Position numbers and translations under genes: made by a program. 64,000 nt of DNA from Gordonia sputi NBRC 100414 (GTDB lineage: Bacteria > Actinomycetota > Actinomycetes > Mycobacteriales > Mycobacteriaceae): the NCBI RefSeq assembly GCF_000248055.1, contig NZ_BAFC01000045.1, forward strand, positions 62,001 to 126,000. Direction: 5' to 3'. Shown here in pieces: positions 1 through 64,000 of this stretch. How positions within the stretch are numbered: the first letter of the stretch is position 1; every line of letters begins with the position of its first letter. Below the pieces are notes generated by a model. The model was not told where the DNA came from and did not search any database. It saw nothing but the letters and a program-made list of their open reading frames with translations.

Positions 1-353
1 GGTTCGAGGTCGCTGGACAGGTCGACGGCACCGACCGGATCGTGCTCGAGCACGTCACCCGCACACATCCCGATCAGTGCCCGGAGTGGCCGAAACCCGT
101 GGAGGGTGACGGCTCGTACCGCATCGTCGTGTCCGGCGAACCTCAGATGCAGGTGGAGTTCACCCACCACGGCGAGAACGGCGATCACAACGTCTCGGGC
201 ATGATCGTGACGGCGATGCGCCTGGTAAATGCGGTGCCCGCCGTGGTCGCGGCGCCCGCAGGGCTTGCCACCGCGCTCGATCTCCCGCTCGTCACCGGGC
301 GTGGCCTCGTGGCGGGCGGCACCTATGCCGTCGCCGGCGAAGCGCGCCGGTAG
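1..353 (+). CDS. C-terminal part of a DapB-like NAD(P)H-dependent amine dehydrogenase family protein (5' cut by window)
   Basis: The reading frame is open from base 3 and ends at the TAG at 351-353, so the start lies before the window. The visible 116 residues contain FTHHGENGDH and a segment around residues 70-105 with NAVPAVVAAPAGL, typical of the C-terminus of the actinobacterial proteins annotated as dihydrodipicolinate-reductase-like or diaminopentanoate-dehydrogenase-like. That family has an N-terminal Rossmann domain, which is not in view, so cofactor and substrate cannot be judged. The gene converges on the next one with a 4-bp gap. The family call rests on C-terminal resemblance only. 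Confidence 0.6.
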   Translation, partial: FEVAGQVDGTDRIVLEHVTRTHPDQCPEWPKPVEGDGSYRIVVSGEPQMQVEFTHHGENGDHNVSGMIVTAMRLVNAVPAVVAAPAGLATALDLPLVTGRGLVAGGTYAVAGEARR

Positions 354-357
354 TTAG

Positions 358-1869
358 TCAGGAAAGCGGCCACGCGTGCACGGGTTCGCCCTCGTGCATC
401 AACGTGACGTAGTCGGCGAGCATGCCGTGCAGCGCCGCGTCGCGACTCTCGCCCGCGGCCTCGCGTGCGGCCACCGCGCGACGTTGCCACACGGCACCCG
501 ACTGTCGGGTGATGCAGCGCCCCTCGATCACGGACAGGTAGCGCGAGCGCGCCTTGTCCGACACCCCGAACGAGCGAAGACCCGACTCGGCCAACGGAAG
601 TAGGCGCCGAAGCGTGAGTTCGTCCGGGCGTATCCACCCGACGCTCGGCCAGTACAGCTGACTGTCGAAGCCCGACCGCGCGCCCGCGTGGAGGTTCTCC
701 GCGGCGGCGTCGAACGACATCTGTGACCACAGGGGCAGATCCTGTTCGACGAGTCCACGTACGACGCCGTAGTAGAACGCCGCGTTGGCCATGGTGTCGA
801 CGACGGTCGGTCCCGCTGGCAACACCCTGTTCTCGACGCGCAGGTGTGCCTGGCCGTCGACGACGTCGTAGACGGGACGATTCCAGCGGTAGACGGTCCC
901 GTTGTGGAGTCGCAGTTCGTCGAGCGCGGGGATTCCGCCTGCGTCGAGCGTTGCGAGCGGATCCTCGTCGGACGACACGGGTAGCAGCGCCGGGAAGTAT
1001 CGGGTGTTTTCGTCGAAGAGATCGAAGATGGTGTTGATCCAGCGCTCGCCGAACCACACCCGGGGCCGTACGCCCTGGTTCTTCAACTCGAGCGGGCGGG
1101 TGTCGGTTGCCTGCTCGAACACGGGGATGCGGCTCTCGTGCCACAGCGCAGTGTCGGCGAGGAACGGTGCGTTTCCCGCCAAGGCGACCTGCACACCTGA
1201 AATCGCCTGTGCGGCATTCCAATGCGAAGCGAAGTCTTCAGGTGCGACCCGCAGATGCAGTTGCAGGGAGGTGCAGGCGGCCTCGGGGAGAATTGAATCC
1301 GTTGCGGTGTGCAGACGTTCGGCGTCGTGGTGCTCGTCGAGGGGGACCCCGGTGATGTCGAGCTCGATGTCTTCACCGCGTGCGTCGAAGATCTGTCGAT
1401 TCAACAGGTCGTAGCGTGGGTTGGCCGAAATCCAGTGGTGTGCAAAGTGTTCGGCGCGCAGTGTGGGCAGCATGCCGATCATCACGAGGTGGCTGTCGGT
1501 GGCCGCTGCCCGCTTCTCGGCGCGATTGAGCGAGGTGCGCAGAGCCTGCTCGAGCGAGATGGTGTCGTCGGTGGTGAAGGGGCGGGGCGAGACGTTGATC
1601 TCGATGTTGAACTGGCCGAGTTCGGTTTGGTAGTCGGGGTCGGCGATGGCGTCGAGGACCGCGGCGTTGGCCATCGCGGGATTCATCTCGGCGTCGACGA
1701 GATTGAGCTCGACCTCCATGCCCAGCAGGGGTTCGGGGGGTGCGCCGTGATCGGTGAACACTCCCTCGGCGAGCATGCGCGCGATCGCCTCGGTGCCGCG
1801 CGAGACCTGACGTCGGAAACGGACCCTGTCGGCTCCCGTGAACTTCTGATCCGGCACGTCGGTTCCCAT
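358..1869 (-). CDS. Glutamate-cysteine ligase family (GCS2-type carboxylate-amine ligase) protein
   Basis: This encodes 503 residues from ATG 1869; upstream in-frame codons exist but ATG 1869 opens a normal N-terminus (MGTDVPDQKF). Family features include the glutamate/ATP-binding segment LLGMEVELNLVD near residue 50, FNIEINVSPRPF near residue 95, and LRVENRVLPAGPT near residue 350, consistent with an ATP-grasp-like glutamine-synthetase fold that joins an amino acid to a carboxylate. Members are annotated as glutamate-cysteine ligases, but this genome makes mycothiol (mshD is in the window), so gamma-glutamylcysteine synthesis is not assured. No egtBCD genes sit beside it, so an ergothioneine role is not supported by context. 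Specific substrate unknown. Confidence 0.72.
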   Translation of the reverse strand: MGTDVPDQKFTGADRVRFRRQVSRGTEAIARMLAEGVFTDHGAPPEPLLGMEVELNLVDAEMNPAMANAAVLDAIADPDYQTELGQFNIEINVSPRPFTTDDTISLEQALRTSLNRAEKRAAATDSHLVMIGMLPTLRAEHFAHHWISANPRYDLLNRQIFDARGEDIELDITGVPLDEHHDAERLHTATDSILPEAACTSLQLHLRVAPEDFASHWNAAQAISGVQVALAGNAPFLADTALWHESRIPVFEQATDTRPLELKNQGVRPRVWFGERWINTIFDLFDENTRYFPALLPVSSDEDPLATLDAGGIPALDELRLHNGTVYRWNRPVYDVVDGQAHLRVENRVLPAGPTVVDTMANAAFYYGVVRGLVEQDLPLWSQMSFDAAAENLHAGARSGFDSQLYWPSVGWIRPDELTLRRLLPLAESGLRSFGVSDKARSRYLSVIEGRCITRQSGAVWQRRAVAAREAAGESRDAALHGMLADYVTLMHEGEPVHAWPLS

Positions 1870-1972
1870 GCGGTCAATGGTGCACGAACCGGGTGCTCGG
1901 GCACCGGCCATTCGGTCAACACCCTCGGAGGCGCCGGGATCGGGGTCGACGCGGCGGGTGCATCATTGCGGG

Positions 1973-2359
1973 ATGCCTGCGCGAAAACCGATCGATCCGG
2001 CGGCTGCCCGCGCGGCGGTCCTCGCCGTCGCGCCCTGGTTGCGCGACGACACCCTGCCCGCGCCCGCCCGAGCCGAACTCGCCGCCGCGGTGCGGCTGAC
2101 GGCGCGCACCCTCGAGGACATCGCGCCAGGGAACTCCGTCGAGGTGCGGGTGCCCCCGTTCGTGGCGGTGCAGTGCATCGAGGGGCCGCGGCACACGCGG
2201 GGCACACCACCCAACGTGGTCGAGACCGATCCGAGGTCGTGGCTCCTTCTGGCCGTCGGTGACGAGGATTTCGGCGACCTGGTCGCGAGCGGTGCGGTCT
2301 CGTCGTCGGGTAGCAGGGCCGACGAGGTGGCCACCTGGATGCCGCTGGTTCGCGTGTAG
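1973..2359 (+). CDS. Sterol-carrier-like family protein (Rv0807-type)
   Basis: A 128-residue protein starting at ATG 1973 (MPARKPIDPAAARAAV). It matches in position and type the small conserved protein upstream of purF in mycobacteria (Rv0807), annotated there as sterol-carrier family. Residues 50-75 (VEVRVPPFVAVQCIEGP) and the closing WMPLVRV are the conserved-looking parts. No signal peptide or membrane segment. It is divergent from the ligase gene on the left, and 154 bp separate it from purF; that gap shows no other gene. Function unknown; the call is by synteny plus sequence resemblance. Confidence 0.6.
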   Translation: MPARKPIDPAAARAAVLAVAPWLRDDTLPAPARAELAAAVRLTARTLEDIAPGNSVEVRVPPFVAVQCIEGPRHTRGTPPNVVETDPRSWLLLAVGDEDFGDLVASGAVSSSGSRADEVATWMPLVRV

Positions 2360-2513
2360 ATGTGCGCGTGCGCTGGCTCACATGTGGAATAACCGCAGGT
2401 GCCACGCCGCTGCACAATTGGAAATGAAGGGCTACCGGCACGTAAACTTGCCGGTGGTTACCTTCGTCACGCGAAGCCCGCGCCGCCACGTTTCAGCCCA
2501 GGGAGCCCGTCGT

Positions 2514-4097
2514 ATGCCGGATCTTTCGATCACAAGCGCCAACCTGCTGGCTCCTACCCAGCACGCCTGTCCCGCACGGGACGCGATGGACGAACCCGAG
2601 AACGAGCCGCGCGAGGAGTGCGGCGTTTTTGGTGTCTGGGCACCGGGCGAAGACGTCGCCAAACTCAGCTATTACGGCCTGTACGCCCTGCAGCACCGCG
2701 GCCAAGAGGCTGCGGGTATCGCGGTCGGCGACGGTTCACAGGTGCTGGTCTTCAAGGACCTCGGTCTGGTCAGTCAGGTCTTCGACGAGCAGACGCTCGG
2801 AGCGATGGTCGGTCACGTAGCCATCGGCCACTGCCGGTATTCGACGACCGGCTCGACCACCTGGGAGAACTCGCAGCCGATCTTCCGCACCACAGACGCC
2901 GGAACCGGAGTTGCCCTGGGGCACAACGGAAACCTCGTCAACACTGCTGATCTGGCAAGTCGCGCCCGTGAGCTGGGAATCGCCAGCGGAGCCGCGACGT
3001 CGGATTCCGACATCGTCGGCGCGCTGCTGGCTCACGGCGCTGCCGACAGCAGCATCGAACAGGCCGCGATGGAACTCCTGCCGACGCTGCGCGGTGCGTT
3101 CTGCCTGACCTTCATGGACGAGCACACCCTGTACGCGGCCCGCGATCCGCACGGTGTGCGACCGCTGTCGCTCGGCAGGCTCGACAGGGGATGGGTTGTC
3201 GCGTCCGAGACCGCGGCGCTCGACATCGTCGGCGCGTCGTTCGTCCGCGACATCGAACCCGGCGAGCTGCTGGCCATCGACGCCGACGGTGTGCGCAGCA
3301 CCCGCTTCGCAGAGCCGACGCCCCGCGGTTGCGTCTTCGAGTACGTCTACCTCGCCCGTCCGGACAGCGTGATCCACGGGCGGTCGGTCCATTCGACCCG
3401 CGTCGAGATCGGTCGACGACTGGCCAGGGAGTTCCCCGCCGACGGCGACCTGGTGATCCCGGTGCCGGAGTCGGGTACGCCCGCAGCGGTCGGCTACGCC
3501 CAGGAATCGGGTATCCCCTACGGCCAGGGACTGATGAAGAACGCCTACGTCGGCCGCACGTTCATCCAGCCATCGCAGACCATTCGCCAACTCGGTATCC
3601 GCCTCAAGCTCAATCCGCTCAAGGAAGTGATCCGCGGCAAGCGGCTCGTCGTCGTCGACGATTCGATCGTCCGCGGCAACACCCAGCGGGCACTGATCCG
3701 GATGCTGCGCGAGGCGGGCGCGGCCGAGATCCACGTACGTATCGCGTCGAGTCCGGTGCGGTGGCCGTGCTTCTACGGCATCGACTTCGCGTCGCCCGCG
3801 GAGTTGATCGCCAACGGCATGGAGTCCGAGGAACACATGGTCGAGGGAGTGCGCCAGGCAATCGGCGCCGATTCGCTCGGTTACATCAGCATCGACGAGA
3901 TGATCGCCGCCACGGATCAGCCGGCGTCGTCGCTGTGCGCGGCCTGCTTCGACGGAAACTATCCCATCGAACTCCCCAAGGAGACGTCGATGGGCAAGGC
4001 TGTCCTCGAGCAGATGCTCGCCAGCGCCGCAGGTGACGGCCGCGTCGACCCGCTGACCGTGCCGAACGACAACGCCAGCGCCGTCCTGCGGCCCTGA
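2514..4097 (+). CDS. purF: Amidophosphoribosyltransferase
   Basis: PurF transfers the amide nitrogen of glutamine to PRPP, the first committed step of purine synthesis. From ATG 2514 the protein is 527 residues with a 35-residue propeptide; removal exposes Cys36 of CGVFGVW, the N-terminal nucleophile of the class II glutaminase domain. The phosphoribosyltransferase domain carries the PRPP loop VVVDDSIVRGNTQ near residue 380, and the iron-sulfur cysteine region LCAACFDG lies near residue 480. Length and motifs match mycobacterial PurF throughout. purM follows on the same strand after 131 bp, the usual order in this group. An alternative start at ATG 2586 would shorten the propeptide. Confidence 0.97.
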   Translation: MPDLSITSANLLAPTQHACPARDAMDEPENEPREECGVFGVWAPGEDVAKLSYYGLYALQHRGQEAAGIAVGDGSQVLVFKDLGLVSQVFDEQTLGAMVGHVAIGHCRYSTTGSTTWENSQPIFRTTDAGTGVALGHNGNLVNTADLASRARELGIASGAATSDSDIVGALLAHGAADSSIEQAAMELLPTLRGAFCLTFMDEHTLYAARDPHGVRPLSLGRLDRGWVVASETAALDIVGASFVRDIEPGELLAIDADGVRSTRFAEPTPRGCVFEYVYLARPDSVIHGRSVHSTRVEIGRRLAREFPADGDLVIPVPESGTPAAVGYAQESGIPYGQGLMKNAYVGRTFIQPSQTIRQLGIRLKLNPLKEVIRGKRLVVVDDSIVRGNTQRALIRMLREAGAAEIHVRIASSPVRWPCFYGIDFASPAELIANGMESEEHMVEGVRQAIGADSLGYISIDEMIAATDQPASSLCAACFDGNYPIELPKETSMGKAVLEQMLASAAGDGRVDPLTVPNDNASAVLRP

Positions 4098-4228
4098 TCC
4101 CAGCCTCCGGCGCAACCGCGCCACCGTGAACCCCCTCTCGTGAACTGCTGCCTGTGGCGACGCTCTGCGCGCTCTCCGGTAGCGTGTGATCCGACCATCA
4201 GCGATTGCGAACAGGGGTGCGCGCCTAC

Positions 4229-5353
4229 ATGTCCGAGAAGGATTCGGTAGCCAACGAACCGAGTACGGGCGACTCGACGCCGACGGATGCCGGAGCGTCG
4301 TACGCGGCTGCTGGTGTCGACATCGACGCAGGTGAGCGCGCCGTCGAACTGTTCGCCCCGCATGCAAAACGTGCCACGCGGCCCGAAGTGATGGGTGGAT
4401 TGGGCGGGTTCGCCGGTCTGTTCGCGCTCAAGGGAAATTACCGTGAGCCGGTCCTCGCTGCGTCGAGCGATGGCGTCGGCACCAAACTCGCGGTCGCCCA
4501 GGCCGTCGGAAAGCACGACACCGTCGGACAAGACCTCGTCGCCATGTGCGTCGACGACCTCGTCGTGTGTGGTGCAGAGCCGCTCTTCCTGCAGGACTAC
4601 ATCGCCATCGGCAAGGTGATCCCGGAGGTCGTCGCAGAAATCGTCGCGGGCATCGCCGACGGCTGTGTGGCTGCCGGCTGCGCGCTGCTCGGCGGCGAGA
4701 CGGCCGAGCACCCAGGGCTCATGCTGCCCGATCATTACGACCTCTCGGCCACCGCTGTCGGCATCGTCGAGGCCGACCAACTGCTGTCGCCGGAACGCGT
4801 ACGCGCGGGCGACGTCGTGATCGCGATGGGTTCGTCGGGGCTGCACTCGAACGGCTACTCGCTCGCGCGCAAGGTGCTTCTCGAGTGGGGCCACATGGAC
4901 CTGAGCGGTCATGTGGAGGAGTTCGGGCGCACGCTGGGCGAGGAACTCCTCGAGCCGACCCGCATCTACGCGCGTGACTGCCTTGCACTCGCTGCGGAGA
5001 CCGACGTGCGGATCTTCGCGCACATCACCGGCGGTGGACTCGCCGAGAACCTCTCACGCGTCATCCCCGACGGCTTGGTCGCCGAGCTGGAACGCGGAAC
5101 CTGGACGCCCGCACCGATTTTCGCGCTCATCGCGCAGCGTGGCCGCGTCGAGCAGGCCGAGATGGAACGCACATTCAACATGGGTGTCGGGATGGTCGCC
5201 ATCGTCGCACCCGAGGACACCGACCGTGCGCTGGCCGTGCTGACCGCGCGCCACGTCGACAACTGGGTGTTGGGTTCGATCAAGCGTTCACCGGAACCGA
5301 AGAACCACGACGTCCCCAAGGTGACGGTCGTCGGAGAGCACCCTCGCTTTTAA
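4229..5353 (+). CDS. purM: Phosphoribosylformylglycinamidine cyclo-ligase (AIR synthetase)
   Basis: PurM closes the imidazole ring, converting FGAM to AIR with ATP in the fifth step of purine synthesis. ATG 4229 is preceded by AGGGGTG at a usable distance and gives 374 residues. Recognisable PurM segments include SYAAAGVDIDAG near residue 28, SSDGVGTKL near residue 80, LGGETAEHPG near residue 155 and HITGGGLAENLSRV near residue 265. It is slightly long at the N-terminus because of a polar 25-residue extension. It follows purF and ends before a strong hairpin that separates it from the oppositely oriented DUF3073 gene. Confidence 0.96.
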   Translation: MSEKDSVANEPSTGDSTPTDAGASYAAAGVDIDAGERAVELFAPHAKRATRPEVMGGLGGFAGLFALKGNYREPVLAASSDGVGTKLAVAQAVGKHDTVGQDLVAMCVDDLVVCGAEPLFLQDYIAIGKVIPEVVAEIVAGIADGCVAAGCALLGGETAEHPGLMLPDHYDLSATAVGIVEADQLLSPERVRAGDVVIAMGSSGLHSNGYSLARKVLLEWGHMDLSGHVEEFGRTLGEELLEPTRIYARDCLALAAETDVRIFAHITGGGLAENLSRVIPDGLVAELERGTWTPAPIFALIAQRGRVEQAEMERTFNMGVGMVAIVAPEDTDRALAVLTARHVDNWVLGSIKRSPEPKNHDVPKVTVVGEHPRF

Positions 5354-5373
5354 GAAAGTCTGGGAGTAAGCAT

Positions 5374-5414
5374 CGTCGGTGATGCGCACGGGACTGCCGA
5401 GCGCATCACCGACG
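5374..5414. terminator. Perfect 14-bp stem hairpin between convergent purM and DUF3073 genes
   Basis: Bases 5374-5387 (CGTCGGTGATGCGC) are exactly complementary to 5401-5414, with a 13-base loop. It sits 20 bp after the purM stop and 43 bp from the end of the opposing gene. No U-run follows on either strand, so it is not a classical intrinsic terminator, but its place between convergent genes fits a bidirectional terminator. Confidence 0.6.
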
Positions 5415-5456
5415 TGACTAAAAGGTCGTGCGGGTTACCGCAGGAGAAGGGACGCG

Positions 5457-5633
5457 TCAGGCGCGCTTCCACTCCTCCTCTTCGGCCCACTCGTCCACAG
5501 GATTCGGACGGTCTGCCGAATCGTCCGACCCCGACAGCTCGCGTTGCAAGCTGTCGAAGTCGGTGTGGGGAGTGGAGTACTTGAGCTGACGAGCAACCTT
5601 CGTCTGCTTTGCTTTCGCCCGGCCGCGGCCCAT
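5457..5633 (-). CDS. Small conserved actinobacterial protein, DUF3073 family
   Basis: A 58-residue protein from ATG 5633 (MGRGRAKAKQTKVARQL) to the TGA at 5457. The basic N-terminus, the central LKYSTPHTDFDSLQ and the acidic C-terminus with EWAEEEEWKR are the hallmarks of DUF3073, which lies directly after purM in mycobacteria (Rv0810c). No enzymatic motif, signal or membrane segment. The strongly bipolar charge (basic then acidic) could suit a nucleic-acid or ribosome-associated role, but that is a guess. Confidence 0.85.
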   Translation of the reverse strand: MGRGRAKAKQTKVARQLKYSTPHTDFDSLQRELSGSDDSADRPNPVDEWAEEEEWKRA

Positions 5634-5753
5634 ATGGGACCCCCTCGCACAATGACGGGGCGGCCAAACTAGTGGCGGCCCCGTTCTCTAGGTAGTGAAT
5701 CTGTCGTGCTGACCAGTCTAGCGCGCCCAAACGGATTCTGTGGATTGCCCTGC

Positions 5754-6416
5754 CTACGCGCGAGCGAGTTTCTTGGTGGCCTCGCGGCGGACCTTGGGAG
5801 CGAGGTCGTCGTCGGCCAGTAACGCACGCAATGAGCCGGCGTCGGTCCCGGTGATCAGGTGACGCACCCGCACACCGTGGTCGGGGCGGAACACGACGCG
5901 GATGTCGTCGCCCGCGCCGACCGTGCCCGGGTGGAGAACCCGCAGGTACGTGCCCACGTCTGAGCGGTCGAGGAACCGTTTGATCCACTGGGGTTCGTCA
6001 GCCCACGCGGCAAAGGTGCGGCACGGGATGCGGGGAATCGTGGTTTCGAGGAGCAGCCCGTCGTCGCCGATGGCCCACTGTTCGCCGACCAGCGCGTCGG
6101 TCACCGGGAGACCGGTCACCCGGAGGTTCTCGCCGAACCAGCCGTAAGGAAGTTCACGCCCGAGCGTCGTCGCCCACTCGTGTGCCTCTGCGTGGTCGTA
6201 GGCGTAGACGGCCTGGTCGAGTCCGCCGTGGTGCTTTCTGTCGCAGACGTGATCGGTGATGAGACCCTCGTCGCCGACGGACACCCTGCCGTGCTGCGGA
6301 CGCTTGTCGATGGCGCTCACGCCGACACGTCCCAGGTCGATGTCGCGCTCGGCGACGCAGACCGCCAGGACGTGCCCGAGAAGCTCCTGCGGCTGCTCGC
6401 TCGCCGATGTGCTCAT
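5754..6416 (-). CDS. MOSC domain protein (YiiM-like)
   Basis: A 220-residue protein from ATG 6416. MOSC domains bind a molybdenum cofactor or bind and transfer sulfur; the conserved region here includes DRKHHGGLDQAVYAY near residue 60, GWFGENLRVTGLPVTDALVG near residue 95, and a candidate active cysteine in PRIPCRTF near residue 134. The N-terminal part with IDKRPQ resembles YiiM, which reduces N-hydroxylated compounds in Escherichia coli. The ATG overlaps the TGA of the upstream ygfZ-like gene (ATGA), so the two are translationally coupled. Substrate unknown. Confidence 0.82.
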   Translation of the reverse strand: MSTSASEQPQELLGHVLAVCVAERDIDLGRVGVSAIDKRPQHGRVSVGDEGLITDHVCDRKHHGGLDQAVYAYDHAEAHEWATTLGRELPYGWFGENLRVTGLPVTDALVGEQWAIGDDGLLLETTIPRIPCRTFAAWADEPQWIKRFLDRSDVGTYLRVLHPGTVGAGDDIRVVFRPDHGVRVRHLITGTDAGSLRALLADDDLAPKVRREATKKLARA

Positions 6417-7588
6417 CGGCCGCGCAGCTTGTCGATCGCGGCTCGGCCGGCCTGTACCCGATCGTCGACCCGGATCGAGTCGGGATCGATGCGGGCGGGC
6501 AGTCCATCCCCGACCTCGAGCTCGACGTCGGGGCCGATTCCGCTCTTGACCAGGGCAAGGGCGATCGGTCCGAGTTCGAAATGGTCGATGACGGTTCCGA
6601 CACGCCCGACGGTGCGTCCGCCCGCGGTCACGGTGGCGCCCGGCTCGGGCTTGTCGTCGGCGCTGCCGTCGAGGTGTAGCAGGACGAGTCGTCGGGGTGG
6701 TTTGCCGAGGTTGTGGACGCGCGCCACGGTCTCCTGGCCGCGGTAGCAGCCCTTGTCGAGATGGACGGCGCCGAACTCGTCGGGTCCGCCGATCCAGTTC
6801 AGCTCGTGGGGGATCGTTCGTTCGTCGGTGTCGATGCCGAGGCGGGGGTGCATGCCCGCGACCCGCAAGGCGTCGAACGCCCAGCTGCCGGCGGCGCGTG
6901 CGCCCGCTTCGAGCACCGTGTCCCACCAGCTCACGATCTGCGACTCGGGGACCACCAGGTCGACCACGGGGAGTGCGCCGGATGCGTGCGGGCCCTCCGA
7001 CAGCGGCGGCATGATGCGCCAGAAGCCGAGCGGTTCTTCTTCGTGGTGGGCTTCGGGGAGGTCGCCAGCGGTGTACGGCGCGGCGTCGGGGTCGATCTCG
7101 AGCACCTCGGCGATCGGTCCGCGCAATACGTCGGGGCCGATGAGGGTCAGCACCTTCATGTCGGGTCGGGCCGCGGGCGCGACGTCGGACCAGAAGACCA
7201 TCTTGGTGAAGAAGTCGAGTAGCGGTGTCCCCCGATCGCCCTCGGTGTCGATCCAGGTGACCTCGTCGACGTCGGTGACGACGAAGTGGTCTTCGATGCG
7301 ACCGTTGATGTCGAGGGACAGCGACTCGGCGCTGCGTCGATCGGCGAGATGGCTCACATGCTGGCTGCTGATGTTGTGCAGCCAGGTGAGGCGATCGGAG
7401 CCGGGTACCTCGATCACTGCGCGATCGGAGCGGTCGATGATGACGGCACCGCGCACGGCGGCACGCTGTTCGCCGAGAGGATCGCCGTAATGCCACGCGA
7501 GCGTCGTCGACGAATCGTCTGAGGGAGAGTGCGGGTCAGCGACCGCGCCCTTGGTGGAATACCTGGTCAAGATCGGGGAGGGCGCCAC
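6413..7588 (-). CDS. ygfZ: Folate-binding YgfZ/GcvT-like protein
   Basis: YgfZ family proteins use tetrahydrofolate to help build or repair certain iron-sulfur enzymes. The 391-residue product carries the family signature DKGCYRGQE near residue 277, with the cysteine that defines YgfZ, and the N-terminal segment DRSDRAVIEVPGSDRLTWLH. It corresponds to Rv0811c by position between DUF3073 and pabC. It is divergent from pabC with 39 bp between the starts and overlaps the MOSC gene by four bases. ATG 7588 gives a polar lead of about 25 residues; a later start is possible. Confidence 0.9.
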   Translation of the reverse strand: MAPSPILTRYSTKGAVADPHSPSDDSSTTLAWHYGDPLGEQRAAVRGAVIIDRSDRAVIEVPGSDRLTWLHNISSQHVSHLADRRSAESLSLDINGRIEDHFVVTDVDEVTWIDTEGDRGTPLLDFFTKMVFWSDVAPAARPDMKVLTLIGPDVLRGPIAEVLEIDPDAAPYTAGDLPEAHHEEEPLGFWRIMPPLSEGPHASGALPVVDLVVPESQIVSWWDTVLEAGARAAGSWAFDALRVAGMHPRLGIDTDERTIPHELNWIGGPDEFGAVHLDKGCYRGQETVARVHNLGKPPRRLVLLHLDGSADDKPEPGATVTAGGRTVGRVGTVIDHFELGPIALALVKSGIGPDVELEVGDGLPARIDPDSIRVDDRVQAGRAAIDKLRGR

Positions 7589-7627
7589 CTCACTGATTCT
7601 ACGCAGCGAACGCTAGCCTCGTGGACT

Positions 7628-8506
7628 ATGTCGCACTCGATCCTGATGACCCTCGACGGTGAGCGCCACGAGCCTGACGAACCGTTCCTGCACGCCGACG
7701 ACCTTGCCGCGGTGCGGGGCGACGGCATCTTCGAGACGCTGCTCGTGCGCGGGGGACGCGCGCGGTGCGTCGATTTGCACCTCGAACGCCTCACACGCAG
7801 TGCTGCGATGCTCGACCTCCCCGAGCCCGACGTCGACGCGTGGCGTGAGCTGATCGACGTCGCGGCCAAGCAGTGGACCGCCGACGCACCGCGCGGTGCC
7901 GAGGGCCTTGCGCGCCTGGTCTATTCGCGAGGCCGCGAGAGTGCGGGCGCAGACGGTCCGCCCACGGCGTATCTGACTGTCGGGCGTGTCGCCGATCGGG
8001 TGACGGCGGTCCGACGCGACGGTGTCTCTGTTGTCACGCTCGATCGGGGTTATTCGATCGACGCCGCGGCGAGCTCGCCCTGGCAACTCCTCGGTGCGAA
8101 GACGTTGAGTTACGCGACCAACATGGCGGCACTGCGGCACGCGGCGGCGCAGGGATTCGACGACGTCATCTATCTCAGCGCTGAGGGTGCGGTGCTCGAG
8201 GGTCCGCGTTCCACTGTCGTCGCCGTCTACGACAAGACCTTGGTCACGCCTCCCACCGAGGTCGGCATTCTTCCCGGAACCACGGCGAGAGCCACTTTCG
8301 AATTGGCCGAAAAAGAGGGATGGCGCACCGAGACGCGGATTCTGCGGACAGCTGACCTGATTGCCGCGGATTCGTTCTGGCTCGTGAGTAGCGTCACCTT
8401 GGCTGCGCGAGTGACAGCACTCAACAGATACGTAACGCCCGTGGCGTCGAATACTGAGCAGTTCGCCGATTTGGTGGACCGTGCCATCTGCGATGACTCA
8501 GAATAG
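7628..8506 (+). CDS. pabC: Aminodeoxychorismate lyase (class IV PLP enzyme)
   Basis: PabC releases pyruvate from 4-amino-4-deoxychorismate to give p-aminobenzoate for folate synthesis. The protein is 292 residues from ATG 7628. The class IV aminotransferase fold is seen in RGDGIFETLLVR near residue 37, the PLP-lysine region LLGAKTLSYATNM near residue 157, and EGPRSTVVAVYD near residue 190. It occupies the Rv0812 position opposite ygfZ. Aminodeoxychorismate lyase and branched-chain or D-amino acid transaminases share this fold, so the exact activity rests on synteny. Confidence 0.83.
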   Translation: MSHSILMTLDGERHEPDEPFLHADDLAAVRGDGIFETLLVRGGRARCVDLHLERLTRSAAMLDLPEPDVDAWRELIDVAAKQWTADAPRGAEGLARLVYSRGRESAGADGPPTAYLTVGRVADRVTAVRRDGVSVVTLDRGYSIDAAASSPWQLLGAKTLSYATNMAALRHAAAQGFDDVIYLSAEGAVLEGPRSTVVAVYDKTLVTPPTEVGILPGTTARATFELAEKEGWRTETRILRTADLIAADSFWLVSSVTLAARVTALNRYVTPVASNTEQFADLVDRAICDDSE

Positions 8507-8644
8507 GCGGGTCGGCAGCATAGCTTTGTGGAGTCCCCCGCCGAGTCGCCGGCGTGAGTTTGAGACACGGCTCATAACTTCATCCTGACGACGGGACCTT
8601 TGGCTGCTTGTCCCCAGGATCGGCCCAGCGTAGCGTCGTCGACA

Positions 8645-8677
8645 ACGAGCTACTACGTGGTGTCGTAGCAAGCTCGT
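8645..8677. promoter_or_regulatory. Inverted repeat upstream of cydA
   Basis: ACGAGCT-ACTACG (8645-8657) pairs with CGTAGC-AAGCTCGT (8664-8677) around a six-base spacer, with one bulged base. It lies 60 bp before the cydA start, within the 230-bp gap after pabC. Such a dyad could be an operator or a 5'-UTR hairpin; I cannot name the regulator from sequence. Confidence 0.45.
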
Positions 8678-8736
8678 GTTTTCGTACCAGGACGCGTCTC
8701 CCAGCCCGGGGGCGCGGCTATGAGATTCGAGACGCG

Positions 8737-10323
8737 ATGAACGCTCTGGATTTGTCACGATGGCAGTTCGGAATCACGACTGTCTATCACTTCATTCTTG
8801 TTCCGTTGACCATCGGTCTCGCGCCGATGGTCGCGATCATGCAAACGGTCTGGTTCAAGACCGGGAATGAGCAGTGGTTGAGGGCCACGAAATTCTTCGG
8901 GAAGCTTTTCCTGATCAACTTCGCGCTCGGCGTCGCAACCGGCATCGTGCAGGAGTTCCAGTTCGGAATGAACTGGAGCGAATACAGCAGGTACGTCGCC
9001 GATGTCTTCGGCGCGCCGCTCGCCCTCGAGGGGCTGATCGCCTTCTTCCTCGAGTCGACGTTCCTCGGGTTGTGGATCTTCGGCTGGAGTCGCCTGCCGC
9101 GACCCATTCACCTCGCAACGATCTGGTTGGTCACGATCGGCGTCACCGCGTCGGCGTACTTCATCATCGCAGCGAACTCGTTCATGCAGCATCCGGTCGG
9201 CGTCGAGTGGAGCGATGAGCGCAATCGTCCTGCGATGAACAACTTCTGGGCGGTGATCACCAACAACACCACCCTTGCCGCGTTCCCGCACGTGATCGTC
9301 GGTGCGTGGCTGACCGCGGCAACATTCGTCGCGGCCATCGGTGCGTGGTGGATGGCTCGAAACATGTGGCGCGCCAAGAAGTTGCGCGAGGCCATCGAGA
9401 CGGGCGACACCTCCGATATGCCCAAGACCACCTCGCCCAGCCAGATCGACGCCACGCCAGAGGATCTGGAACGAGATGCACGACGACTCTGGCGCCCGGT
9501 CACCCGATTCGCGTGCTGGGTGGCGATCGTCTCGGGAGTGTTGCTGATCATCACCGGCGACTACCAGGCGCAGATCATGTTCAAACAGCAGCCGATGAAG
9601 ATGGCTGCGGCCGAATCACTGTGTGAGACACAGACGAATGCGGGCTTCTCCGTGCTCTCGATCGGTAGGCAGAACAACTGCGACCACATCGACCACGTGA
9701 TCGAGGTGCCCGGCATGTTGTCGTTCATGGCGACGCATCGCTTCAACCAGACCCTCAAGGGTGTCAACGAGTTGCAGCGGGAGTACACCGAGAAGCTGGC
9801 AGGCACCCCGGGTGTGCCCCCGAATCAGAACTTCGCGCCGAACCTGTTCGTCACCTACTGGGGATTCCGCGCGATGATCACGTGGGCTCTCGGTTCGGTC
9901 ATCGTCGCCTTCGGCGGACTGTGGTTGACGCGGAAAAAGAAGGTGATCAGTTCACGTAAGTTCGGTCTGCTCGCGCTGTGGATGATCCCAACCCCGTTCC
10001 TGGCCAACGCATCCGGGTGGATCTTCACCGAGATGGGTCGCCAGCCGTGGGTGGTGGTGCCGAACTGGCAGGACAACCTCGACCCGACGCGAATACACAT
10101 GCTGGTGCAGAACGGCGTCTCCAATCACACCGCCCCGATCGTCTGGGTGACGCTGATCGGCTTCACCGTCCTCTATGGCGCACTCGGCGTCGTCTGGTTC
10201 TTGTTGCAGCGCCGCTACATCATCGAGGGCCCCGGTCCACACGACGACGTGCCGCCGGTGCTCGACAACGATGTCACCGACCACGATGCCGATGGTCCCA
10301 AGCAACTGACGTTCGCGTACTGA
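8737..10323 (+). CDS. cydA: Cytochrome bd oxidase subunit I
   Basis: CydA holds hemes b558, b595 and d and oxidises menaquinol while reducing oxygen to water in the cytoplasmic membrane. From ATG 8737 it is 528 residues. The first helix holds WQFGITTVYHFILVPL with the axial His18; NSFMQHPVGVEW follows near residue 150; the quinol-binding loop between residues 280 and 365 is of the short type (no long insert before KGVNELQREY). GRQPWVVV near residue 430 is the conserved CydA tail motif. Several hydrophobic helices are evident. It leads the cydABDC operon; cydB starts 12 bp after its stop. Confidence 0.97.
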   Translation: MNALDLSRWQFGITTVYHFILVPLTIGLAPMVAIMQTVWFKTGNEQWLRATKFFGKLFLINFALGVATGIVQEFQFGMNWSEYSRYVADVFGAPLALEGLIAFFLESTFLGLWIFGWSRLPRPIHLATIWLVTIGVTASAYFIIAANSFMQHPVGVEWSDERNRPAMNNFWAVITNNTTLAAFPHVIVGAWLTAATFVAAIGAWWMARNMWRAKKLREAIETGDTSDMPKTTSPSQIDATPEDLERDARRLWRPVTRFACWVAIVSGVLLIITGDYQAQIMFKQQPMKMAAAESLCETQTNAGFSVLSIGRQNNCDHIDHVIEVPGMLSFMATHRFNQTLKGVNELQREYTEKLAGTPGVPPNQNFAPNLFVTYWGFRAMITWALGSVIVAFGGLWLTRKKKVISSRKFGLLALWMIPTPFLANASGWIFTEMGRQPWVVVPNWQDNLDPTRIHMLVQNGVSNHTAPIVWVTLIGFTVLYGALGVVWFLLQRRYIIEGPGPHDDVPPVLDNDVTDHDADGPKQLTFAY

Positions 10324-10335
10324 GGAGTGGGAGAG

Positions 10336-11412
10336 ATGCTCGGAAATCTCTGGTTCATCATCGTCGCCATTCTGTTCGTCGGATACTTCGTCCTCGAAGG
10401 CTTCGACTTCGGTGTCGGCATGCTCATGCCGTTACTGGGACGCAGCCATACCGGCGGCGACAGCAAGGTATCCGCGGACGACGACGCCGCGGACAACGAC
10501 AAACGACGCCGCGTGCTGCTCAACACGATCGGGCCGGTGTGGGACGGCAACGAGGTCTGGCTGCTGACGGCAGGCGGCGCGCTGTTCGCCGCGTTCGGCG
10601 GGTGGTACGCGACCATGTTCTCGGCGCTGTACCTGCCGCTGTTCCTCATCCTTGTCGGCCTGATCGCCCGCGTCGTCTCGATCGAATGGCGTGGCAAGAT
10701 CAACAATCCCAAGTGGCGGCAGTGGTGCGACGTCGGTATCGGACTCGGCTCGTGGATTCCGGCCATTCTGTGGGGCGTCGCGTTCGCCAACGTCGTTCGT
10801 GGTCTGCCGATCGACGAGGCGCACCAGTACACCGGCGGGTTCTTCAACCTTCTCAACCCGTACGGACTGCTGGGTGGAGTCACGACGTTGCTGGTGTTCC
10901 TCACCCACGGCGCGATCTTCCTCAGTCTCAAGACCGGTGGTGTGCTGGAAGAGGATTCGAAGAAGTACGCCAAGGTGCTCGCCATTCCCACGCTGGTCGT
11001 CGCGGCAGTCTTCCTGCTGTGGACGCAGTTCGCCTACGGCAACGGCTGGACGTGGATCCCGGTGTTGATCGCGGCCGTCGCAGCGGTCGTCATGGTGATC
11101 GCCACGCAGGCCGAACGGGAGGGAATCGCGTTCACCGCCAACGCGATTGCCATCGCCGGTACGGTTGCCTCACTCTTCGCGTGTCTGTTCCCGAATGTGC
11201 TCCCGTCGACGACCGATTCGGCGTTCAACCTGACCGTGGCGAACACGGCGTCGAGCGACTACACGCTCACGGTGATGACGATCGCCGCGGTGGTCGTCAC
11301 GCCGATCGTGATCGCGTACCAGGCCTGGACGTACTGGGTGTTCCGCAAGCGCCTGTCGGTTGACCAGATCCCAGAGTCGATCGGGTTGTCGTCGCTGAAG
11401 GCGTGGGAGTAA
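10336..11412 (+). CDS. cydB: Cytochrome bd oxidase subunit II
   Basis: CydB pairs with CydA in the bd oxidase. ATG 10336 (MLGNLWFIIVAILFVGYF) follows GGAGTGGGAGAG; an upstream GTG at 10327 is in frame but less well placed. The 358-residue product has the CydB N-terminal signature LEGFDFGVGMLMPLLG, NTIGPVWDGNEVWLLTAGGALFAAF near residue 60 and about eight membrane helices. It has a charged loop (KVSADDDAADNDKRRR) after the first helix. It overlaps the earliest possible cydD start, so the operon continues without a gap. Confidence 0.97.
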   Translation: MLGNLWFIIVAILFVGYFVLEGFDFGVGMLMPLLGRSHTGGDSKVSADDDAADNDKRRRVLLNTIGPVWDGNEVWLLTAGGALFAAFGGWYATMFSALYLPLFLILVGLIARVVSIEWRGKINNPKWRQWCDVGIGLGSWIPAILWGVAFANVVRGLPIDEAHQYTGGFFNLLNPYGLLGGVTTLLVFLTHGAIFLSLKTGGVLEEDSKKYAKVLAIPTLVVAAVFLLWTQFAYGNGWTWIPVLIAAVAAVVMVIATQAEREGIAFTANAIAIAGTVASLFACLFPNVLPSTTDSAFNLTVANTASSDYTLTVMTIAAVVVTPIVIAYQAWTYWVFRKRLSVDQIPESIGLSSLKAWE

Positions 11413-11417
11413 GCCCG

Positions 11418-13148
11418 GTGGGCGCCCCGGCCGATAGCCGGGGTGCCCCACCGGCCTCGGGGGCCAAGCGTCGCGGGGGTCCGCCTCTCGATCCTCGCCT
11501 GCTCAAGTACTCGCCGTCGACCCGCCGCTACGTTGCGGTGACCGCGATCTCGGCGTCGATCACCACTGTCGCGATGCTTGTCGCCGCGGCGATGACGGCG
11601 TCGATCCTGTCGGAGATCATCGTCGACCCCGCACGCAGGTCGATCTCGGCGCAGTCGACGCATCTGTGGATTCTGGCCTGCGCGTTGGCAGTCCGCGTGA
11701 TCATGTCGTACGCGCATGACCGGTACGCGCACCGTGCGTCGGCGTCGACCATTGCGGAGCTGCGTGCGCGAGCGCTGCGTGTGTTGACCGATCCCGACCG
11801 CACCCCGACGCGAGAGTTGGTGCGACGCAGGGAACATGCGACGACGGTCCTGTTGCGCGGACTCGACGCTCTGGGGCCGTATCTGTCGGGATATGTTCCC
11901 GCGTTGATCGTGACGGTGCTGGTGACCCCGACCGTCGTGATCGTGATCGGATTGGCCGACTGGCCGTCGGCGTTGATCATCATCATCACGCTGCCGCTCA
12001 TCCCGTTGTTCATGATCCTCATCGGACTGATGACCCGGGATCGTACCGAGCGCAAGCTCAAGACGATGAGCACGCTGAATTCACAAGTCCTCGACCTGAT
12101 CGCAGGGCTGCCGACGTTGCGTGCACTCAATCGAGCAAAGGCGCCGGCGGAACGCGTCGCCGAGCTGGGTCGAGAACACAAGCGCAGCACCATGTCCGGG
12201 CTGCGGGTGGCGTTTCTCTCCGGTGGTGTGCTCGAGTTCTTGGCGACGCTGTGTGTCGCTCTGGTCGCGGTGGGCATCGGATTGCGGCTGGTGTTCGGCG
12301 ATATGAGCCTGTACGCCGGTGTCTTCGCACTCATCCTCGCGCCCGAGGCGTATCTGCCGCTACGTCAGGTGGGTGCGCAGTTCCACAATTCGGCCGATGG
12401 GGTCGCCGCGGCGAACGAGGTGCTGGAGCTGATCGATTCCGGCGATGTCACTGCACCGTCGACATCTCGTCGAACGCGCACGTGCACCGTTGCGGGAGAA
12501 CCGATCCGGCTTCTCGACGTCGGCGTCCATGGGCGTGACGGCTGGGCGCCCTACGGCCTGACGACCACCATCGAACCCGGACAGTTCACGTTGTTCACCG
12601 GCCCGAACGGCGCCGGTAAGTCGACGGCCGTCGCGACCATGCTCGGCCTGATCGCACCCGACGACGGGTCGGTGCTGGTCGGCTCGATCCCGGTCGCAGA
12701 ACTCGAACCGACCGCGTACCACGAGCAGGTGATCTGGCTTCCGCAACAACCGGTCATCGTGCCGGGGACCGTCGCCGAGAATCTCGCACTCTTCGGGCAG
12801 TTGGCGCCGGAATCATTCGAAGCGGCCTCCACGGCAACAGGTTTCGACGACGTGGTGCGATCCCTACCGAATGGACTCGACACCGTACTCGGAGCGGGCG
12901 GTGTCGGTCTGTCTGCGGGCCAGCGTCAACGCCTCGCGTTGACACGGGCGTTGGCGTCACCGGCGCCGCTGTTGTTGCTCGACGAGCCGACGGCTCATCT
13001 CGACGCGGCGTCGGAAGCGTCGGTGCTCGGTGCGATCGCACGGCGTGCGTGGGCAGGCGACACGGTGGTCGTCGTCGCGCATCGTCCGGTTGCGCGTGCC
13101 TATGCCGACAGCATCGTCGAATTTCCGGAGGTGATCGGCGTTGGCTGA
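11418..13148 (+). CDS. cydD: CydD half of the CydDC thiol/heme ABC exporter
   Basis: CydDC is a heterodimeric ABC transporter needed to assemble bd oxidase, exporting thiol compounds or binding heme. From GTG 11418 (GGGAG eight bases upstream) the product is 576 residues; GTG 11403 is also possible. An N-terminal six-helix membrane domain spans about residues 30-330, followed by an ATPase domain with Walker A GPNGAGKST near residue 395, ABC signature LSAGQRQRLALTRAL near residue 495 and Walker B LLLLDEPTAHLD. The start region is polar with a proline-rich stretch. It overlaps cydC by eight bases. Confidence 0.95.
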   Translation: MGAPADSRGAPPASGAKRRGGPPLDPRLLKYSPSTRRYVAVTAISASITTVAMLVAAAMTASILSEIIVDPARRSISAQSTHLWILACALAVRVIMSYAHDRYAHRASASTIAELRARALRVLTDPDRTPTRELVRRREHATTVLLRGLDALGPYLSGYVPALIVTVLVTPTVVIVIGLADWPSALIIIITLPLIPLFMILIGLMTRDRTERKLKTMSTLNSQVLDLIAGLPTLRALNRAKAPAERVAELGREHKRSTMSGLRVAFLSGGVLEFLATLCVALVAVGIGLRLVFGDMSLYAGVFALILAPEAYLPLRQVGAQFHNSADGVAAANEVLELIDSGDVTAPSTSRRTRTCTVAGEPIRLLDVGVHGRDGWAPYGLTTTIEPGQFTLFTGPNGAGKSTAVATMLGLIAPDDGSVLVGSIPVAELEPTAYHEQVIWLPQQPVIVPGTVAENLALFGQLAPESFEAASTATGFDDVVRSLPNGLDTVLGAGGVGLSAGQRQRLALTRALASPAPLLLLDEPTAHLDAASEASVLGAIARRAWAGDTVVVVAHRPVARAYADSIVEFPEVIGVG

Positions 13149-14907
13149 CAACAAGACCGGCTGGCGCAGCGATCCGCTTGTGCGTGCATTGGGTTTCCTC
13201 GATCTGAGGTGGAAGCCGGTTGCGCGGTCGTTGTTGCTCGGGGTCGCCGGTGCGCTGGCGGCGTTGGGCTTGGCCGCGCTGTCTGCGTGGCTGATCACGC
13301 GCGCCTGGCAGATGCCGCCTGTGTTGTTTCTGTCGGTCGCGATCACCGCGGTACGCGCGCTGGGTATCTCGCGCGGTCTGTTCCGCTACCTGGAGCGGCT
13401 GGCGACACATGATCTGGCGCTCGGCGGTATGGCGACAGCGCGGGAACGGCTGTACCTGGCGTTGGCCACCGGTTCGCCCGCGTACTCGGTCACATTGCGA
13501 CGTGGCGATCTGCTGACCCGCACCGGCGACGACATCGACGAACTCGGTAACGCACTGATCCGTGGACTGATCCCGATCGGCGTCGGATTCACCACGTCGC
13601 TCGCGGCAATCATCATCATGGCGTTCGTATCCGGTTGGGCTGCAATCGTGTTGGCGGTGGCGCTCATCGTCAGCGGTGTCGTTGCGCCGTGGCTCGCGGC
13701 GCGTGGGTCGGCGCGCGCCATCGCCGACAGTGCCGCCGCGAGCACGCGAGCCGCCGACACCGCGTCCACCGCGCTCTGGCACGCGCCGGAGCTGATCGTC
13801 GGACGGCGTCGTGACGCGGTGTTGGCCGACGCCCGTGTCGCGGACGAGGACGCCATCGTTGCTGCCGATCGTGGTGTGCGCGTTCAGTCACTGGCAGCCG
13901 CGGCCACGCCGCTTTCGCTGGGGGTCTCGCTGCTGGCCGCGTGCTTGATCGGTATCCACCTGGCTTCGTCGACGTCGGGCTCCCTCGCCGACGTCGCGAG
14001 CGGACACGGACTGACCCCGATGATCCTCGGCGTGCTGATCCTGTTGCCGCTCTCGGCATTCGAGTCGACGGCACCGCTGACCGAGGCGGGCATCCAACTG
14101 GAGCGCAGCCGCCAGAGCGCGGCGCGCGTGATGGCGCTGGTCGACGGTGCCCGTGCCGAAGGTGCCCAGGTCGAAGTTTCTGCGGATAGCGCCGACGACA
14201 TCGACGTGCCGGTATACGCAGGGCCGGTGACGATGACGCTCGATCAACTGAGGTGGGGATGGCCCGCGACGGCCGACGGCACACCGCCGACGCTCGGCCC
14301 AGACGAGGGCATCTCCCAGGTTCTTTCGCCGGGATCGCGGCTTGCCGTTGTCGGCCCGAGCGGCATAGGAAAGTCGACGCTGCTGCTGACCATCGCCGGT
14401 CTGCTCGAGCCGCGTGCCGGTTCGGTGACTGCGACCGCTCAGGACGGTGCGCCGGTCGCATTGCGCTCGGCCGCATGTTATTTCGCCGAAGAAGCGCACA
14501 CCTTTTCGACGACGCTCGGCGAGAACCTGCGCGTGGCCCGTGGCGACGTGACCGACGACGAGATGCGCGAGGCGCTGGCGACCGTCGGCCTCGGCGACTG
14601 GGTGGCAGGTCTGCCCGACGGCCTCGACACGGTGCTGACCGGTGGGGCGGAGGCGATCAGCGGCGGGCAGCGTCGTCGACTGTTGCTTGCCCGTGCACTG
14701 CTGCACCGGGCACCGGTGGTGCTGCTCGACGAGCCGACCGAACACCTCGACGCCGCGGACGCAGAGCAGTTGCTGGCCCGCCTGCTGACGCCGGTGGGAG
14801 GCATGTTCGGTCCCGAGCGGACCGTGGTGGTCGTGACGCACCAGCCACCCCGCGCGGAGTCTGCTGACTTCGTGCGGATCGAATGGGAACCGGTCGGCTC
14901 CCAGTAG
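13141..14907 (+). CDS. cydC: CydC half of the CydDC thiol/heme ABC exporter
   Basis: Partner of CydD. Translation is best from TTG 13141, seven bases into the end of cydD, because CCGGAGGTG (13124-13132) forms a strong ribosome site at the right distance. The 588-residue product has a six-helix membrane domain in the first 310 residues, then Walker A GPSGIGKST near residue 404, signature ISGGQRRRLLLARAL near residue 508, and Walker B VVLLDEPTEHLD. It closes the cydABDC operon; short direct repeats follow the stop, with no clear terminator. Confidence 0.95.
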   Translation: MADNKTGWRSDPLVRALGFLDLRWKPVARSLLLGVAGALAALGLAALSAWLITRAWQMPPVLFLSVAITAVRALGISRGLFRYLERLATHDLALGGMATARERLYLALATGSPAYSVTLRRGDLLTRTGDDIDELGNALIRGLIPIGVGFTTSLAAIIIMAFVSGWAAIVLAVALIVSGVVAPWLAARGSARAIADSAAASTRAADTASTALWHAPELIVGRRRDAVLADARVADEDAIVAADRGVRVQSLAAAATPLSLGVSLLAACLIGIHLASSTSGSLADVASGHGLTPMILGVLILLPLSAFESTAPLTEAGIQLERSRQSAARVMALVDGARAEGAQVEVSADSADDIDVPVYAGPVTMTLDQLRWGWPATADGTPPTLGPDEGISQVLSPGSRLAVVGPSGIGKSTLLLTIAGLLEPRAGSVTATAQDGAPVALRSAACYFAEEAHTFSTTLGENLRVARGDVTDDEMREALATVGLGDWVAGLPDGLDTVLTGGAEAISGGQRRRLLLARALLHRAPVVLLDEPTEHLDAADAEQLLARLLTPVGGMFGPERTVVVVTHQPPRAESADFVRIEWEPVGSQ

Positions 14908-14961
14908 GTGTGGCGAGTGCCAGTAGGCGAGTGCCCGGTAGGCGAGTGCTCAGTAGGGCGG
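14901..14961. repeat. Degenerate 14-16 bp tandem repeats after cydC
   Basis: A CAGTAGG core recurs at 14902, 14921 and 14952, with a CGGTAGG variant at 14936. The intervening units read GTGCCAGTAGGCGA, GTGCCCGGTAGGCGA and GTGCTCAGTAGGGCGG. The array covers the cydC stop, the whole intergenic gap and the end of the opposing HNH gene, and probably arose by local duplication. Confidence 0.6.
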
Positions 14962-16575
14962 CGGGTTCTCGTCGTTCCAACGTTTTTCGGCACGCTCTGC
15001 TCGACGCCGCTTGGCGTCGTGTGCGGCGTTGATTCGTCGATTGGCAGGGTGATCGGGTGGCTTCTGCCTGTGCAAGCCTCGGAAGAGGTTGAAGCCCGTG
15101 AACGCATTGCCGACGAAGGTGTGCCCGGTGGGGGAGACGAACAGAGTTGTCCCCATCACGGTCTGCAGGTCGCGCCAGTTGCCGAAGGTCTTGATCCTGT
15201 GGTGAAACCTGCACAGCGGCTTGAGGTTTGCCGCAACTGTGGCGCCTCCGGCCTGCGGGTTGCTGCGGTTGAAAGCCTCGCCGTGGTCGACGTCGGCGCG
15301 CCATACCGGGTTGCTGCACCCGGGGAATGTGCAGCACAGCTCGCCCGAGCGGATCAGGGCGTCGAGCTTCTTGCTCGGCGTGTACCGCAGTGCCGATGAG
15401 GCGGCGCGCTCGTTGATCGCCGCGGGATCCAGGAAGTCGATCTCGGCGTCCGTGAGTAGCTTTCGGATCGTCTCCGCATCGACGACGCCGTGTCCGTCGA
15501 TGAATCCGGGCATGTCGTCGTGGCCATTGATGGTGGATTCGTTGACGACGACGTGGATGACCGCTCTCGGCGAAGGCGGGACCAATGGTGCCGGTGCGGC
15601 GGCGTGGTCGGGCAGGTCGTGGGACGGTTCGCCGGCGGACTCGGCGACCTCGGCCGCCGCAGCGCAGGCCTCGCATCTACAGGTGAGGTGGCTCTCGCCG
15701 TGCGCGAAGGCGGTGAGCGCGTCGGCTCGACGTTGTGCGTGAGTGCGCGGGTCGGCGTCGTGGACGGCGTCGGCCATCGAGTTGAGCCGGGCATTGATCA
15801 TGACACCGGACTCGATGGGCAGCGTGCCGCTGATGCGGGACTGTCCCGGCTGGTGCCGGTCAGGCCGTACCTGCACGTCGCGGTCGTGGTCGACGAGCTC
15901 GCGCTGCCTCTTGACCGCGGGAGGGTCGAGTTGTGCGACGACGCTGTCGACGAGTGCCTTGAGTCGTGTCGTCGACATCTTGTCGCGCGCCAGCAGTGCC
16001 GAGGCGATTCGGGAGTCGACGTCGGCGATGGTGTCGGGTCCGCACAGAGCGGTGCGTGACAGGACGACGAGGAACTGGGGCAGGTCGAGACGTCCGCACG
16101 CGAGCACCGATCCGGTGAGCGGCAGGCGATAGCGGACGGCATGCCCGGCGGTGATCAGCTCACGTGCCCTGGCGGGCGAGACCGAGAGGACCGCGCCGAC
16201 GTCGGCGATGGTGCGCTCGAGTCCGTCCGGACCGAACCGGGCGCGCGGGTCACCACCGGATCTGGCGAGCGTGGTCAGCGCGTGCAGATCCTCCGGAGAG
16301 GCAACGGGACCGGGGTGCGCTTCGCCGATTTCTGAGCCGTAGTCTTCCTCGTGCTCTTCGTGAATCAGACTGATAGCCTGCAGCATTCGATAATCGGCAC
16401 TGGCGCGCACCGACGCGCAGTGCGCGATGATCTCGACCAGATCGGTCTTCGACAGCTCCTCGTCCTCGCACATCTGCTCGACGATCGGCGGCATCGTCGG
16501 CGCGCCGAAGAGCCCGGCATCAGACGACGCGCCGGGCGCTGCTGCGTCGGCGTCGAGAGTGGTTTCCAAGGACAT
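14950..16575 (-). CDS. DUF222 / HNH endonuclease domain protein (REP13E12-like)
   Basis: These proteins pair an N-terminal DUF222 region with a C-terminal HNH nuclease fold and are multicopy and mobile-looking in actinobacteria. From ATG 16575 (MSLETTLDADAAAPGAS) the product is 541 residues. The HNH part lies near residues 430-490: two metal cysteines in CTFPGCSNPVW, DVDHGEAF, and LKPLCRFHHRIKTFGNW with the HH pair. There is no good ribosome site; an upstream ATG at 16590 is an alternative. It sits at the boundary of the inserted cyd block and the structured stretch at 16.7-17.0 kb. Actual nuclease activity is unproven for most members. Confidence 0.88.
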   Translation of the reverse strand: MSLETTLDADAAAPGASSDAGLFGAPTMPPIVEQMCEDEELSKTDLVEIIAHCASVRASADYRMLQAISLIHEEHEEDYGSEIGEAHPGPVASPEDLHALTTLARSGGDPRARFGPDGLERTIADVGAVLSVSPARARELITAGHAVRYRLPLTGSVLACGRLDLPQFLVVLSRTALCGPDTIADVDSRIASALLARDKMSTTRLKALVDSVVAQLDPPAVKRQRELVDHDRDVQVRPDRHQPGQSRISGTLPIESGVMINARLNSMADAVHDADPRTHAQRRADALTAFAHGESHLTCRCEACAAAAEVAESAGEPSHDLPDHAAAPAPLVPPSPRAVIHVVVNESTINGHDDMPGFIDGHGVVDAETIRKLLTDAEIDFLDPAAINERAASSALRYTPSKKLDALIRSGELCCTFPGCSNPVWRADVDHGEAFNRSNPQAGGATVAANLKPLCRFHHRIKTFGNWRDLQTVMGTTLFVSPTGHTFVGNAFTGFNLFRGLHRQKPPDHPANRRINAAHDAKRRRAERAEKRWNDENPPPY

Positions 16576-16674
16576 GAACCAAACATACATTCGAGGTCTG
16601 ACAAAAAATCTCACCGAAGATCCGACCGCGGTATGCGCATCGAAAAAGGCGTTGCGAGCACCTCGGGGCGGGCG

Positions 16675-16969
16675 TACGTTCGGTCGTACACGAGAAAGGA
16701 GGTGGTCTGAAGTTGTATGACATACGGACACGTGAGGTGGCCATCCGCTAACGGCGGACCGCCTGTGACTTAGGCACTTTCGCCGGCACTTGTGCTCGTT
16801 GGCGAATACCAGATGGTCACCCGACCCCCGCATCCGGCCGTCCGGCCGATGTGCCCGTCCCTGACGGGTGATGCGGGGGTCGTTCCGTGTCTGGGGGCCT
16901 TTCATCGTCGGGGTGTTTCACGATCTGAGGTAGTGCGGCTGCATCGGGTTGTCGGGCAATTCCGACAAC
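16675..16969 (+). ncRNA. Candidate structured RNA / leader with a perfect anti-SD complement and several hairpins
   Basis: The 491 bp between the HNH start and the next gene hold no long gene but dense structure. AGAAAGGAGGTG (16693-16704) equals the full complement of the usual actinobacterial 16S rRNA 3' end. Behind it are two overlapping tiny frames: TTG 16713-16751 (12 codons) and ATG 16717-16773 (18 codons). AGGTGG...CCGCCT (16735-16764) encloses a second stem, TCCGC/GCGGA. A 12-bp stem pairs 16823-16834 with 16870-16881 and encloses CCCGTC/GACGGG (16854-16868). A further hairpin pairs 16948-16955 with 16962-16969. No U-run follows. Transcription is inferred; it may be an sRNA, a leader for the next gene, or both. 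Confidence 0.45.
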
Positions 16970-17066
16970 GAGTAGTGGATTACGCATGCGGCTGCCGATG
17001 CCGAGGAGTGAACTTCGTGTCAGAAGCACTCGTTAGCCGTGATTCGTGACAGCCAGGAGGCCGATG

Positions 17067-17513
17067 ATGAGAACAACCAGCGCGGTCAGATCTCTCCACA
17101 CGCGTATGCACGCATCGTCGAATCGCACTGCGGCAGTGCGTCGCCGCTACCTCACCGCCGACGATCCGGAGTGGACCAACGACGGGCCGACCAATTGGAT
17201 CATCGGGACTGTCGAGAACCTCGGCTACAGCCGACTCGGAATCGCTGGTGCCACCACAGGTCACCTGGTCTTGCTTAACGAGGGCCTCGCCGACCTGGCG
17301 ATCCTGTCGACCTCAGGTCTCTGCGGCACCGACGGTGCCCTGTTCACCTATCTGCCGAGCGGTTCGTCGCGCATCCTGCCCGACAGCGAGTTCCACATCC
17401 TGCAGGGCGAGCGTCGAGGCGGGCGCCCGGTCCTCATGGGAGAGATCATCGACGACGGCCCGCTCGCGCTCCAGTTCTTCTTCGACGGTCCGCCGCCGCA
17501 ACTGCGTGGGTGA
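17067..17513 (+). CDS. Hypothetical protein of unknown function
   Basis: A 148-residue protein; ATG 17067 lies six bases after AGGAGG (17055-17060), and ATG 17064 is also possible. I do not recognise the family. The first 30 residues are basic (TRMHASSNRTAAVRRR); the rest is a globular-looking segment with WIIGTVENLGYSRLGIAG near residue 46 and an acidic, phenylalanine-rich end (LALQFFFDGPP). No signal peptide, membrane helix or catalytic motif is apparent. It follows the structured stretch at 16.7-17.0 kb, which could be its leader, and converges on the nitrobindin gene across a hairpin. Confidence 0.6.
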   Translation: MRTTSAVRSLHTRMHASSNRTAAVRRRYLTADDPEWTNDGPTNWIIGTVENLGYSRLGIAGATTGHLVLLNEGLADLAILSTSGLCGTDGALFTYLPSGSSRILPDSEFHILQGERRGGRPVLMGEIIDDGPLALQFFFDGPPPQLRG

Positions 17514-17515
17514 TG

Positions 17516-17545
17516 GGCAGCCGGTTCGACGATCAGCCGGCTGCC
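17516..17545. terminator. Hairpin between convergent genes
   Basis: GGCAGCCGG (17516-17524) is fully complementary to CCGGCTGCC (17537-17545) across a 12-base loop, three bases after a stop and 18 bp before the end of the opposing gene. There is no U-run, so it is a probable rather than classical terminator. Confidence 0.5.
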
Positions 17546-17562
17546 GCAGCATCGCGGTCTGA

Positions 17563-18228
17563 CTATCCGACGAAACGACGCAGCTTGGCGGAAAGGCGGG
17601 GCGTGAGGTCGCCGTCGGAATCGACACGTTCTTCGACGTAGGCGAGGTCGCCGTCGGGAACGATGCCGTAGAGGCGTTTGGCGTTGCCCGCGGGGGCGCT
17701 CGTCTCCGAGCGCACAACGGCGTCGGTGGTGAGATTCCACGACGTCTGGTTCAGCGGCCGGCCGTAGAACAGCTCGACCCAGCCCTCGGCGTGGGCGAGG
17801 AGAAGTTCGATGGAGTCGTCCTCGGTGATGCGCCAGTAGCCGGTTTCACGCTGGTCGGGACGCAGGAAGTTGGCGTCCTCGTCGATGACCCAGGAGCGCG
17901 ACTCCCAGTTCAGGAAGTTCTGCCCGTCATGACTGACGACGATCTGCTGGGCGAAGTGGTAGTCGGTGTGCGTGACGGGATCGTGTCCCTCACCCTCGCC
18001 ACGCCAGACGCCGACGAGCGGTAGTAACGCGAGAAGTCCCTGGTGGAGGTCCGCGCCGAGCCGCAGGTTGGCGGTATCGGGCTTGAGCGGGAGATCGTCC
18101 CACGCGGGTACGTTGCGTTCGCGGCTGCCTGACTCGGCAGCGCGCGAATCGGCCTGGCTGATCGCCTCGTCGCCTGATCTACGGGCGGCGACGGCGTCGT
18201 CGGGCTGTGCGTCCTCCGGGGAGGTCAC
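17563..18228 (-). CDS. Nitrobindin-like beta-barrel protein (DUF1794, Rv0813c-type)
   Basis: The family has a fatty-acid-binding-protein-like beta barrel; homologues bind heme and nitric oxide or peroxynitrite. The 221-residue protein starts at GTG 18228. The signature GVWRGEGEG lies near residue 78, after a polar 50-residue N-terminal extension rich in Arg, Asp and Ser. [21 protein letters not shown] closes the barrel. Synteny with Rv0813c (between pabC and sseC) agrees, though here cyd, HNH and other genes intervene. The GTG overlaps the stop of the small membrane gene at 18225-18323, so they are coupled. Confidence 0.85.
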
Positions 18229-18323
18229 GATTCGTCTGTGACCAGTCGGTAGAGCACGTACAGCGCAAACCAGGTGATCAGGACGGCCGCGAGGACCAGC
18301 AAGATTTCGAAGAAGATGACCAC
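18225..18323 (-). CDS. Small single-span membrane protein, probably leaderless
   Basis: GTG 18323 opens a 32-residue frame that is almost one hydrophobic helix ([19 protein letters not shown]) followed by [13 protein letters not shown]. Its TGA shares bases with the GTG of the nitrobindin-like gene (GTGA), a typical coupling. No Shine-Dalgarno is present, but TAGAAT lies six bases before the GTG on the minus strand, where the -10 element of a leaderless transcript would be. The frame is too short to prove by composition, so the coupling and hydrophobicity are the main support. Confidence 0.55.
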
Positions 18324-18465
18324 GGCTAGATTCTAACTCCGATACGCAGGTGGTAGTTCACTGAGGTCGACCACACTCGGCTGGAGATCCGGCCACCGAC
18401 CTCATACCTCGCGTTTGAGACCTCAGCGGCGGGCGGGGCGACACGGTCGCCGCGTTTGGCTGGGC

Positions 18466-18936
18466 TCACAGGTGCGGCGCAGGCACCGCGCCAACATCAC
18501 CATTGGTGGCCGAGGCCAGAACGCGCGCCAGCTCCGGATCGGCGTACACCTCCGCGGTGTGCCGCCACGCCTCGATCGTCAGCGCCGACGGCGCCGGATT
18601 GTCCAGCGAGGCACCCACTGTCAGCGAATCGGCCAACTCCGCGGCGAACTGATCGACCTCTTCATCAGAGAGCAGCTGCGCCCATGCGAACGCCGTCACC
18701 ACTGCCGCACGAAAGACGCCGGTCTCACCGGAGGCCACCAGCGCCCGCAACACCGCCGCCGCAGCCGAAACCACCTCGTGCTCCTGATCAGCCCGCGCCG
18801 CGGTCATCAAGACCAGGTCCTCGGCATCACGTCGAGTCACCCGCAACGGCCGACCACCCTCGGCGGCCAGCCACTCCGACACCGCAGCTTTGCCACGGTT
18901 CTGTAGTTCCGAGAACGGCACCTGACGAACACTCAT
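18466..18936 (-). CDS. Phd/YefM-like antitoxin (prevent-host-death family), no toxin seen
   Basis: A 156-residue protein from ATG 18936. The N-terminal 50 residues (VPFSELQNRGKAAVSEWL, then PLRVTRRDAEDLVLM) fit the Phd/YefM DNA-binding antitoxin fold; the rest is a helical C-terminal domain typical of the longer actinobacterial form. The start is preceded by AT-rich sequence (18937-18960) with TTTAAA and no ribosome site, so translation may be leaderless. No RelE, Doc or PIN-type toxin follows in the 140 bp downstream or precedes it. It may be an orphan or act on a toxin elsewhere. Confidence 0.7.
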   Translation of the reverse strand: MSVRQVPFSELQNRGKAAVSEWLAAEGGRPLRVTRRDAEDLVLMTAARADQEHEVVSAAAAVLRALVASGETGVFRAAVVTAFAWAQLLSDEEVDQFAAELADSLTVGASLDNPAPSALTIEAWRHTAEVYADPELARVLASATNGDVGAVPAPHL

Positions 18937-19055
18937 ACTTGTAAAGTAGTTTAAATTTACCGCCAAGCGCAAACGTCGCTGCATGAGCAGGGCGCAGCCG
19001 GGTCCGTAGGCAATCCGGCAGATGGTGCACTTGGCACCCGCGCCCTCGAGTCGGA

Positions 19056-19997
19056 TCACTGTGCCGTGCCGCGTCCGCCCTGGGCTGCCGACGGTGGTGA
19101 TGGGCGTCGGCTCCGACCGTGGCCCACTCGGCGACGGCGCGGTGGGGCCGGTTGCCGCGCAAGCCATGCGCGAACGGCCGCCGTCACCGCAGACGGGTGT
19201 TCGACGGGCGTGAGGTGTCCGACGTCGTCGAGGACGACAACCTCGGGGTGATCGGGGAATCTGGACTGGAGTTCATAGGCCTGCCGGAGCGGTATCCACG
19301 GATCATCCCGACCCCAGCCGATACGAACCGGGCTGCGGGTGGCTTCCAGTCGATTCGCCACAGGGCGGGTGTCGGCTGCGCTGAGTGCTGTGATCTGCCG
19401 GTAGAACGCCGCCTGTCCGATGGGGCCGAGCCACTGGGAGGCGAGCGCCTCGACGTCTTCGTCGGATAACGGCCGAAAGGCTGCTGCGGCAATGTATTCC
19501 TTGACCAGTGCTGCATGTAGATGTGCCGGGAGTTGCTCGAAGACATGTGCGTTCTCGGCAACCAGCCGGAAGAAGGGCGAACCCCACGGGTCCAGGGTGA
19601 CGACGTCCCAGAGGAACACGTCTGCGTACTCGACGCCGTTGAGCAGATGTGCGCGGAGTGCGACGGCGCCGCCGATGTCGTGCGCGACGACATGTGGCCG
19701 CTGCAGTCCCCACAACTCGATGAGCGCGCCCAGTCGTACGGCTTGTGCGGCCAAGTCGGTCGTGACTGCCGCGCTCTTCTCCGACTCGCCATAGCCGGGC
19801 ATATCCCAGAGAAATACTCGGTAGTCGCGACTCAAGTCGGTGGCAACGCTGGTCCAGACCTGTGACGACCATGGCGTGCCGTGGCACAGCACGATGTCGC
19901 CCGCCGAGGCCGTTGGGGGCTCGAGAGTCCTTGTCGCGATGGAGGTTCCGTTCACGGTGACGATCGAAGCGGGTGGCAGAGAATCGTGTGTCATCAT
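19056..19997 (-). CDS. Alpha/beta hydrolase with Asp nucleophile (epoxide hydrolase / haloalkane dehalogenase type)
   Basis: A 313-residue alpha/beta hydrolase. The oxyanion motif is CHGTPWSS near residue 38; the nucleophile elbow reads AHDIGGAV near residue 109, with aspartate in place of the serine of esterases, as in epoxide hydrolases and haloalkane dehalogenases. The remaining triad is in WGRDDPW near residue 229 and DVGHLTPVEHP near residue 257. The last 30 residues are an unusual Arg/Pro-rich tail (RRRRVGHGRSRRPSPP). ATGATG gives two adjacent starts. It is divergent from a MerR-type regulator, and the shared operator lies 15 bp before its start, so it is probably the regulator's target. 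Confidence 0.83.
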   Translation of the reverse strand: MMTHDSLPPASIVTVNGTSIATRTLEPPTASAGDIVLCHGTPWSSQVWTSVATDLSRDYRVFLWDMPGYGESEKSAAVTTDLAAQAVRLGALIELWGLQRPHVVAHDIGGAVALRAHLLNGVEYADVFLWDVVTLDPWGSPFFRLVAENAHVFEQLPAHLHAALVKEYIAAAAFRPLSDEDVEALASQWLGPIGQAAFYRQITALSAADTRPVANRLEATRSPVRIGWGRDDPWIPLRQAYELQSRFPDHPEVVVLDDVGHLTPVEHPSAVTAAVRAWLARQPAPPRRRRVGHGRSRRPSPPSAAQGGRGTAQ

Positions 19998-20011
19998 GGC
20001 GACAAGGTAAA

Positions 20012-20031
20012 ACCTCAGGTTGACCTGAGGT
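20012..20031. promoter_or_regulatory. MerR-type operator between hydrolase and regulator genes
   Basis: ACCTCAGGTTGACCTGAGGT is a 20-bp palindrome apart from its central bases. On the minus strand it fills the spacer between TTGACC and TACCTT (19 bp), the long spacer characteristic of promoters activated by MerR-family proteins. It is 15 bp from the hydrolase ATG and 24 bp from the merR GTG. Confidence 0.75.
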
Positions 20032-20054
20032 CAAGACGGAAGGTTGGGCGGAAA

Positions 20055-20456
20055 GTGAAGATCGGAGAGGCTTCGAGGCGAGTCGGCGTCGACGACCACG
20101 TGCTACGGCACTGGCACGACCTCGGTGTGGTCGTACCCGATCGCGAAGCGTCGGGCCACCGTTTGTACACGGAGGAGCACATTCGTCGCATCCGCATAGT
20201 TCAGGCCTGCCAGAGCGTCGGCATGAGTCTTGCCGAGATCCGGCTGGTGCTGCACCGCGACGAAGAAGGTCGCACGGAACTGATCGAGCAGAAGCTCCGA
20301 TGGATACGTTCACAACGCGCCCAGCTGGCGGACGCGGAGAGTTTCCTCGAACACGTCATCGGTTGCAGGCATGATCTGCTCAGCCGGTGCCCCGACTGCA
20401 CGCGGTACGCATCGACCTATCCGCCGAAAAAACAGGCCCGGCCACCCTGCGGGTGA
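20055..20456 (+). CDS. MerR-family transcriptional regulator
   Basis: A 133-residue regulator starting at GTG 20055. The winged helix-turn-helix (IGEASRRVGVDDHVLRHWHD, then HRLYTEEHIRRIRIVQ) spans residues 3-55, followed by a dimerising coiled coil (residues 75-105) and a short C-terminus with CRHDLLSRCPDC. These three cysteines could bind metal or sense redox state, as in SoxR-like members, but that is inference. It is divergent from the Asp-type alpha/beta hydrolase and shares the 20012-20031 palindrome with it. Its stop codon lies inside the terminator of the opposing cysA2-sseC operon. Confidence 0.88.
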   Translation: MKIGEASRRVGVDDHVLRHWHDLGVVVPDREASGHRLYTEEHIRRIRIVQACQSVGMSLAEIRLVLHRDEEGRTELIEQKLRWIRSQRAQLADAESFLEHVIGCRHDLLSRCPDCTRYASTYPPKKQARPPCG

Positions 20457-20465
20457 CCGGGCCTG
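20427..20465 (-). terminator. Intrinsic terminator of the cysA2-sseC operon
   Basis: Read on the minus strand, CAGGCCCGG-T-CACCC pairs with GGGTG-G-CCGGGCCTG across a GCA loop and runs straight into TTTTTT (plus-strand A-run 20427-20432). It lies 59 bp after the sseC stop and overlaps the end of merR. Confidence 0.88.
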
Positions 20466-20523
20466 ATCTGCGAATCAGCAGCCTCAAAAGCGTTGCGCTA
20501 CTTCGAGATTGCGACTCTTCTGT

Positions 20524-20829
20524 CTACTTCGAGACGGTGATGTCCTTGTCGTGAACGCCGGGGCCCTCGGGGCTGACGGTCACGTCGCCGTTGCCGACCG
20601 ACGACAGGGCGCGCAGCGTCCAGGTGCCGGGGGCGGCGAAGAAGCGGAAATCGCCGGTGGGGCTTGCGACGACCTCGGCGGTGAACTCACCGGTCGAGTC
20701 GAGCAGTCGCACGAACGCTCCCGCCACCGGGTTACCGGAGGCGTCGGTGACCTGTCCGGTCAGGACGGTCTCCTTCTCGACGTCGACGCCCGCGGGCAAC
20801 TTCTGTCCCTGCTTGGGTGCAGCACACAT
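20524..20829 (-). CDS. sseC: DUF1416 protein SseC
   Basis: A 101-residue protein (MCAAPKQGQKLPAGVDVEKE) that matches SseC/DUF1416, always found just after the CysA2-type thiosulfate sulfurtransferase in this order (Rv0814c-Rv0815c). The fold looks like a carboxypeptidase-regulatory or transthyretin-like beta sandwich (LTGQVTDASGNPVAGAFVRLLD). The role, presumably in sulfur transfer with CysA2, is not established. It starts three bases after the cysA2 stop and ends before the strong terminator. Confidence 0.92.
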   Translation of the reverse strand: MCAAPKQGQKLPAGVDVEKETVLTGQVTDASGNPVAGAFVRLLDSTGEFTAEVVASPTGDFRFFAAPGTWTLRALSSVGNGDVTVSPEGPGVHDKDITVSK

Positions 20830-20831
20830 AC

Positions 20832-21671
20832 TTACTTTCCTTCTCCCAGTTCAACCGGAACGCCGACCAGCGAACCGTATTCGGTCCAGCTGCCGTCGTA
20901 GTTCTTCACATTCGTCTGTCCGAGCAGCTCCTGCAGCACGAACCAGGTGTGGCTCGAGCGCTCACCGATACGGCAGTACGCGATGGTCTCCTTCGAGCCG
21001 TCGAGGCCCGCTTCTTTGTACAGCTCGGCGAGGTCGTCGTCGGACTTGAAGGTGCCGTCTTCGTTGGCAGCCTTGCTCCACGGCACGTTGATGGCGCCGG
21101 GGATGTGGCCGGGACGCTGGCTCTGCTCCTGCGGGAGGTGCGCGGGAGCCAGGATCTTGCCGGAGAACTCGTCAGGGCTACGCACGTCGACGAGGTTCTT
21201 CACGCCGATGGCGTCGACGACCTCGTCGCGGAAGGCGCGGATCGAGTTGTCGGGATCGGCGGCCTTGTACTCGGTCGCGGGGCGCGAGACAGCGTCGGTC
21301 GACAGCGGGCGGCCGTCGAGCTCCCACTTCTTGCGTCCACCGTCGAGCAGCTTGACGTCCTGGTGGCCGTAGAGCTTGAAGTACCAGTACGCGTAAGCGG
21401 CGAACCAGTTGTTGTTGCCGCCGTAGAGGACGACGGTGTCGTCGTTGGAGATGCCGCGCTCGCTGAGCAGCGCGGAGAACTGCTCGCGGTCGACGAAGTC
21501 GCGACGGACCGGATCCTGCAGATCGGTCTTCCAGTCGAGCTTGACGGCGCCTTCGATGTGGCCGCCGTCGTAAGCGCTGGTGTCCTCGTCGACCTCGACG
21601 AAGACGACCTTGTCGTTGTTCAGGTTCTGCTCAGCCCAATCGGCGCTGACCAGGACGTCGGAACGTGCCAT
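20832..21671 (-). CDS. cysA2: Thiosulfate sulfurtransferase (rhodanese), CysA2/SseA type
   Basis: Rhodaneses move sulfane sulfur from thiosulfate to an acceptor through a cysteine persulfide. The 279-residue protein has two rhodanese domains; only the second keeps the active loop, CRIGERS near residue 232. GGAAGGAACC precedes ATG 21671. A 205-base untranslated leader separates it from a polycysteine peptide on the same strand, pointing to cysteine-responsive attenuation. In mycobacteria a thioredoxin-like gene (thiX, Rv0816c) lies upstream of this pair; I do not see it here. Confidence 0.93.
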   Translation of the reverse strand: MARSDVLVSADWAEQNLNNDKVVFVEVDEDTSAYDGGHIEGAVKLDWKTDLQDPVRRDFVDREQFSALLSERGISNDDTVVLYGGNNNWFAAYAYWYFKLYGHQDVKLLDGGRKKWELDGRPLSTDAVSRPATEYKAADPDNSIRAFRDEVVDAIGVKNLVDVRSPDEFSGKILAPAHLPQEQSQRPGHIPGAINVPWSKAANEDGTFKSDDDLAELYKEAGLDGSKETIAYCRIGERSSHTWFVLQELLGQTNVKNYDGSWTEYGSLVGVPVELGEGK

Positions 21672-21875
21672 GTCTGGTTCCTTCCAGAGGTGGGATTTCT
21701 CGGTGAGTGTGTCCGGTCACCGGAGTGATGAGAACCGGCCGGACGTCGGTCGAATGACGGTCGAACGATGACGGCGGCATCTGACGAGATGCGGACTTGC
21801 GATGTCACGAGCGCGCACACTGCACACACCGGCCGTCACCTGTGGTGAGCGTGCCGAGGTGGCGCGATCACCGGA

Positions 21876-21956
21876 CTAGAGACAGCAACAGTCGGCGACG
21901 CGACAAAAGTCGATCGCCCGCCGACGGGTGAGCAGAAGCTCACGGCGCAGTTGCAT
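21876..21956 (-). CDS. Polycysteine leader peptide of the cysA2-sseC operon (leaderless attenuator ORF)
   Basis: ATG 21956 opens a 26-codon frame ending DFCRVADCCCL-stop, with four cysteines among the last nine residues. On the minus strand TACCCT sits seven bases before the ATG and no ribosome site is present, so the mRNA is probably leaderless. Mycobacteria have leaderless ORFs of this kind (such as Ms5788A upstream of the cysA2 operon), where stalling at the cysteine tract when cysteine is scarce raises expression of the downstream genes. Position, size and the CCC tract match. The 204 bases to cysA2 would hold the attenuator; I have not resolved its alternative folds. Confidence 0.8.
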   Translation of the reverse strand: MQLRRELLLTRRRAIDFCRVADCCCL

Positions 21957-22081
21957 GCCCACGAGGGTACAACAGCCACCCCACGACGCTTCAATAGCGG
22001 CCCCCATGATTCCGACTCGGTGGTCGAGTTGCGCTCGCGCGCGGTGGCGAGTTGCGCTCACGCGCACAATGCCGGCCGGTG

Positions 22082-23053
22082 TCAGAAGTCGCTCGGGCGA
22101 AGATCGCGCGGACCGGTGTCGGCGACGAGGAGTACGTCGCTTCCCTCGCTGCGCGCACCCGTGGCAGTGATTCCCCACGGGAGGGGGAGGGGAGGCAGCG
22201 TCGTCGAAAATCGTTGCAGCACTTGGGCGCGCAGCGCCGCGTTGTCGGCGCCGTCGAGTTCGGGAGCGCTCTCGTGTTCTTCCGGGCCGTCGTAGAAGTC
22301 GGTGGCCTGTAGGTGTAGCCGTCCGTCGCGGATGGAGAGGTCGACGCTGACGCTCACCTTTGCTTTACGACCCCGATATTCCGACGCCGACGGGGTGTCA
22401 GCGGGGACGGGAGTGCTCTCGCCGCCTGCGGAGGGCAGAGGACTGTCCGACGGGGGCAATGCGACGGTTCCGGTGAGCAGCACCCCGGACGATCGGTGCA
22501 GCAGGCCATCCTGTGGGCCACCGCCGCCCGCCTCGCCCTCGGGGGCGGGTGTGTTCACCGTGAGGTCGAGGATTGCCAGGAATCGGCCGAGATTCACCGA
22601 GTCCAGCCGCGTATACGCGTCGACCGACTCTGCGTGCATGGTGTCCGACGGCCCGATATTCCACCCATCGGGCACAGACAGTGTCCCCAGGCGGGCGCCG
22701 AGTTCTGCGGTACATCCGCGTCGGATGTGGCAACCGGCCACCGCGACGCCGCGCGCGGTGATGGTCGCGCCGGAGAACTCGCCACGCGCGGCATGTGACA
22801 CGTAGGGGAATCCGCTGAGCGTGACCTCGGGATCGAAGCTGATCTGCGGCGAGGCCTGCAACGATCGCGACAAGCGGTACTCGCCACGCGCGGCCGCGCC
22901 GAGGTCGGCGAGAAACGCCACGACCAGCAGCACGACGACGACACAGACGCCGACGATGAGTGCGCGACGGGCGCGGAATGTGCCGTGCTCGTGGCTGCCC
23001 GACGCAGTTGCGCCGCCCCCGTCGGCTGCCTTGTTAACAGCAGAACGCGACAT
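22082..23053 (-). CDS. lmeA: LmeA-family (DUF2993) lipoglycan-related protein
   Basis: In mycobacteria LmeA is a periplasmic phosphoinositide-binding protein needed for mannan elongation of lipomannan. The 323-residue product from ATG 23053 has a cytoplasmic lead of about 27 residues, one membrane helix (RRALIVGVCVVVVLLVVAFL, near residues 28-47) and a DUF2993 domain (FDPEVTLSGFPYVSHAARGEF, near residue 75). A Pro/Ser/Gly-rich insert lies near residues 180-215. It is divergent from glnR as in Rv0817c-Rv0818. ATG 23083 is an alternative start. The promoter region 23054-23209 shows no clear named operator. Confidence 0.85.
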   Translation of the reverse strand: MSRSAVNKAADGGGATASGSHEHGTFRARRALIVGVCVVVVLLVVAFLADLGAAARGEYRLSRSLQASPQISFDPEVTLSGFPYVSHAARGEFSGATITARGVAVAGCHIRRGCTAELGARLGTLSVPDGWNIGPSDTMHAESVDAYTRLDSVNLGRFLAILDLTVNTPAPEGEAGGGGPQDGLLHRSSGVLLTGTVALPPSDSPLPSAGGESTPVPADTPSASEYRGRKAKVSVSVDLSIRDGRLHLQATDFYDGPEEHESAPELDGADNAALRAQVLQRFSTTLPPLPLPWGITATGARSEGSDVLLVADTGPRDLRPSDF

Positions 23054-23209
23054 TGGCGCTATTCTGTCATCTATCGCGCACATGGTGGTAAGCCGACGTA
23101 AACAATGAGGTTCGTTCGTGTGTGATGCTGACGTCCCGGCGAACTTCTGCCCGGCGGTCGCAGTAGTAGTGGTGGAGTTCAGGGCGGGAAGACGAGATCG
23201 GAGTATCAC

Positions 23210-24100
23210 GTGGATCTCTTGTTATTGACAGCCGATCCGAGTCCGGAGGCGGTGCTGCCATCCCTGTCGCTGCTCGCGCACACGGTCCGTGTGGCACCCA
23301 CCGAGGTGTCGTCGCTGATGGAGGCCAGTAACGCTGATATCGCCATCGTCGACGCCAGAACCGACCTCGCCGCAGCACGCGGATTGTGCAGATTGCTCGG
23401 CAGCACCGGCTCTGCCGTTCCGGTCGCGGCGGTATTGACCGAAGGCGGGCTCGTCGCCGTCAACGCCGACTGGGGTCTCGACGAATTCCTCCTTCCGGCG
23501 ACCGGACCCGCCGAACTCGACGCGCGGCTTCGACTCCTCGTCGTTCGCACCCGCGGGGTGGGCACCGAAGAAGCGTCGGGCAAGGTCACGCTTGGCGAAC
23601 TCGTGATCGATGAGGGCACGTACACCGCTCGACTGCGGGGGCGCCCGCTCGACCTCACCTACAAGGAGTTCGAACTCCTCAAGTACCTGGCGCAGAACGC
23701 GGGCAGGGTATTCACCCGCGCGCAACTGCTGCAAGAGGTGTGGGGTTACGACTTCTTCGGCGGCACGCGGACCGTCGACGTCCACGTCCGGCGCCTGCGC
23801 GCCAAACTCGGCAGCGAGCACGAGTCGCTCATCGGGACCGTGCGCAACGTCGGATACAAGGCCGTACGTCCCACGCGCGGTCGCGGTGCCGGCTCAGGAG
23901 CTGCCAGCGACTACCCGGTCGACGATGACATTTCCGACGATGACATTTCCGATGACGACATTGCCGGCGGCGATATTGCTGACGGTGCAGATCTCGATGA
24001 CGACCTCGATGACGGGGACGTGAACGAGGACGCCACGTCTGCGAGCGACTCGTTCGACACCTCGGGAATCGGTGAGGAGTTCAGTGCCAGCGGAAGCTGA
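23210..24100 (+). CDS. glnR: Nitrogen-response regulator GlnR (OmpR family)
   Basis: GlnR controls nitrogen assimilation genes (glnA, amtB, nirBD) in actinobacteria. The 296-residue protein starts at GTG 23210. The receiver domain (residues 1-110) keeps the conserved aspartate Asp48 in IAIVDAR; orphan GlnR proteins are not phosphorylated through a partner kinase, and none is adjacent. The winged-helix domain (residues 125-220) has [15 protein letters not shown] and [14 protein letters not shown]. The 60-residue C-terminal tail is highly acidic ([17 protein letters not shown]) and derives from a 15-bp DNA repeat. Context lmeA-glnR-mshD equals Rv0817c-Rv0819. Confidence 0.9.
23921..23965 (+). 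repeat. 15-bp in-frame tandem repeat in the glnR tail
   Basis: GACGATGACATTTCC occurs twice back to back (23921-23935, 23936-23950), followed by a diverged copy (23951-23965). Each unit encodes DDDIS or a variant, building the acidic C-terminal tail. Copy number could vary between strains without shifting the frame. Confidence 0.85.
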
Positions 24101-25022
24101 CGCGATCGGAGACACTCCGATCGTCACCGATCGACTCGACGCCGCCGGTGTTACACACGCCCGCCGCCTGGTGGCCGACGCGACCAGCGCCGACGGAGTC
24201 GCCCCGCTGTCCGAGCAGGCCGTCCTGTCCATCGACGACGCCGCCGGATCTCACGCGGAATCGGGCGTGCGTCACGTCGTCTCGACGGCCGGCTACGCCA
24301 ACATCACACCCGGCCGCGACGGGGAGCCCTCGATGATCGAGGGAGTCGTCGACCCGGCACTACGACGCCGCGGGCACGGCAAGGCACTGTTCGACGTCGC
24401 ATTCGACGACGCGCGTGCTGTCTCGAATCCCGACGGCCCGACGCCCCGCGCGTGGGCGCACGGCGATCTGCCCGGCGCGCAGGCGCTCGCGGCGAGCATG
24501 GGTCTGCACAAGCAGCGGGAGCTGCTGCAACTACGCCGCGACGTCGCAGCCGACGGGTCTGATCTACCACCGCTGGTCGTCGACCCGTCGATCGAGCTGC
24601 GCACCTACGCCGGGCCCGCCGACGACGCGGAGATCCTGCGGGTCAACAACGCCGCGTTCGCGTGGCACCCGGAGCAGGGCGGATGGTCGTCGGCACAGAT
24701 CACCGAACGGACATCGTCCGAGTGGTTCGACCCGGCCGGACTGTTCCTCGCCTACGACGTCGACGACCCGACGACGCTGCTCGGCTTCCACTGGACCAAG
24801 CAGCAGGACGCCGGTCTCGGCGAGGTCTACATCGTCGGGGTCGACCCGGCGGCTCAGGGCCGCGGCCTCGGCCGCATGCTCACGCTGGCCGGGCTTCACT
24901 ACTTTGCCGACCGTCGGATCGGGACGGTGATGCTCTACGTCGAAGGCGACAACACCGCGGCACTACACACCTACGAGAGGCTCGGGTTTGCCCGATACGC
25001 CGTCGACGTCGCGTACGGCTGA
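24084..25022 (+). CDS. mshD: Mycothiol synthase (two GNAT domains)
   Basis: MshD acetylates cysteinyl-glucosaminyl-inositol with acetyl-CoA, the last step of mycothiol synthesis. GTG 24084 follows GAGGAG closely (312 residues); GTG 24072 is in frame too, and both overlap the end of glnR. Two tandem GNAT domains are visible: an N-terminal one with [19 protein letters not shown] near residue 92 and the catalytic C-terminal one with [19 protein letters not shown] near residue 255, each carrying the R/Q-x-x-G-x-G/A acetyl-CoA loop. [20 protein letters not shown] near residue 290 is the MshD end motif. Confidence 0.93.
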
Positions 25023-25986
25023 CTCGGAAACGGCAGGGTCGAGTCGACTGCGCCTGGCGCTGACGATCACCGGTTGCCTGCTGGCCGCGGTCGGTCTGCT
25101 CGGGGTGGTCGCGCACGCTGTTCCGTTCGTCAGCAACACCTGGGCACGGTTGGCCGCGGGTACTCCGGTCTTGATCGTGATCGGCATTGTCGGCCTGGTC
25201 GTGTTGCTCGCATCGAGGGCGTGGATGTGTGCGATCGTCGCTGCAGTCGTCGTCGCCATCGGGATCGGTACGCAGGTACCACTTTTCATCGGAACCGACG
25301 AGGCGCGCGCAGCGTCGGACATCACGGTCCTGCAGGCGAACATCTACCTCGGACAGGCCGACGCCGCGTCGGTGGTGCGGGAGATCCGCGACAATCGCGT
25401 CGACATCGCGACCGTCGTCGAACTCACCGACGACGCGATCGGCAAGCTCGACGCCGCCGGAATCGCCGGTGCTCTGCCGTATCGGTTCGGGGTTCCGAGA
25501 CGGGGCGGGGGCGGCGCCGGAATCTACTCGCGCTACCCGTTGACCGACGAATTCCGGATCGGCAAGATGGCGATGGCCAATCTGCGGGCCGTCGTCGACC
25601 TGCCCGGTGTCGGGCGTCGAGCCATATACGCACTGCATCCCATTCCGCCGTGGCCGGAGCCCGCGTGGCGGTGGGCGTACGAGGTCGATCTGCTGTCGTC
25701 GACGCTGGGTGAGGAGCGACTCCCGCTGATCCTCGGCGCCGACTTCAACTCGACCTACGACCACGCGCGCTTTCGGAGGTTGCTCGCCACTCCGCCGGGA
25801 CTCGTCGATGCCGCCGATCACCTCGGGGCGGGGATCGTCGCAACGTATCCCGCCAACAGGCACTTCCCGCCGGTGCTCGCTCTCGATCGGGTGATGACGC
25901 GCGGAGGTCCGGTGCCGACGAGCTTCCGTCGAGTCGAGCTACCGGGTTCCGACCACGACGGCGTGATCGCCACGGTCAGGCCCTGA
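24988..25986 (+). CDS. Membrane-anchored endonuclease/exonuclease/phosphatase-fold protein
   Basis: A 332-residue protein from TTG 24988, overlapping mshD by 35 bp. Three hydrophobic segments lie in residues 22-105 (LALTITGCLLAAVGLLGVV; PVLIVIGIVGLVVLLAS; AIVAAVVVAIGIG), followed by an EEP-fold domain: LQANIYLGQAD near residue 114, LILGADFNSTYDH near residue 251, and a terminal SDHDGVIATV with the conserved D-H pair. The catalytic domain should face outside. Members cleave phosphodiesters of nucleic acids or lipids; substrate unknown. It is the last gene before the iron-box block. Confidence 0.82.
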   Translation: MPDTPSTSRTADSETAGSSRLRLALTITGCLLAAVGLLGVVAHAVPFVSNTWARLAAGTPVLIVIGIVGLVVLLASRAWMCAIVAAVVVAIGIGTQVPLFIGTDEARAASDITVLQANIYLGQADAASVVREIRDNRVDIATVVELTDDAIGKLDAAGIAGALPYRFGVPRRGGGGAGIYSRYPLTDEFRIGKMAMANLRAVVDLPGVGRRAIYALHPIPPWPEPAWRWAYEVDLLSSTLGEERLPLILGADFNSTYDHARFRRLLATPPGLVDAADHLGAGIVATYPANRHFPPVLALDRVMTRGGPVPTSFRRVELPGSDHDGVIATVRP

Positions 25987-26022
25987 CCTCGTCCGCGACG
26001 GTGCCCGACAGGCGCACGGTAT

Positions 26023-26041
26023 CACTGTTAGGCTACCCTTA
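26023..26041. promoter_or_regulatory. Putative IdeR/DtxR iron box upstream of glycosyltransferase
   Basis: CACTGTTAGGCTACCCTTA matches 13 of 19 positions of the iron box TTAGGTTAGGCTAACCTAA, including the run GTTAGGCTA. It lies 33 bp before the ATG at 26075 and marks the left edge of the accessory cluster. Confidence 0.72.
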
Positions 26042-26074
26042 CGCGGAGTGATTCTGAGGGGAGCGCATCTCGCG

Positions 26075-27097
26075 ATGTATCAATCCGCCACAAGCCGGAC
26101 CCGACTGACGATGCACGACGTGTCGGTGTCTGTTGTCGTGCCGGTCTATCGCAGCGCCGCCTACATCGAGGCCTGTGTGCGCTCGGTACTCAACCAGCAG
26201 GCTCCGGTCGACGAGATCGTGCTCGTCGACGATCGCGGGGGTGACGATTCCATCGAACGAGCCGAAAAGGTGCTCGCGGCAGGCGAGGTCGCGTATCGGG
26301 TCGTGCGTATGCCACAGAACAGTGGCGTCGGGCCTGCACGCAACGCGGGACTCGCGGCGGCGTCGGGAAACGTCATCTGGTTCTTCGACAGCGACGACAT
26401 CGCCGACGCGGCGTTCACGACCAGAATGCTCGACGAACTACTCCGCAACGACGCGGATTTCGCCACGTGCACAACACGATTCGTCGACGAGATCGGGGTG
26501 CCGACGGGGGCGCTCACTCCGGTGCTGTCGGCCGGCGCACTCACGGGCGACGAGTACGCAGGCCTCTTGTTGCGCAGCAAGGCGCGGTCGTACGCCAGCG
26601 GAAAGCTGTTCCGCCGTGACGTTCTCGGCGACGATCCGTGGGGCACACGTCGGGCGTACGAGGATCTATCGGCCATCGCGCGGGTGGCGCTGGACTCGCG
26701 CACGGTGGCGACGGTGCCAGAGGCGTTGTACCGGTACCGACTTCGCGACGATTCGGTATCGCACCGCGTCACGTCCGACACACGCGCGATCTTCGAGATG
26801 GGTGACGAGGTGCTCGAGATGCTCGACACCGTTCCCGACACGAGGCAATGGCGTTCGACTGCACGATCTTTCGTGTACCGCGAGGTTCTGATCCCCGCGG
26901 CGCACATGGCGATGCGCGCAGAGCACGACGGTGGCGCAGGCCCGGTGACAGACGAACTGCTGCGCATCGCCCGTGCTCGCGTGTCGCGTCGGGATGTGCT
27001 GCCGCTGCTCGCCACGGGCGAGATACGCTCTGCCGTCTTCGCCGTCGCGATGCTGACCGCGCCGCAGCGCTACGCGAATATGCTGCGGCACAGGTGA
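26075..27097 (+). CDS. Family 2 glycosyltransferase
   Basis: A 340-residue GT-A fold transferase. The start at ATG 26075 is favoured by GAGGGGAG (26056-26063); GTG 26048 and ATG 26111 are alternatives. The N-terminal motif VSVVVPVYRSAAYIEACVRSVL, followed by EIVLVDD, is the GT2 nucleotide-sugar site, and FFDSDD near residue 105 supplies the DxD-type metal motif. No membrane helix, so it probably acts at the inner face of the membrane. An iron box lies directly upstream. It converges on the A-T-TE synthetase gene with a 4-bp gap. Donor and acceptor sugars cannot be inferred. Confidence 0.88.
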   Translation: MYQSATSRTRLTMHDVSVSVVVPVYRSAAYIEACVRSVLNQQAPVDEIVLVDDRGGDDSIERAEKVLAAGEVAYRVVRMPQNSGVGPARNAGLAAASGNVIWFFDSDDIADAAFTTRMLDELLRNDADFATCTTRFVDEIGVPTGALTPVLSAGALTGDEYAGLLLRSKARSYASGKLFRRDVLGDDPWGTRRAYEDLSAIARVALDSRTVATVPEALYRYRLRDDSVSHRVTSDTRAIFEMGDEVLEMLDTVPDTRQWRSTARSFVYREVLIPAAHMAMRAEHDGGAGPVTDELLRIARARVSRRDVLPLLATGEIRSAVFAVAMLTAPQRYANMLRHR

Positions 27098-27101
27098 TCT
27101 G

Positions 27102-29687
27102 TCAGGGCAGCGCGTCGAGGAAGTGCCCCACCACCTCGGTGATGTGCGGCTCGCGCACAATCGACATGTGATCGGCCTGAACCCGGGTGATCGTGATGTC
27201 GCCCGGGGTGAGCTGATCGGTCCAGACCCGCTCGTCGTGGTTGTTGTCCGCGCCGAGTACCACAAGCACTCGGCCGTGATACGGCGCGGGGCGGTGGAAT
27301 CGGCCGACGCGCCAACCGACCTGCTCCATGGCACGTGCCGACTCGACGGGCTGATCGGTCAAAAATCCGGCACGTAGCAACTGGATTCGGTTGCGCCACA
27401 ACTGTGATCGAGACAATCGCACGCCCGACAGTTGGGGACGCTGGTCGCTCTCGGCGGTCGCGGGAGTCTGCGCCGTCGAGCCGACAGCACGAGCTGTCTG
27501 CTGGGGGACGAAGGTGTCGAGTGTCATGACGAGCGCGACCTGCTCGCCCGCACGGAGGAGTCGACGAGCGACCTCGAGCGCGATCAATCCACCCAGTGAA
27601 TGACCAAGCAGCACATAGGGTCCGCTCGGTTGAAGGCGACGCAGATCGCGCAGATGCCTGCGTGCAGCCATCCCGACAGTCCAGTCGGGGAATCCGCGAT
27701 TCTCCAGGCCGTGCGGTTGGAATCCGTAGATCGATCCGATCCGTTCGTCGCGGGCGAGGTGGTCGGCGAGCGCGACAAACACCAGCGCCGACGCGCCAGC
27801 TCCCGCGAAGCAGAACACCGTCTGCCCGTTGCCGCTACGCAGCGGCACCGTCGTCGGAGCGAGTGAATCACCCTTACTGGCAACCGAATCTGGTCGTAGG
27901 CGTGCGTCGAGCGTGTGCGCCATCGTCGCGACGGTCGGTGCCGACGCGGCGTCGGCCTGGGTGAGTGCAACGCCGAGACGTCGGGTGAGGCCGACGAGAA
28001 TCTGGGCGACCGTCAGCGAGTCGGCGCCGAGTGCGTAGATGTTCTCGTCACGTCCGACCTCGTCGAGTCCGAGGGCCTCGGCCCAGATCTCCGCCACCGA
28101 TGTCTCGAGGTCGCCGACGGGTGGGTCGATGTGTCGGGTCGGTGCGGGCAGTGCGGCTCGGTCGATCTTGCCGCGCGCAGTTCTCGGGAGGGCAGCGAGT
28201 TCGACGACGTGTGCGGGAATCATCCACTCGGGCAGTCGTTCTCGCAGCCTCGTGCGGATCTCGGCTGCCGGAGGGGTGCGGCCCCCGGGGACAGGCGCGA
28301 CGTAGGCGAGCAGTTCGGTGCGGCCGGAATCGGGCTCCGACCGTGCGATGACCGCGGCTTCGGCGAGGTCGCCGTCGGACATGATCGCGCGGTGCACCTC
28401 CGCGGGTTCGACCAGATAGCCCCTGATCTTCACGGCGTCGTCGATGCGGCCGGTGAGAATGAGCGTGGTGCCGTCCCAGGTTCCGCGGTCGCCGGTGCGG
28501 AAGCTGAGCACGCCGTCGGTGTCGCGGGAGAAGCGGCCCTCGTCGGCGGCCGGATCGAGGTATCCGAGTGCGAGGTGGCGCGACGACACGACGACGCGAC
28601 CGTCGTCGGCGATGGTGACCGACTTGTGCGGGGCGAGAACACCTGCGGGAAGCGCACCGGGGGATACGTGTTCTCCCGCGCGGAGATCGAAGTAGGCCAG
28701 CGCCGACGTCTCCGACGATCCCACCCAGTTCGTCACCGTTGCCTCGGGAGCGTGTGACAGCGCGGCCAGCGCGACGTCGGACGTCAGTGCCTCGCCGGTG
28801 GTGATGATGCGGCGCAACGATGCCCACGCCGGGTGGCCGGTCGACTCGCGCGAGCTCGTCAGCGCACGCAGCAGTGCCGGAGTGAGAAAGGTGATCTCTG
28901 CGGCGCACTCGGCGAGTGCGTCGAGTATCGCGCCTGCGGTGCGGTCACGCGGGTCGACGGCGGTGATGTCGGCACCGTTGATCAGCGATCCGATCAAGAC
29001 GTTGAGTCCGGCACCGAAGCTGATCGGAAGACACAGCGCGACGCGACGTCCCGGGGTGATCGAGAATCCGGTGCGCATCAGCTCGGAATCGCAGAGCCAC
29101 ATGCCATTCGGGTGCAGCACGCCCTTGGGAGTGCCCGTCGAGCCGGATGTGAACTGGATGCTCGTGAGGTCATCGGGGTTGTCGAGACCCGTGGTTGTTC
29201 CGCCGCCTGCGGCGCCCTGGGTCGTGATCGCGGCGAGGTCGGTCACCGGAAGACCGTGGGCGGCAGCGACGGCGCGAGCGGCGTCGAGGTGCGCGGCGTC
29301 GGCGATCATGACATCGGCAGGGCGTCCGTGCGTCTTCAACTCGGCGAGGATCGTCGAGACACGTTCGGCCGGCAGGTGCGGGTCCAGGGCGACGATCGGA
29401 TGTCCGGAGAGAAACACGCCGAGAACCAGCGCGACCGCGTCGGGCGACAACCACACCTGCACGACAACCGGATTCGACGATCCACCGGCACGTGCGGTGA
29501 TCGACGCCGCGGCCGACGTGGCTCGCTCGACGAGTTGGCCGTACGTCAGGCTCTGCCCCGCCATACGGATGGCCGGACGGTCGGTGAAGCGTTGTGCGCC
29601 TGCGATGATCGCGGTGCGCACCGAGTGAACCTCGGCGGGGTCACCGGGGGCAGTGTCGTCGGGGGTGGCGTCGGTAGAAGTGGTCAT
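27102..29687 (-). CDS. Single-module A-T-TE nonribosomal peptide synthetase-like enzyme
   Basis: The 861-residue enzyme starts at ATG 29687, overlapping the flippase TGA (ATGA). The adenylation domain (about 20-515) shows FTSGSTGTPKGVLHPNG near residue 180, SSETSALAYF near residue 335, FRTGDRGTW near residue 395, IDDAVKIRGYLVEPAEVHR near residue 420 and the catalytic lysine in ARGKIDRAAL near residue 510. A carrier domain has LGADSLTVAQ near residue 552. A type I thioesterase (about 625-858) has GHSLGG, an Asp in TLDTF and the His in ADHMSIV. No condensation domain is present. Next to GriI/GriH genes the likely substrate is 3-amino-4-hydroxybenzoate or a derivative, released as an ester, amide or dimer; this is inference. 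Confidence 0.92.
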   Translation of the reverse strand: MTTSTDATPDDTAPGDPAEVHSVRTAIIAGAQRFTDRPAIRMAGQSLTYGQLVERATSAAASITARAGGSSNPVVVQVWLSPDAVALVLGVFLSGHPIVALDPHLPAERVSTILAELKTHGRPADVMIADAAHLDAARAVAAAHGLPVTDLAAITTQGAAGGGTTTGLDNPDDLTSIQFTSGSTGTPKGVLHPNGMWLCDSELMRTGFSITPGRRVALCLPISFGAGLNVLIGSLINGADITAVDPRDRTAGAILDALAECAAEITFLTPALLRALTSSRESTGHPAWASLRRIITTGEALTSDVALAALSHAPEATVTNWVGSSETSALAYFDLRAGEHVSPGALPAGVLAPHKSVTIADDGRVVVSSRHLALGYLDPAADEGRFSRDTDGVLSFRTGDRGTWDGTTLILTGRIDDAVKIRGYLVEPAEVHRAIMSDGDLAEAAVIARSEPDSGRTELLAYVAPVPGGRTPPAAEIRTRLRERLPEWMIPAHVVELAALPRTARGKIDRAALPAPTRHIDPPVGDLETSVAEIWAEALGLDEVGRDENIYALGADSLTVAQILVGLTRRLGVALTQADAASAPTVATMAHTLDARLRPDSVASKGDSLAPTTVPLRSGNGQTVFCFAGAGASALVFVALADHLARDERIGSIYGFQPHGLENRGFPDWTVGMAARRHLRDLRRLQPSGPYVLLGHSLGGLIALEVARRLLRAGEQVALVMTLDTFVPQQTARAVGSTAQTPATAESDQRPQLSGVRLSRSQLWRNRIQLLRAGFLTDQPVESARAMEQVGWRVGRFHRPAPYHGRVLVVLGADNNHDERVWTDQLTPGDITITRVQADHMSIVREPHITEVVGHFLDALP

Positions 29688-31000
29688 CTGACGGCTCCGG
29701 TGAACGATGCGAGTGTGGTCTTCGGATCGAGGGCTTGGCGGATCAGTCGGATACCGGGTACGAGGAGGAAGAGCACGACGGCGACGTCGGCCACCAGGTA
29801 GACGTAGGCGACGCCGATGATGCCCCATCGATCGGCCGCCGCGGCGATACCGCAGACGACGACCACGCCGAAGACGATCTGTGTCGCCACAGCGAGTTTC
29901 AGCTTGCGCTGTACCCGCGCGAGGCCGCCGTAGATCACCACGAACGCCACAGTCGGCAGGGTCAGCGCCATCAGGCGGATGAGATCTGTCCCCTCACGGG
30001 CGTACTGCGGGCCCATGATCGAGAGAATCCACGGTGCCAGCGCGATCAGCAGTAGGCAACCGACGACTGCCGCGCCGCCACACAGTGCGATGAAACGCAG
30101 TGTGGTTGCCCGCAAATCGACGTCGGGCTCCGCCGAGGCCGACACGAACGGCGCGCAGGTGGCGTTGAGCAGGATGGCCGCCGTGCTGATGACCAGCCAG
30201 CAGACCGAGAAGTACGCGTTCATCTCGGTGCCCAGCTGAGCCACGATGACCAGTGGAACAACGAGCGGCACAACCACTCCCACCGCTGTCATCGCGAGCG
30301 AGCCTGCGTAGAAGTGTGCGATCTCACCGCGCCCGGGAAGCGTTCCGGGGCCCGTCATCGCGCGCGCGGTAGGGCGTACGGCGCTCACTCCGATCCAGCA
30401 TGCGATGACAGCGGCGGGGATCACCCAGGCGGCGACGATGGCTGAACCCGACGCGAATGGGATCAGCAGCGCGACGAGTATCAGCTTGATTGTTGATTGC
30501 GTGACGTTCTTGAGCGCGACGGTGCGCGAGCGGCCGAGGCCGATCAGCAACTGGTCCTGCACGGCGAAAACGCCGAGTACCGCAACGATGACGGGGTACA
30601 GCCACGGTTCCGCCGACGAGGTGAACAACGCGTCGCGAGGGCCGAGTACGACGAAGCCGAGTCCGAACAGCACTGCTGTCACGATGATGACGGAGCGGCC
30701 GATCGTGATCAGGCGGTGCGCCTTGGACCCGGCGATCGGAAGGAACCGTTCGTACAGACTGCCGAGACTCAGATTCGACAGGGTCGCCATCAACGTCGCG
30801 GAGGTGATGATGGCCGACGCCCTGCCGACCTCCGCCGTCGAGTATCCGCGCGCCGCGATCGTCCAGAACACGAAACCCAGTGCGCCGGTGGCGACACTGG
30901 ACGTCATCACCGCGACGATGTTGATCCCGACGCCGGTGTTGTCGTCGCGGAAGAGGTTCAGGCGTCGAGGGCCCAGGCCCCGCTTCTGCGTGGTGGTCAC
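29684..31000 (-). CDS. Wzx-like polysaccharide flippase (MOP superfamily)
   Basis: GTG 31000 overlaps the stop of the monooxygenase gene (GTGA), giving 438 residues with about 12 membrane helices. The opening NIVAVMTSSVATGALGFVFW and the FxTxAxGYSTAEVGRASAI region resemble O-unit and teichuronate flippases of the oligosaccharidyl-lipid group. Such proteins move lipid-linked saccharides, and some relatives export peptides or small products. Lying between the aminobenzoate genes and the A-T-TE enzyme, it suggests the product, or a carrier-bound intermediate, is moved outward. Its end overlaps the next start by four bases. Confidence 0.87.
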   Translation of the reverse strand: MTTTQKRGLGPRRLNLFRDDNTGVGINIVAVMTSSVATGALGFVFWTIAARGYSTAEVGRASAIITSATLMATLSNLSLGSLYERFLPIAGSKAHRLITIGRSVIIVTAVLFGLGFVVLGPRDALFTSSAEPWLYPVIVAVLGVFAVQDQLLIGLGRSRTVALKNVTQSTIKLILVALLIPFASGSAIVAAWVIPAAVIACWIGVSAVRPTARAMTGPGTLPGRGEIAHFYAGSLAMTAVGVVVPLVVPLVIVAQLGTEMNAYFSVCWLVISTAAILLNATCAPFVSASAEPDVDLRATTLRFIALCGGAAVVGCLLLIALAPWILSIMGPQYAREGTDLIRLMALTLPTVAFVVIYGGLARVQRKLKLAVATQIVFGVVVVCGIAAAADRWGIIGVAYVYLVADVAVVLFLLVPGIRLIRQALDPKTTLASFTGAVR

Positions 31001-32148
31001 CGGGCAGAAGCGGCGTCGACCAGTCGCGTGCTGCGGTCGGTCGCCAGTAGCGGCAGCAAGAGCTCTGCGGTGATCTCGGCCTCGCGGGCCAGCGGCCACC
31101 CCGACAGAATCCAGATGTCGATGCCCGCGCGCTCCGCGACCGACGACATCGCCGCCGCCACATTCTCGGCGCTGCCGACGAAGTAGGTGCCGGTGCCCTT
31201 GCCCGCGATGTCGAACGGTGGCTCCGCGGCGGTCCACGTCGTCAGTCCCGCAGCCATGTTCGGTGCGAACTCCAGCAGTTCCCTGCCCGGAATCCGGCCC
31301 GCGCGCAGAGCGTCGATCCGGCCTTGAACCTGCGGGTTCTCGCTGGTGATCCCGTCGAGACCCGGGTAGCCGAAGCTGCGCAGATTGCGATCGGCGGTGG
31401 CCAGAACCGTCTCCGGTCGAGTGTGCGCGAGCTGTTCGGAGAAGCGTTCCCACGCTTGTTCTTCGGTCTCGCGGACGATCACGCTCGCGAGCACACCGAA
31501 ACGTAGCGATCGGCCCCGCTCGGCTGCGGCCGTCCGGACGCGGTCGAAAAGCGTTGTGAGAGAGCTGGGTTCCGACATGAACGACAGGTAGACGTCGAGG
31601 ACCTCCGCCGCGTGCGCGATGCCCTCGGTTGACGCACCGGTGCCCCAGACCTGAACGCCTCCCGGTTGCCGGGTGCCGGGGATTGCGGGCTTGTATCGCG
31701 GTCCGTACGAGAAGAATTCGCCCTGGAACGCCTCGGTGTCGTCGAGATAGAGACGCTTGACCTGGGTCCAGAACTCGGCCGACATCCGGTAGCGGTCGGC
31801 CTTCGACTCGAACCTGCCGTACCGGTGCAAGACCGGATCGGCGCCGTTGACCTGGTTGTAGATCAACCTACCGCCGGAGTACTGGTCGAACACCTGGGCT
31901 TCCTCGGCCATCAGCACCGGAGGCTTGACGCCGGGGTACTCGGGAATGAGGAAGCGAAGCTGTTCGGTGTCGCCGACGAGTGAAATCGCCTCGCGCGCAG
32001 TGGTCAGCGCGCCGTAGAAGCCGAGCCGGTCAAGGGTGCGGGCCTGCTGCCGGAGTGCGTCGAACGTCGGGGCAAAGCGGTGTTCGGGCTCCCACGGGAC
32101 GTCGCCGTCGGTGGGGTTGATGTACCACAGGACGTCGGGGCCACTCAT
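30997..32148 (-). CDS. LLM-class flavin-dependent monooxygenase (SsuD-like)
   Basis: A 383-residue bacterial luciferase-like protein from ATG 32148, overlapping the griH-like stop (ATGA). It resembles alkanesulfonate monooxygenase SsuD: the opening VLWYINPTDGD, ARTLDRLGFYGAL near residue 36, FDQYSGGRLIYNQVNG near residue 86, and VIVRETEEQAWERF near residue 225. Compared with SsuD it lacks about eight residues after DRLGFYGAL, where SsuD has part of its substrate pocket, so sulfonate use is doubtful. Reduced FMN or F420 would come from elsewhere. A role in oxidising the aminohydroxybenzoate unit is inference from the operon. Confidence 0.85.
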   Translation of the reverse strand: MSGPDVLWYINPTDGDVPWEPEHRFAPTFDALRQQARTLDRLGFYGALTTAREAISLVGDTEQLRFLIPEYPGVKPPVLMAEEAQVFDQYSGGRLIYNQVNGADPVLHRYGRFESKADRYRMSAEFWTQVKRLYLDDTEAFQGEFFSYGPRYKPAIPGTRQPGGVQVWGTGASTEGIAHAAEVLDVYLSFMSEPSSLTTLFDRVRTAAAERGRSLRFGVLASVIVRETEEQAWERFSEQLAHTRPETVLATADRNLRSFGYPGLDGITSENPQVQGRIDALRAGRIPGRELLEFAPNMAAGLTTWTAAEPPFDIAGKGTGTYFVGSAENVAAAMSSVAERAGIDIWILSGWPLAREAEITAELLLPLLATDRSTRLVDAASAR

Positions 32149-33338
32149 CGTTCGTCACAGAACTCGGTGATCGGCAATCCGACGTGACGTGATTCGGTAG
32201 GCGCGTAACCGAGAAGGCGATCGCCGGGCACCAGGTCGGTCACGTTGTTCACCGATCCGCCGGGGCCGAGGAGGCGCACATGCCAGTCGTCCTGTGCGAT
32301 CACGTTGATGGTGCGGCCGTCGGGTGCGGTCGCGCTGACCGAGATCAGCGGGCGGCGCTCGATCTTGACTCTCCCAATGCGCACCTCGCGGACGTCACCG
32401 TTGCTGCGCACCGCGAGGATCGGCTGTCCGGCAGCGAGTTCGCTGACGTAGCGCGTGCGGTTGTCGGGCACGAGAACGTAGGAGTGCACGGCACCGGCGT
32501 TCCACCGGAACGGACGGGTCGGCATGTACGGCAGCGGGTGGGTTTCGCTGCAGGACAGAAACATTCCGGTCGAGAACGAACCGATCAGACATCCCTCGTC
32601 CTGTGCGAGCAGCGAGCAGGTGTCGATGCATGCACGTTCGCCCATGCCGATGTGCTCGACCTTGGTGACGGTCAGCTCGGTGAGTTCGATGCGGTCGGCA
32701 GACGGGCGGATGACGTCGGCGAGCGTTGCGATGTCGTCGACGCTCTGCGGGGCGAGCAGCAGCCCGTCGGAGCCGTGTTCGAGCACCAGCTTCACGATCT
32801 CGGCGTCCTCGATGTCGTTGACGACGGTCACGGTGCGGCCGCCGGAGTTCTCCGCCGCTGCGATCACGATCTCGAGGGGGATCTTGGTGGGGTCGGTGAA
32901 GGTCAGCAGTGTCCAGGGAGCGCGCCGCACGGTCTCACAGGCGTCGCGCAGCGTATCTGCGTCGGAAACGACAACGTGCACAGCGGTTTCCGCACCCGGA
33001 GCGGCTTCTTCGGAGTCGCCGTGGGCAACCAACACGATGTCGGCCGAGATCTGGCCTTCTGAGATCTCATCGCTCGAGTGGCCCGGTGCGTAGATCCGAC
33101 GCACGGTGGGCGGCAGGCCGTCGAGGAGGTCGATGTCGGCGGAGATGATGCCGTCGATGCGCTGATGAATGGCCGCCTGCACCATGGCGTCGACGGTGCC
33201 CGCGGGAACTGTGCGTAGGTCGACCCAGGCGAAATGCTCACGGCCGGAATCCGACTGCGCTGCAGTGGTCGACGAACTGTCGCGATCGACGCCGAGGGGT
33301 GTGATGTCGTCGGTCACGATGTCAGTGCTGTTGCTCAT
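32145..33338 (-). CDS. GriH-type cyclase (3-dehydroquinate synthase II family) for 3-amino-4-hydroxybenzoate
   Basis: GriH-type proteins convert the GriI product into 3-amino-4-hydroxybenzoate by a manganese-dependent reaction that is known from grixazone synthesis in Streptomyces griseus. The 397-residue product starts at ATG 33338 after GAGGTAG. The family hallmark region is present: IGSFSTGMFLSCSETHPLPY near residue 250, PFRWNAGAVHSYVLVPDN near residue 275, and GRVKIERRPLISV near residue 325. The archaeal homologue (MJ1249) makes dehydroquinate instead, but canonical shikimate enzymes are expected in this organism and the gene sits next to a GriI homologue, so the aminobenzoate role is favoured. 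Confidence 0.87.
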   Translation of the reverse strand: MSNSTDIVTDDITPLGVDRDSSSTTAAQSDSGREHFAWVDLRTVPAGTVDAMVQAAIHQRIDGIISADIDLLDGLPPTVRRIYAPGHSSDEISEGQISADIVLVAHGDSEEAAPGAETAVHVVVSDADTLRDACETVRRAPWTLLTFTDPTKIPLEIVIAAAENSGGRTVTVVNDIEDAEIVKLVLEHGSDGLLLAPQSVDDIATLADVIRPSADRIELTELTVTKVEHIGMGERACIDTCSLLAQDEGCLIGSFSTGMFLSCSETHPLPYMPTRPFRWNAGAVHSYVLVPDNRTRYVSELAAGQPILAVRSNGDVREVRIGRVKIERRPLISVSATAPDGRTINVIAQDDWHVRLLGPGGSVNNVTDLVPGDRLLGYAPTESRHVGLPITEFCDER

Positions 33339-33381
33339 GTGAATCTACCTCGATGGTGAAGGGGGAGGGGCTGGTTCGCGA

Positions 33382-34200
33382 TCAGGCCAACGCGAGCGCG
33401 CGGGGATCGTGGTCGTGAAGGTGGGCGGCAAGTGCGCCCGCCACCTGCGCCGGGTCGTCGGCGTCGAAGATCTGACGTCCGAAACTGAGACCTGCAACGC
33501 GGGATTGTGCGACGCGGCAGCCGAGTTCGACGGCTGCGTCGTCGGACGCGGCGGAGGGGCCGCCCGCGACGAGGATGGGTAGCGGGCATGAGTCGACGAC
33601 CTGATCCATGGCCTCGGTGCTGCCCGCGTAGTCGAGTTTGACGATGTCGGCTCCGAGGTCGGTCGCGATCGCGGCCAGGTGTGCCAAAGTCTGCGCCGAC
33701 GTCGAAGCCGGTGAGGTGGTCGCTCCGCGCGCGTACATCATTGCCAGCAGCGGCATTCCGAGGCGATCGCATTCGCGGGCGACCCGACCGAGGTCGGCGA
33801 GTTGTTCGGGTTCGGTATCCGAGGAGACGTTCACGTGAACGCTCACCGCGTCGGCGCCGAGTCCGAGGCACTCGTCGACCGAACCCACGAGCACCTTGCC
33901 GGTGGAGTCCTGTGCGAGGCTCGTCCCGGCCGAGAGGTGCACGATCAGGCCGAGAGCGGTGAACCGGCGCGGATCGATGGTTTTCGCTCTGCCCTTGTGG
34001 ACGATGAGCGCATCGGCGCCGGCGTCCGCGAGCATCGCTGCGGTCGTATCGGCGTGGTCTGCGCGTCCGAGCGGGCCGATCGTCACCGAATGGTCGATCG
34101 GCACGACCAGCGCGCGTCGCGAAGGCGACGAGAACAGACGTGCCATGCGAAGGGCTCTGCCGGACAGGGTTTCCCGTCTGTCGCCGTGGCGGTCGTGCAT
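33382..34200 (-). CDS. GriI-type aldolase (2-amino-4,5-dihydroxy-6-one-heptanoate-7-phosphate synthase)
   Basis: GriI condenses aspartate semialdehyde with dihydroxyacetone phosphate to the C7 amino compound that GriH cyclises to 3-amino-4-hydroxybenzoate. The 272-residue product belongs to the DhnA/archaeal class I aldolases. The expected active residues can be placed: Asp36 in PIDHSV, Tyr156 in MMYARG and the Schiff-base Lys188 in DIVKLDYAG; SVHVNVSSDTE near residue 120 and ILVAGGPS near residue 209 (phosphate binding) also fit. It heads the coupled operon; an iron box lies 66 bp upstream. Archaeal relatives make dehydroquinate precursors or fructose bisphosphate, so context decides the call. 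Confidence 0.87.
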   Translation of the reverse strand: MHDRHGDRRETLSGRALRMARLFSSPSRRALVVPIDHSVTIGPLGRADHADTTAAMLADAGADALIVHKGRAKTIDPRRFTALGLIVHLSAGTSLAQDSTGKVLVGSVDECLGLGADAVSVHVNVSSDTEPEQLADLGRVARECDRLGMPLLAMMYARGATTSPASTSAQTLAHLAAIATDLGADIVKLDYAGSTEAMDQVVDSCPLPILVAGGPSAASDDAAVELGCRVAQSRVAGLSFGRQIFDADDPAQVAGALAAHLHDHDPRALALA

Positions 34201-34265
34201 GCTCCGAACTCCGATCCTGATGACAGATCACGTAGCGAGTGGTGGACCACCCCCGTTGATCAAGC

Positions 34266-34284
34266 TGAGGGTAGCCTATCCTTT
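34266..34284. promoter_or_regulatory. Putative IdeR/DtxR iron box in the griI-nat divergent promoter
   Basis: The minus strand reads AAAGGATAGGCTACCCTCA, matching 14 of 19 positions of TTAGGTTAGGCTAACCTAA. It lies 66 bp before griI and 6 bp before the GTG of the acetyltransferase gene, so one site could silence both directions when iron is plentiful. Confidence 0.75.
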
Positions 34285-34289
34285 CTGCT

Positions 34290-35115
34290 GTGACCAAGCT
34301 GAGTGTGAGATTTCCGACGGACGCCTACCTGGCGCGCATCGGTATCGGTGAGCGGCCCTCGTTGCTCGCCGACCACGACACCGCCGAGCTCGATGTCGCT
34401 GCGGTCGATTCCCTCGCCTGTGCGCAGCATCGGGCAATACCGTTCGAGAACCTCGACATTCATCGCGGACTCGTCGTCGACGTCTCTCCGGGGGCGATCG
34501 TCGACAAGCTGATCACCGGTCGTCGCGGAGGGATCTGCTACGAGCTCAACGGCGTTCTGCTCTTGGCGCTTCGTGAGCTCGGGGTGCAGGCGCAACCCAT
34601 CGGTGCGCAGGTACGCACCGAGGCGGGACTCGGACTGCCGTTGGGGCACATGGCGATCGTGGTCGGGTCGGGGTCCGCGCGCCACCTCGTCGACGTGGGC
34701 TTCGGTGGCGAGATGGTCACCGCGCGGGTTGATCTCGACGACCCGGGCACCCTGGAAGATCGCCAGTGGCGGCGGTGGATACGTGCTCGACGGCGTACCA
34801 CGTGAACTCGGCGAGTTCGCCGGTATGGCGCGCTGGCACAGTACCGACGCGTCGTCGCGCTTTACTGGGTCGGTGATCTGTACCCGCGACGACGGCGGGA
34901 GTCGCTACACCCTCACGTCGCGACGCGGGGAAACGGGCTACCGCCTGGTGACCACCAGCTCTGACGGAACCCGGGTGTCCGAGCCGGTGACCATGCGAGA
35001 TTCGATGACGTTGCTGCGCAACCTGTTCGGGATCAAACTCGACGAACCCGTCGCGGCTCGCGACGACCTTGTTCATGTGAAATTCCACGGAGTGGGGAAC
35101 GGAAGCCCGAGGTAG
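34290..35115 (+). pseudogene. Arylamine N-acetyltransferase with apparent frameshift
   Basis: NAT enzymes move acetyl from acetyl-CoA to aromatic amines; in Streptomyces griseus NatA acetylates 3-amino-4-hydroxybenzoate. The first frame (GTG 34290 to 34805) carries the complete triad: Cys in RRGGICYELNG, His in PLGHMAIVVG and Asp in RHLVDVGFGGEM. It then runs into a nonsense tail, while the C-terminal NAT half (GGYVLDGVPREL to LLRNLFGIKLDEPV) continues in the next frame to 35115. One base too many (or two too few) near GGCGGCGGTGG (34768-34778) explains it; the joined length of about 275 is normal for NAT. It may be a sequencing error, recent decay or programmed shift. The gene may be leaderless, and its end overlaps the opposing hydroxylase gene by 43 bp. 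Confidence 0.82.
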
Positions 35116-36287
35116 ACCTCGCCCAGCGCGCGCTGCTCGTCCTCGGACGACACCCATCGCTGTAGGCGTGCGCGACGCAGCTCCCAGTCGAACGGATCGT
35201 CGGAGAAGCGGTGCAGAAGGGACGTGAGGTTCCACGAGAACGATTGCGCCTGCCAGATTCTGGGAAGCGCGCGGGCGGTGTAGGCGTCGAGCTCTTCACG
35301 CTTTCCCGTGGCGTAGAACGCGCCGAGGGCGTGGGAGAGGACACACGCGTCCGAGACGGCGAGATTGAGTCCCTTTGCGCCCGTCGGAGGAACGATGTGT
35401 GCGGCGTCGCCGAGCAGGAACAGCGAACCGAGCTGCATGGGCTGCGTCACCACACTGCGCAGGGGTGCCAGGCTGCGATCGATGATCTCGCCGGTTTCCA
35501 GCGGCGGATGATCGTCACTGGCGCTACGTCGGGCGAGTTCGGTCCAGATCGCCTCGTCGCTCCAGTCCGAGAGGCGGGTGTCGGCGGGGACCTGGAGATA
35601 CTGTCGGCTCAAGTGTGGTCCACGCATGCTGTGGACCGACAGTCCGTCCGGGTGGGCGCAGTACATGCCCTCCTCGGTGACCGGTGTGGAGTGCGCCAGA
35701 ATGCCCAGCCAGGCAAACGGATACGTGCGTTCAAGGGTTTCGACGTACGGCGCCACCGTCGCGCGCCCGACGCCGTGGAAGCCGTCGCACGCCGCGATCA
35801 CGTCGGCGTCGACGTGGTGCCGGACACCGTCGACGGTGAACTCGACCGACGGTGCGCTGCCCTCGAAATCGTGTATGGATACGTCGTCGGCGGAGAAGAC
35901 GGGTTCGCGTCCGATCACACGGAGTCCGTCGATGAGGTCGGCGACGATCTCGGCCTGCCCGTAGACGTAGGCGTTGCGCGAAGACAGCCGATGGAAGTCG
36001 AGGTGGTGTGTGGTGCGATCGAGGCGGATATAGAACCCCTTGTGTACCAACGCCTCACGATGGAGCCGTTCGGCCACCCCGAGTTCGGTGAGAACGTCGA
36101 CGGTCGAATTCTCGATGACACCTGCACGCACACGCGAGCGAACGTGGCCCTCGGTCTGACGTTCGAGCACCACGGCGTCGATCCCCTGGCCGGCGAGCAT
36201 GTGCGCCAGCGTGAGCCCCGCGGGGCCTGCGCCGATGATCGCGACCTGAGTTCGAGTCGAATGGTGCCCTGCGGCAGACGTTCTCAC
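35073..36287 (-). CDS. PobA-type FAD-dependent aromatic hydroxylase (4-hydroxybenzoate 3-monooxygenase family)
   Basis: GTG 36287 follows AGGGGAG and gives 404 residues, close to PobA (394). The FAD-binding GAGPAGL is near residue 23, the ribityl-binding GDAAHIVPPTGAKGLNLA near residue 300. Active-site residues of PobA are kept: Tyr in ERTYPFAWLG (PobA Tyr201), Arg in LSRQYLQVP (Arg220) and Tyr in GEVYLGLPF (Tyr385). It should therefore hydroxylate ortho to the phenol of a 4-hydroxybenzoate. In this cluster the natural substrate may be 3-amino-4-hydroxybenzoate, giving a catechol with an adjacent amine; this is inference. No protocatechuate degradation genes are nearby, and an iron box precedes it. 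Confidence 0.9.
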   Translation of the reverse strand: MRTSAAGHHSTRTQVAIIGAGPAGLTLAHMLAGQGIDAVVLERQTEGHVRSRVRAGVIENSTVDVLTELGVAERLHREALVHKGFYIRLDRTTHHLDFHRLSSRNAYVYGQAEIVADLIDGLRVIGREPVFSADDVSIHDFEGSAPSVEFTVDGVRHHVDADVIAACDGFHGVGRATVAPYVETLERTYPFAWLGILAHSTPVTEEGMYCAHPDGLSVHSMRGPHLSRQYLQVPADTRLSDWSDEAIWTELARRSASDDHPPLETGEIIDRSLAPLRSVVTQPMQLGSLFLLGDAAHIVPPTGAKGLNLAVSDACVLSHALGAFYATGKREELDAYTARALPRIWQAQSFSWNLTSLLHRFSDDPFDWELRRARLQRWVSSEDEQRALGEVYLGLPFPTPWNFT

Positions 36288-36376
36288 AATTCTCCCCTGT
36301 TCAGCCTCATGTAGTCCGGTCGGAGGATCGGGTGGCCACTGTGAGCACGGTCGCACCGACTATCTTCCTCTTCAGG

Positions 36377-36395
36377 TTTCGTAAGCCTACCCTTA
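36377..36395. promoter_or_regulatory. Putative IdeR/DtxR iron box between pobA-like and glycosyltransferase genes
   Basis: TTTCGTAAGCCTACCCTTA matches 14 of 19 positions of the DtxR form TTAGGTTAGCCTAACCTAA. It lies 90 bp from each of the two divergent starts (36287 and 36486) and could serve both. Confidence 0.72.
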
Positions 36396-36485
36396 TCTAG
36401 TACGGTTGGGCGAGCCGGGAGACCGGAATGCGGTCTGGTGCCGATACCGCGATGACGACCACGACCTCATACGAAGGGGAGATCG

Positions 36486-37472
36486 GTGACCGACACGTTC
36501 AACGGGGAGACTCCGCGCGCGGTAGACGACGAAATGACCGAGTTTGAACACGAATTCGAGCCGGGAACGCCTGATGGCGACGGCTCGGAAGCGTCGCGGG
36601 AGCCGACCGTGACGGTGGTGATTCCCGCTCGCAACGAGGCGCTGAACCTGCCGTACGTCGCCGAACGTATGCCCACGGTCGATGAGATCGTCGTCGTCGA
36701 CGGGAACTCGGTCGACGACACCATGGATGTGGCGCGCAGGCTCTGGCCCGATGCGGTGATCATTCCGCAGACCCGCGCGGGCAAGGGCAACGCACTGGCA
36801 TGTGGTTTCGCGGCCGCGACGTGCGACATCATCGTGATGATCGACGCCGACGGCTCGACCGACCCGGCCGAGATCCCTCGATTCGTCGAAACTCTCGTCA
36901 GCGGAGCCGATTTGGCCAAGGGGAGCAGGTTCTCCCATGGCGGTGGCAGTGACGACATCACGACATTCCGCCGTCTGGGAAACAAGGGTCTGAACTTTCT
37001 CGTCAACCGGATCTTCCACACCACCTTTGCCGATCTCTGCTACGGCTACAACGCTTTCTGGCGTCATCACGTAGCTGTTCTCGATCTGCCGGACACCACG
37101 CTGGCAGAAGCTCAGTGGGGAGACGGCTTCGAGATCGAGACCGTCATCAATGTGCGGATGGCACGCAGTGGCCTGTCGATCAAGGAGGTCGGCTCCCACG
37201 AGAGTTGCCGAATCCACGGGCGCAGCAACCTCACGAGAATCCCGACACCCTTGTGCTGGAACATGATCCGAAGGCGGCGCCGCGCTAGAGACCGCCCGCC
37301 ACTTCGGGTCCTGGACAACGGAAGAACAAAAACGGGGCGTTCCGCGGAACGCCCCGTTTTTGTTCGGGTGAAGCGATGTTGTGCTTGGGTCAGGCAGACC
37401 GTTCGCCAGCCAGGGGTCTCGCGCATGATCTGCTCGAACTCGGCCGGTGCACCGGGACGGTATTCGCCGTAG
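36486..37472 (+). CDS. Family 2 glycosyltransferase (dolichol-phosphate mannosyltransferase-like), uncertain C-terminus
   Basis: GTG 36486 follows GAAGGGGAG. After a 40-residue acidic lead comes a complete GT2/DPM1-like catalytic domain: VTVVIPARNEALNLPYVAE near residue 40, TRAGKGNALACGFAAA near residue 96, MIDADGSTDP near residue 118 (DxD metal motif) and ETVINVRMARSGLSIKEVGS near residue 218. Such enzymes usually charge a polyprenyl phosphate with a sugar. Past SHESCRIHGRSNL (near residue 245) the sequence becomes Arg-rich and unlike the family, then runs through a 42-bp palindrome to 37472. The natural end is probably earlier, so a frameshift or lost stop is likely. An iron box lies 90 bp upstream. 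Confidence 0.82.
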   Translation: MTDTFNGETPRAVDDEMTEFEHEFEPGTPDGDGSEASREPTVTVVIPARNEALNLPYVAERMPTVDEIVVVDGNSVDDTMDVARRLWPDAVIIPQTRAGKGNALACGFAAATCDIIVMIDADGSTDPAEIPRFVETLVSGADLAKGSRFSHGGGSDDITTFRRLGNKGLNFLVNRIFHTTFADLCYGYNAFWRHHVAVLDLPDTTLAEAQWGDGFEIETVINVRMARSGLSIKEVGSHESCRIHGRSNLTRIPTPLCWNMIRRRRRARDRPPLRVLDNGRTKTGRSAERPVFVRVKRCCAWVRQTVRQPGVSRMICSNSAGAPGRYSP

Positions 37473-39040
37473 TACTCGATGACACGTCGCGATTGCGTGG
37501 TGAAGGCGACGATCGTCGGCTTATCGGTCTCGCCGACCTTCCACTCGAGCCAACCGAGTTGCTCCGCTGTCGGGAAAGTGCCTCGCGTGTCGGCCAACTC
37601 GTAGGAGAGTGGATAGTCGAAATACGGATTGGCAAGTGTCAACGGGGCGTAGTTGTCGTTGATTCGTGCAGGCAGTCCCGCCCCGTACAGCATGATGATC
37701 CGCGTGCCGGGAGGTGCGTCGGCGGTGATGCGGTCGATCGCCTCGACCTGCGCCCTGGTCTCGACCACGGTCGGCCACAGCGCGAAATACGAGTAGGCGC
37801 CTGCCAGCGCCGCAGCGACGACAGCGAGTGCGCCCGCCCATGCGACGAGGGCGCGGCGTCGACCGGCACCGAAACCGTCAAGAGCCGCAACAATATGCGG
37901 TGCGACGAGCAGTCCGCAGCCGAACAGCGAGTACAGGTACACGCGGAAGATCGCCTCGCCGCCGTAGCTCTGGCCGAGAAGCAGCGCGAGAGGCGAGAAG
38001 GCGACGATCGCACACGCGATCACGTACGGCCGCTTGTGTTTCCAGCCCACCACCGCGGAGAGCGCGGCGAGCAGCAGCACGCCTGCCGACAGCGCTCGAC
38101 ATACGAGCGACGTGATCTCATTCGCGGGCACTCCGGCAGCGGTCACGTTGCTGGTTGCGTTGCTGACCGGATTGCCGCCGGACAGGATTCCGTACGGGGC
38201 AACGGCTTCGAAGTTGAGTGCCAGGTACGCACCCGTGATACCGATCATCGCCGCGACCGCCCACCACGGGCGCGCCTGACGGAAGATGACGAGCGCTACT
38301 GCCGCCGCAAGTGCCCAGAACGGTGTGAGTTGATGTGTGGGGACGATCGCGGCGAACGGGATGATGGCAAGAATGCCCGCCTGCCGGTGATGCCGTGAGG
38401 CGATCAGCATGGCGAGGAGTCCGTAGGCGATGACCAGGGTCCAGGCCTGCGGCGAGAAGTAGTCCTGCGCAACCCAGTTCACCATCTCCGCGCAGAAGGC
38501 CGCCGTGATCGCCACTCGAGTCGACGATCCGATCGTTCGGGCCGCGGAGTAGACGATGATCGCGATCAGCAGGTGAATCACGGGCGCGAAGACATGCGCC
38601 AGGGTCATCGGGTCGAGGCCGGTGACATCGGAGAACCAGGCCGTGGTGACGAAGAAAGCAGGCCACTGCGCGTAGATGTCGGTGCCGTTGGGCTGAATGA
38701 GGTCGTGTGCCAGCACGTAGCGTACGACGGCGATGTGCTTGTACGTCCATTCATAGAGCGGCACTTCGGTTCCGAGCCAGGTGGTGGCGCGCTCGACGAC
38801 GATCAGTGTGAGCAGGGCGGCCGTGGCAACGGGGACGCGCCGTCGGGCGATCGCGATCACGAACGCGACGGCGACGAGAACGACAGCCGGGATGAGAAGA
38901 GCTCCGGCGCCGGAGAACAGCAGTCCGAAGAAGCTGGCGTCCACGCCGGGCAACCCGATGCTCAGCGCGACGATCCACAGGATCAGTGCGACTGCGAGGA
39001 AGACCACCGATATGTCGAGGCCGATGCTGCGCAGCGACAT
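37112..39040 (-). CDS. Multi-spanning membrane protein, GT-C glycosyltransferase-like; 3' end uncertain
   Basis: From ATG 39040 the frame encodes up to 642 residues. About 12 membrane helices fill residues 5-450, with an early extracytoplasmic loop (ATTWLGTEVPLYEWTY near residue 80), and a soluble segment follows (residues 450-555, with GTRIIMLYGAGLPARINDNY). This layout fits GT-C enzymes or glycan polymerases that use lipid-linked sugars outside the cell. The last 90 residues, after QAQHRF, read through the palindrome at 37324-37365 and then antisense to the opposing glycosyltransferase, so the functional end is probably near 37366. It is last in a run of cotranscribed genes from 43364. Confidence 0.7.
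   Translation of the reverse strand: MSLRSIGLDISVVFLAVALILWIVALSIGLPGVDASFFGLLFSGAGALLIPAVVLVAVAFVIAIARRRVPVATAALLTLIVVERATTWLGTEVPLYEWTYKHIAVVRYVLAHDLIQPNGTDIYAQWPAFFVTTAWFSDVTGLDPMTLAHVFAPVIHLLIAIIVYSAARTIGSSTRVAITAAFCAEMVNWVAQDYFSPQAWTLVIAYGLLAMLIASRHHRQAGILAIIPFAAIVPTHQLTPFWALAAAVALVIFRQARPWWAVAAMIGITGAYLALNFEAVAPYGILSGGNPVSNATSNVTAAGVPANEITSLVCRALSAGVLLLAALSAVVGWKHKRPYVIACAIVAFSPLALLLGQSYGGEAIFRVYLYSLFGCGLLVAPHIVAALDGFGAGRRRALVAWAGALAVVAAALAGAYSYFALWPTVVETRAQVEAIDRITADAPPGTRIIMLYGAGLPARINDNYAPLTLANPYFDYPLSYELADTRGTFPTAEQLGWLEWKVGETDKPTIVAFTTQSRRVIEYYGEYRPGAPAEFEQIMRETPGWRTVCLTQAQHRFTRTKTGRSAERPVFVLPLSRTRSGGRSLARRRLRIMFQHKGVGILVRLLRPWIRQLSWEPTSLIDRPLRAIRTLMTVSISKPSPH
37324..37365. terminator. 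Perfect 42-bp palindrome, bidirectional intrinsic terminator
   Basis: Bases 37324-37344 are the exact reverse complement of 37345-37365, with a GC-rich core (CGGGGCGTTCC) flanked by AAAAA and TTTTT. As RNA this is a strong stem followed by a U-run in both directions, as expected between convergent genes. Unusually, both opposing frames stay open across it and encode the same peptide, TKTGRSAERPVFV. Confidence 0.85.
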
Positions 39041-39067
39041 TCGTACGCGGGCGGCGACATCGGCGGC

Positions 39068-39490
39068 TCACGAACGTAGCGGTGGAAACGATCGCGCCCG
39101 CACGTACCAGTAGATGCTGCTGGCCACCACGGCGAAAGTGCCGACGACGAGGATGCCCGTCGGATTCCATCGGTACGACCACATCGCACCGATGGCCACG
39201 ATAGTCGTGGCCGACATACTGAGCGTGACGACGGCAGCTGGCAGGAGTCTGCGGGGGACGTGTACCCACGTGGTGATCGCGGCACCGGGCCCGACGAATA
39301 CGAATGCTGCGACGAGCACTGCGCGCACGGGAGAGGGTAGCGGGATGAGCCCGAGGAGTCCGCATACCGCCGCGACGAGCGCGGCGTCGGCGAGCCGATA
39401 CGTGACTCGTTGTGGGTCAACGGTGTCGGGAGCCGAGGTCGGCGCTGGCGCGTTGTCTTTCGCGGTATGGGTCGGTGCGCTCGTTGTCAT
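39068..39490 (-). CDS. Small multi-span membrane protein
   Basis: A 140-residue protein from ATG 39490. A polar lead of about 30 residues is followed by four hydrophobic stretches (ADAALVAAVCGLLGLIPL; AVLVAAFVFVGPGAAITTWV; LLPAAVVTLSMSATTIVAIGA; GILVVGTFAVVASSIYWYV) and a short basic tail. Its ATG overlaps the expected TGA (39487) of the upstream glycosyltransferase once that gene's frameshift is corrected. The GT-C-like gene starts 27 bp downstream. It could be a partner subunit of that protein; I recognise no family. Confidence 0.72.
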   Translation of the reverse strand: MTTSAPTHTAKDNAPAPTSAPDTVDPQRVTYRLADAALVAAVCGLLGLIPLPSPVRAVLVAAFVFVGPGAAITTWVHVPRRLLPAAVVTLSMSATTIVAIGAMWSYRWNPTGILVVGTFAVVASSIYWYVRARSFPPLRS

Positions 39491-40808
39491 CGGATCGCAC
39501 CGGAATCGACGACCGCGCGGTCGCGTGCCGCGTGGAGCGGGGTGGCGTGACGACCTGCTCGCCGTCCGCGGGCGAGGGCCAACGGACCGCGCAGGACTGA
39601 GAACACCTCGACCGACCGACCGACGCCGAGATGTCGACGAGCACGTGATCGGGTGGACGGCAGACACCGCCGTACGCCGCCGAAGCACGGGACACGGCAC
39701 GGAAACGTTTGCGCAACACGGAGAACGCGAGTCGACGGTGCGCGCGGTCGAACGCGATCTTGGTCAGTACCGCGCCGAGTCCAGCTCCGTAGCCGCGCGC
39801 TTGGGAGAGCAGAGCCTCGTTGTCGCTGCGGTGACGGTGCCACACGATTGCCGCTGGCTCGGACACCAGGCTGTACCCGGCCTGCAGTACACGCAGGAAG
39901 ATGTCGAGATCCTCGCCGCCCATCGTCGTGGTTCCCGCGCCGAGAGCCTCGTCGAATCCGCCGAGGCGCACGATGCGATCCCGATCGACCGCGAAATTTG
40001 CTCCGGTGCCGTAGATCCCGACCTGATAGGGGAACAGCGGGACGTCGTCGGGCGGATCGAGCAGCGAGTAGCGTCGCGCGACGATGTTGTCGGCCCAGGA
40101 GACACGCCAGTCGAAGTACGCCTGTGCCGGCGTCCGCAACTCACCGCTCGGTACCAGTCCGCATACGCACGCGACGTCGTCAGCGCGCGCGAAACCCGCC
40201 AGCAGCCCTGTGATCCACCGCTGGTCGACGACGACGTCGTCGTCGGTGAACGCCACGATCTCGTGGGATGCGGCCAGCAGGCCGGTGTTTCGTGCTGCCG
40301 AGAGGCCAGGCGTCGGTTCTGTCACCAGCCGCACGCGGGGGTCGTCGCATTCGTCGACGACCCGCGCAGTTGCGTCTGTCGCAGGCGCGTTGTCGACGAC
40401 GATGATCTCGAGGTCGGGATGGTCCAGCAGCGTCAGTGATGCCAACGCCGAACGCAGATGTTCGGGACGCTCTCGGGTGCACACGACGACCGACACCGGC
40501 CTGCTCGGCGCATCGCCGTTGTCGCGTGTCTCGTCGCACGGCGGGATGGTGACGGTGGCGAGCCCGTTCTCGAGCGGGGATTCCGTGAAGCGCACCAGCA
40601 CAACGGATTCGCGAATGAGCAGTCGCGCGCGCGTATAGCCGTCGGCGCCGAGAGGGCGGCAGGTGACGGTAATGTCGGCCGAGCGGTCCGCGAGGTCGAG
40701 TTCGGCGGTGTCGAGTTGACCCACCCAGGTCGCGCCGGGCCACTCGGGTCCTCCGGTCGCGGGCATGACCGGCCGCAGTTCGATTGGCGCCGTGAATAGT
40801 TCGGTCAT
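39417..40808 (-). CDS. Family 2 glycosyltransferase with N-terminal extra domain; frame shifts at a tetranucleotide tract
   Basis: ATG 40808 overlaps the GH16 stop (ATGA). Residues 1-110 form an extra beta-rich domain (DTAELDLADRSADITV); the GT2 domain follows, with VSVVVCTRERPEHLRSAL near residue 115, FTDDDVVVD near residue 192, and GGEDLDIFLRVLQAGY near residue 275. After DISASVG (near residue 395) the frame leaves the family pattern and continues to 39417. Inserting one more CGAC unit in the tract at 39609-39624 restores SVEVFSVLRGPLALARGRR and a stop at 39487 that overlaps the next ATG, as elsewhere in this operon. So the gene is either off by slippage, a sequencing error, or naturally altered at its last 45 residues. 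Confidence 0.83.
   Translation of the reverse strand: MTELFTAPIELRPVMPATGGPEWPGATWVGQLDTAELDLADRSADITVTCRPLGADGYTRARLLIRESVVLVRFTESPLENGLATVTIPPCDETRDNGDAPSRPVSVVVCTRERPEHLRSALASLTLLDHPDLEIIVVDNAPATDATARVVDECDDPRVRLVTEPTPGLSAARNTGLLAASHEIVAFTDDDVVVDQRWITGLLAGFARADDVACVCGLVPSGELRTPAQAYFDWRVSWADNIVARRYSLLDPPDDVPLFPYQVGIYGTGANFAVDRDRIVRLGGFDEALGAGTTTMGGEDLDIFLRVLQAGYSLVSEPAAIVWHRHRSDNEALLSQARGYGAGLGAVLTKIAFDRAHRRLAFSVLRKRFRAVSRASAAYGGVCRPPDHVLVDISASVGRSRCSQSCAVRWPSPADGEQVVTPPRSTRHATARSSIPVRSDDNERTDPYRERQRASADLGSRHR
39609..39624 (-). repeat. Tetranucleotide repeat (CGAC)4 inside glycosyltransferase gene
   Basis: Four perfect CGAC copies lie in the 3' part of the glycosyltransferase gene. With four copies the gene ends out of frame; five copies, or two, would rejoin the family-like C-terminus and the operon's ATGA junction. 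Tracts of this type can change length by slipped-strand replication. Confidence 0.8.
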
Positions 40809-41629
40809 GTGCCGGAGCTCCGTTCGGTTGTGTTCACCCGAATCCAATCGACAGTCATCGTGGCGGGGAAAGTGGTGTCGTCCGACGCGGGGCCGGGCCA
40901 ATCGCCTCCGACGGCGACGTTGAGCAGGACATGGAAAGGTGCGTCGAAGACCCATTGGGCGTCGGGCGCGAGGTCGGCCGGTGTGACCGAGAACAGTTCT
41001 CGGTCGTCGATTCCGGTGACGATGCGCCCCGGCGTCTTGCGCATCCAGTACGTGCGAAACGTGTTGGCGAGTTCGAAGGGTCCCGGTCCGGATGCCGACA
41101 CCGTCTGTCCACGTGTGCTGGAGTCCTGCGGCGCGTGGATTCCGGTGTGGTAATCCGCTGCGGTGTTGAGGGTTTCGATCACGTCGATCTCTCCGGCACG
41201 CGGCCAGCCCACCTGCTCGAGGGAATCCCCGAGCAGCCAGAACGCGGGATGGAGTCCCTGGCCCGATGGCATCGAGATACGTGCGGAGATCGTGCCGTAG
41301 CGCAGCGAGTACTTGCCGCGGGTCGTGAGGCGTGCCGATGTGATGGTGTCGCCGTCACGTCGCGCGGTGATCAGTAGATGTCCTTTGCCGTCGAGCCTCA
41401 CGTTGCGCGTGCTGTCGGTGTAGACCTGCTGTTCGCCGTTGCCCCACCCTCCGCCGCCGATCTCGGCAGTCCACACACCCGTGACAGGGCCTGCGGGACC
41501 GTCGAATTCGTCGGAGACGACGTCGGCGTTGGCCGTCGTTGCGGGAGGTTCTGCGTCCGTGCGCGGGACGGTGCAGGCCGCGAGTGAGATGGCTAGTACT
41601 CCGATGAGCGCGCACGAGGCGAGCTTCAT
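40805..41629 (-). CDS. GH16-family glycoside hydrolase lipoprotein
   Basis: A 274-residue secreted lipoprotein: basic start MKLASCALIGVLAISLAACT with lipobox LAAC (lipid on Cys19). The concanavalin-like GH16 domain has the catalytic motif GEIDVIE near residue 143, with both glutamates of E-x-D-x-x-E in place, and flanking GLHPAFWLLG and HVLLNVAVGGDWPG. GH16 enzymes cut or transfer beta-1,3/1,4-glucans and galactans. Placed among glycosyltransferases and a flippase gene, it probably trims or transglycosylates the cluster's glycan outside the membrane. Both ends overlap neighbours by four bases. Confidence 0.9.
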   Translation of the reverse strand: MKLASCALIGVLAISLAACTVPRTDAEPPATTANADVVSDEFDGPAGPVTGVWTAEIGGGGWGNGEQQVYTDSTRNVRLDGKGHLLITARRDGDTITSARLTTRGKYSLRYGTISARISMPSGQGLHPAFWLLGDSLEQVGWPRAGEIDVIETLNTAADYHTGIHAPQDSSTRGQTVSASGPGPFELANTFRTYWMRKTPGRIVTGIDDRELFSVTPADLAPDAQWVFDAPFHVLLNVAVGGDWPGPASDDTTFPATMTVDWIRVNTTERSSGT

Positions 41630-42342
41630 CCGGTGGTCACCGGACCCGGCTGTGAGACTTCTGGCCCGGCGACTTCTTGCTCGGCGACTGCGGGTTCGGT
41701 GTCGGAGGTGTGGTCGTCGGCAACGCGGACCCGACCGCTCGACACTCCCGCCACCACGACGGCGATCAGGATCGGGTAGATGATCAGTCGCTGGGTGCCA
41801 CCCGACCCGAACCAGCCGGTCAAACCTGTTGCGTAAGCGATGAATGCGACGGTGGCGACCGTTCCGGCGAGGGCTGTGAACGCACGAACCCCAGCCGCCA
41901 GCCGTGTCGAACCGGAGAACCCGATCATCGCGAGCCCCACGGATGCGAGCACGAAGAAGGTGGTCAGCGCTGCCGAATGCTGTTGGTAATCGGTCTTCTC
42001 GGTGATGATTCCGGTGACGGCCAGTCCGACTCCCGCGATGGCCAGCGCGCCCGCGTGCGGGAACGTGACGATCCGACGCACCGCCCAGCTCGACGCCACC
42101 ACCGCGATGGCCAGGCCGGTGAGAACGAAGCTGACATTCATCACCGGGTAGAGCGCACTGCACGGCCAACGTCCCTGTGGGCCACAGAATTCGAGGCCGA
42201 GTGGACCGATCTGGTCTGTCTGGTAGGAGTACTGTCCACGCCACGTCGCGGAGACCACCCATTCCGCGGCGAAGAACTGGAGCACGACGAGCGCGGCGAC
42301 CAGCGTGATGCGCGGGTCGATCAGGAGTCGGATGACTTTCAT
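41626..42342 (-). CDS. DUF998 integral membrane protein
   Basis: A 238-residue protein from ATG 42342 (ATGA overlap with the upstream glycosyltransferase). Six or seven hydrophobic helices with the family pattern: a first helix near residues 13-31, YPVMNVSFVLTG near residue 65, a loop with EKTDYQQHSAALTTFF near residue 113, then LIIYPILIAVVVAGV. The C-terminus is an acidic/Pro tail (DTEPAVAEQEVAGPEV). DUF998 proteins have no settled function; here it belongs to a glycan export or assembly operon. Confidence 0.82.
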   Translation of the reverse strand: MKVIRLLIDPRITLVAALVVLQFFAAEWVVSATWRGQYSYQTDQIGPLGLEFCGPQGRWPCSALYPVMNVSFVLTGLAIAVVASSWAVRRIVTFPHAGALAIAGVGLAVTGIITEKTDYQQHSAALTTFFVLASVGLAMIGFSGSTRLAAGVRAFTALAGTVATVAFIAYATGLTGWFGSGGTQRLIIYPILIAVVVAGVSSGRVRVADDHTSDTEPAVAEQEVAGPEVSQPGPVTTG

Positions 42343-43364
42343 GGGATGGTGCTGACCTCTCGGGGAGACTCATGGGCAGTGGCGGGCGCGCCACGACCAA
42401 TCGATTTCAGGGTTCCGGCGCCGAACCCCGCGCATGTGACGAACAGGCCCGCGATGAGTGCCGCGACCCGCGTCGGGGTGCGACGTGAACGCCACGCGCC
42501 CTGGGGCAGTGTGCGGGTCGCGTATCCGCGCTCGGTGGAAAGTGCTGTGTCGGTTGAGGTCAGGCGCGACAGAGTCGCCTTGGAGCGGCCCTCTTCGTAA
42601 CAGCGGCGCGTGAAGTAGGAGAACCGGGTGCGGTCGGGTGACACCGCATGTCGGACACGGAAATCCGTGTCGCGCAGGATCGTCGAATTCGGGAACTGTT
42701 GGCGCAGAGCGATTCCCATGAGCGTCTCTTCGCATCCGGAGGGAAGATCGGCGTGCCGACCGAGTGCCGTCGAGAAGCCTCCGACGGCCTCGAGCCGATC
42801 GCGTCGTACCGCCATCGCCGCACCGATCGGATTGCGGATCTGTGCACCGTGTCCCGGTAGGCCGCGATAGTCGCAGCCGACGACCCAGCCGAACTCCTCG
42901 GGGAACCATCTCGGCCGGGGAGCAAGCCACTGGGCATCGACTGCACCGCCCAGGGCGCTGATGTCGTCGCCGGCGAATCGCGATCGAACGGCGGCGAACG
43001 ATCCGGGTACCGGCTCGGCGTCGTCGTCGATGAAGACCAAGACGTCACCACGTGCAGTGCGAGTGCCGGTGTTACGAGCCTCGGACAGTCCTCGCGGTCC
43101 CGCTGATGCGACGACGGTGACCGCGGACTGGTCAGTGGAGAACTGCGCTGTCAGTGAGGTGAGCAGGTCGTCGTTGTGATCGACCACGACGATGAGCTCG
43201 TCGACGTCGAGGAGTTGTGCGCGTGTCGCGGCGATGGCGCGCGTGAGGAGCGCTGCGCGGTCGGAGGTGTAGCAGCAGATGATCGCCGACAGGGTGGGCG
43301 CAGTGGACTGCTGATGCGGGTGCGACAACTTCGACTCCGGACGGCATGCGGGACGGCGGACCAC
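42339..43364 (-). CDS. Family 2 glycosyltransferase
   Basis: A 341-residue GT2 enzyme from GTG 43364. The fold motifs are LSAIICCYTSDRAALL near residue 26, ELIVVVDHNDD near residue 56, and FIDDDAEPVPGSF near residue 111 (DxD). WVVGCDYRGLPG and GCEETLMGIALRQQFP match transferases that extend polysaccharide chains. A weak hydrophobic segment near the C-terminus (VAALIAGLFVTCAGFGAG) may dip into the membrane. No ribosome site is seen and the start lies inside an iron box, so the transcript may be leaderless. It heads the glycan operon running down to 37.3 kb. Confidence 0.85.
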   Translation of the reverse strand: MVRRPACRPESKLSHPHQQSTAPTLSAIICCYTSDRAALLTRAIAATRAQLLDVDELIVVVDHNDDLLTSLTAQFSTDQSAVTVVASAGPRGLSEARNTGTRTARGDVLVFIDDDAEPVPGSFAAVRSRFAGDDISALGGAVDAQWLAPRPRWFPEEFGWVVGCDYRGLPGHGAQIRNPIGAAMAVRRDRLEAVGGFSTALGRHADLPSGCEETLMGIALRQQFPNSTILRDTDFRVRHAVSPDRTRFSYFTRRCYEEGRSKATLSRLTSTDTALSTERGYATRTLPQGAWRSRRTPTRVAALIAGLFVTCAGFGAGTLKSIGRGAPATAHESPREVSTIP

Positions 43365-43379
43365 GGTAGCCTAACCCAT
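43361..43379. promoter_or_regulatory. Putative IdeR/DtxR iron box overlapping the glycosyltransferase start
   Basis: The minus strand reads ATGGGTTAGGCTACCGTGG, matching 13 of 19 positions of TTAGGTTAGGCTAACCTAA with an intact GGTTAGGCTA core. It covers the GTG start at 43364 and is the proximal member of a tandem pair. Confidence 0.68.
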
Positions 43380-43384
43380 AAGGA

Positions 43385-43403
43385 TTAGGGAAGGCTAACC
43401 AAA
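43385..43403. promoter_or_regulatory. Strong IdeR/DtxR iron box of the glycan operon
   Basis: TTAGGGAAGGCTAACCAAA matches 16 of 19 positions of TTAGGTTAGGCTAACCTAA, the best of the six boxes. It lies 21 bp before the glycosyltransferase start and its centre is 24 bp from that of the proximal box, a spacing seen when two DtxR dimers bind one promoter. Confidence 0.85.
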
Positions 43404-43425
43404 CTAGTCGGATGTGATCGACGTA

Positions 43426-44715
43426 CTACCGCGGTGCGGGGATCGTCTCTCCGAGCACCGCCAACGCCTGTGCCGGTACGTCCGCGAGTGCGGCTGCCAC
43501 AGCGTCGGCTGGAAAGACGTCGTCGCGGAACGTCGCTGTGAGACACAGACTTCCGGCGACCGATGCACTCGTGACGGTGATCCCGGTGGGTGATGGAGGC
43601 TCGGCGATGCCGATGACCAATGCCTTCTCGGTGTCGGAGAAGTTCCACCGCTGATGACGTCCCGGTACGACGCCGCCCGAGGAGTGCAGTAGGTCGATCG
43701 CCGCCTCGCCCGCGGGCGCCCACGACTGTTGCCCGGTCGCCGCCACCCGTCTTCGGCGCTGTCCCCTCGCGGCAGCTCTCGACTTTGCCGCTGTCACAAG
43801 GAGATTCGCGACGGGGCGACCCATCGACGACGCCGCTGACAATTCTGCCTGCAGTGCGTCGGGCGCTGTGTCGGGGAGTACGACGAAGTCGAGGCCCGCC
43901 GCGAAGTTCGCCATGGTGCCCACGGATCGGGGGAGATATGCCCTGGCATCGAAGGGAAGTGTGACCATCGGATTCACGCGCAGCCCGGCGGCGGTCAGTG
44001 CGCGCACGAGCGCGACGGTGTGCAGCGTGAACATTCCGACGTCCGCGCCGCGCGACGTCCGGGCCGCGCGCATCAACTCGACGACGTCGCGTGGTGTTCG
44101 CGCGAACACGCTTGTCGCCTGTCGCGGCGGATCGACCGGTATGAGGGTTGACGGTTGCGGTGCTCGGTAATCGCGCGACCGATGCATGTGGGCCAGCGCG
44201 CGCAGCCGCCGTGGATTCGACAGCACAGCTGCACCCGCGATCGCGAGGGCACGCGTCGGCGTCCACCAGCGCGGAGATGCCGCGATGGTTTCGGGGATCT
44301 CCTCGCTGAGCAGAACGTCGACGATGGTGTTGAGGAGCGTGGTGTCGCCGAGGCCGTGGTCGTAGTCGATTGCCAGGTAGCGGCCACTGAGTACGACGCG
44401 CAGATGCCGAGGTGGAAGCGCCGCCACTACGTCGAGCAACGCCAGGGGATCGTCGGTCGGTGGCGCGGTGTGGACGGCGTCGGCCAACCTGTCGGGCGCG
44501 TATGACCAGGCGCGACGATCGTGTGATGGTACGAGCCCGATGCGTGTGTGGGGGCCACGCTTCGCGAAGCGGATGAGCCGTTGCGACGCGCAGTTCGCGT
44601 CCGGGAGATCGAGCGGACCGACGACGACGGCGCTGCGATGGCCACTGTGATGCGCGTCGATGGCCGCGCCGGTGAAAGTGCGCGACGCGTCGGGGGAAGT
44701 GGCTGAACTACTCAT
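43426..44715 (-). CDS. Condensation-superfamily acyltransferase (PapA/WES-like HxxxD)
   Basis: A 429-residue protein from ATG 44715 after AGGAAG. The H-x-x-x-D catalytic motif appears as YDHGLGDT near residue 118; VNPMVTLPFDARAYLPRS and SMGRPVANLLVTAAKSR in the second half, and RWNFSDTEKALVIG near residue 355, fit the two-lobed chloramphenicol-acetyltransferase fold of condensation domains and polyketide-associated acyltransferases. It is a free-standing enzyme, so it could move an acyl or aryl unit from the A-T-TE carrier onto a sugar or amine; this is inference. An iron box lies 14 bp upstream, and a separate iron-boxed promoter follows it. Confidence 0.72.
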   Translation of the reverse strand: MSSSATSPDASRTFTGAAIDAHHSGHRSAVVVGPLDLPDANCASQRLIRFAKRGPHTRIGLVPSHDRRAWSYAPDRLADAVHTAPPTDDPLALLDVVAALPPRHLRVVLSGRYLAIDYDHGLGDTTLLNTIVDVLLSEEIPETIAASPRWWTPTRALAIAGAAVLSNPRRLRALAHMHRSRDYRAPQPSTLIPVDPPRQATSVFARTPRDVVELMRAARTSRGADVGMFTLHTVALVRALTAAGLRVNPMVTLPFDARAYLPRSVGTMANFAAGLDFVVLPDTAPDALQAELSAASSMGRPVANLLVTAAKSRAAARGQRRRRVAATGQQSWAPAGEAAIDLLHSSGGVVPGRHQRWNFSDTEKALVIGIAEPPSPTGITVTSASVAGSLCLTATFRDDVFPADAVAAALADVPAQALAVLGETIPAPR

Positions 44716-44728
44716 CTTCCTGATGACT

Positions 44729-44747
44729 TTAACAAAGGCTTACCTAA
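44729..44747. promoter_or_regulatory. Putative IdeR/DtxR iron box upstream of the acyltransferase
   Basis: TTAACAAAGGCTTACCTAA matches 14 of 19 positions of TTAGGTTAGGCTAACCTAA. It lies 14 bp before ATG 44715 and marks the right edge of the cluster, 29 bp from the Pho box of the divergent pstS gene. Confidence 0.75.
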
Positions 44748-44775
44748 TACGCGCAGGCCGCGCCGGAGATGTCCA

Positions 44776-44793
44776 ATTCATCTTCCGTTCACC
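44776..44793 (+). promoter_or_regulatory. Putative Pho box (RegX3/PhoP direct repeat) upstream of pstS
   Basis: ATTCATC-TTCC-GTTCACC follows the actinobacterial pattern GTTCACC-N4-GTTCACC: the second unit is perfect, the first matches five of seven, and a weaker third unit (GTGCCCG) follows after four bases. It lies about 100 bp before pstS, as expected for phosphate-starvation activation. Confidence 0.7.
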
Positions 44794-44894
44794 TTCGGTG
44801 CCCGGTACGTCCACCACGGCACCCTACTGTCATTGCGACCGGGCAAAGCCGCTTGGCGGGACTGCCATGTTCTGATGCTGGAGGGAACCAGAAA

Positions 44895-46016
44895 GTGAAA
44901 TTGAGTCGTACAGGAGCCGCTGTCGCCGTGATGGCCGCCAGCTCCGCCCTCGTTCTCGGTGCGTGTAGCAGCAATGCTGACAAGGGCGGCACGAGCGCAG
45001 CGCCCGCCTCAGCGGTGACTGACATCAAGTGCGAGGGCAAGCAGTCACTCAAGGCGAGTGGTTCGACAGCCCAGGCCAACGCCATGAAGATCTTCTCCAC
45101 CTCGTTTGCGAAGACCTGCCCCGGTCACGAGCTCGCCTACGGTGGCGGAGGCTCGGGACAGGGTGTCTCCGACTTCACGCAGAATCTCACCGACTTCGGT
45201 GGCTCCGACTCGCCGCTGAAGGGCGACGAGATCCAGAAGGCCGCACAGCGCTGTGGCTCGGAAGCATGGCAGCTGCCGCTCGTGTTCGGTCCGATCGCCG
45301 TGACCTACAACGTCGATGGTGTCAACGATCTCGCGCTGTCGGGTCCGACGCTCTCCAAGATCTTCAGCGGCGAGGCAAAGACCTGGAACGATCCGGCGAT
45401 TGCCGCCGACAACCCGGGCAAGACCCTTCCCAGCACTGCTATCAGCGTGATCTACCGTGCTGACCAGTCGGGCACGACGGACAACTTCCAGAAGTACCTG
45501 ACCGCCGCGGGCGGATGGACCAAGGGTGCGGGCAAGACCTTCAACGGTGGTGTCGGCGAGGGCAAGCAGGGCAACCCCGGCGTTGGTTCCGCAGTGAAGC
45601 CGACCCCCGGATCGATCGCCTACGTCGAGTGGGCGTACGCGCAGTCCAACAAGCTGTCGATGGCGAAGATCATCACCGATCAGGACAAGAGCGGTGTGGA
45701 GCTGAACTCTGAGACCGGCGGTAAGACCATCGCGGCGGCGACTCTCAAGAACGGTCCCGACAACCACAACATGGTCATCGACACCGAATCGTTCTACAAG
45801 CCGACCGAGGCGGGCGCGTACCCGATCATTCTGGCAACATACTCGATCGTCTGCTCGAAGTACGCCGATACTTCGGTTGGCCAGGGTGTCAAGACGTTCC
45901 TCTCGGTGGCGTCTGCACCGCAGAACCAGGGCCAGGATCTGGTCAACGCGGGCTACATCCCGCTGCCGAGCGAATTCCAGCAGAAGCTGACTTCGTCGAT
46001 CAACGCCCTTCAGTAA
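44895..46016 (+). CDS. pstS: Phosphate-binding lipoprotein of the Pst transporter
   Basis: PstS captures phosphate outside the membrane and delivers it to PstCA. GTG 44895 follows GGAGGG; the product is 373 residues with a lipoprotein signal (VMAASSALVLGACSS, lipid on the cysteine of LGAC). Phosphate-site segments are SGSTAQANAMKIF near residue 55, GGSDSPLKGDE near residue 100 and YRADQSGTTDNFQKYL near residue 192. It begins pstSCAB; pstC starts 35 bp after its stop. Confidence 0.96.
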   Translation: MKLSRTGAAVAVMAASSALVLGACSSNADKGGTSAAPASAVTDIKCEGKQSLKASGSTAQANAMKIFSTSFAKTCPGHELAYGGGGSGQGVSDFTQNLTDFGGSDSPLKGDEIQKAAQRCGSEAWQLPLVFGPIAVTYNVDGVNDLALSGPTLSKIFSGEAKTWNDPAIAADNPGKTLPSTAISVIYRADQSGTTDNFQKYLTAAGGWTKGAGKTFNGGVGEGKQGNPGVGSAVKPTPGSIAYVEWAYAQSNKLSMAKIITDQDKSGVELNSETGGKTIAAATLKNGPDNHNMVIDTESFYKPTEAGAYPIILATYSIVCSKYADTSVGQGVKTFLSVASAPQNQGQDLVNAGYIPLPSEFQQKLTSSINALQ

Positions 46017-46051
46017 TCACACGAAAACACCGACCCGAAGCGATATGAGTT

Positions 46052-47140
46052 ATGTCTGTGGATGACACCACCGGTGTGGGCCGGGGGAAGGCGGAGACCC
46101 CGCCCGAACCCGGCACGCAGCCTCCCGAATCGTCCGACCAGTTGCCTCCGGATTCCGAGGAGCAGCTCGAAGAGCAGCTCCACCCGGGCCTGCGCAGCCA
46201 CCGCGGCGCACTCGGCGACCAGCTTTTCTCCTACCTCGCGCGGGGCACGGGTTTCTTCGTGGTCGTCCTCGTCGCCGGTATCGGCATTGCACTGATCGTC
46301 AATGCCATACCGGCGATGCTGGCGAACCACGCCAACTTCATCTTCTCGTCCCAGTGGGACGTCAGTTCGGCGAACTTCGACAACGACACGGTGCGTTTCG
46401 GCATCTGGGAGTTGTTCCGCGCGACGGTCCTGACCTCGCTGTTCGCCCTGGTCATCGCCACCCCGATCGCGATCGGCATCGCGGTGTTCCTCGTGGAGTA
46501 CGCCCCGCGACAGGTCGCCCGCCCGCTCGCCGCGGTCATCGATCTGCTCGCGGCGGTGCCGTCGATCATCTTCGGTCTCTGGGGCATCTACGTCCTCGCG
46601 CCGGTGATCGCGCCGTTCGCGGAGAGGCTCAACAGCGTGCTCGGCTGGTTCTTCCTCTTCTCCGCCGGTAGCACGTCAGTCAGCGGCGGCGGCACGATCT
46701 TCACCGCGGGCATCGTGCTCGCGATCATGATGCTGCCGATCATCACCTCGATCACCCGAGAGGTGCTGCGCCAGACCCCTCCCGGCCAGAAAGAAGCGGC
46801 ACTGGCCCTCGGTGCGACGAAGTGGGAGGTCATCCGGATGACCTCGTTCCCGTACGGACGCTCCGGCATGATCGCCGCGGCGATGCTGGCGCTCGGACGT
46901 GCGCTCGGCGAGACCATCGCCGTCATGATCATCCTGAGTGCCGCCGTCGGCCGCCTCAAGTGGTCGCTGTTCGAAGGCGGCGACACGTTCGCGTCGAAGA
47001 TCGCTCGCGACGTCGGCGAGTTCGTCGGTAGCCAGGACACCCAGAGCGCCTACATCGCGGCCGGTCTGGTGCTGTTCCTCCTGACATTCGTGGTGAACGC
47101 GGTCGCTCGCACGGTCGCAGGCGGAAAGGTCAACGGATGA
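46052..47140 (+). CDS. pstC: Phosphate ABC transporter permease PstC
   Basis: Inner-membrane permease. The 362-residue product from ATG 46052 has a long acidic cytoplasmic lead (residues 1-60, rich in Pro, Glu and Ser), then six helices. The permease loop motif [25 protein letters not shown] lies near residue 250, with [15 protein letters not shown] after it. ATG of pstA overlaps its stop (ATGA), so both permeases are made together. Confidence 0.96.
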
Positions 47141-48066
47141 GCATCGCACTCGATAAGGGCGCAGGCGGCGGCCCGGTCAAACAACATCCGTCGGCATTCC
47201 GCGAGATCTCGCTGAGCCGTCGAATCCGCAACAACGGTGCGCGCGCCGCTTTCTTCATCTGCTTCGCGCTCGGCGTCATTCCACTGGTGTGGTTGCTGTG
47301 GACGGTGCTCTCGAATGGAGCGAGCGCCATCACCGACCCGAACTGGTGGTTCGGCGACGGCTACGCAGTCGACACCACAACCGACTACGGCGCGGGAATC
47401 GCGCCCGCGATCGTCGGTTCGATCATCCAGGCGCTCGTCGCCACGATCATCTCGGTCCCGATCGCGGTGCTCACGGCCGTTCTCCTGGTCGAGTACCCGA
47501 CGTCGAAGCTGGTCAAGCCGGTCAGCTTCATGGTCGACATTCTCGCGGGCGTGCCGTCGATCGTCGCGACGCTGTTCATCTTCACGGTGTTCGTCATCGG
47601 ACTCTCGATGGGACAGAGCGCCTTCATGGTCAGTCTCGCGCTCATCCTGCTGATGATCCCGATCGTCGTCCGATCGTCGGAGGAGATGCTCAAGCTCGTA
47701 CCCGACGAACTGCGCGAGGCGTCGTACGCACTGGGCATCCCCAAGTGGAAGACGATCATGCGTGTCGTGATCCCGACCGCGCTGTCGGGCATGCTCAGCG
47801 GCATCTTCCTCGCCATCGCACGCATCATGGGTGAGACCGCCCCAGTCCTGATCCTCGCGGGTCCGGCGAGTTCGCTGGTCAAGACCAACCCCTTCGAGGG
47901 CGGTATGAACTCGCTGCCTCTGTTCATCAAGGACATGTGGGCGGCGAGTCAGCCGGCGTCGTCGTTCTACTACTGGGGTGCAGCGCTGACGCTGATCATC
48001 ATCATCGCCATCCTCAACATCGTCGCAGCGCTGCTCGCGAAGTTCCTGGCACCCAAGTCCAGGTAA
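47137..48066 (+). CDS. pstA: Phosphate ABC transporter permease PstA
   Basis: The second permease, 309 residues from ATG 47137. Helix 1 is [22 protein letters not shown] near residues 37-58; [20 protein letters not shown] lies near residue 132; the coupling-helix motif [20 protein letters not shown] lies near residue 195, followed by [17 protein letters not shown]. Six helices in all. pstB follows after a 53-bp gap. Confidence 0.96.
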
Positions 48067-48119
48067 GACCGCACGCCCAGCAACAGCGTCGTACATCAAC
48101 AGCACGAGAGAGTAATGCC

Positions 48120-48896
48120 ATGGCCAAGCGCCTCGACATCAAAGACCTGAATATCTACTACAGCAAGTTCCACGCCGTGAAGGAAGTGACTCTTGCAGTG
48201 CCGCCGCGCAGCATCACCGCGTTCATCGGTCCGTCGGGCTGCGGCAAGTCGACGGTGCTGCGCACGCTCAATCGCATGCACGAGGAGATCCCCGGCGCAT
48301 ACGCGGTCGGCAGTGTGCTGCTCGACGGTGAGGACATCTACTCCAAAGAGGTCAACCCGACGAGCGTCCGTACGACGATCGGCATGGTGTTCCAGCGGCC
48401 CAATCCCTTCCCGACCATGTCGATCCGAGACAACGTCGTCGCAGGTCTTCGCCTGCAGGGCATTCGCAACAAGAAGCAGCTCAACGAGGTGGCCGAGCGA
48501 AGCCTTCGCGGCGCCAACCTGTGGGAAGAGGTCAAGGACCGCCTCGACAAGCCCGGTGGCGGTCTCTCGGGTGGTCAGCAGCAGCGACTGTGCATCGCGC
48601 GTGCCATCGCGGTCTCGCCGGACGTCCTGCTGATGGATGAGCCGTGCTCTGCGCTCGATCCGATCTCGACGCTGGCCATCGAGGATCTGATGGGCGAGCT
48701 GAAGAAGGACTTCACGATCGTCATCGTCACGCACAACATGCAGCAGGCTGCGCGTGTCAGTGATCAGACCGCGTTCTTCAACCTCGAGGGCGTCGGCCAG
48801 CCGGGACAGTTGGTCGAGATCGGCGACACCGAGACCATCTTCACGCACCCCACCAAGCGCGAGACCGAGGACTACATCTCCGGCCGCTTCGGCTGA
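48120..48896 (+). CDS. pstB: Phosphate ABC transporter ATPase
   Basis: PstB powers phosphate uptake. The 258-residue protein from ATG 48120 ([14 protein letters not shown]) has Walker [10 protein letters not shown] near residue 37, Q-loop [11 protein letters not shown] near residue 92, signature [15 protein letters not shown] near residue 150, Walker [14 protein letters not shown] near residue 172 and H-loop [13 protein letters not shown] near residue 205. Mycobacteria have such an ATPase (phoT) at this place. A strong terminator follows 39 bp after the stop. Confidence 0.97.
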
Positions 48897-48935
48897 TCAC
48901 CGGCCGGGCAACGACGCACAGGCCCACAAGCAGAC

Positions 48936-48970
48936 AAAGACCCGCGACGAGGAATCGTCGCGGGTCTTTT
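48936..48970 (+). terminator. Intrinsic terminator of the pst operon
   Basis: AAAGACCCGCGACGA (48936-48950) pairs perfectly with TCGTCGCGGGTCTTT (48955-48969) across a GGAA tetraloop, ending in TTTT. The A-run on the other side makes it work in both directions, so it may also stop the opposing small membrane gene. Confidence 0.92.
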
Positions 48971-48986
48971 GCGTTGATGGGGGCGC

Positions 48987-49136
48987 TCACATGTTGAGCA
49001 ACAGTATGACCAGCAGAGCGACGAGCGACAGCGTCACGCCGACATAGACGAACAGCTGGCGTCGCCGGAGATGTGCTTCGGCTTCGTCGTCGGATTCGGC
49101 ATTGAAATCGGGTTCTGCCGGATAGTGCACGCCCAT
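48987..49136 (-). CDS. Small C-terminal-anchored membrane protein
   Basis: A 49-residue protein from ATG 49136 (MGVHYPAEPDFNAESDDEAE). An acidic head is followed by RRRQLFVYVGVTLSLVALLV, a single membrane helix reaching the C-terminus, so the head should stay in the cytoplasm. An in-frame ATG at 49190 would add 18 residues without a good ribosome site. It ends close to the pst terminator. Unknown function. Confidence 0.62.
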   Translation of the reverse strand: MGVHYPAEPDFNAESDDEAEAHLRRRQLFVYVGVTLSLVALLVILLLNM

Positions 49137-49199
49137 GGCGCTCACCCTAGACTGCGCGCCTGGTGTGCGTGAAGTCAGGACGCCCTCCACGACGAGAAA

Positions 49200-49241
49200 C
49201 GTCGGTGAATCACATCCGAAGCGGGGTGTGATCCACCGACG
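49200..49241 (-). terminator. Hairpin terminator after phoU
   Basis: CGTCGGTG-A-ATCACA (49200-49214) pairs with TGTGAT-C-CACCGACG (49227-49241), with minor mismatches near the loop. On the minus strand it is followed by TTTC and lies 35 bp after the phoU stop. Confidence 0.65.
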
Positions 49242-49276
49242 TCGGTGGTGGGGGTGTGTCGGGAAGCGTCTGTGCT

Positions 49277-49939
49277 TTAAGAAGCGTCTAGGAACTGCTC
49301 GGGCGTCTGGCCGGTGGCCTGGAAGACGACCCGACGGCCGATGAGTACGGCGTGGTCGGCGAAGCGCTCGTAGTATCGGCCCAGCAGGGTGACGTCGACG
49401 GCTGCGGCAACTCCGTGCTGCCAGTCCCGGTCCATCAGCACCGTGAACAGGTGGCGGTGGAGATCGTCCATGGCGTCGTCGTCTTCTTGTAGACGAACCG
49501 CAGCCTCGGGATCTTGCGTGTCGAGGACCTCGCGCGCGTTGGTGGCGAGCTGGACTGCCAGCCTGCCCATCTCGGCGAAGTAGCCGTTGACCTCTTCGGG
49601 CAGGGCCTTAGCGGGATGGCGTCGTCGGGCGACCTTGGCGACGTGCAGCGCCAGCGCGCCCATACGGTCGACGTCTGCGACGATCTGGAACCCACTGACA
49701 ACTCCGCGCAGGTCGCCTGCGACGGGAGCCTGGAGCGCGAGAAGCGCGAACGCCTGCTCCTCGGCGCGCGCGGACAGTTCGGACAGTTTGTCGTTCTCCG
49801 ACAGCACTTCCTCGGCAATGGCGAGATCGGCCTGCAAGAGGGCCTGGGTGGCACGGTCCATTGCTGAACCGGCCAGATCGCACATTTCTCCGAGCACCGC
49901 ATTCAGTGAATGCAGCTGTTCTTGATACGCGGTACGCAT
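49277..49939 (-). CDS. phoU: Phosphate-signalling regulator PhoU
   Basis: PhoU links Pst activity to the phosphate two-component system and lowers Pho gene expression when phosphate is plentiful. The 220-residue protein from ATG 49939 ([16 protein letters not shown]) has the two repeated three-helix PhoU units, with metal-binding-type motifs around [19 protein letters not shown] (near residue 88) and [19 protein letters not shown] (near residue 187). It is all alpha and soluble. It sits at the Rv0821c (phoY2) position. Confidence 0.95.
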
Positions 49940-50038
49940 ACCCTCAAGGGTACTGTGCGTGCCGCAGATCACGATCTTCCGCGTGGTGAACACACTGTGA
50001 ACGCGCGGTGAGTAGCTCTGCTCGCGCACCTGCGCCCG

Positions 50039-52297
50039 TCAGGAGCAGGTGGTGTCGCCCGCGTTGGTCACCGCGAGATCGTTGGGCAGATTGCTGGAGT
50101 TCGCCGCTGGAGGCAGTGCCTGCGCCGATAGCGTCTCGCCTGCGGCGGGAGCACTGGTGACGCTGCCGGCGAAGTCGCTGCCGAGAATGACCTCGACGCC
50201 CGACTTCACTGTCTTGTCGCTCTGGATCTTGGCGCCGGGGAACATCGCGGCGAGTGTCGCAGCAGAGTCCTGTTCACCCGGCCCGTAGCGCACGACGGTA
50301 TCTGTGCGGTTCTCCGATGCATCCGCGACGCCGCGGACGTCGAAGCCCTGGGCGGTCAGCTGGTCGGACGCGTCGGCGGCTTGCCCGGCCTTGCCCGTGC
50401 CGTTGAGCACACGCACCCCGACGTTGCTCGGGTTCTGCGCGGTAGCCGAGACCGTCGACGGCGTCTGCGACGTACTCGTGGTGGCGCCGGCCGCCGTGGT
50501 CTGCTTCTTCGACGAACTGCTCTGCTTCTTCTTCGCGGCCTGCTCGCCGGGGAGCGGATCGTCGTCGATGATCGCGTTGAAGATGGCGTTGATGTCGTCG
50601 GTGCGCGGGATCTCGTTATTCGAGCCGTCGGTCGCCGTACCCGACGTCGGGATGGTCAGGAACGTCACGCGACCCGCCTCGATACCCTGCATCGAGTCGG
50701 CGAGTTTGAGCAGTGACTGCGTGTCGACGCCGTCGACGTAGCTGTTCTTGATGAAGGTGTTGACGATGCTGTTGAGCTTGGCCGGATTGGACAGGACGTT
50801 GCCTGAGAGCGTCGACCGCAGCAGTGACGACATGAACAATTGTTGGCGCTTGATGCGTCCGTAGTCGCCGTTGCCCTCCGTCGACACCGTGCGGGCGCGG
50901 ACGTAGTTGAGCGCCTTGCGGCCGGTGATCGTCTGCTTGCCCGGCTTGGAGAGGATCTGGCCGAGTTCGTAGTCGTACACCGGCGTCGTGGAGCACACCT
51001 CGACGCCGCCGACTGCGCGCACGATCTTCTCGAAGCCGGAGAAGTCCATCCCGATGAAGTGGTTGATGTTCAGACCACTCATCTCGGTGATGACCTTGAC
51101 CAGGCACTTCGGTCCACCGTCGGCGTAGACGCTGTTCAGTTTCACGTCGTTGGCCGCGGGTAGCTCGCCGTTGTAGGTTCCCGCGTCGTTGTCCCAGTCC
51201 TGGCATTCGGGCCGGTTGACCTGCAGATCGCGGGGGAACGAGACCGCGACCACGCGGCTGCGGTTGGCGGGGATGTTGACCAGGATCACGGTGTCGGAAC
51301 GCGCGCCCTCTGCGTCGGCGGTGGTGCCCGCGCCGACCTTGCCGTTCTTGCCGCTGCGTGTGTCGGTTCCGACGATCAGATAGTTCTCGTCGCCGTACTG
51401 CGCGTCCTTGTTGCGGATGTTCGCGTCATCGGGGTCGACGGCGGCGATGGTGCGCCAATCGCTGTTCTTCGACTTCATGTACCCCCACACGAAGCCGGTC
51501 CCGACGAGCGCCATGACGCATGCGATGGCGACCATGATGCGACCGGTGAAAGCCACATTCTGACGTGTCGAGCGGTTGTGACGTCGACGCCCAACACTCT
51601 GTGGTCGTGAACGCAGCGCGATCGTCTCGGTGAGATCCGGCGTCGGCTCGAGCGGTGGGGACGCCGGTTTCTGACCCGCCTCGGGAGCCGACGACTCGGC
51701 GGGCGCATCGGTCGGGGCGGGGGCGTCGGGTTCGCGGTGTGACTCCTGCGCCCGCGATTCCTCGACGACCCGCTCCGTGGTCGCCCTGTCACTGAGGTCG
51801 ACGACGGGCGCAGGCGCGGCACCGACGATCGGGATCTTGCGCGTGACCTCGTTGGCCCCTGGCGCGTCGGACTTCGCTCCTGGCGTCTCGGACTTGGCCC
51901 CCGGCGTCTCGGAAGGGCGCTTCGACGCGTCATCCGCGGGAGCGCGGTTGCCACGCCGTGCCCGACGAAGGCCGGAACGGCCGCCGACGCGCGGAATGGC
52001 CTCGGTCGGCGACGAATCGCCGCGCGGCTGCCTGCTGGAAGTCGACGGCTGGTCAGCACGTGGCGAGCTGTCAGAAGGGGAATCGGAGCGTGCGCCGGGA
52101 TCGGCGTTCATCTGCTCCATCAACTCGCGGACGGTCATTCGACTGCGGCCGCGGACGTATCGATCGGCGGCGCGCGGCTCACGCAGCCTGCCGTCATTGG
52201 GGTTCGATGAGCGTGACGTGCGTGGAGTTGATGACGATGACGAGTCGTCCCGGTCGCCCGGCTCGTCGCCGTGCGGCTTGGGTGTCCAACGACTCAC
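50039..52297 (-). CDS. LytR-CpsA-Psr family cell-wall ligase with LytR_C domain
   Basis: LCP proteins join arabinogalactan or other glycopolymers to peptidoglycan from polyprenyl-linked precursors. The 752-residue protein from GTG 52297 has a 250-residue disordered, Ser/Pro/Arg-rich cytoplasmic part with repeated GAKSETPGAKSDAPGA, one membrane helix (RIMVAIACVMALVGTGFVWGY near residue 254), the LCP catalytic domain (DTVILVNIPANRSRVVAVSF near residue 335, then FPRDLQVN and YVRARTVSTEGNGDYGRIKR near residue 465), a Lys/Ser/Thr linker, and a C-terminal LytR_C domain (GVRVLNGTGKAGQAAD near residue 630). It matches Rv0822c by position. Confidence 0.92.
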   Translation of the reverse strand: MSRWTPKPHGDEPGDRDDSSSSSTPRTSRSSNPNDGRLREPRAADRYVRGRSRMTVRELMEQMNADPGARSDSPSDSSPRADQPSTSSRQPRGDSSPTEAIPRVGGRSGLRRARRGNRAPADDASKRPSETPGAKSETPGAKSDAPGANEVTRKIPIVGAAPAPVVDLSDRATTERVVEESRAQESHREPDAPAPTDAPAESSAPEAGQKPASPPLEPTPDLTETIALRSRPQSVGRRRHNRSTRQNVAFTGRIMVAIACVMALVGTGFVWGYMKSKNSDWRTIAAVDPDDANIRNKDAQYGDENYLIVGTDTRSGKNGKVGAGTTADAEGARSDTVILVNIPANRSRVVAVSFPRDLQVNRPECQDWDNDAGTYNGELPAANDVKLNSVYADGGPKCLVKVITEMSGLNINHFIGMDFSGFEKIVRAVGGVEVCSTTPVYDYELGQILSKPGKQTITGRKALNYVRARTVSTEGNGDYGRIKRQQLFMSSLLRSTLSGNVLSNPAKLNSIVNTFIKNSYVDGVDTQSLLKLADSMQGIEAGRVTFLTIPTSGTATDGSNNEIPRTDDINAIFNAIIDDDPLPGEQAAKKKQSSSSKKQTTAAGATTSTSQTPSTVSATAQNPSNVGVRVLNGTGKAGQAADASDQLTAQGFDVRGVADASENRTDTVVRYGPGEQDSAATLAAMFPGAKIQSDKTVKSGVEVILGSDFAGSVTSAPAAGETLSAQALPPAANSSNLPNDLAVTNAGDTTCS

Positions 52298-52424
52298 GTC
52301 ACAAATCCTCGTACCCCGTGGTGAGGCTGCCGCCCGTCGGGGCTGAACGCTGCGGCGAGCAGGAAGAACTCAGATCCCGCCTTGGGACCTTCGGACATAG
52401 TACTGATAGGTCCTGAGAAGCGCC

Positions 52425-53693
52425 TCAGCCGCCGGAGTGCATGACCTCTGCACCCGCGGGGACAACGTCTTCGTAGGGGTCGTCGAGCCAACCGTCGGGG
52501 AGTGCGACCTTGGCGGGCGATCCCTGCCGACCACGTGGACCGTGTGCGTCCTCGGGAAATGGCGTATCGGCGGGAAGTGACCCGACGAGGTCGCGGAGTT
52601 CGTCGAGCGTCGACACCAGCGACATGCGCGAACGGATCTCCGAACCGGCCGGGAATCCGCGCAGATACCAGGCGACGTGTTTGCGCATCTCGCGCATGCC
52701 CTTGTCCTCGCCGTGGTGATCGGCGAGCAACTCGCCGTGCCTGACGATGATCTGCGCGACCTCACCGAGGTTCGGCGCAGCGGGTGCGGGCAGCCCATTG
52801 AGTTCAGCGGCGAGTTCGGCGAACAGCCACGGCCTGCCGAGGCAGCCGCGTCCCACGACGACGCCGTCGCATCCGGTCTGCGCCATCATGGCCACGGCGT
52901 CCCGGGGTTCGAAGATGTCGCCGTTGCCGAGCACCGGCACGTCGGTCACGTGCTCCTTGAGACGGGCGATCTCGGCCCAGTCAGCCTCGCCGGAGTACCG
53001 TTGCGAAGCCGTACGGGCATGGAGCGCAACAGCTTTCGCGCCCTCGGCCGCAGCGATGCGCCCGGCGTCGAGGTGCGTGTGGTGCTCGTCGTCGATCCCG
53101 ATGCGGAACTTGACGGTGACGGGGATGTCGGTGCCCTCGGTCGCCTTGACCGCGGCCGCGACGATGCGTTGGAAGAGGGTGCGCTTGTAGGGGATCGCGG
53201 AGCCGCCACCCTTGCGGGTCACCTTCGGCACCGGGCAACCGAAGTTCATGTCGATGTGGTCGGCGAGATTCTCGTCGACGATCATCTTGGCTGCCTCGTA
53301 GGTGTAGCGCGGATCGACCGTGTACAGCTGCATCGACCGCGGATTCTCGTCCGGGCCGAACGTGGTCATGTGCATGGTGACCGGATGCCGCTCGACGAGC
53401 GCTCGTGCGGTGACCATCTCGCATACGTACAGACCCGACACCGTGCCGGTGCGGGCCAATTCGAGTTCGCGACACAGCGTCCGGAACGCCACGTTGGTGA
53501 CGCCTGCCATCGGCGCGAGCACCACGGGACTCGCGAGTTCGATCGTGCCGATTCGCAGGGGGGAGTCACGCATAGGGGTGTCACGCAGCGGGGTGTCACG
53601 CAGCGGCGTGGCGTGCGCAGCCGACAGCGCACCGGCGCCCTCGTGGATCGTGGAGGGCGCCGGCGCTGCTGGGGTTCGGATCGTCGTCGTCAA
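52425..53693 (-). CDS. dusB: tRNA-dihydrouridine synthase (DusB-like)
   Basis: Dus enzymes use FMN and NADPH to reduce uridine in tRNA. From ATG 53693 the product is 422 residues: a 45-residue low-complexity lead with LRDTP repeats, then the TIM barrel with APMAGVTNVAFRTLC near residue 59, the catalytic cysteine in MNFGCPVPKVTRKGGGSA near residue 150, and GNGDIFEPRDAVAMM near residue 255 plus VGRGCLGRPWLF (FMN phosphate). Synteny with Rv0823c agrees. An ATG at residue 41 could be the true start, removing the repeat. Confidence 0.92.
   Translation of the reverse strand: MTTTIRTPAAPAPSTIHEGAGALSAAHATPLRDTPLRDTPMRDSPLRIGTIELASPVVLAPMAGVTNVAFRTLCRELELARTGTVSGLYVCEMVTARALVERHPVTMHMTTFGPDENPRSMQLYTVDPRYTYEAAKMIVDENLADHIDMNFGCPVPKVTRKGGGSAIPYKRTLFQRIVAAAVKATEGTDIPVTVKFRIGIDDEHHTHLDAGRIAAAEGAKAVALHARTASQRYSGEADWAEIARLKEHVTDVPVLGNGDIFEPRDAVAMMAQTGCDGVVVGRGCLGRPWLFAELAAELNGLPAPAAPNLGEVAQIIVRHGELLADHHGEDKGMREMRKHVAWYLRGFPAGSEIRSRMSLVSTLDELRDLVGSLPADTPFPEDAHGPRGRQGSPAKVALPDGWLDDPYEDVVPAGAEVMHSGG
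53560..53604 (-). repeat. 15-bp tandem repeat in the 5' end of the dus gene
   Basis: Plus strand units GGGGAGTCACGCATA, GGGGTGTCACGCAGC and GGGGTGTCACGCAGC lie at 53560, 53575 and 53590; the last two are identical. They encode LRDTP-type peptides and keep frame, so copy number can vary harmlessly. Confidence 0.85.
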
Positions 53694-53706
53694 GCCAATG
53701 GTTGCG

Positions 53707-54699
53707 TCAGGACGCCTGACGCTCGCGCTTCTTGGCTTCGCGGGCGAGTGCGCGGTCGCGCATCTCCTCGAACTTGATGGTGTCCTTCTCGAGCTGCTCG
53801 AGGAAGGCTGCGAGCTCCTCGCGGGTCTTGTCGCCCTCGGCGGAGAAGTCGTCGCGATCGAAGACGTTCCACTTGCGCAGGACGGGCTGGATGACCTCTT
53901 CGAGGTGCTGGCGCAGGTCGTAGATGCCGTGCTTGGCCATCAACACGCCGTGGCGGCGGAAGTTGGGCATTCCGGCGCCGGGCATCTGGAAGTTGGTGAC
54001 GATGTCGGTCACGGCACGCAGCGTCTGGTCGGGAGCGATGTCCATTCCTGCGCCGCAGATGTTGCGGTAGAAGATCATGTGCAGGTTCTCGTCGGCAGCG
54101 ATGCGCTGAAGCATCTTGTCGGCGATCGGATCGTTGCACGCCTTACCGGTGTTGCGGTGGCTGACGCGCGTGGCGAGCTCCTGGAACGTCACGTAGGCGA
54201 CGGAGTGCAGCAGGCCCATCTCGCCGCCCTTCTCCATCATCTCCTCGACGCGGTCGCCTGCGGCGGACTCGGGTGAGTAACCGTTGGTCATGTGGACCAT
54301 GCGGTCGGCCTCGAGCTGGGCGGGGTCGACGCCGCGCGTCACCGTGAGGTAGTCGCGCATGACGATCGAGTGCCGGTTCTCCTCGGCGGTCCAGCGACCG
54401 ACCCAGAAGCCCCATGCCGAATCCATCGAGAAGTTGTCGGCGATCACCCGGTGGTAGGAGGGCAGGTTGTCCTCGGTCAGCAGGTTGGTGATCATCGCGG
54501 CCTTCGCGACCTCATCGAGCTGCGACTGTTCGGGGTCGTAGTCGACGCCGCCGAGCGCGGCGAAGTTACGCCCCTCGTCCCAGGGGACGTAGTCGTGCGG
54601 GTTCCAGCTCTTCGCGATCTTCAGGTGCCGGTTGACGTTGTCCTCGGCAACCGGTGCCAACTCGCGGAGCAGATCGAGCTGAGTGAGCTCACGTGCCAT
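53707..54699 (-). CDS. desA1: Acyl-[acyl-carrier-protein] desaturase (DesA1-like)
   Basis: A soluble diiron desaturase that puts a double bond into ACP-bound fatty acids; DesA1 is essential for mycolic acid synthesis in mycobacteria. The 330-residue product from ATG 54699 has the two iron-ligand motifs: EENRHS near residue 101 and ADENLHMIFY near residue 187. WVGRWTAEENRH and TGKACNDPIADKML are typical. Position after dus and LCP equals Rv0824c. It ends with basic residues (AREAKKRERQAS). The 180-bp upstream gap holds only the promoter region. Confidence 0.93.
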   Translation of the reverse strand: MARELTQLDLLRELAPVAEDNVNRHLKIAKSWNPHDYVPWDEGRNFAALGGVDYDPEQSQLDEVAKAAMITNLLTEDNLPSYHRVIADNFSMDSAWGFWVGRWTAEENRHSIVMRDYLTVTRGVDPAQLEADRMVHMTNGYSPESAAGDRVEEMMEKGGEMGLLHSVAYVTFQELATRVSHRNTGKACNDPIADKMLQRIAADENLHMIFYRNICGAGMDIAPDQTLRAVTDIVTNFQMPGAGMPNFRRHGVLMAKHGIYDLRQHLEEVIQPVLRKWNVFDRDDFSAEGDKTREELAAFLEQLEKDTIKFEEMRDRALAREAKKRERQAS

Positions 54700-54882
54700 T
54701 GTTCGTTCCTCCGAACGGTCCACATCGAAACAGGTCGGACTGTCGTAGTCTCCGACTGTCGTCTCTGGTTGTCATGCCTGGCTCGGTGACCGACATGCAT
54801 TCAAGTCAGTCAGTAAGGTTACGGCACCGAGCAGGCGTTACCCAAGTACGCACTTACGGTGTCGTAACTTGGCTCGCAAGCG

Positions 54883-55461
54883 CTACCCCCAAAACGCTCG
54901 GCCGAACGTCGACGCCCACGTGGCGGCGTCGTCGTCAAGGGTACCGAGTTCGCGCGCCTTGTCACACCACTGCATTGCGGCGATGCCGAACTCCAAAGGG
55001 TTGTAGATGTCCTCCTCGCACTTCCACAGACCGTCGCCGGCGTACGTGATGATCGAAATGTTGGTCGCGGTGATGACGCTTCCGTCGCCGGGATCGCACA
55101 TCGGATTGTCGACTTCGAAGATCACGCGGCCGGTCGGGGCGTCGAACACCTTCCACAGATTGGGGAAGGCAACCATGTGGTCGCCGGGGAAGCGGGTCAT
55201 CGTCTTCACGATCCACGGTCGGATCTCATCCCTGCCGTGCATGGTGCCGAGCGCGTGCTCGATGTAGTCGGCGTCGGGGGTGAAGAGGTCGGCGAAGCGC
55301 GCCCAGGCCGCAGGCGCCTCGGACGGCTCGGCGCGGGCATGTGCCGCGATGCCTGCGACGGTGGCCTCGAAGACGTCGAACGCCTCCGACAACTCATCGA
55401 GCTCGAACGGGGTCGGCGAGAATCGGGCATCCGCGGCAGACGCGGCGTTTTCGGTGCGCAT
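54883..55461 (-). CDS. SnoaL/NTF2-like fold protein
   Basis: A 192-residue protein from ATG 55461. Residues 60-165 form a cone-shaped NTF2-like domain: ARFADLFTPDADYIEHALGTM, then GRDEIRPWIVKTMTRFPGDH and GRVIFEVDNPMCDPGDGSV. The fold serves as polyketide cyclase, isomerase or binding protein; conserved Asp/His in the pocket would allow catalysis but no substrate can be named. It runs divergent from the WS/DGAT gene, 150 bp away, and with the desaturase and acyltransferase forms a lipid-flavoured neighbourhood. Confidence 0.75.
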   Translation of the reverse strand: MRTENAASAADARFSPTPFELDELSEAFDVFEATVAGIAAHARAEPSEAPAAWARFADLFTPDADYIEHALGTMHGRDEIRPWIVKTMTRFPGDHMVAFPNLWKVFDAPTGRVIFEVDNPMCDPGDGSVITATNISIITYAGDGLWKCEEDIYNPLEFGIAAMQWCDKARELGTLDDDAATWASTFGRAFWG

Positions 55462-55612
55462 CCGGCTGATCGTAGGGAACTACGGCGGGTGCGCGAAGCG
55501 TTATGGAAAAGGAGCGCGACGACGCACAGACGTGGTTCGATTTCATCATCGACCCGTCGACGTAGACGGGCGTGCGCGACGGCGCGGGCGAGCAGGATGC
55601 GGAGGATTTGCG

Positions 55613-57016
55613 ATGGAGCGGCTGAGCGGTTTGGACGCCTCGTTCCTGTACATGGAGACGCGGTCGCAGTTGATGCAGATCATCGGCCTGATCGAGGTTG
55701 ATCCGTCGACGATTCTGGGTGGGTATTCGTTCGGCCGTATCCGTGATCAGATGCGACAGCTCGTCCGTGCGACCCCGAAATTTCGACGCAAGCTCGACAA
55801 CTCGCTGATCAACATCGACCACCCCGCGTGGGTGGAGGACGACCATTTCGACATCGACCGGCACGTGCACCGCGTGGCGGTTCCGGCGCCGGGCGGGATC
55901 GGCGAGGTCACCGAGCTCTGTGGACATCTGGCCGGGCAGACCCTCGACCGCGCGAAGCCGTTGTGGGAACTGTGGGTCATCGAGGGCCTGTCCAACGGGC
56001 GGATCATGATCATGCTGCGGATGCACCACGCCGCGGTCGACGGTGTCGGCAGCGCCGAGGTGCTCTCGCAGCTCTTCTCGCTCTCGCCCGAGCAACCCGA
56101 CCTCGACGCCGATCTGCTGCATCAGACCGCAGGCGGGTCGTCGCATGCGGTGCTCGCCGCGACGGGTGCGGTCCACTACCTGATCCGACGTCCGATCGCG
56201 ATGGCGCGTCTGCTGCCGGAGACGGTCGCGGTTCCGTTCGCGTGGCTGCGTCGGGCGCGCTCGCACGAGGCGATGCCCGCACCGTTCGGGGCGCCGCGAA
56301 CCCGATTCAACGGCCCCATCACACCGCACCGTTCGATCGCACTGACCCAGCTCTCCCTCGCCGACATCAAGCGCGTCAAGAACCGGTTCGGAGTCAAGGT
56401 CAACGACGTCGTGCTGGCGATCACCGGCGGGGCGCTCCGTGAATATCTGTTGGCGCACAACGAGCTGCCGGACAGGCCGCTCGTCGCGATGGTGCCGGTG
56501 TCGGTTCACGGCGCCGACGACAGCGGGTTGATGGTGGAGGGCACCAACAAGGTGTCGGGCATGTTCACGCAATTGGCCTCCGACGTCGCCGATCCCGTCG
56601 AACGGATCGAGCGTGCCGCCGAGCTCTCGCGAAAAGCGAAGGCGCACCACGCCGACATCGACGCGAACATCCTGCGTGCCTGGGCCCAGTTCGCGCCCGG
56701 CACCACGATGTCGACGCTGATGAAGTTCTACGGCGACCGGAAGTTGGCGCTCAAGCACCCTCCGGTCTTCAACGTGACGGTGTCGAACGTCGCGGGCGCC
56801 GACATCCCGGTGTACTTCTGCGGCGCGCGCGTGACGGCGGTCTACCCGCTCGGGCCGATCTTCCACGGGCTCGGGCTCAACATCACGGTGTTCTCGGCCG
56901 ACGGCGAGCTCAACGTCGGAATCCTCGGGTGCACCGATCAGATCCCCGATATCGACTTCCTCGCCCACGCGTTCGACGAACAGCTCAAGACGCTTCTCGA
57001 GGTGTGCGGCGACTGA
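55613..57016 (+). CDS. Wax ester synthase / diacylglycerol acyltransferase (WS/DGAT)
   Basis: WS/DGAT enzymes make storage triacylglycerols or wax esters from acyl-CoA. ATG 55613 follows GGAGGA; the product is 467 residues. The catalytic HHxxxDG motif is intact as MHHAAVDGVGSAE near residue 136. The family start MERLSGLDASFLYMET, the PLWELWVIEGL motif near residue 120, and NVTVSNVAGADIPVYFCG near residue 388 confirm it. Mycobacteria carry many paralogues (tgs genes), so the physiological substrate is not predicted. Confidence 0.93.
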   Translation: MERLSGLDASFLYMETRSQLMQIIGLIEVDPSTILGGYSFGRIRDQMRQLVRATPKFRRKLDNSLINIDHPAWVEDDHFDIDRHVHRVAVPAPGGIGEVTELCGHLAGQTLDRAKPLWELWVIEGLSNGRIMIMLRMHHAAVDGVGSAEVLSQLFSLSPEQPDLDADLLHQTAGGSSHAVLAATGAVHYLIRRPIAMARLLPETVAVPFAWLRRARSHEAMPAPFGAPRTRFNGPITPHRSIALTQLSLADIKRVKNRFGVKVNDVVLAITGGALREYLLAHNELPDRPLVAMVPVSVHGADDSGLMVEGTNKVSGMFTQLASDVADPVERIERAAELSRKAKAHHADIDANILRAWAQFAPGTTMSTLMKFYGDRKLALKHPPVFNVTVSNVAGADIPVYFCGARVTAVYPLGPIFHGLGLNITVFSADGELNVGILGCTDQIPDIDFLAHAFDEQLKTLLEVCGD

Positions 57017-57048
57017 GGTCTTGCGGTGATGGGGTCTTGCGGTGATGG
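57017..57048 (+). repeat. Direct repeat of 16 bp between WS/DGAT and nadE
   Basis: GGTCTTGCGGTGATGG occurs twice without spacing (57017-57032 and 57033-57048), followed by a partial third GGTC. It lies between the WS/DGAT stop and the nadE start, within the probable nadE promoter region. Confidence 0.8.
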
Positions 57049-57075
57049 GGTCATCTGGTCACTAAGCTTTGCCCT

Positions 57076-59103
57076 GTGTCCATCTATCGCCACGGATTCG
57101 CCCGAGTAGCGGGCGCGGTGCCCGTCGTCCGTATCGCCGACCCGGCGGCCAACGCGCAGGCCACCGTCGAATTGATGCGGCAGGCGGCCACCGAGGGGGC
57201 CGCATTCGTCGTGTTCCCCGAGATGGGGCTCACCGGATACAGCATCGACGATCTGGTCCAACAGGATGCGGTGATCGACGCCGCGCTCGACGCGCTCGCC
57301 ACCGTCGTCGCCGCGAGTGAGGGCCTGCGCCCGCTGGTGGCCGTCGGACTGCCGCTCGTCGTCGACGCCGGGCTGTACAACTGCGCGGTCCTGCTGCGTG
57401 ATGGTCGGATTCTCGGCGTCGTACCTAAGGCGTTCCTGCCGAATTACCGCGAATTCTACGACAAGCGGTATTTCAGCGCTGCCCGCGACGCACTCGCCGA
57501 CACGGTGACGCTGCTCGGACAAACGGTGCCGTTCGGCACCGACCTGATCTTCGACGCCGTCGACCTGCCCGGTTTCGCACTGCATCTCGAGGTCTGCGAG
57601 GACGCCTGGGTGCCCATCCCGCCGAGTACCTGGGCCGCCCTCGGAGGTGCGACGGTTCTCGCGAACCTGTCGGGTTCGCCGGTCACGATCGGCAAGGAGT
57701 CGTATCGGAAGTCGTTGTGCACCAGCCTCTCTGCCCGGTGTATTGCCGCCTACGTCTACGTTGCGGCCGGATATGGCGAATCCACAACCGATCTCGCGTG
57801 GGACGGAGATGCGCTGATCGCCGAGAACGGCGGACTACTCACTCGCAGTGAGGGATTCGCGACGACCGAGCAACTCGTCGTCGCCGACGTCGACCTCGAC
57901 CGGCTACGCCAGGAGCGCATCCGGATGGGCAGCTTCCACGATCAGGTCGGCGACCTCAAGGATCGTCTGACGTCGTTGCGCCACATCGACTTCGAGTTCG
58001 GCGACCTCGACCTCGCCGTCGACGATGATCTGCGACGCTCGGTCGCACGCTTCCCGTTCGTTCCCGCCGACGCCGCTGACCGTGACGAACGGTGCCGCGA
58101 GGTGCGCGACATCCAGGTTCAGGGCCTGGCCGCACGTCTGCGCGCCACCGGCATCGACAAGATCGTCATCGGGGTGTCCGGTGGCCTCGATTCGACGCTC
58201 GCATTGCTCGTCGCCGTCGACACCTTCGACCGACTCGGCCTGCCGCGCACCAACATCCTCGCGTACACGATGCCGGGATTCGCCACCGGCGGCGCGACGC
58301 TACGACGCGCACATGTGCTGATGGATTCTCTCGGGGTCAGCGGCACCGAACTCGACATCCGGCCGTCGTGTGAGCAGATGCTCGCCGACATCGGACATCC
58401 CTATGCCAAGGGCGAGAAGGTCTTCGACGTGACCTTCGAGAATGTGCAGGCAGGCGAGCGGACGTCGCACCTGTTCCGGCTGGCGAACTTCCACGGGGGA
58501 ATCGTGCTCGGGACCGGCGATCTGTCCGAACTCGCGCTGGGGTGGTGCACCTACGGCGTCGGCGACCAAATGTCGCACTACAACGTCAACACGTCGGTCC
58601 CGAAGACGTTGATCCAGTACCTGATTCGCTGGATGATCTCGACCGGGCAGTACTCGCAGGAGACCACCGATACGCTCGCCGAGATCCTCGACGACGTGAT
58701 CTCACCCGAACTCGTCCCGCCCGGCGAAGACGGCGCGATCCAGAGCACAGAGGACACCGTCGGCCCCTACGAACTGCACGACTTCTTCCTGTACTACCTC
58801 ACGCGGTTCGGCTACCGCCCCGACAAGATCGCCTACCTCGCGGGCCAGGCGTGGGGCGACCGGGAACGCGGTGCGTGGTCGGAGCTGATCGCGCCGGAGC
58901 GTCGAAATCAGTACGACGCCGCGACCATTGAGCACTGGCTCTCGACGTTCCTGAAGCGATTCATGAGCAACCAGTTCAAGCGCACCGCGATGCCCAACGG
59001 GCCGAAAATCGGTTCGGGCGGGTCGCTGTCGCCGCGCGGCGACTGGCGCTCGCCGTCGGACGCCTCCGCCCGCACCTGGCTGGACCAGCTCAAGGGCAGC
59101 TGA
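57076..59103 (+). CDS. nadE: Glutamine-dependent NAD+ synthetase
   Basis: NadE amidates nicotinic acid adenine dinucleotide to NAD+, using ammonia from its own glutaminase domain. The 675-residue protein starts at GTG 57076. The nitrilase-like glutaminase (residues 1-290) has Glu in [11 protein letters not shown] near residue 52, Lys in [15 protein letters not shown] near residue 122 and the nucleophile Cys in EVCEDAWVP near residue 177. The synthetase domain has the P-loop [12 protein letters not shown] near residue 370 and [20 protein letters not shown] near residue 495. Length matches the mycobacterial enzyme (679). Confidence 0.96.
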
Positions 59104-59116
59104 TGTCGCGGCAGCT

Positions 59117-60274
59117 CTAGAGCCCCAAATCCTTCGCGATGATCGTCTTCATCACCTCGTTGGTGCCGCCGTAGATCCGGGAGACGCGGGTGTCGGCGTA
59201 GAGCCGCGCGATGGGGTACTCGGTGATGTAGCCGTATCCGCCGTGCAATTGCAGGCACTTGTCGATGACGCGGCCGGCGGTCTCGGTGGCGAAGAGCTTG
59301 GCGCGCGCGGCGTCGGCCACCGACAGTTCGCCCCGGTTGTGGAGGATCAACGCCTGGTCGACGAACTGCTGCACCGCCGCGACGTCGGCCGAGCACTCGG
59401 CCAGCACGAACTTGGTGTTCTGGAACGACGCAACGGGCCTGCCGAACACGTCGCGCTCACGGGTGTAGGCGAGGGCGTGTTGCAGAGCAGCGTTCGCGGT
59501 TGCCGACGCCCCGATGGCGATGCTCAGGCGCTCCTGCGCCAGGTTGTGTGTGAGGTAGGAGAAACCCTTGCCCTCCTCGCCGAGCCGGTCCTCGACGGGC
59601 ACGCGCACCGATGAGAAGGAGAGTTCGGCGGTATCGGACGCCTTGAGTCCGATCTTCTCCAGCTTCCGTCCGACGGCGAAACCCTCGGATGTGGTGTCCA
59701 CCACCAGAATCGAGAGTCCGGCCCGACGATTGTCGGGATCGAACGATGCGGTGCGGCACACCACCAGAATGCGGTCGGCCAGTGCGCCACCCGTGATGAA
59801 TGTCTTTGCGCCGTCGAGGATGTAGTGGCTGCCGTCCTCGGAGAGCTTGGCCGTCGTCGAGATGTTCGCGAGGTCGGAGCCGGTGCCCGGTTCGGTCATG
59901 GCGATCGCGAACATGATGTCGCCCGAGGCGAATCCGGGTAGCCAGCGCTGCTTCTGTTCGTCGGTCGCGTACTCCATGAGGTACGGCAGGATCAGATTGG
60001 TGTGTACCGACTCGCTGCCGAAGGTCACGCCCGCGAGGGCGGTTTCTTCCGACACGACAAGCGAATACGTGAAATCGTGGACGCCTCCGCCGCCGTACTC
60101 CTCGGGCACCTCGATGCCGAGCACGCCCAACTCGCCGAGTTTGCGGTAGAAGTCACGCGGCGGGTGTCCCTGCTTCTCCCATTCGGGGTGGACGGGCACG
60201 ACCTCCTTGGCGATGAAGTCGCCGATCGTCTTGCGAAAAGCCTCGTGGTCTTCGTTGAATACGGTGCGCTGCAC
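59117..60274 (-). CDS. Acyl-CoA dehydrogenase
   Basis: A flavoenzyme that makes the first double bond in beta-oxidation. The 385-residue product starts at GTG 60274 after AGAGGGA. FAD and substrate motifs are FAIAMTEPGTGSDLANIST near residue 125, ILDGAKTFITGGALAD near residue 158 and CLQLHGGYGYITEYPIARLY near residue 345. The expected catalytic glutamate of this subclass is Glu in YITEYP. Another acyl-CoA dehydrogenase gene lies upstream with a 34-bp gap, so the two are cotranscribed. Specificity (fatty acid, sterol side chain or branched chain) is unknown. Confidence 0.9.
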   Translation of the reverse strand: MQRTVFNEDHEAFRKTIGDFIAKEVVPVHPEWEKQGHPPRDFYRKLGELGVLGIEVPEEYGGGGVHDFTYSLVVSEETALAGVTFGSESVHTNLILPYLMEYATDEQKQRWLPGFASGDIMFAIAMTEPGTGSDLANISTTAKLSEDGSHYILDGAKTFITGGALADRILVVCRTASFDPDNRRAGLSILVVDTTSEGFAVGRKLEKIGLKASDTAELSFSSVRVPVEDRLGEEGKGFSYLTHNLAQERLSIAIGASATANAALQHALAYTRERDVFGRPVASFQNTKFVLAECSADVAAVQQFVDQALILHNRGELSVADAARAKLFATETAGRVIDKCLQLHGGYGYITEYPIARLYADTRVSRIYGGTNEVMKTIIAKDLGL

Positions 60275-60308
60275 GTCTTTTCCCTCTCGTCGGATATCTG
60301 TCGGTGGT

Positions 60309-61517
60309 TCAGCTGGCGGCGTACTCGCGCAGCAGCCCTTTGCTGATGATCTGTTTCTGGATCTCGCTGGTGCCCTCGCCGATGAGCAGGAACGGCGCTT
60401 CACGCATGAGTCGTTCGATCTCGAACTCCTTCGAGTAGCCATACCCGCCGTGAATGCGGAACGACGCCCCGGTGACCTCCGAACAGTATTCGCTGCACAG
60501 ATACTTGGCCATGCCCGCTGCGACGTCGTTGCGTTCGCCGGAGTCCTTCAGCCGTGCGGCATTGGTCATCATCAGGTGTGCCGCTTCGACTTTGGTGGCT
60601 ATCTCGGCGAGACTGAACGCTATCGCCTGGTGCTCGGCGATCGGTTTGCCGAAGGTGTGGCGCTGTTGCGCATAGGCGATGGCGAGTTCGAACGCTCGTT
60701 GCGCAACACCGCACGCGCGTGCAGAGACATTGACCCGACCCACCTCGACCCCGTCCATCATGTGCGCGAACCCGCGGCAGGGCACTCCGCCGAGGATGTC
60801 GTCCGGCGATGCCCGATAGTCGTCGAAGATCATCTCCGTGGTGTCGATGCCCTTGTAGCCCATCTTCTCGATCTTTCCCGGAATGGTCAGTCCGGCAACG
60901 ACTTCCCCGAATCCTGCAGGCTTCTCGATGAGGAACGTCGTCAGATTGTGGTGCGGTTTGGCCGCGCCCTCGTCGGTACGGACAAGTGCCGCAACGAGAG
61001 TCGACGACGCCCCGTTCGTCAGCCACATCTTCGCGCCGTTGATCGTGTACGCGCCATCGTCACCGAGCTTGGCCGACGTCTTGATCGCTGCGACGTCGGA
61101 GCCGAGATCCGGTTCGCTCATCGAGAACGCGCCGCGCACCTCGCCGGTGGCCATCCGTGGCAGAAACCGTTGCTTCTGCTCGTCGGTTCCGTGCTGACGC
61201 AGCATGTAGGCGACGATGAAATGCGTGTTGATGACACCGGACACGCTCATCCAGCCGCGTGCGAGCTCCTCGACGCACAGCGCGTAGGTGAGCAGCGACT
61301 CGCCGAGTCCTCCGTACTCCTCGGGGATCATCAGGCCGAACAGCCCCAGTTGGGCCATGCCATCGACGATCTTCTGCGGGTAGGCGTCGTCGTGTTCGAG
61401 TTGCTGCGCGGTCGGGATGATCTCGGCGTCGACGAATCGTCGCACCGCGGCGACGATGTCTTCCTGGGTGTCGGTGAGACCGAGCGTGCGGGCCAGACGT
61501 GCCATGACCTCCAGCAT
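60309..61517 (-). CDS. Acyl-CoA dehydrogenase
   Basis: The partner dehydrogenase, 402 residues from ATG 61517 (ATG 61505 is an alternative). It shows ARGWMSVSGVINTHFIVAYM near residue 90, FSMSEPDLGSDVAAIKT near residue 136, INGAKMWLTNGASSTLVAAL near residue 160, and FRIHGGYGYSKEFEIERLMR near residue 360 where Glu of SKEFE is the candidate base. It differs clearly from the gene downstream, so the pair may be two specificities or an alpha/beta-type heteromer as in steroid degradation. It leads a two-gene transcript and is divergent from the thiolase. Confidence 0.9.
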   Translation of the reverse strand: MLEVMARLARTLGLTDTQEDIVAAVRRFVDAEIIPTAQQLEHDDAYPQKIVDGMAQLGLFGLMIPEEYGGLGESLLTYALCVEELARGWMSVSGVINTHFIVAYMLRQHGTDEQKQRFLPRMATGEVRGAFSMSEPDLGSDVAAIKTSAKLGDDGAYTINGAKMWLTNGASSTLVAALVRTDEGAAKPHHNLTTFLIEKPAGFGEVVAGLTIPGKIEKMGYKGIDTTEMIFDDYRASPDDILGGVPCRGFAHMMDGVEVGRVNVSARACGVAQRAFELAIAYAQQRHTFGKPIAEHQAIAFSLAEIATKVEAAHLMMTNAARLKDSGERNDVAAGMAKYLCSEYCSEVTGASFRIHGGYGYSKEFEIERLMREAPFLLIGEGTSEIQKQIISKGLLREYAAS

Positions 61518-61657
61518 GCACCCGTGACGTAGGTGGAAGGAACGGCCGGATCGGCTAACACACCGATAGGGCGACTCAATGGGATAGGGCTTGTCTATGA
61601 GTCCGTGAACGCGAAACTACTTGTGGTCACCAGGTGAGAAGTGGTCGGCTCGAATGC

Positions 61658-62794
61658 ATGACAGATGCAGTGATCGTCGACGCGGTACGCACCCCGATCG
61701 GACGTCGAAACGGGGCGTTGGCCGGTATCCATCCCGCTGACCTCTCGGCCCACGTGCTCGAAGCGCTCGTCGAACGCACCGGGATCGACCCCGCGATCAT
61801 CGACGACGTCATGTGGGGTTGCGTAAGCCAGCACGCCGAGCAGGCGGGAAACATCGCACGCACAGCGGTGTTGGCCGCGGGGTGGCCGACCACGGTCCCC
61901 GGAACCACGGTCACACGGGCGTGCGGGTCGAGCCAGCAGGCGCTGGCGATGGCCGCGGCCGCCGTGATCTCCGGCCAACTCGACGTCGTCGTGGCTGGCG
62001 GAGTCGAGTCGATGAGCCGTGTCCCGATGGGAACCGCGGCACCCAACGGCGAGAGTCAGCCAGCAACCGTACTCGACCGCTTCGGCGTCGACCGCTTCAG
62101 TCAGGGCATCGGGGCAGAGGAGGTAGCGCGACGCTGGGGTCTGAGCCGCACCCAACTCGACGAGTACGCACTACGGTCACACGAACTCGCCGCCGCAGCA
62201 ACCGATTCGGGTGCCTTCGACGCTCAGCTCGCGACGCTGCCCGGCGTACTCGAGGGGGACGAGGGCATTCGACGCGGCGGTTCGCTGGAGTCCCTCGGCA
62301 AACTCCGAACGGTGTTCGACGAGAACGGAGTCATTCACGCGGGCAACGCATCACAGATCTCCGACGGGGCGGGCGCACTGCTGGTGATGTCGAGCGAGAC
62401 CGCGGCGGCCAACGGCCTGGTCCCTCTGGTGCGGATTCACACCACCGTCGTGGCGGGTGACGATCCGGTCGTCATGCTCACGGGGCCGATTCCCGCCACG
62501 GCCAAAGTGCTTGCACGTTCAGGACTCTCGATCGACGAGATCGGTGCATTCGAGGTCAATGAGGCGTTCGCGCCGGTGCCGCTGGCGTGGCAGATCGACA
62601 CGGGTGCATCGGAGAAGGCGCTCAACCCGCTCGGCGGAGCGATCGCCGTCGGACATCCGCTCGGGGGATCCGGTGCCATCCTCGCGACACGCCTCGCGCA
62701 TCACATGCACGACAACGGTATTCGCTACGGACTGCAGACGATGTGCGAAGCGGGCGGCATGGCCAATGCCACCATCTTCGAACTGATCGGCTGA
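61658..62794 (+). CDS. Acetyl-CoA acyltransferase (thiolase)
   Basis: Thiolases split 3-ketoacyl-CoA with CoA at the end of each beta-oxidation round, or join two acyl-CoAs. The 378-residue protein from ATG 61658 (MTDAVIVDAVRTPIGRRNG) has all active residues: Cys in TRACGSSQQAL near residue 89, His in GHPLGGSGA near residue 333, and Cys in CEAGGMANATI near residue 363; NEAFAPVPLAWQ near residue 304 is the thiolase NEAF motif. The acyl-CoA ligase follows after 5 bp, so they form an operon. Confidence 0.93.
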   Translation: MTDAVIVDAVRTPIGRRNGALAGIHPADLSAHVLEALVERTGIDPAIIDDVMWGCVSQHAEQAGNIARTAVLAAGWPTTVPGTTVTRACGSSQQALAMAAAAVISGQLDVVVAGGVESMSRVPMGTAAPNGESQPATVLDRFGVDRFSQGIGAEEVARRWGLSRTQLDEYALRSHELAAAATDSGAFDAQLATLPGVLEGDEGIRRGGSLESLGKLRTVFDENGVIHAGNASQISDGAGALLVMSSETAAANGLVPLVRIHTTVVAGDDPVVMLTGPIPATAKVLARSGLSIDEIGAFEVNEAFAPVPLAWQIDTGASEKALNPLGGAIAVGHPLGGSGAILATRLAHHMHDNGIRYGLQTMCEAGGMANATIFELIG

Positions 62795-62799
62795 CGTCG

Positions 62800-64000
62800 A
62801 TGACGCAATTGCATTATCCCGACGTCACTCTCGCGGCACTGCCGCCAAGCATGGCCGCCATGTATCCGCACCGTGCCGCGGTCGTCGAGGGTGACCGCAC
62901 CCTGGACTACTCCGAACTCGACAGTGCCACAGCCTCGATCGCCGCGGGACTACGGGCGAGGGGTGTACGTGAGCGAGACGTCGTCGCACTCCATCTGCCG
63001 AACAGCATCGAGTTCGTGCTGGCCTATTACGGTTCGCTGCGCGCCGGCGCCACCGTGACCCTTGTGAATCCGGCACAGCCCGCCAAGGGTTTACGTGATC
63101 AACTCGCCGAAACCGACGCGGTCGGTGTCTTCACCACGCGCGACAGTCGTGAGCTCGTGACCGCCGCGGTCGACGGCACCGACGCGTCGCTCATCGTCGT
63201 GGTCGACGGCCCGACGTCGGGTGATGCCACGGCGATCTCGCTCGACGAACTCGCGGAGCCGACACACGATGGCCCGCCGCAACTGCGCATCACCGGAGAC
63301 GACGTCGCGCACCTCGCGTTCACGGGCGGAACCACCGGAGTCTCCAAGGGCGTCCGAGTGTTGCACCGCAACGTCATTGCCAATGCCACGCAGATGATCG
63401 CCTGGCGCGCAGGGCATTCGGTGGTCGACGACGATCGGGGACTCGTTCACCTCGAACCGCGCGATGGGGGCAACCGTGGAGTGCGGCCGGGTGACGCGGC
63501 GACGGTGGTGGTCTCGCCGCTGTTCCATGCTCACGCATTGATCAACATGTCGTTCCTGCTGATGTGCGGGGCGAGCCAGGTTCTCGCGGTGGATTCGCGT
63601 TCGGAGGCGACGACACGACGATTCGACGCCGGGCGCATGCTCGAACTCATCGAACGACACCGTGCCACGTACGTGACCGGAAGCCCGGCCATGTGGGCAT
63701 CGCTCGTGGGACACCCCGACGTCGGCAGCAGGGACCTGAGTTCGGTGCGTGTCGTGTCCTCCGGCGCGGCGCCCATCGACCGCGTCACGCTCGACAGGCT
63801 CGCGGCAGCATTCCCGTCGTGCTCGGTCGTCGAGGGCTACGGACTCACCGAGGCGACGTGCCTCGTCACATCCGCGCCGCTCGCCGACACCGGCCAGGGT
63901 GCGGGCGACTACCGGATCGGCAGTGTGGGACTGCCGACCTACGACACACAACTGCAGATCCGATCGCTCGCCGACCGCACCACGATCCTGTCAACGGGCG
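62800..64000 (+). CDS. AMP-dependent acyl-CoA synthetase, 3' end beyond window
   Basis: The frame opens at ATG 62800 (MTQLHYPDVTLAALPPSMAA), five bases after the thiolase stop, and is open to the window end (400 codons seen). It belongs to the ANL superfamily: LDYSELDSATASIAAGLRAR near residue 35, the P-loop-like FTGGTTGVSKGVR near residue 174, SPLFHAHALINMSF near residue 231 and the A5-type motif VEGYGLTEATCLVTS near residue 344. The C-terminal lid with the catalytic lysine is outside the window. It would activate a fatty or aryl acid to its CoA ester for the neighbouring dehydrogenases and thiolase. Confidence 0.92.
   Translation, partial: MTQLHYPDVTLAALPPSMAAMYPHRAAVVEGDRTLDYSELDSATASIAAGLRARGVRERDVVALHLPNSIEFVLAYYGSLRAGATVTLVNPAQPAKGLRDQLAETDAVGVFTTRDSRELVTAAVDGTDASLIVVVDGPTSGDATAISLDELAEPTHDGPPQLRITGDDVAHLAFTGGTTGVSKGVRVLHRNVIANATQMIAWRAGHSVVDDDRGLVHLEPRDGGNRGVRPGDAATVVVSPLFHAHALINMSFLLMCGASQVLAVDSRSEATTRRFDAGRMLELIERHRATYVTGSPAMWASLVGHPDVGSRDLSSVRVVSSGAAPIDRVTLDRLAAAFPSCSVVEGYGLTEATCLVTSAPLADTGQGAGDYRIGSVGLPTYDTQLQIRSLADRTTILSTG

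Follow-up and report, generated by a model that had tools for sequence, protein, structure and literature searches.

The window analysed here, a 64,000-base stretch of DNA from the soil bacterium Gordonia, holds a block of genes with predicted iron-starvation switches at its promoters, which some relatives also carry (Table 1). Its product is probably an unusual aromatic compound that binds iron, and this may be linked to a scaffold of sugar or peptide. On balance, we lean towards an IdeR-controlled pathway in which GriI, GriH, a specialised PHBH-family hydroxylase and a luciferase-like monooxygenase (LLM) would make an aminocatechol that is coupled to a co-regulated scaffold and exported as an iron ligand. 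Four parts of this reading are supported by the sequence: the IdeR orthologue, the conservation of the boxes, the obligate linkage of the core genes and the changed pocket of the hydroxylase. What we infer goes further: that iron controls the block, what each enzyme does in this organism, where the ring is hydroxylated, which reaction LLM carries out, how the parts are coupled, and that the product binds iron.

Table 1. Predicted genes and IdeR/DtxR-type boxes of the block, in window positions (gene starts are approximate)
Feature	Position	Strand	Evidence
Predicted box upstream of GT1, moderate	26023..26041	+	13/19; matrix 13.7
Glycosyltransferase family 2 (GT1)	26111..27097	+	PF00535 E 6e-28 on 26048-27097
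A-T-TE synthetase without condensation domain	27102..29687	-	Pfam AMP-binding, PP-binding, Thioesterase
Flippase-like membrane protein	29684..31000	-	PF01943 27.3 bits, cut-off 28.2, on 29684-31453
LLM, partner of GriH	30997..32148	-	PF00296 E 8e-29
Putative GriH-type 3,4-AHBA synthase (DHQ synthase II family)	32145..33338	-	PF01959 E 6e-104
Putative GriI-type aldolase	33382..34200	-	PF01791 E 1e-39
Predicted box between NAT and GriI, strong	34266..34284	-	14/19; matrix 20.7
Arylamine N-acetyltransferase (NAT), frame interrupted	34290..35115	+	PF00797 on 34290-34805; remainder in another frame
Specialised PHBH-family hydroxylase (Gly199-Met200), start uncertain	35073..36302	-	NF006091 491.6 bits, cut-off 351
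Predicted box upstream of PHBH, strong	36377..36395	-	14/19; matrix 18.8
Glycosyltransferase family 2, C-terminal end uncertain	36486..37472	+	PF00535 E 4e-21 (Pfam only); homologues in related loci
Large multipass membrane protein, main part	37112..39040	-	no family match; 7/21 (window + 20 loci)
Large membrane protein, N-terminal part, start approximate	39068..39490	-	split off by in-frame stop
Glycosyltransferase family 2 (GT2)	39417..40808	-	PF00535 E 3e-24 on 39417-40955
GH16 lipoprotein	40805..41629	-	PF00722 E 2e-12 on 40805-42400; lipobox LAAC
DUF998 membrane protein	41626..42342	-	PF06197 31.6 bits, cut-off 30
Glycosyltransferase family 2 (GT3)	42339..43364	-	PF00535 E 1e-16
Weak box, tandem with 43385	43361..43379	-	13/19; matrix 9.4
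Predicted box upstream of GT3, strongest	43385..43403	+	16/19; matrix 25.8
Protein without family, putative acyltransferase, HGLGD motif	43426..44715	-	no family match; 8/21 (window + 20 loci)
Predicted box between the 43426-44715 gene and pstS, strong	44729..44747	+	14/19; matrix 19.8

Predicted IdeR-type boxes at the block promoters

The window was scanned with the 19-base IdeR/DtxR consensus, which we take to be TTAGGTTAGGCTAACCTAA. Exactly six positions in the 64,000 bases match at 13 or more of the 19 bases. These six best matches are the sites that an earlier note on this DNA had listed; they all lie at promoters of the block, and the remaining 45 kb, in whose backbone the note had noticed none, contains no position at that level. 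First-order Markov simulation of the block gives a mean of 0.13 such positions and a maximum of 2 (n=300), permuted palindromes give a mean of 0.61 with 0 of 500 reaching six, and the genome's own background holds 13 in 400 kb, sampled as 20 stretches of the window's contig and of three contigs that had given search matches.

The matrix comparison with the genome background that had been proposed was also run, using a matrix trained on 56 sites of loci L007-L024 (the window, L005 and L006 excluded). The boxes at 43385, 34266, 44729 and 36377 score 18.8-25.8, near the 20.8-22.4 of siderophore-gene boxes in the same genome, and the box at 26023 is moderate. Taken alone, 43361 is at background level, since its 9.4 is equalled or passed by 15 positions in the 400 kb of background and by one elsewhere in the window (8896, 9.6). 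Five background sites exceed 20 on the matrix: four are at siderophore-type genes, and the fifth (C47, 24.0) lies between two genes of no assigned identity. In the same genome, the motif also occurs at 2,3-DHB-type, NRPS and N-hydroxylase genes. By eye, TAGGCT or TAGCCT can be picked out in several of the predicted boxes; either would fit a -10 hexamer, so that ordinary promoter elements might resemble IdeR sites by chance. With the rest of the window empty, both sets of controls far below six sites and most of the strongest background sites at siderophore-type genes, we regard this as highly improbable.

The genome encodes an IdeR orthologue (L125, 227 aa, E 9.6e-107 to IdeR 1fx7). Boxes are found in all 20 related Mycobacteriales GriH loci (Gordonia, Rhodococcus and mycobacteria); of the 60 GriH loci that are more distant, 5 contain any. 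The related loci hold 60 boxes, and 58 of these are close to a gene start, a zone that takes in 30% of the bases; a binomial test on this count takes the sites as independent, though related loci share ancestry. Detached Gordonia loci carry boxes as well, in three of three cases with LLM alone and in three of three with a 43426-type protein, PHBH, NAT and LLM, while the LLM genes of five mycobacterial genomes have none inside 1.5 kb (0/5). Comparative genomics (boxes, conservation and orthologue) strongly supports control of the block by IdeR. The induction by iron starvation suggested earlier agrees with this, with the iron response itself standing as a prediction.

A putative 3,4-AHBA pathway

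The GriI and GriH homologues on which the earlier note was built are indeed present by Pfam matches, and GriI (scanned with Pfam only) is found in 80 of 80 GriH loci. The aldolase gene adjoins that of a ring-closing enzyme of the DHQ synthase II family, as the GriI/GriH pathway requires. On the curated BagC/FevH model this enzyme scores 421 bits, under the cut-off of 750; on the general DHQS II family model it scores 479.6, over the cut-off of 375, with other DHQS II models at 249 or less. In a tree, a long branch of about 1.05 leads to the GriH clade of these loci. That the block would make an AHBA-derived product is strongly supported by comparative genomics.

GriI and GriH homologues are common to the block and to the grixazone, ferroverdin and bagremycin clusters of Streptomyces (griI-griH, fevI-fevH and bagB-bagC). 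Identity to the 60 more distant GriH loci, which were not matched to named clusters, is 49-55% for GriH and 42-50% for GriI. Iron boxes, PHBH and LLM distinguish the Gordonia block from grixazone-type clusters, and a PHBH match above 60 bits occurs in 0 of the 60 distant loci. A nitroso chelator cluster of the ferroverdin/bagremycin type would be expected to include a tyrosinase-like o-aminophenol oxidase and a copper chaperone; a passage on one 3,4-AHBA cluster names an oxidase and a copper chaperone, along with regulators of the SARP and LuxR types (PMC6692506). Profile scans found neither a tyrosinase-type o-aminophenol oxidase nor a copper chaperone among the scanned block proteins, and for want of this oxidase the nitroso, ferroverdin-like product suggested earlier is not supported and was set aside. 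Ferroverdins, the known iron complexes derived from AHBA, are nitroso-hydroxybenzoate complexes; they are described as answering an excess of iron, which counts against our favoured reading (PMC9221444).

A specialised PHBH-family hydroxylase and its partners

Two flavoprotein oxygenases and an acetyltransferase had been recognised in the block, and they are confirmed as PHBH, LLM and NAT; the interrupted NAT is a single intact frame in L005, L010, L019 and L023. PHBH passes its subfamily model but stays under the cut-off of the PobA equivalog (TIGR02360, 450.8 versus 538.7). Its pocket is canonical save for Leu199Gly and Leu210Val/Leu, and it keeps Y201, S212, R214, Y222, P293 and Y385, which hold and activate 4-hydroxybenzoate for attack beside its hydroxyl. 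Gly199-Met200 is present in all 17 PHBH rows aligned. In seven genomes, the cluster copy has this pair (7/7) and the ordinary PobA copy has Leu199-Ile200 (7/7), with no box in the 3.5-4.2 kb around each ordinary copy. PHBH lies near GriH in 16 of the 20 related loci, and the other four genomes carry it outside the locus; that of L021 is about 12 kb from the GriH locus on the same contig.

Residue 199 bears on the use of 3-substituted 4-hydroxybenzoates. Enzymes that accept protocatechuate as substrate and hydroxylate C5 have this residue altered (passages of PMC10770758 and PMC9063093), and in a further passage L199 is modelled within 4 A of 4-aminobenzoate (PMC10466732). The clade F PobA XaPobA, a natural protocatechuate 5-hydroxylase, is likewise a PHBH-family enzyme with residue 199 changed; however, it is described with V199, W201, M210 and F385, whereas the Gordonia-type enzyme has G199 and M200 and keeps Y201 and Y385 (PMC10770758). 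The residue-199 PobA variants in these passages also alter Tyr385, which the cluster PHBH keeps (PMC10770758, PMC9063093). Judged from its pocket, PHBH would convert 3,4-AHBA to 3-amino-4,5-dihydroxybenzoate, a catechol ligand. The earlier idea of a chelator is plausible and gains detail, because the specialised PHBH should yield an aminocatechol; an iron importer, looked for among the scanned block proteins and not found, would have spoken for it.

A different regiochemistry is suggested by platensimycin biosynthesis, in which PtmB1 and PtmB2 are GriI/GriH-like and PtmB3 is PHBH-like. As in our block, aminodihydroxybenzoate genes (ptmB1-ptmB2-ptmB3) are combined there with an acylating NAT (ptmC), according to passages of PMC11213898 and PMC6006322; iron boxes and an obligate LLM are features of Gordonia, and PtmB3 is likened by description only. 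Four Streptomyces hosts were given ptmB1-B3 together with ptmA3 and ptmU4, and one of them produced 3-amino-2,4-dihydroxybenzoate (ADHBA) (PMC6006322, in part); PtmC is the NAT that couples ADHBA (PMC11213898, in part). GriI, GriH, PHBH and NAT stand together in several related loci, as one would expect if the ring were hydroxylated at C2 and a PtmC-like NAT then acylated the resulting salicylate-type ligand. Nevertheless, the six pocket residues kept in PHBH fit attack beside the 4-hydroxyl and residue 199 is the position altered in C5-hydroxylating variants, and we consider the C2 product unlikely.

GriH, the specialised PHBH and LLM occur in an identical 16 of 59 Gordonia genomes, even where the genes are scattered (nearly all LLM candidates were scored; PHBH counts are lower bounds, the best candidates having been scored; the seeming duplicate assemblies G326/G342, G276/G333, G315/G332 and G314/G335 were entered once). 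In a second genus, where the counts are again lower bounds, LLM is present in at least 4 of 248 genomes, each of which belongs to the five with GriH. On this distribution GriI, GriH, the specialised PHBH and LLM appear as one core unit. Assignment of LLM as the alkanesulfonate monooxygenase SsuD was rejected: it scores 162.9 on TIGR03565 against a cut-off of 518.2, and the sulfonate residues, presumably R226 and H228 in SsuD numbering as read onto the LLM alignment, look replaced.

In G. sihwensis (L019), GriI, GriH, PHBH, LLM, NAT and A-T-TE genes are joined with NRPS and ABC-2 transporter genes, boxes stand at the operons, and condensation domains are found; to judge by its genes, this locus resembles a siderophore cluster. 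That likeness, the iron complexes formed by ferroverdins and the expected iron binding of an aminocatechol argue against a product made under iron starvation for another use, as an antibiotic, pigment or redox agent. Such a use has parallels among 3,4-AHBA products, which include antibiotics (PMC6692506, in part) and ahbamycins and grixazone (PMC10179220, in part), and would agree with the importer not found among the scanned block proteins; we think it rather unlikely.

The A-T-TE, glycan and membrane genes

The A-T-TE synthetase, four glycosyltransferases and GH16 lipoprotein named in the earlier note are recovered, and the flippase falls just under its Pfam cut-off. The 'acyltransferase' at 43426-44715 does not hold up as a family assignment, and sequence searches gave no relevant match among solved structures. 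As regards a Wzx-type cluster, four glycosyltransferases and the near-threshold flippase are seen, and no polymerase was identified; the large membrane protein, one 721-codon frame in L005, gives a helical model of low confidence (pLDDT 51, pTM 0.41), and a sequence search found nothing useful for it among solved structures. The scanned proteins of the block yielded neither a condensation domain nor an iron importer, a siderophore-binding protein or a ferric reductase.

The A domain has Gly at the Asp235 position of amino-acid A domains (pocket positions were assigned by eye, in a numbering that we assume). Two pocket classes are seen, neither of which points to a substrate, and the pocket is nearly unchanged between genomes with and without GriH. 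On that ground the argument that A-T-TE selects the AHBA product through its pocket was rejected, and this product may not be its substrate.

Furthermore, the module and the core can part company. G329, G288 and G330 keep the module (genes for glycosyltransferase, membrane protein, flippase and A-T-TE), in which boxes precede the flippase/A-T-TE genes, and lack GriH, PHBH and LLM genome-wide at the thresholds used; the 43426-type gene is seen in G329 and G288, where pstS lies beside the module. L012, L017, L023 and L009 have PHBH-GriI-GriH without A-T-TE, flippase or glycosyltransferase operon in the locus (LLM is present in L023 and L009; L009 keeps one glycosyltransferase and a 43426-type gene, and L023 a NAT). 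These loci and the near-constant pocket would suit two iron-regulated systems side by side at one site, one for an AHBA-derived small molecule and the other an envelope glycan/A-T-TE system, with products that are not joined. Yet A-T-TE is found in 16 of 16 GriH-positive and at least 12 of 43 GriH-negative Gordonia genomes (Fisher p 2.8e-7; best candidates scored, some being an NRPS-type paralogue), an A-T-TE is present elsewhere in the genomes from which L009, L012, L017 and L023 come, and in the window the A-T-TE, flippase, LLM and GriH genes overlap by 4 bases each. Unjoined systems are a possibility to be taken seriously, though we would not expect them. The aryl glycoconjugate of the earlier note keeps in its favour that the module is boxed too; it is unproven, because the boxed module occurs without GriH and with a nearly unchanged pocket, and the AHBA core occurs without the module in the locus.

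Proposed mechanism and significance

In the aminocatechol pathway that we favour, Fe(II)-IdeR would repress the block when iron is plentiful, and iron starvation would release it. GriI would join aspartate semialdehyde to dihydroxyacetone phosphate, GriH would close the ring to 3,4-AHBA, and PHBH, with its Leu199Gly pocket, would hydroxylate C5. LLM may oxidise a later intermediate, and NAT and/or the 43426-44715 protein may acylate the aryl product. The aryl unit would then be joined to a scaffold from the A-T-TE/flippase/glycosyltransferase module (NRPS in G. sihwensis), exported, and bind iron. The broken reading frames of NAT and of the large membrane protein in this genome speak against the scheme. 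In a bolder and doubtful version, 3-amino-4,5-dihydroxybenzoate made from C3/C4 metabolites would be loaded by A-T-TE onto a flipped lipid-linked glycan, giving a wall-tethered siderophore in Gordonia, Rhodococcus and mycobacteria.

IdeR/DtxR-regulated catecholate/NRPS siderophore clusters of actinobacteria have the boxes and the logic of an activated aromatic acid in common with the block. However, their aromatic acid comes from isochorismate, where the Gordonia block has GriI/GriH, and the condensation domain and importer of NRPS siderophore clusters were not found among the scanned block proteins. Among the matches listed by full-text searches, no paper described an AHBA pathway under iron control in Gordonia, Rhodococcus or mycobacteria, and within those matches the earlier statement that no described system has such a gene set stands.

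In general, the aromatic part of catecholate siderophores derives from isochorismate (2,3-DHB) or from dehydroshikimate (3,4-DHB). If our proposal is true, mycolic-acid bacteria would have a third way to aromatic iron ligands, namely a GriI/GriH aminocatechol controlled by IdeR. The four-gene signature (GriI, GriH, Gly199-PHBH and LLM) could be used for genome searches, an orphan PHBH paralogue would gain a testable role, and an envelope-glycan-type module would be tied to iron starvation.

Predicted IdeR boxes in the window and the genome

Exactly six positions in the 64-kb window match at least 13 bases of the 19-base IdeR/DtxR consensus, and these are the six sites ("boxes") named in an earlier note; the other 45 kb hold no position with at least 13 matches. 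First-order Markov simulations of the block (n = 300) gave a mean of 0.13 positions and a maximum of 2, and permuted-palindrome controls gave a mean of 0.61, with six reached in 0/500. When scanned with a matrix built from 56 sites of related loci (L007-L024; the window and its two nearest relatives excluded), four of the six sites score 18.8-25.8; the pattern named in the note is confirmed, firmly for these four. The score of box 43361 is also reached by 15 positions in 400 kb of the same genome and by one elsewhere in the window; hence this site is no better than background.

The window belongs to a 183-kb contig of a 4.95-Mb draft genome (157 contigs), which encodes an IdeR orthologue. The 400-kb background comprised 20 stretches from this contig and three contigs that hold hits, and the sampling is therefore biased against the claim. 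It contains 13 positions with at least 13 matches and five sites with matrix scores above 20. Four of these, on contig C136, adjoin an adenylating enzyme and an isochorismatase (probably a 2,3-DHB pathway), an NRPS and an ornithine/lysine N-hydroxylase, with a periplasmic binding protein close by. This part of C136 (145000-181500; loci L138, L139, L004) is a distinct boxed siderophore-type region, apart from the block. The fifth, on contig C47 (loci L001, L143), is among the strongest of the sampled genome and lies between two genes.

Predicted boxes and interrupted genes (window coordinates unless a contig is named)
Feature	Position	Matrix score
Box	26023	13.7
Box	34266	20.7
Box	36377	18.8
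Box	43361	9.4
Box	43385	25.8
Box	44729	19.8
Box, C136	147966	>20
Box, C136	175417	>20
Box, C136	175467	>20
Box, C136	179934	>20
Box, C47	79786	24.0
Arylamine N-acetyltransferase (NAT), interrupted in draft	34290-35115	
Large membrane protein, in-frame stop in draft	37112-39490	

The NAT frame is single in L005, L010, L019 and L023. The stop in the membrane protein cuts off its N-terminal part; in G. aichiensis the counterpart is read as a single frame of 721 codons. The window's membrane protein ends in a tail that shares the peptide RTKTGRSAERPVFV with the C-terminus of the convergent glycosyltransferase, which hints at an inverted repeat.

Conservation across GriH loci

A GriH search supplied 80 loci out of 396 candidates. 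Twenty (L005-L024) come from Gordonia, Rhodococcus and Mycolicibacterium/Mycobacterium, and the window's GriH is 89% identical to that of G. aichiensis and 88% to that of G. otitidis. The 60 more distant loci are mostly from Streptomyces and relatives, including, by title, an uncultured Corynebacteriales (L041) and Rhodococcus rhodnii (L047). In a quick GriH tree, a branch supported by 100% SH-aLRT separates the window and the 20 loci from the rest. Boxes are present in all 20 related loci, while only 5/60 distant loci have any. For 58 of the 60 merged sites in the 20 loci, the distance upstream to a called gene start is -120 to 300 bases, and stretches so placed make up 30% of bases; one of the other two sites is intragenic and one lies elsewhere. 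The position count observed in the 20 loci was reached by 1/200 permuted controls. Iron control of the block is a probable reading of these sequence patterns.

A linked gene set and its probable aromatic pathway

GriH, the specialised PHBH-family hydroxylase and the luciferase-like monooxygenase (LLM) each occur in the identical 16 of 59 Gordonia genomes. Among 248 genomes sampled from the genus of G099, GriH is found in five and LLM in four of those five and in no others. PHBH lies near GriH in 16/20 related loci, and in the four genomes where it does not, a copy was found outside the fetched locus. The core genes are not always adjacent across Gordonia: G276/G333, G315/G332 and G316 have a second, boxed locus at the pstS site with the 43426-type protein, PHBH, NAT and LLM, and in G236, G317 and G326 LLM lies next to pstS or close to it rather than with GriH, and in 3/3 a box marks the LLM start. 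Counter to this pattern, five mycobacterial genomes have no box within 1.5 kb of LLM.

In several Gordonia genomes (L009, L023, L192, L196, L198, L218, L219, L221, L236-L239) the pstS side is a recurrent landing site for iron-boxed genes, and the stretch often extends to an endonuclease/phosphatase-family gene. In four of the five mycobacterial genomes without a box near LLM (loci L254, L255, L256 and L257), LLM directly follows one recurring pair of genes, which in L254 are efp and nusB.

The block's PHBH passes the subfamily model and misses the equivalog cut-off for PobA, the ordinary 4-hydroxybenzoate hydroxylase. Numbered from an alignment to 1d7l, it retains Y201, S212, R214, Y222, P293, T294, N300 and Y385, whose roles are taken in part from PMC10770758 and PMC10466732. 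Gly199 and Met200 occur in 17/17 PHBH rows, and residue 210 is Val or Leu. Cluster copies from seven genomes are all Gly-Met with a box within about 2 kb, whereas seven ordinary PobA copies, six from genomes that also hold a cluster copy, are all Leu-Ile with no box in the fetched stretch (0/7). According to PMC10770758 and PMC9063093, position 199 is Val in a natural protocatechuate 5-hydroxylase and Val, Asn or Arg, combined with Tyr385 changes, in engineered PobA; such enzymes take a 3-substituted substrate and hydroxylate C5.

GriI and GriH would form 3,4-AHBA, which is shaped like protocatechuate and carries an amine at C3. Given this likeness and the change at residue 199, PHBH would hydroxylate C5, with 3-amino-4,5-dihydroxybenzoate as the probable product. 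LLM and the putative acyltransferase (43426-44715) may each contribute a further step.

The synthetase and glycan module

Boxes stand at promoters of A-T-TE/flippase, glycosyltransferase and 43426-type genes in many loci, and this module and the core can occur apart. In L009, L012, L017 and L023 the core locus contains no A-T-TE, flippase or glycosyltransferase operon, the A-T-TE lying elsewhere in the genome; conversely, G329, G288 and G330 hold the module but not the core, and boxes precede their flippase/A-T-TE genes. G202 and G270 carry a truncated or altered form of the module. An A-T-TE of some kind is found in 16/16 GriH-positive versus 12/43 GriH-negative Gordonia genomes; in part it is a paralogue adjoining boxed NRPS genes. 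Its A domain has Gly in place of Asp235 of amino-acid A domains (position by eye). Since the pocket is nearly unchanged between GriH-positive and GriH-negative genomes, the A-T-TE may activate another acid, with the aryl unit as acceptor. Alternatively, the aryl unit and the A-T-TE/glycan part may not be joined.

Another class of A-T-TE is found close to boxed NRPS-type genes in L159, L161, L162, L200 and L019, always next to a protein of the PF00756 esterase family, which in L019 looks mycolyltransferase-like by eye.

The G. sihwensis locus (L019) combines GriI, GriH, PHBH, LLM, NAT and A-T-TE with ABC-2 transporter genes, the esterase-family protein and an NRPS whose sequence, truncated at the locus edge, shows at least three C and at least two A domains; the operons of these genes carry boxes. 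This association favours a siderophore-type product, in which the aryl unit would be coupled and which would bind iron. The aryl glycoconjugate or chelator first proposed is partly supported: the chelator side gains from this locus, but the glycan side is weakened by the module's separability. The main interest lies in the iron-boxed, probably aromatic four-gene pathway rather than in a glycoconjugate.
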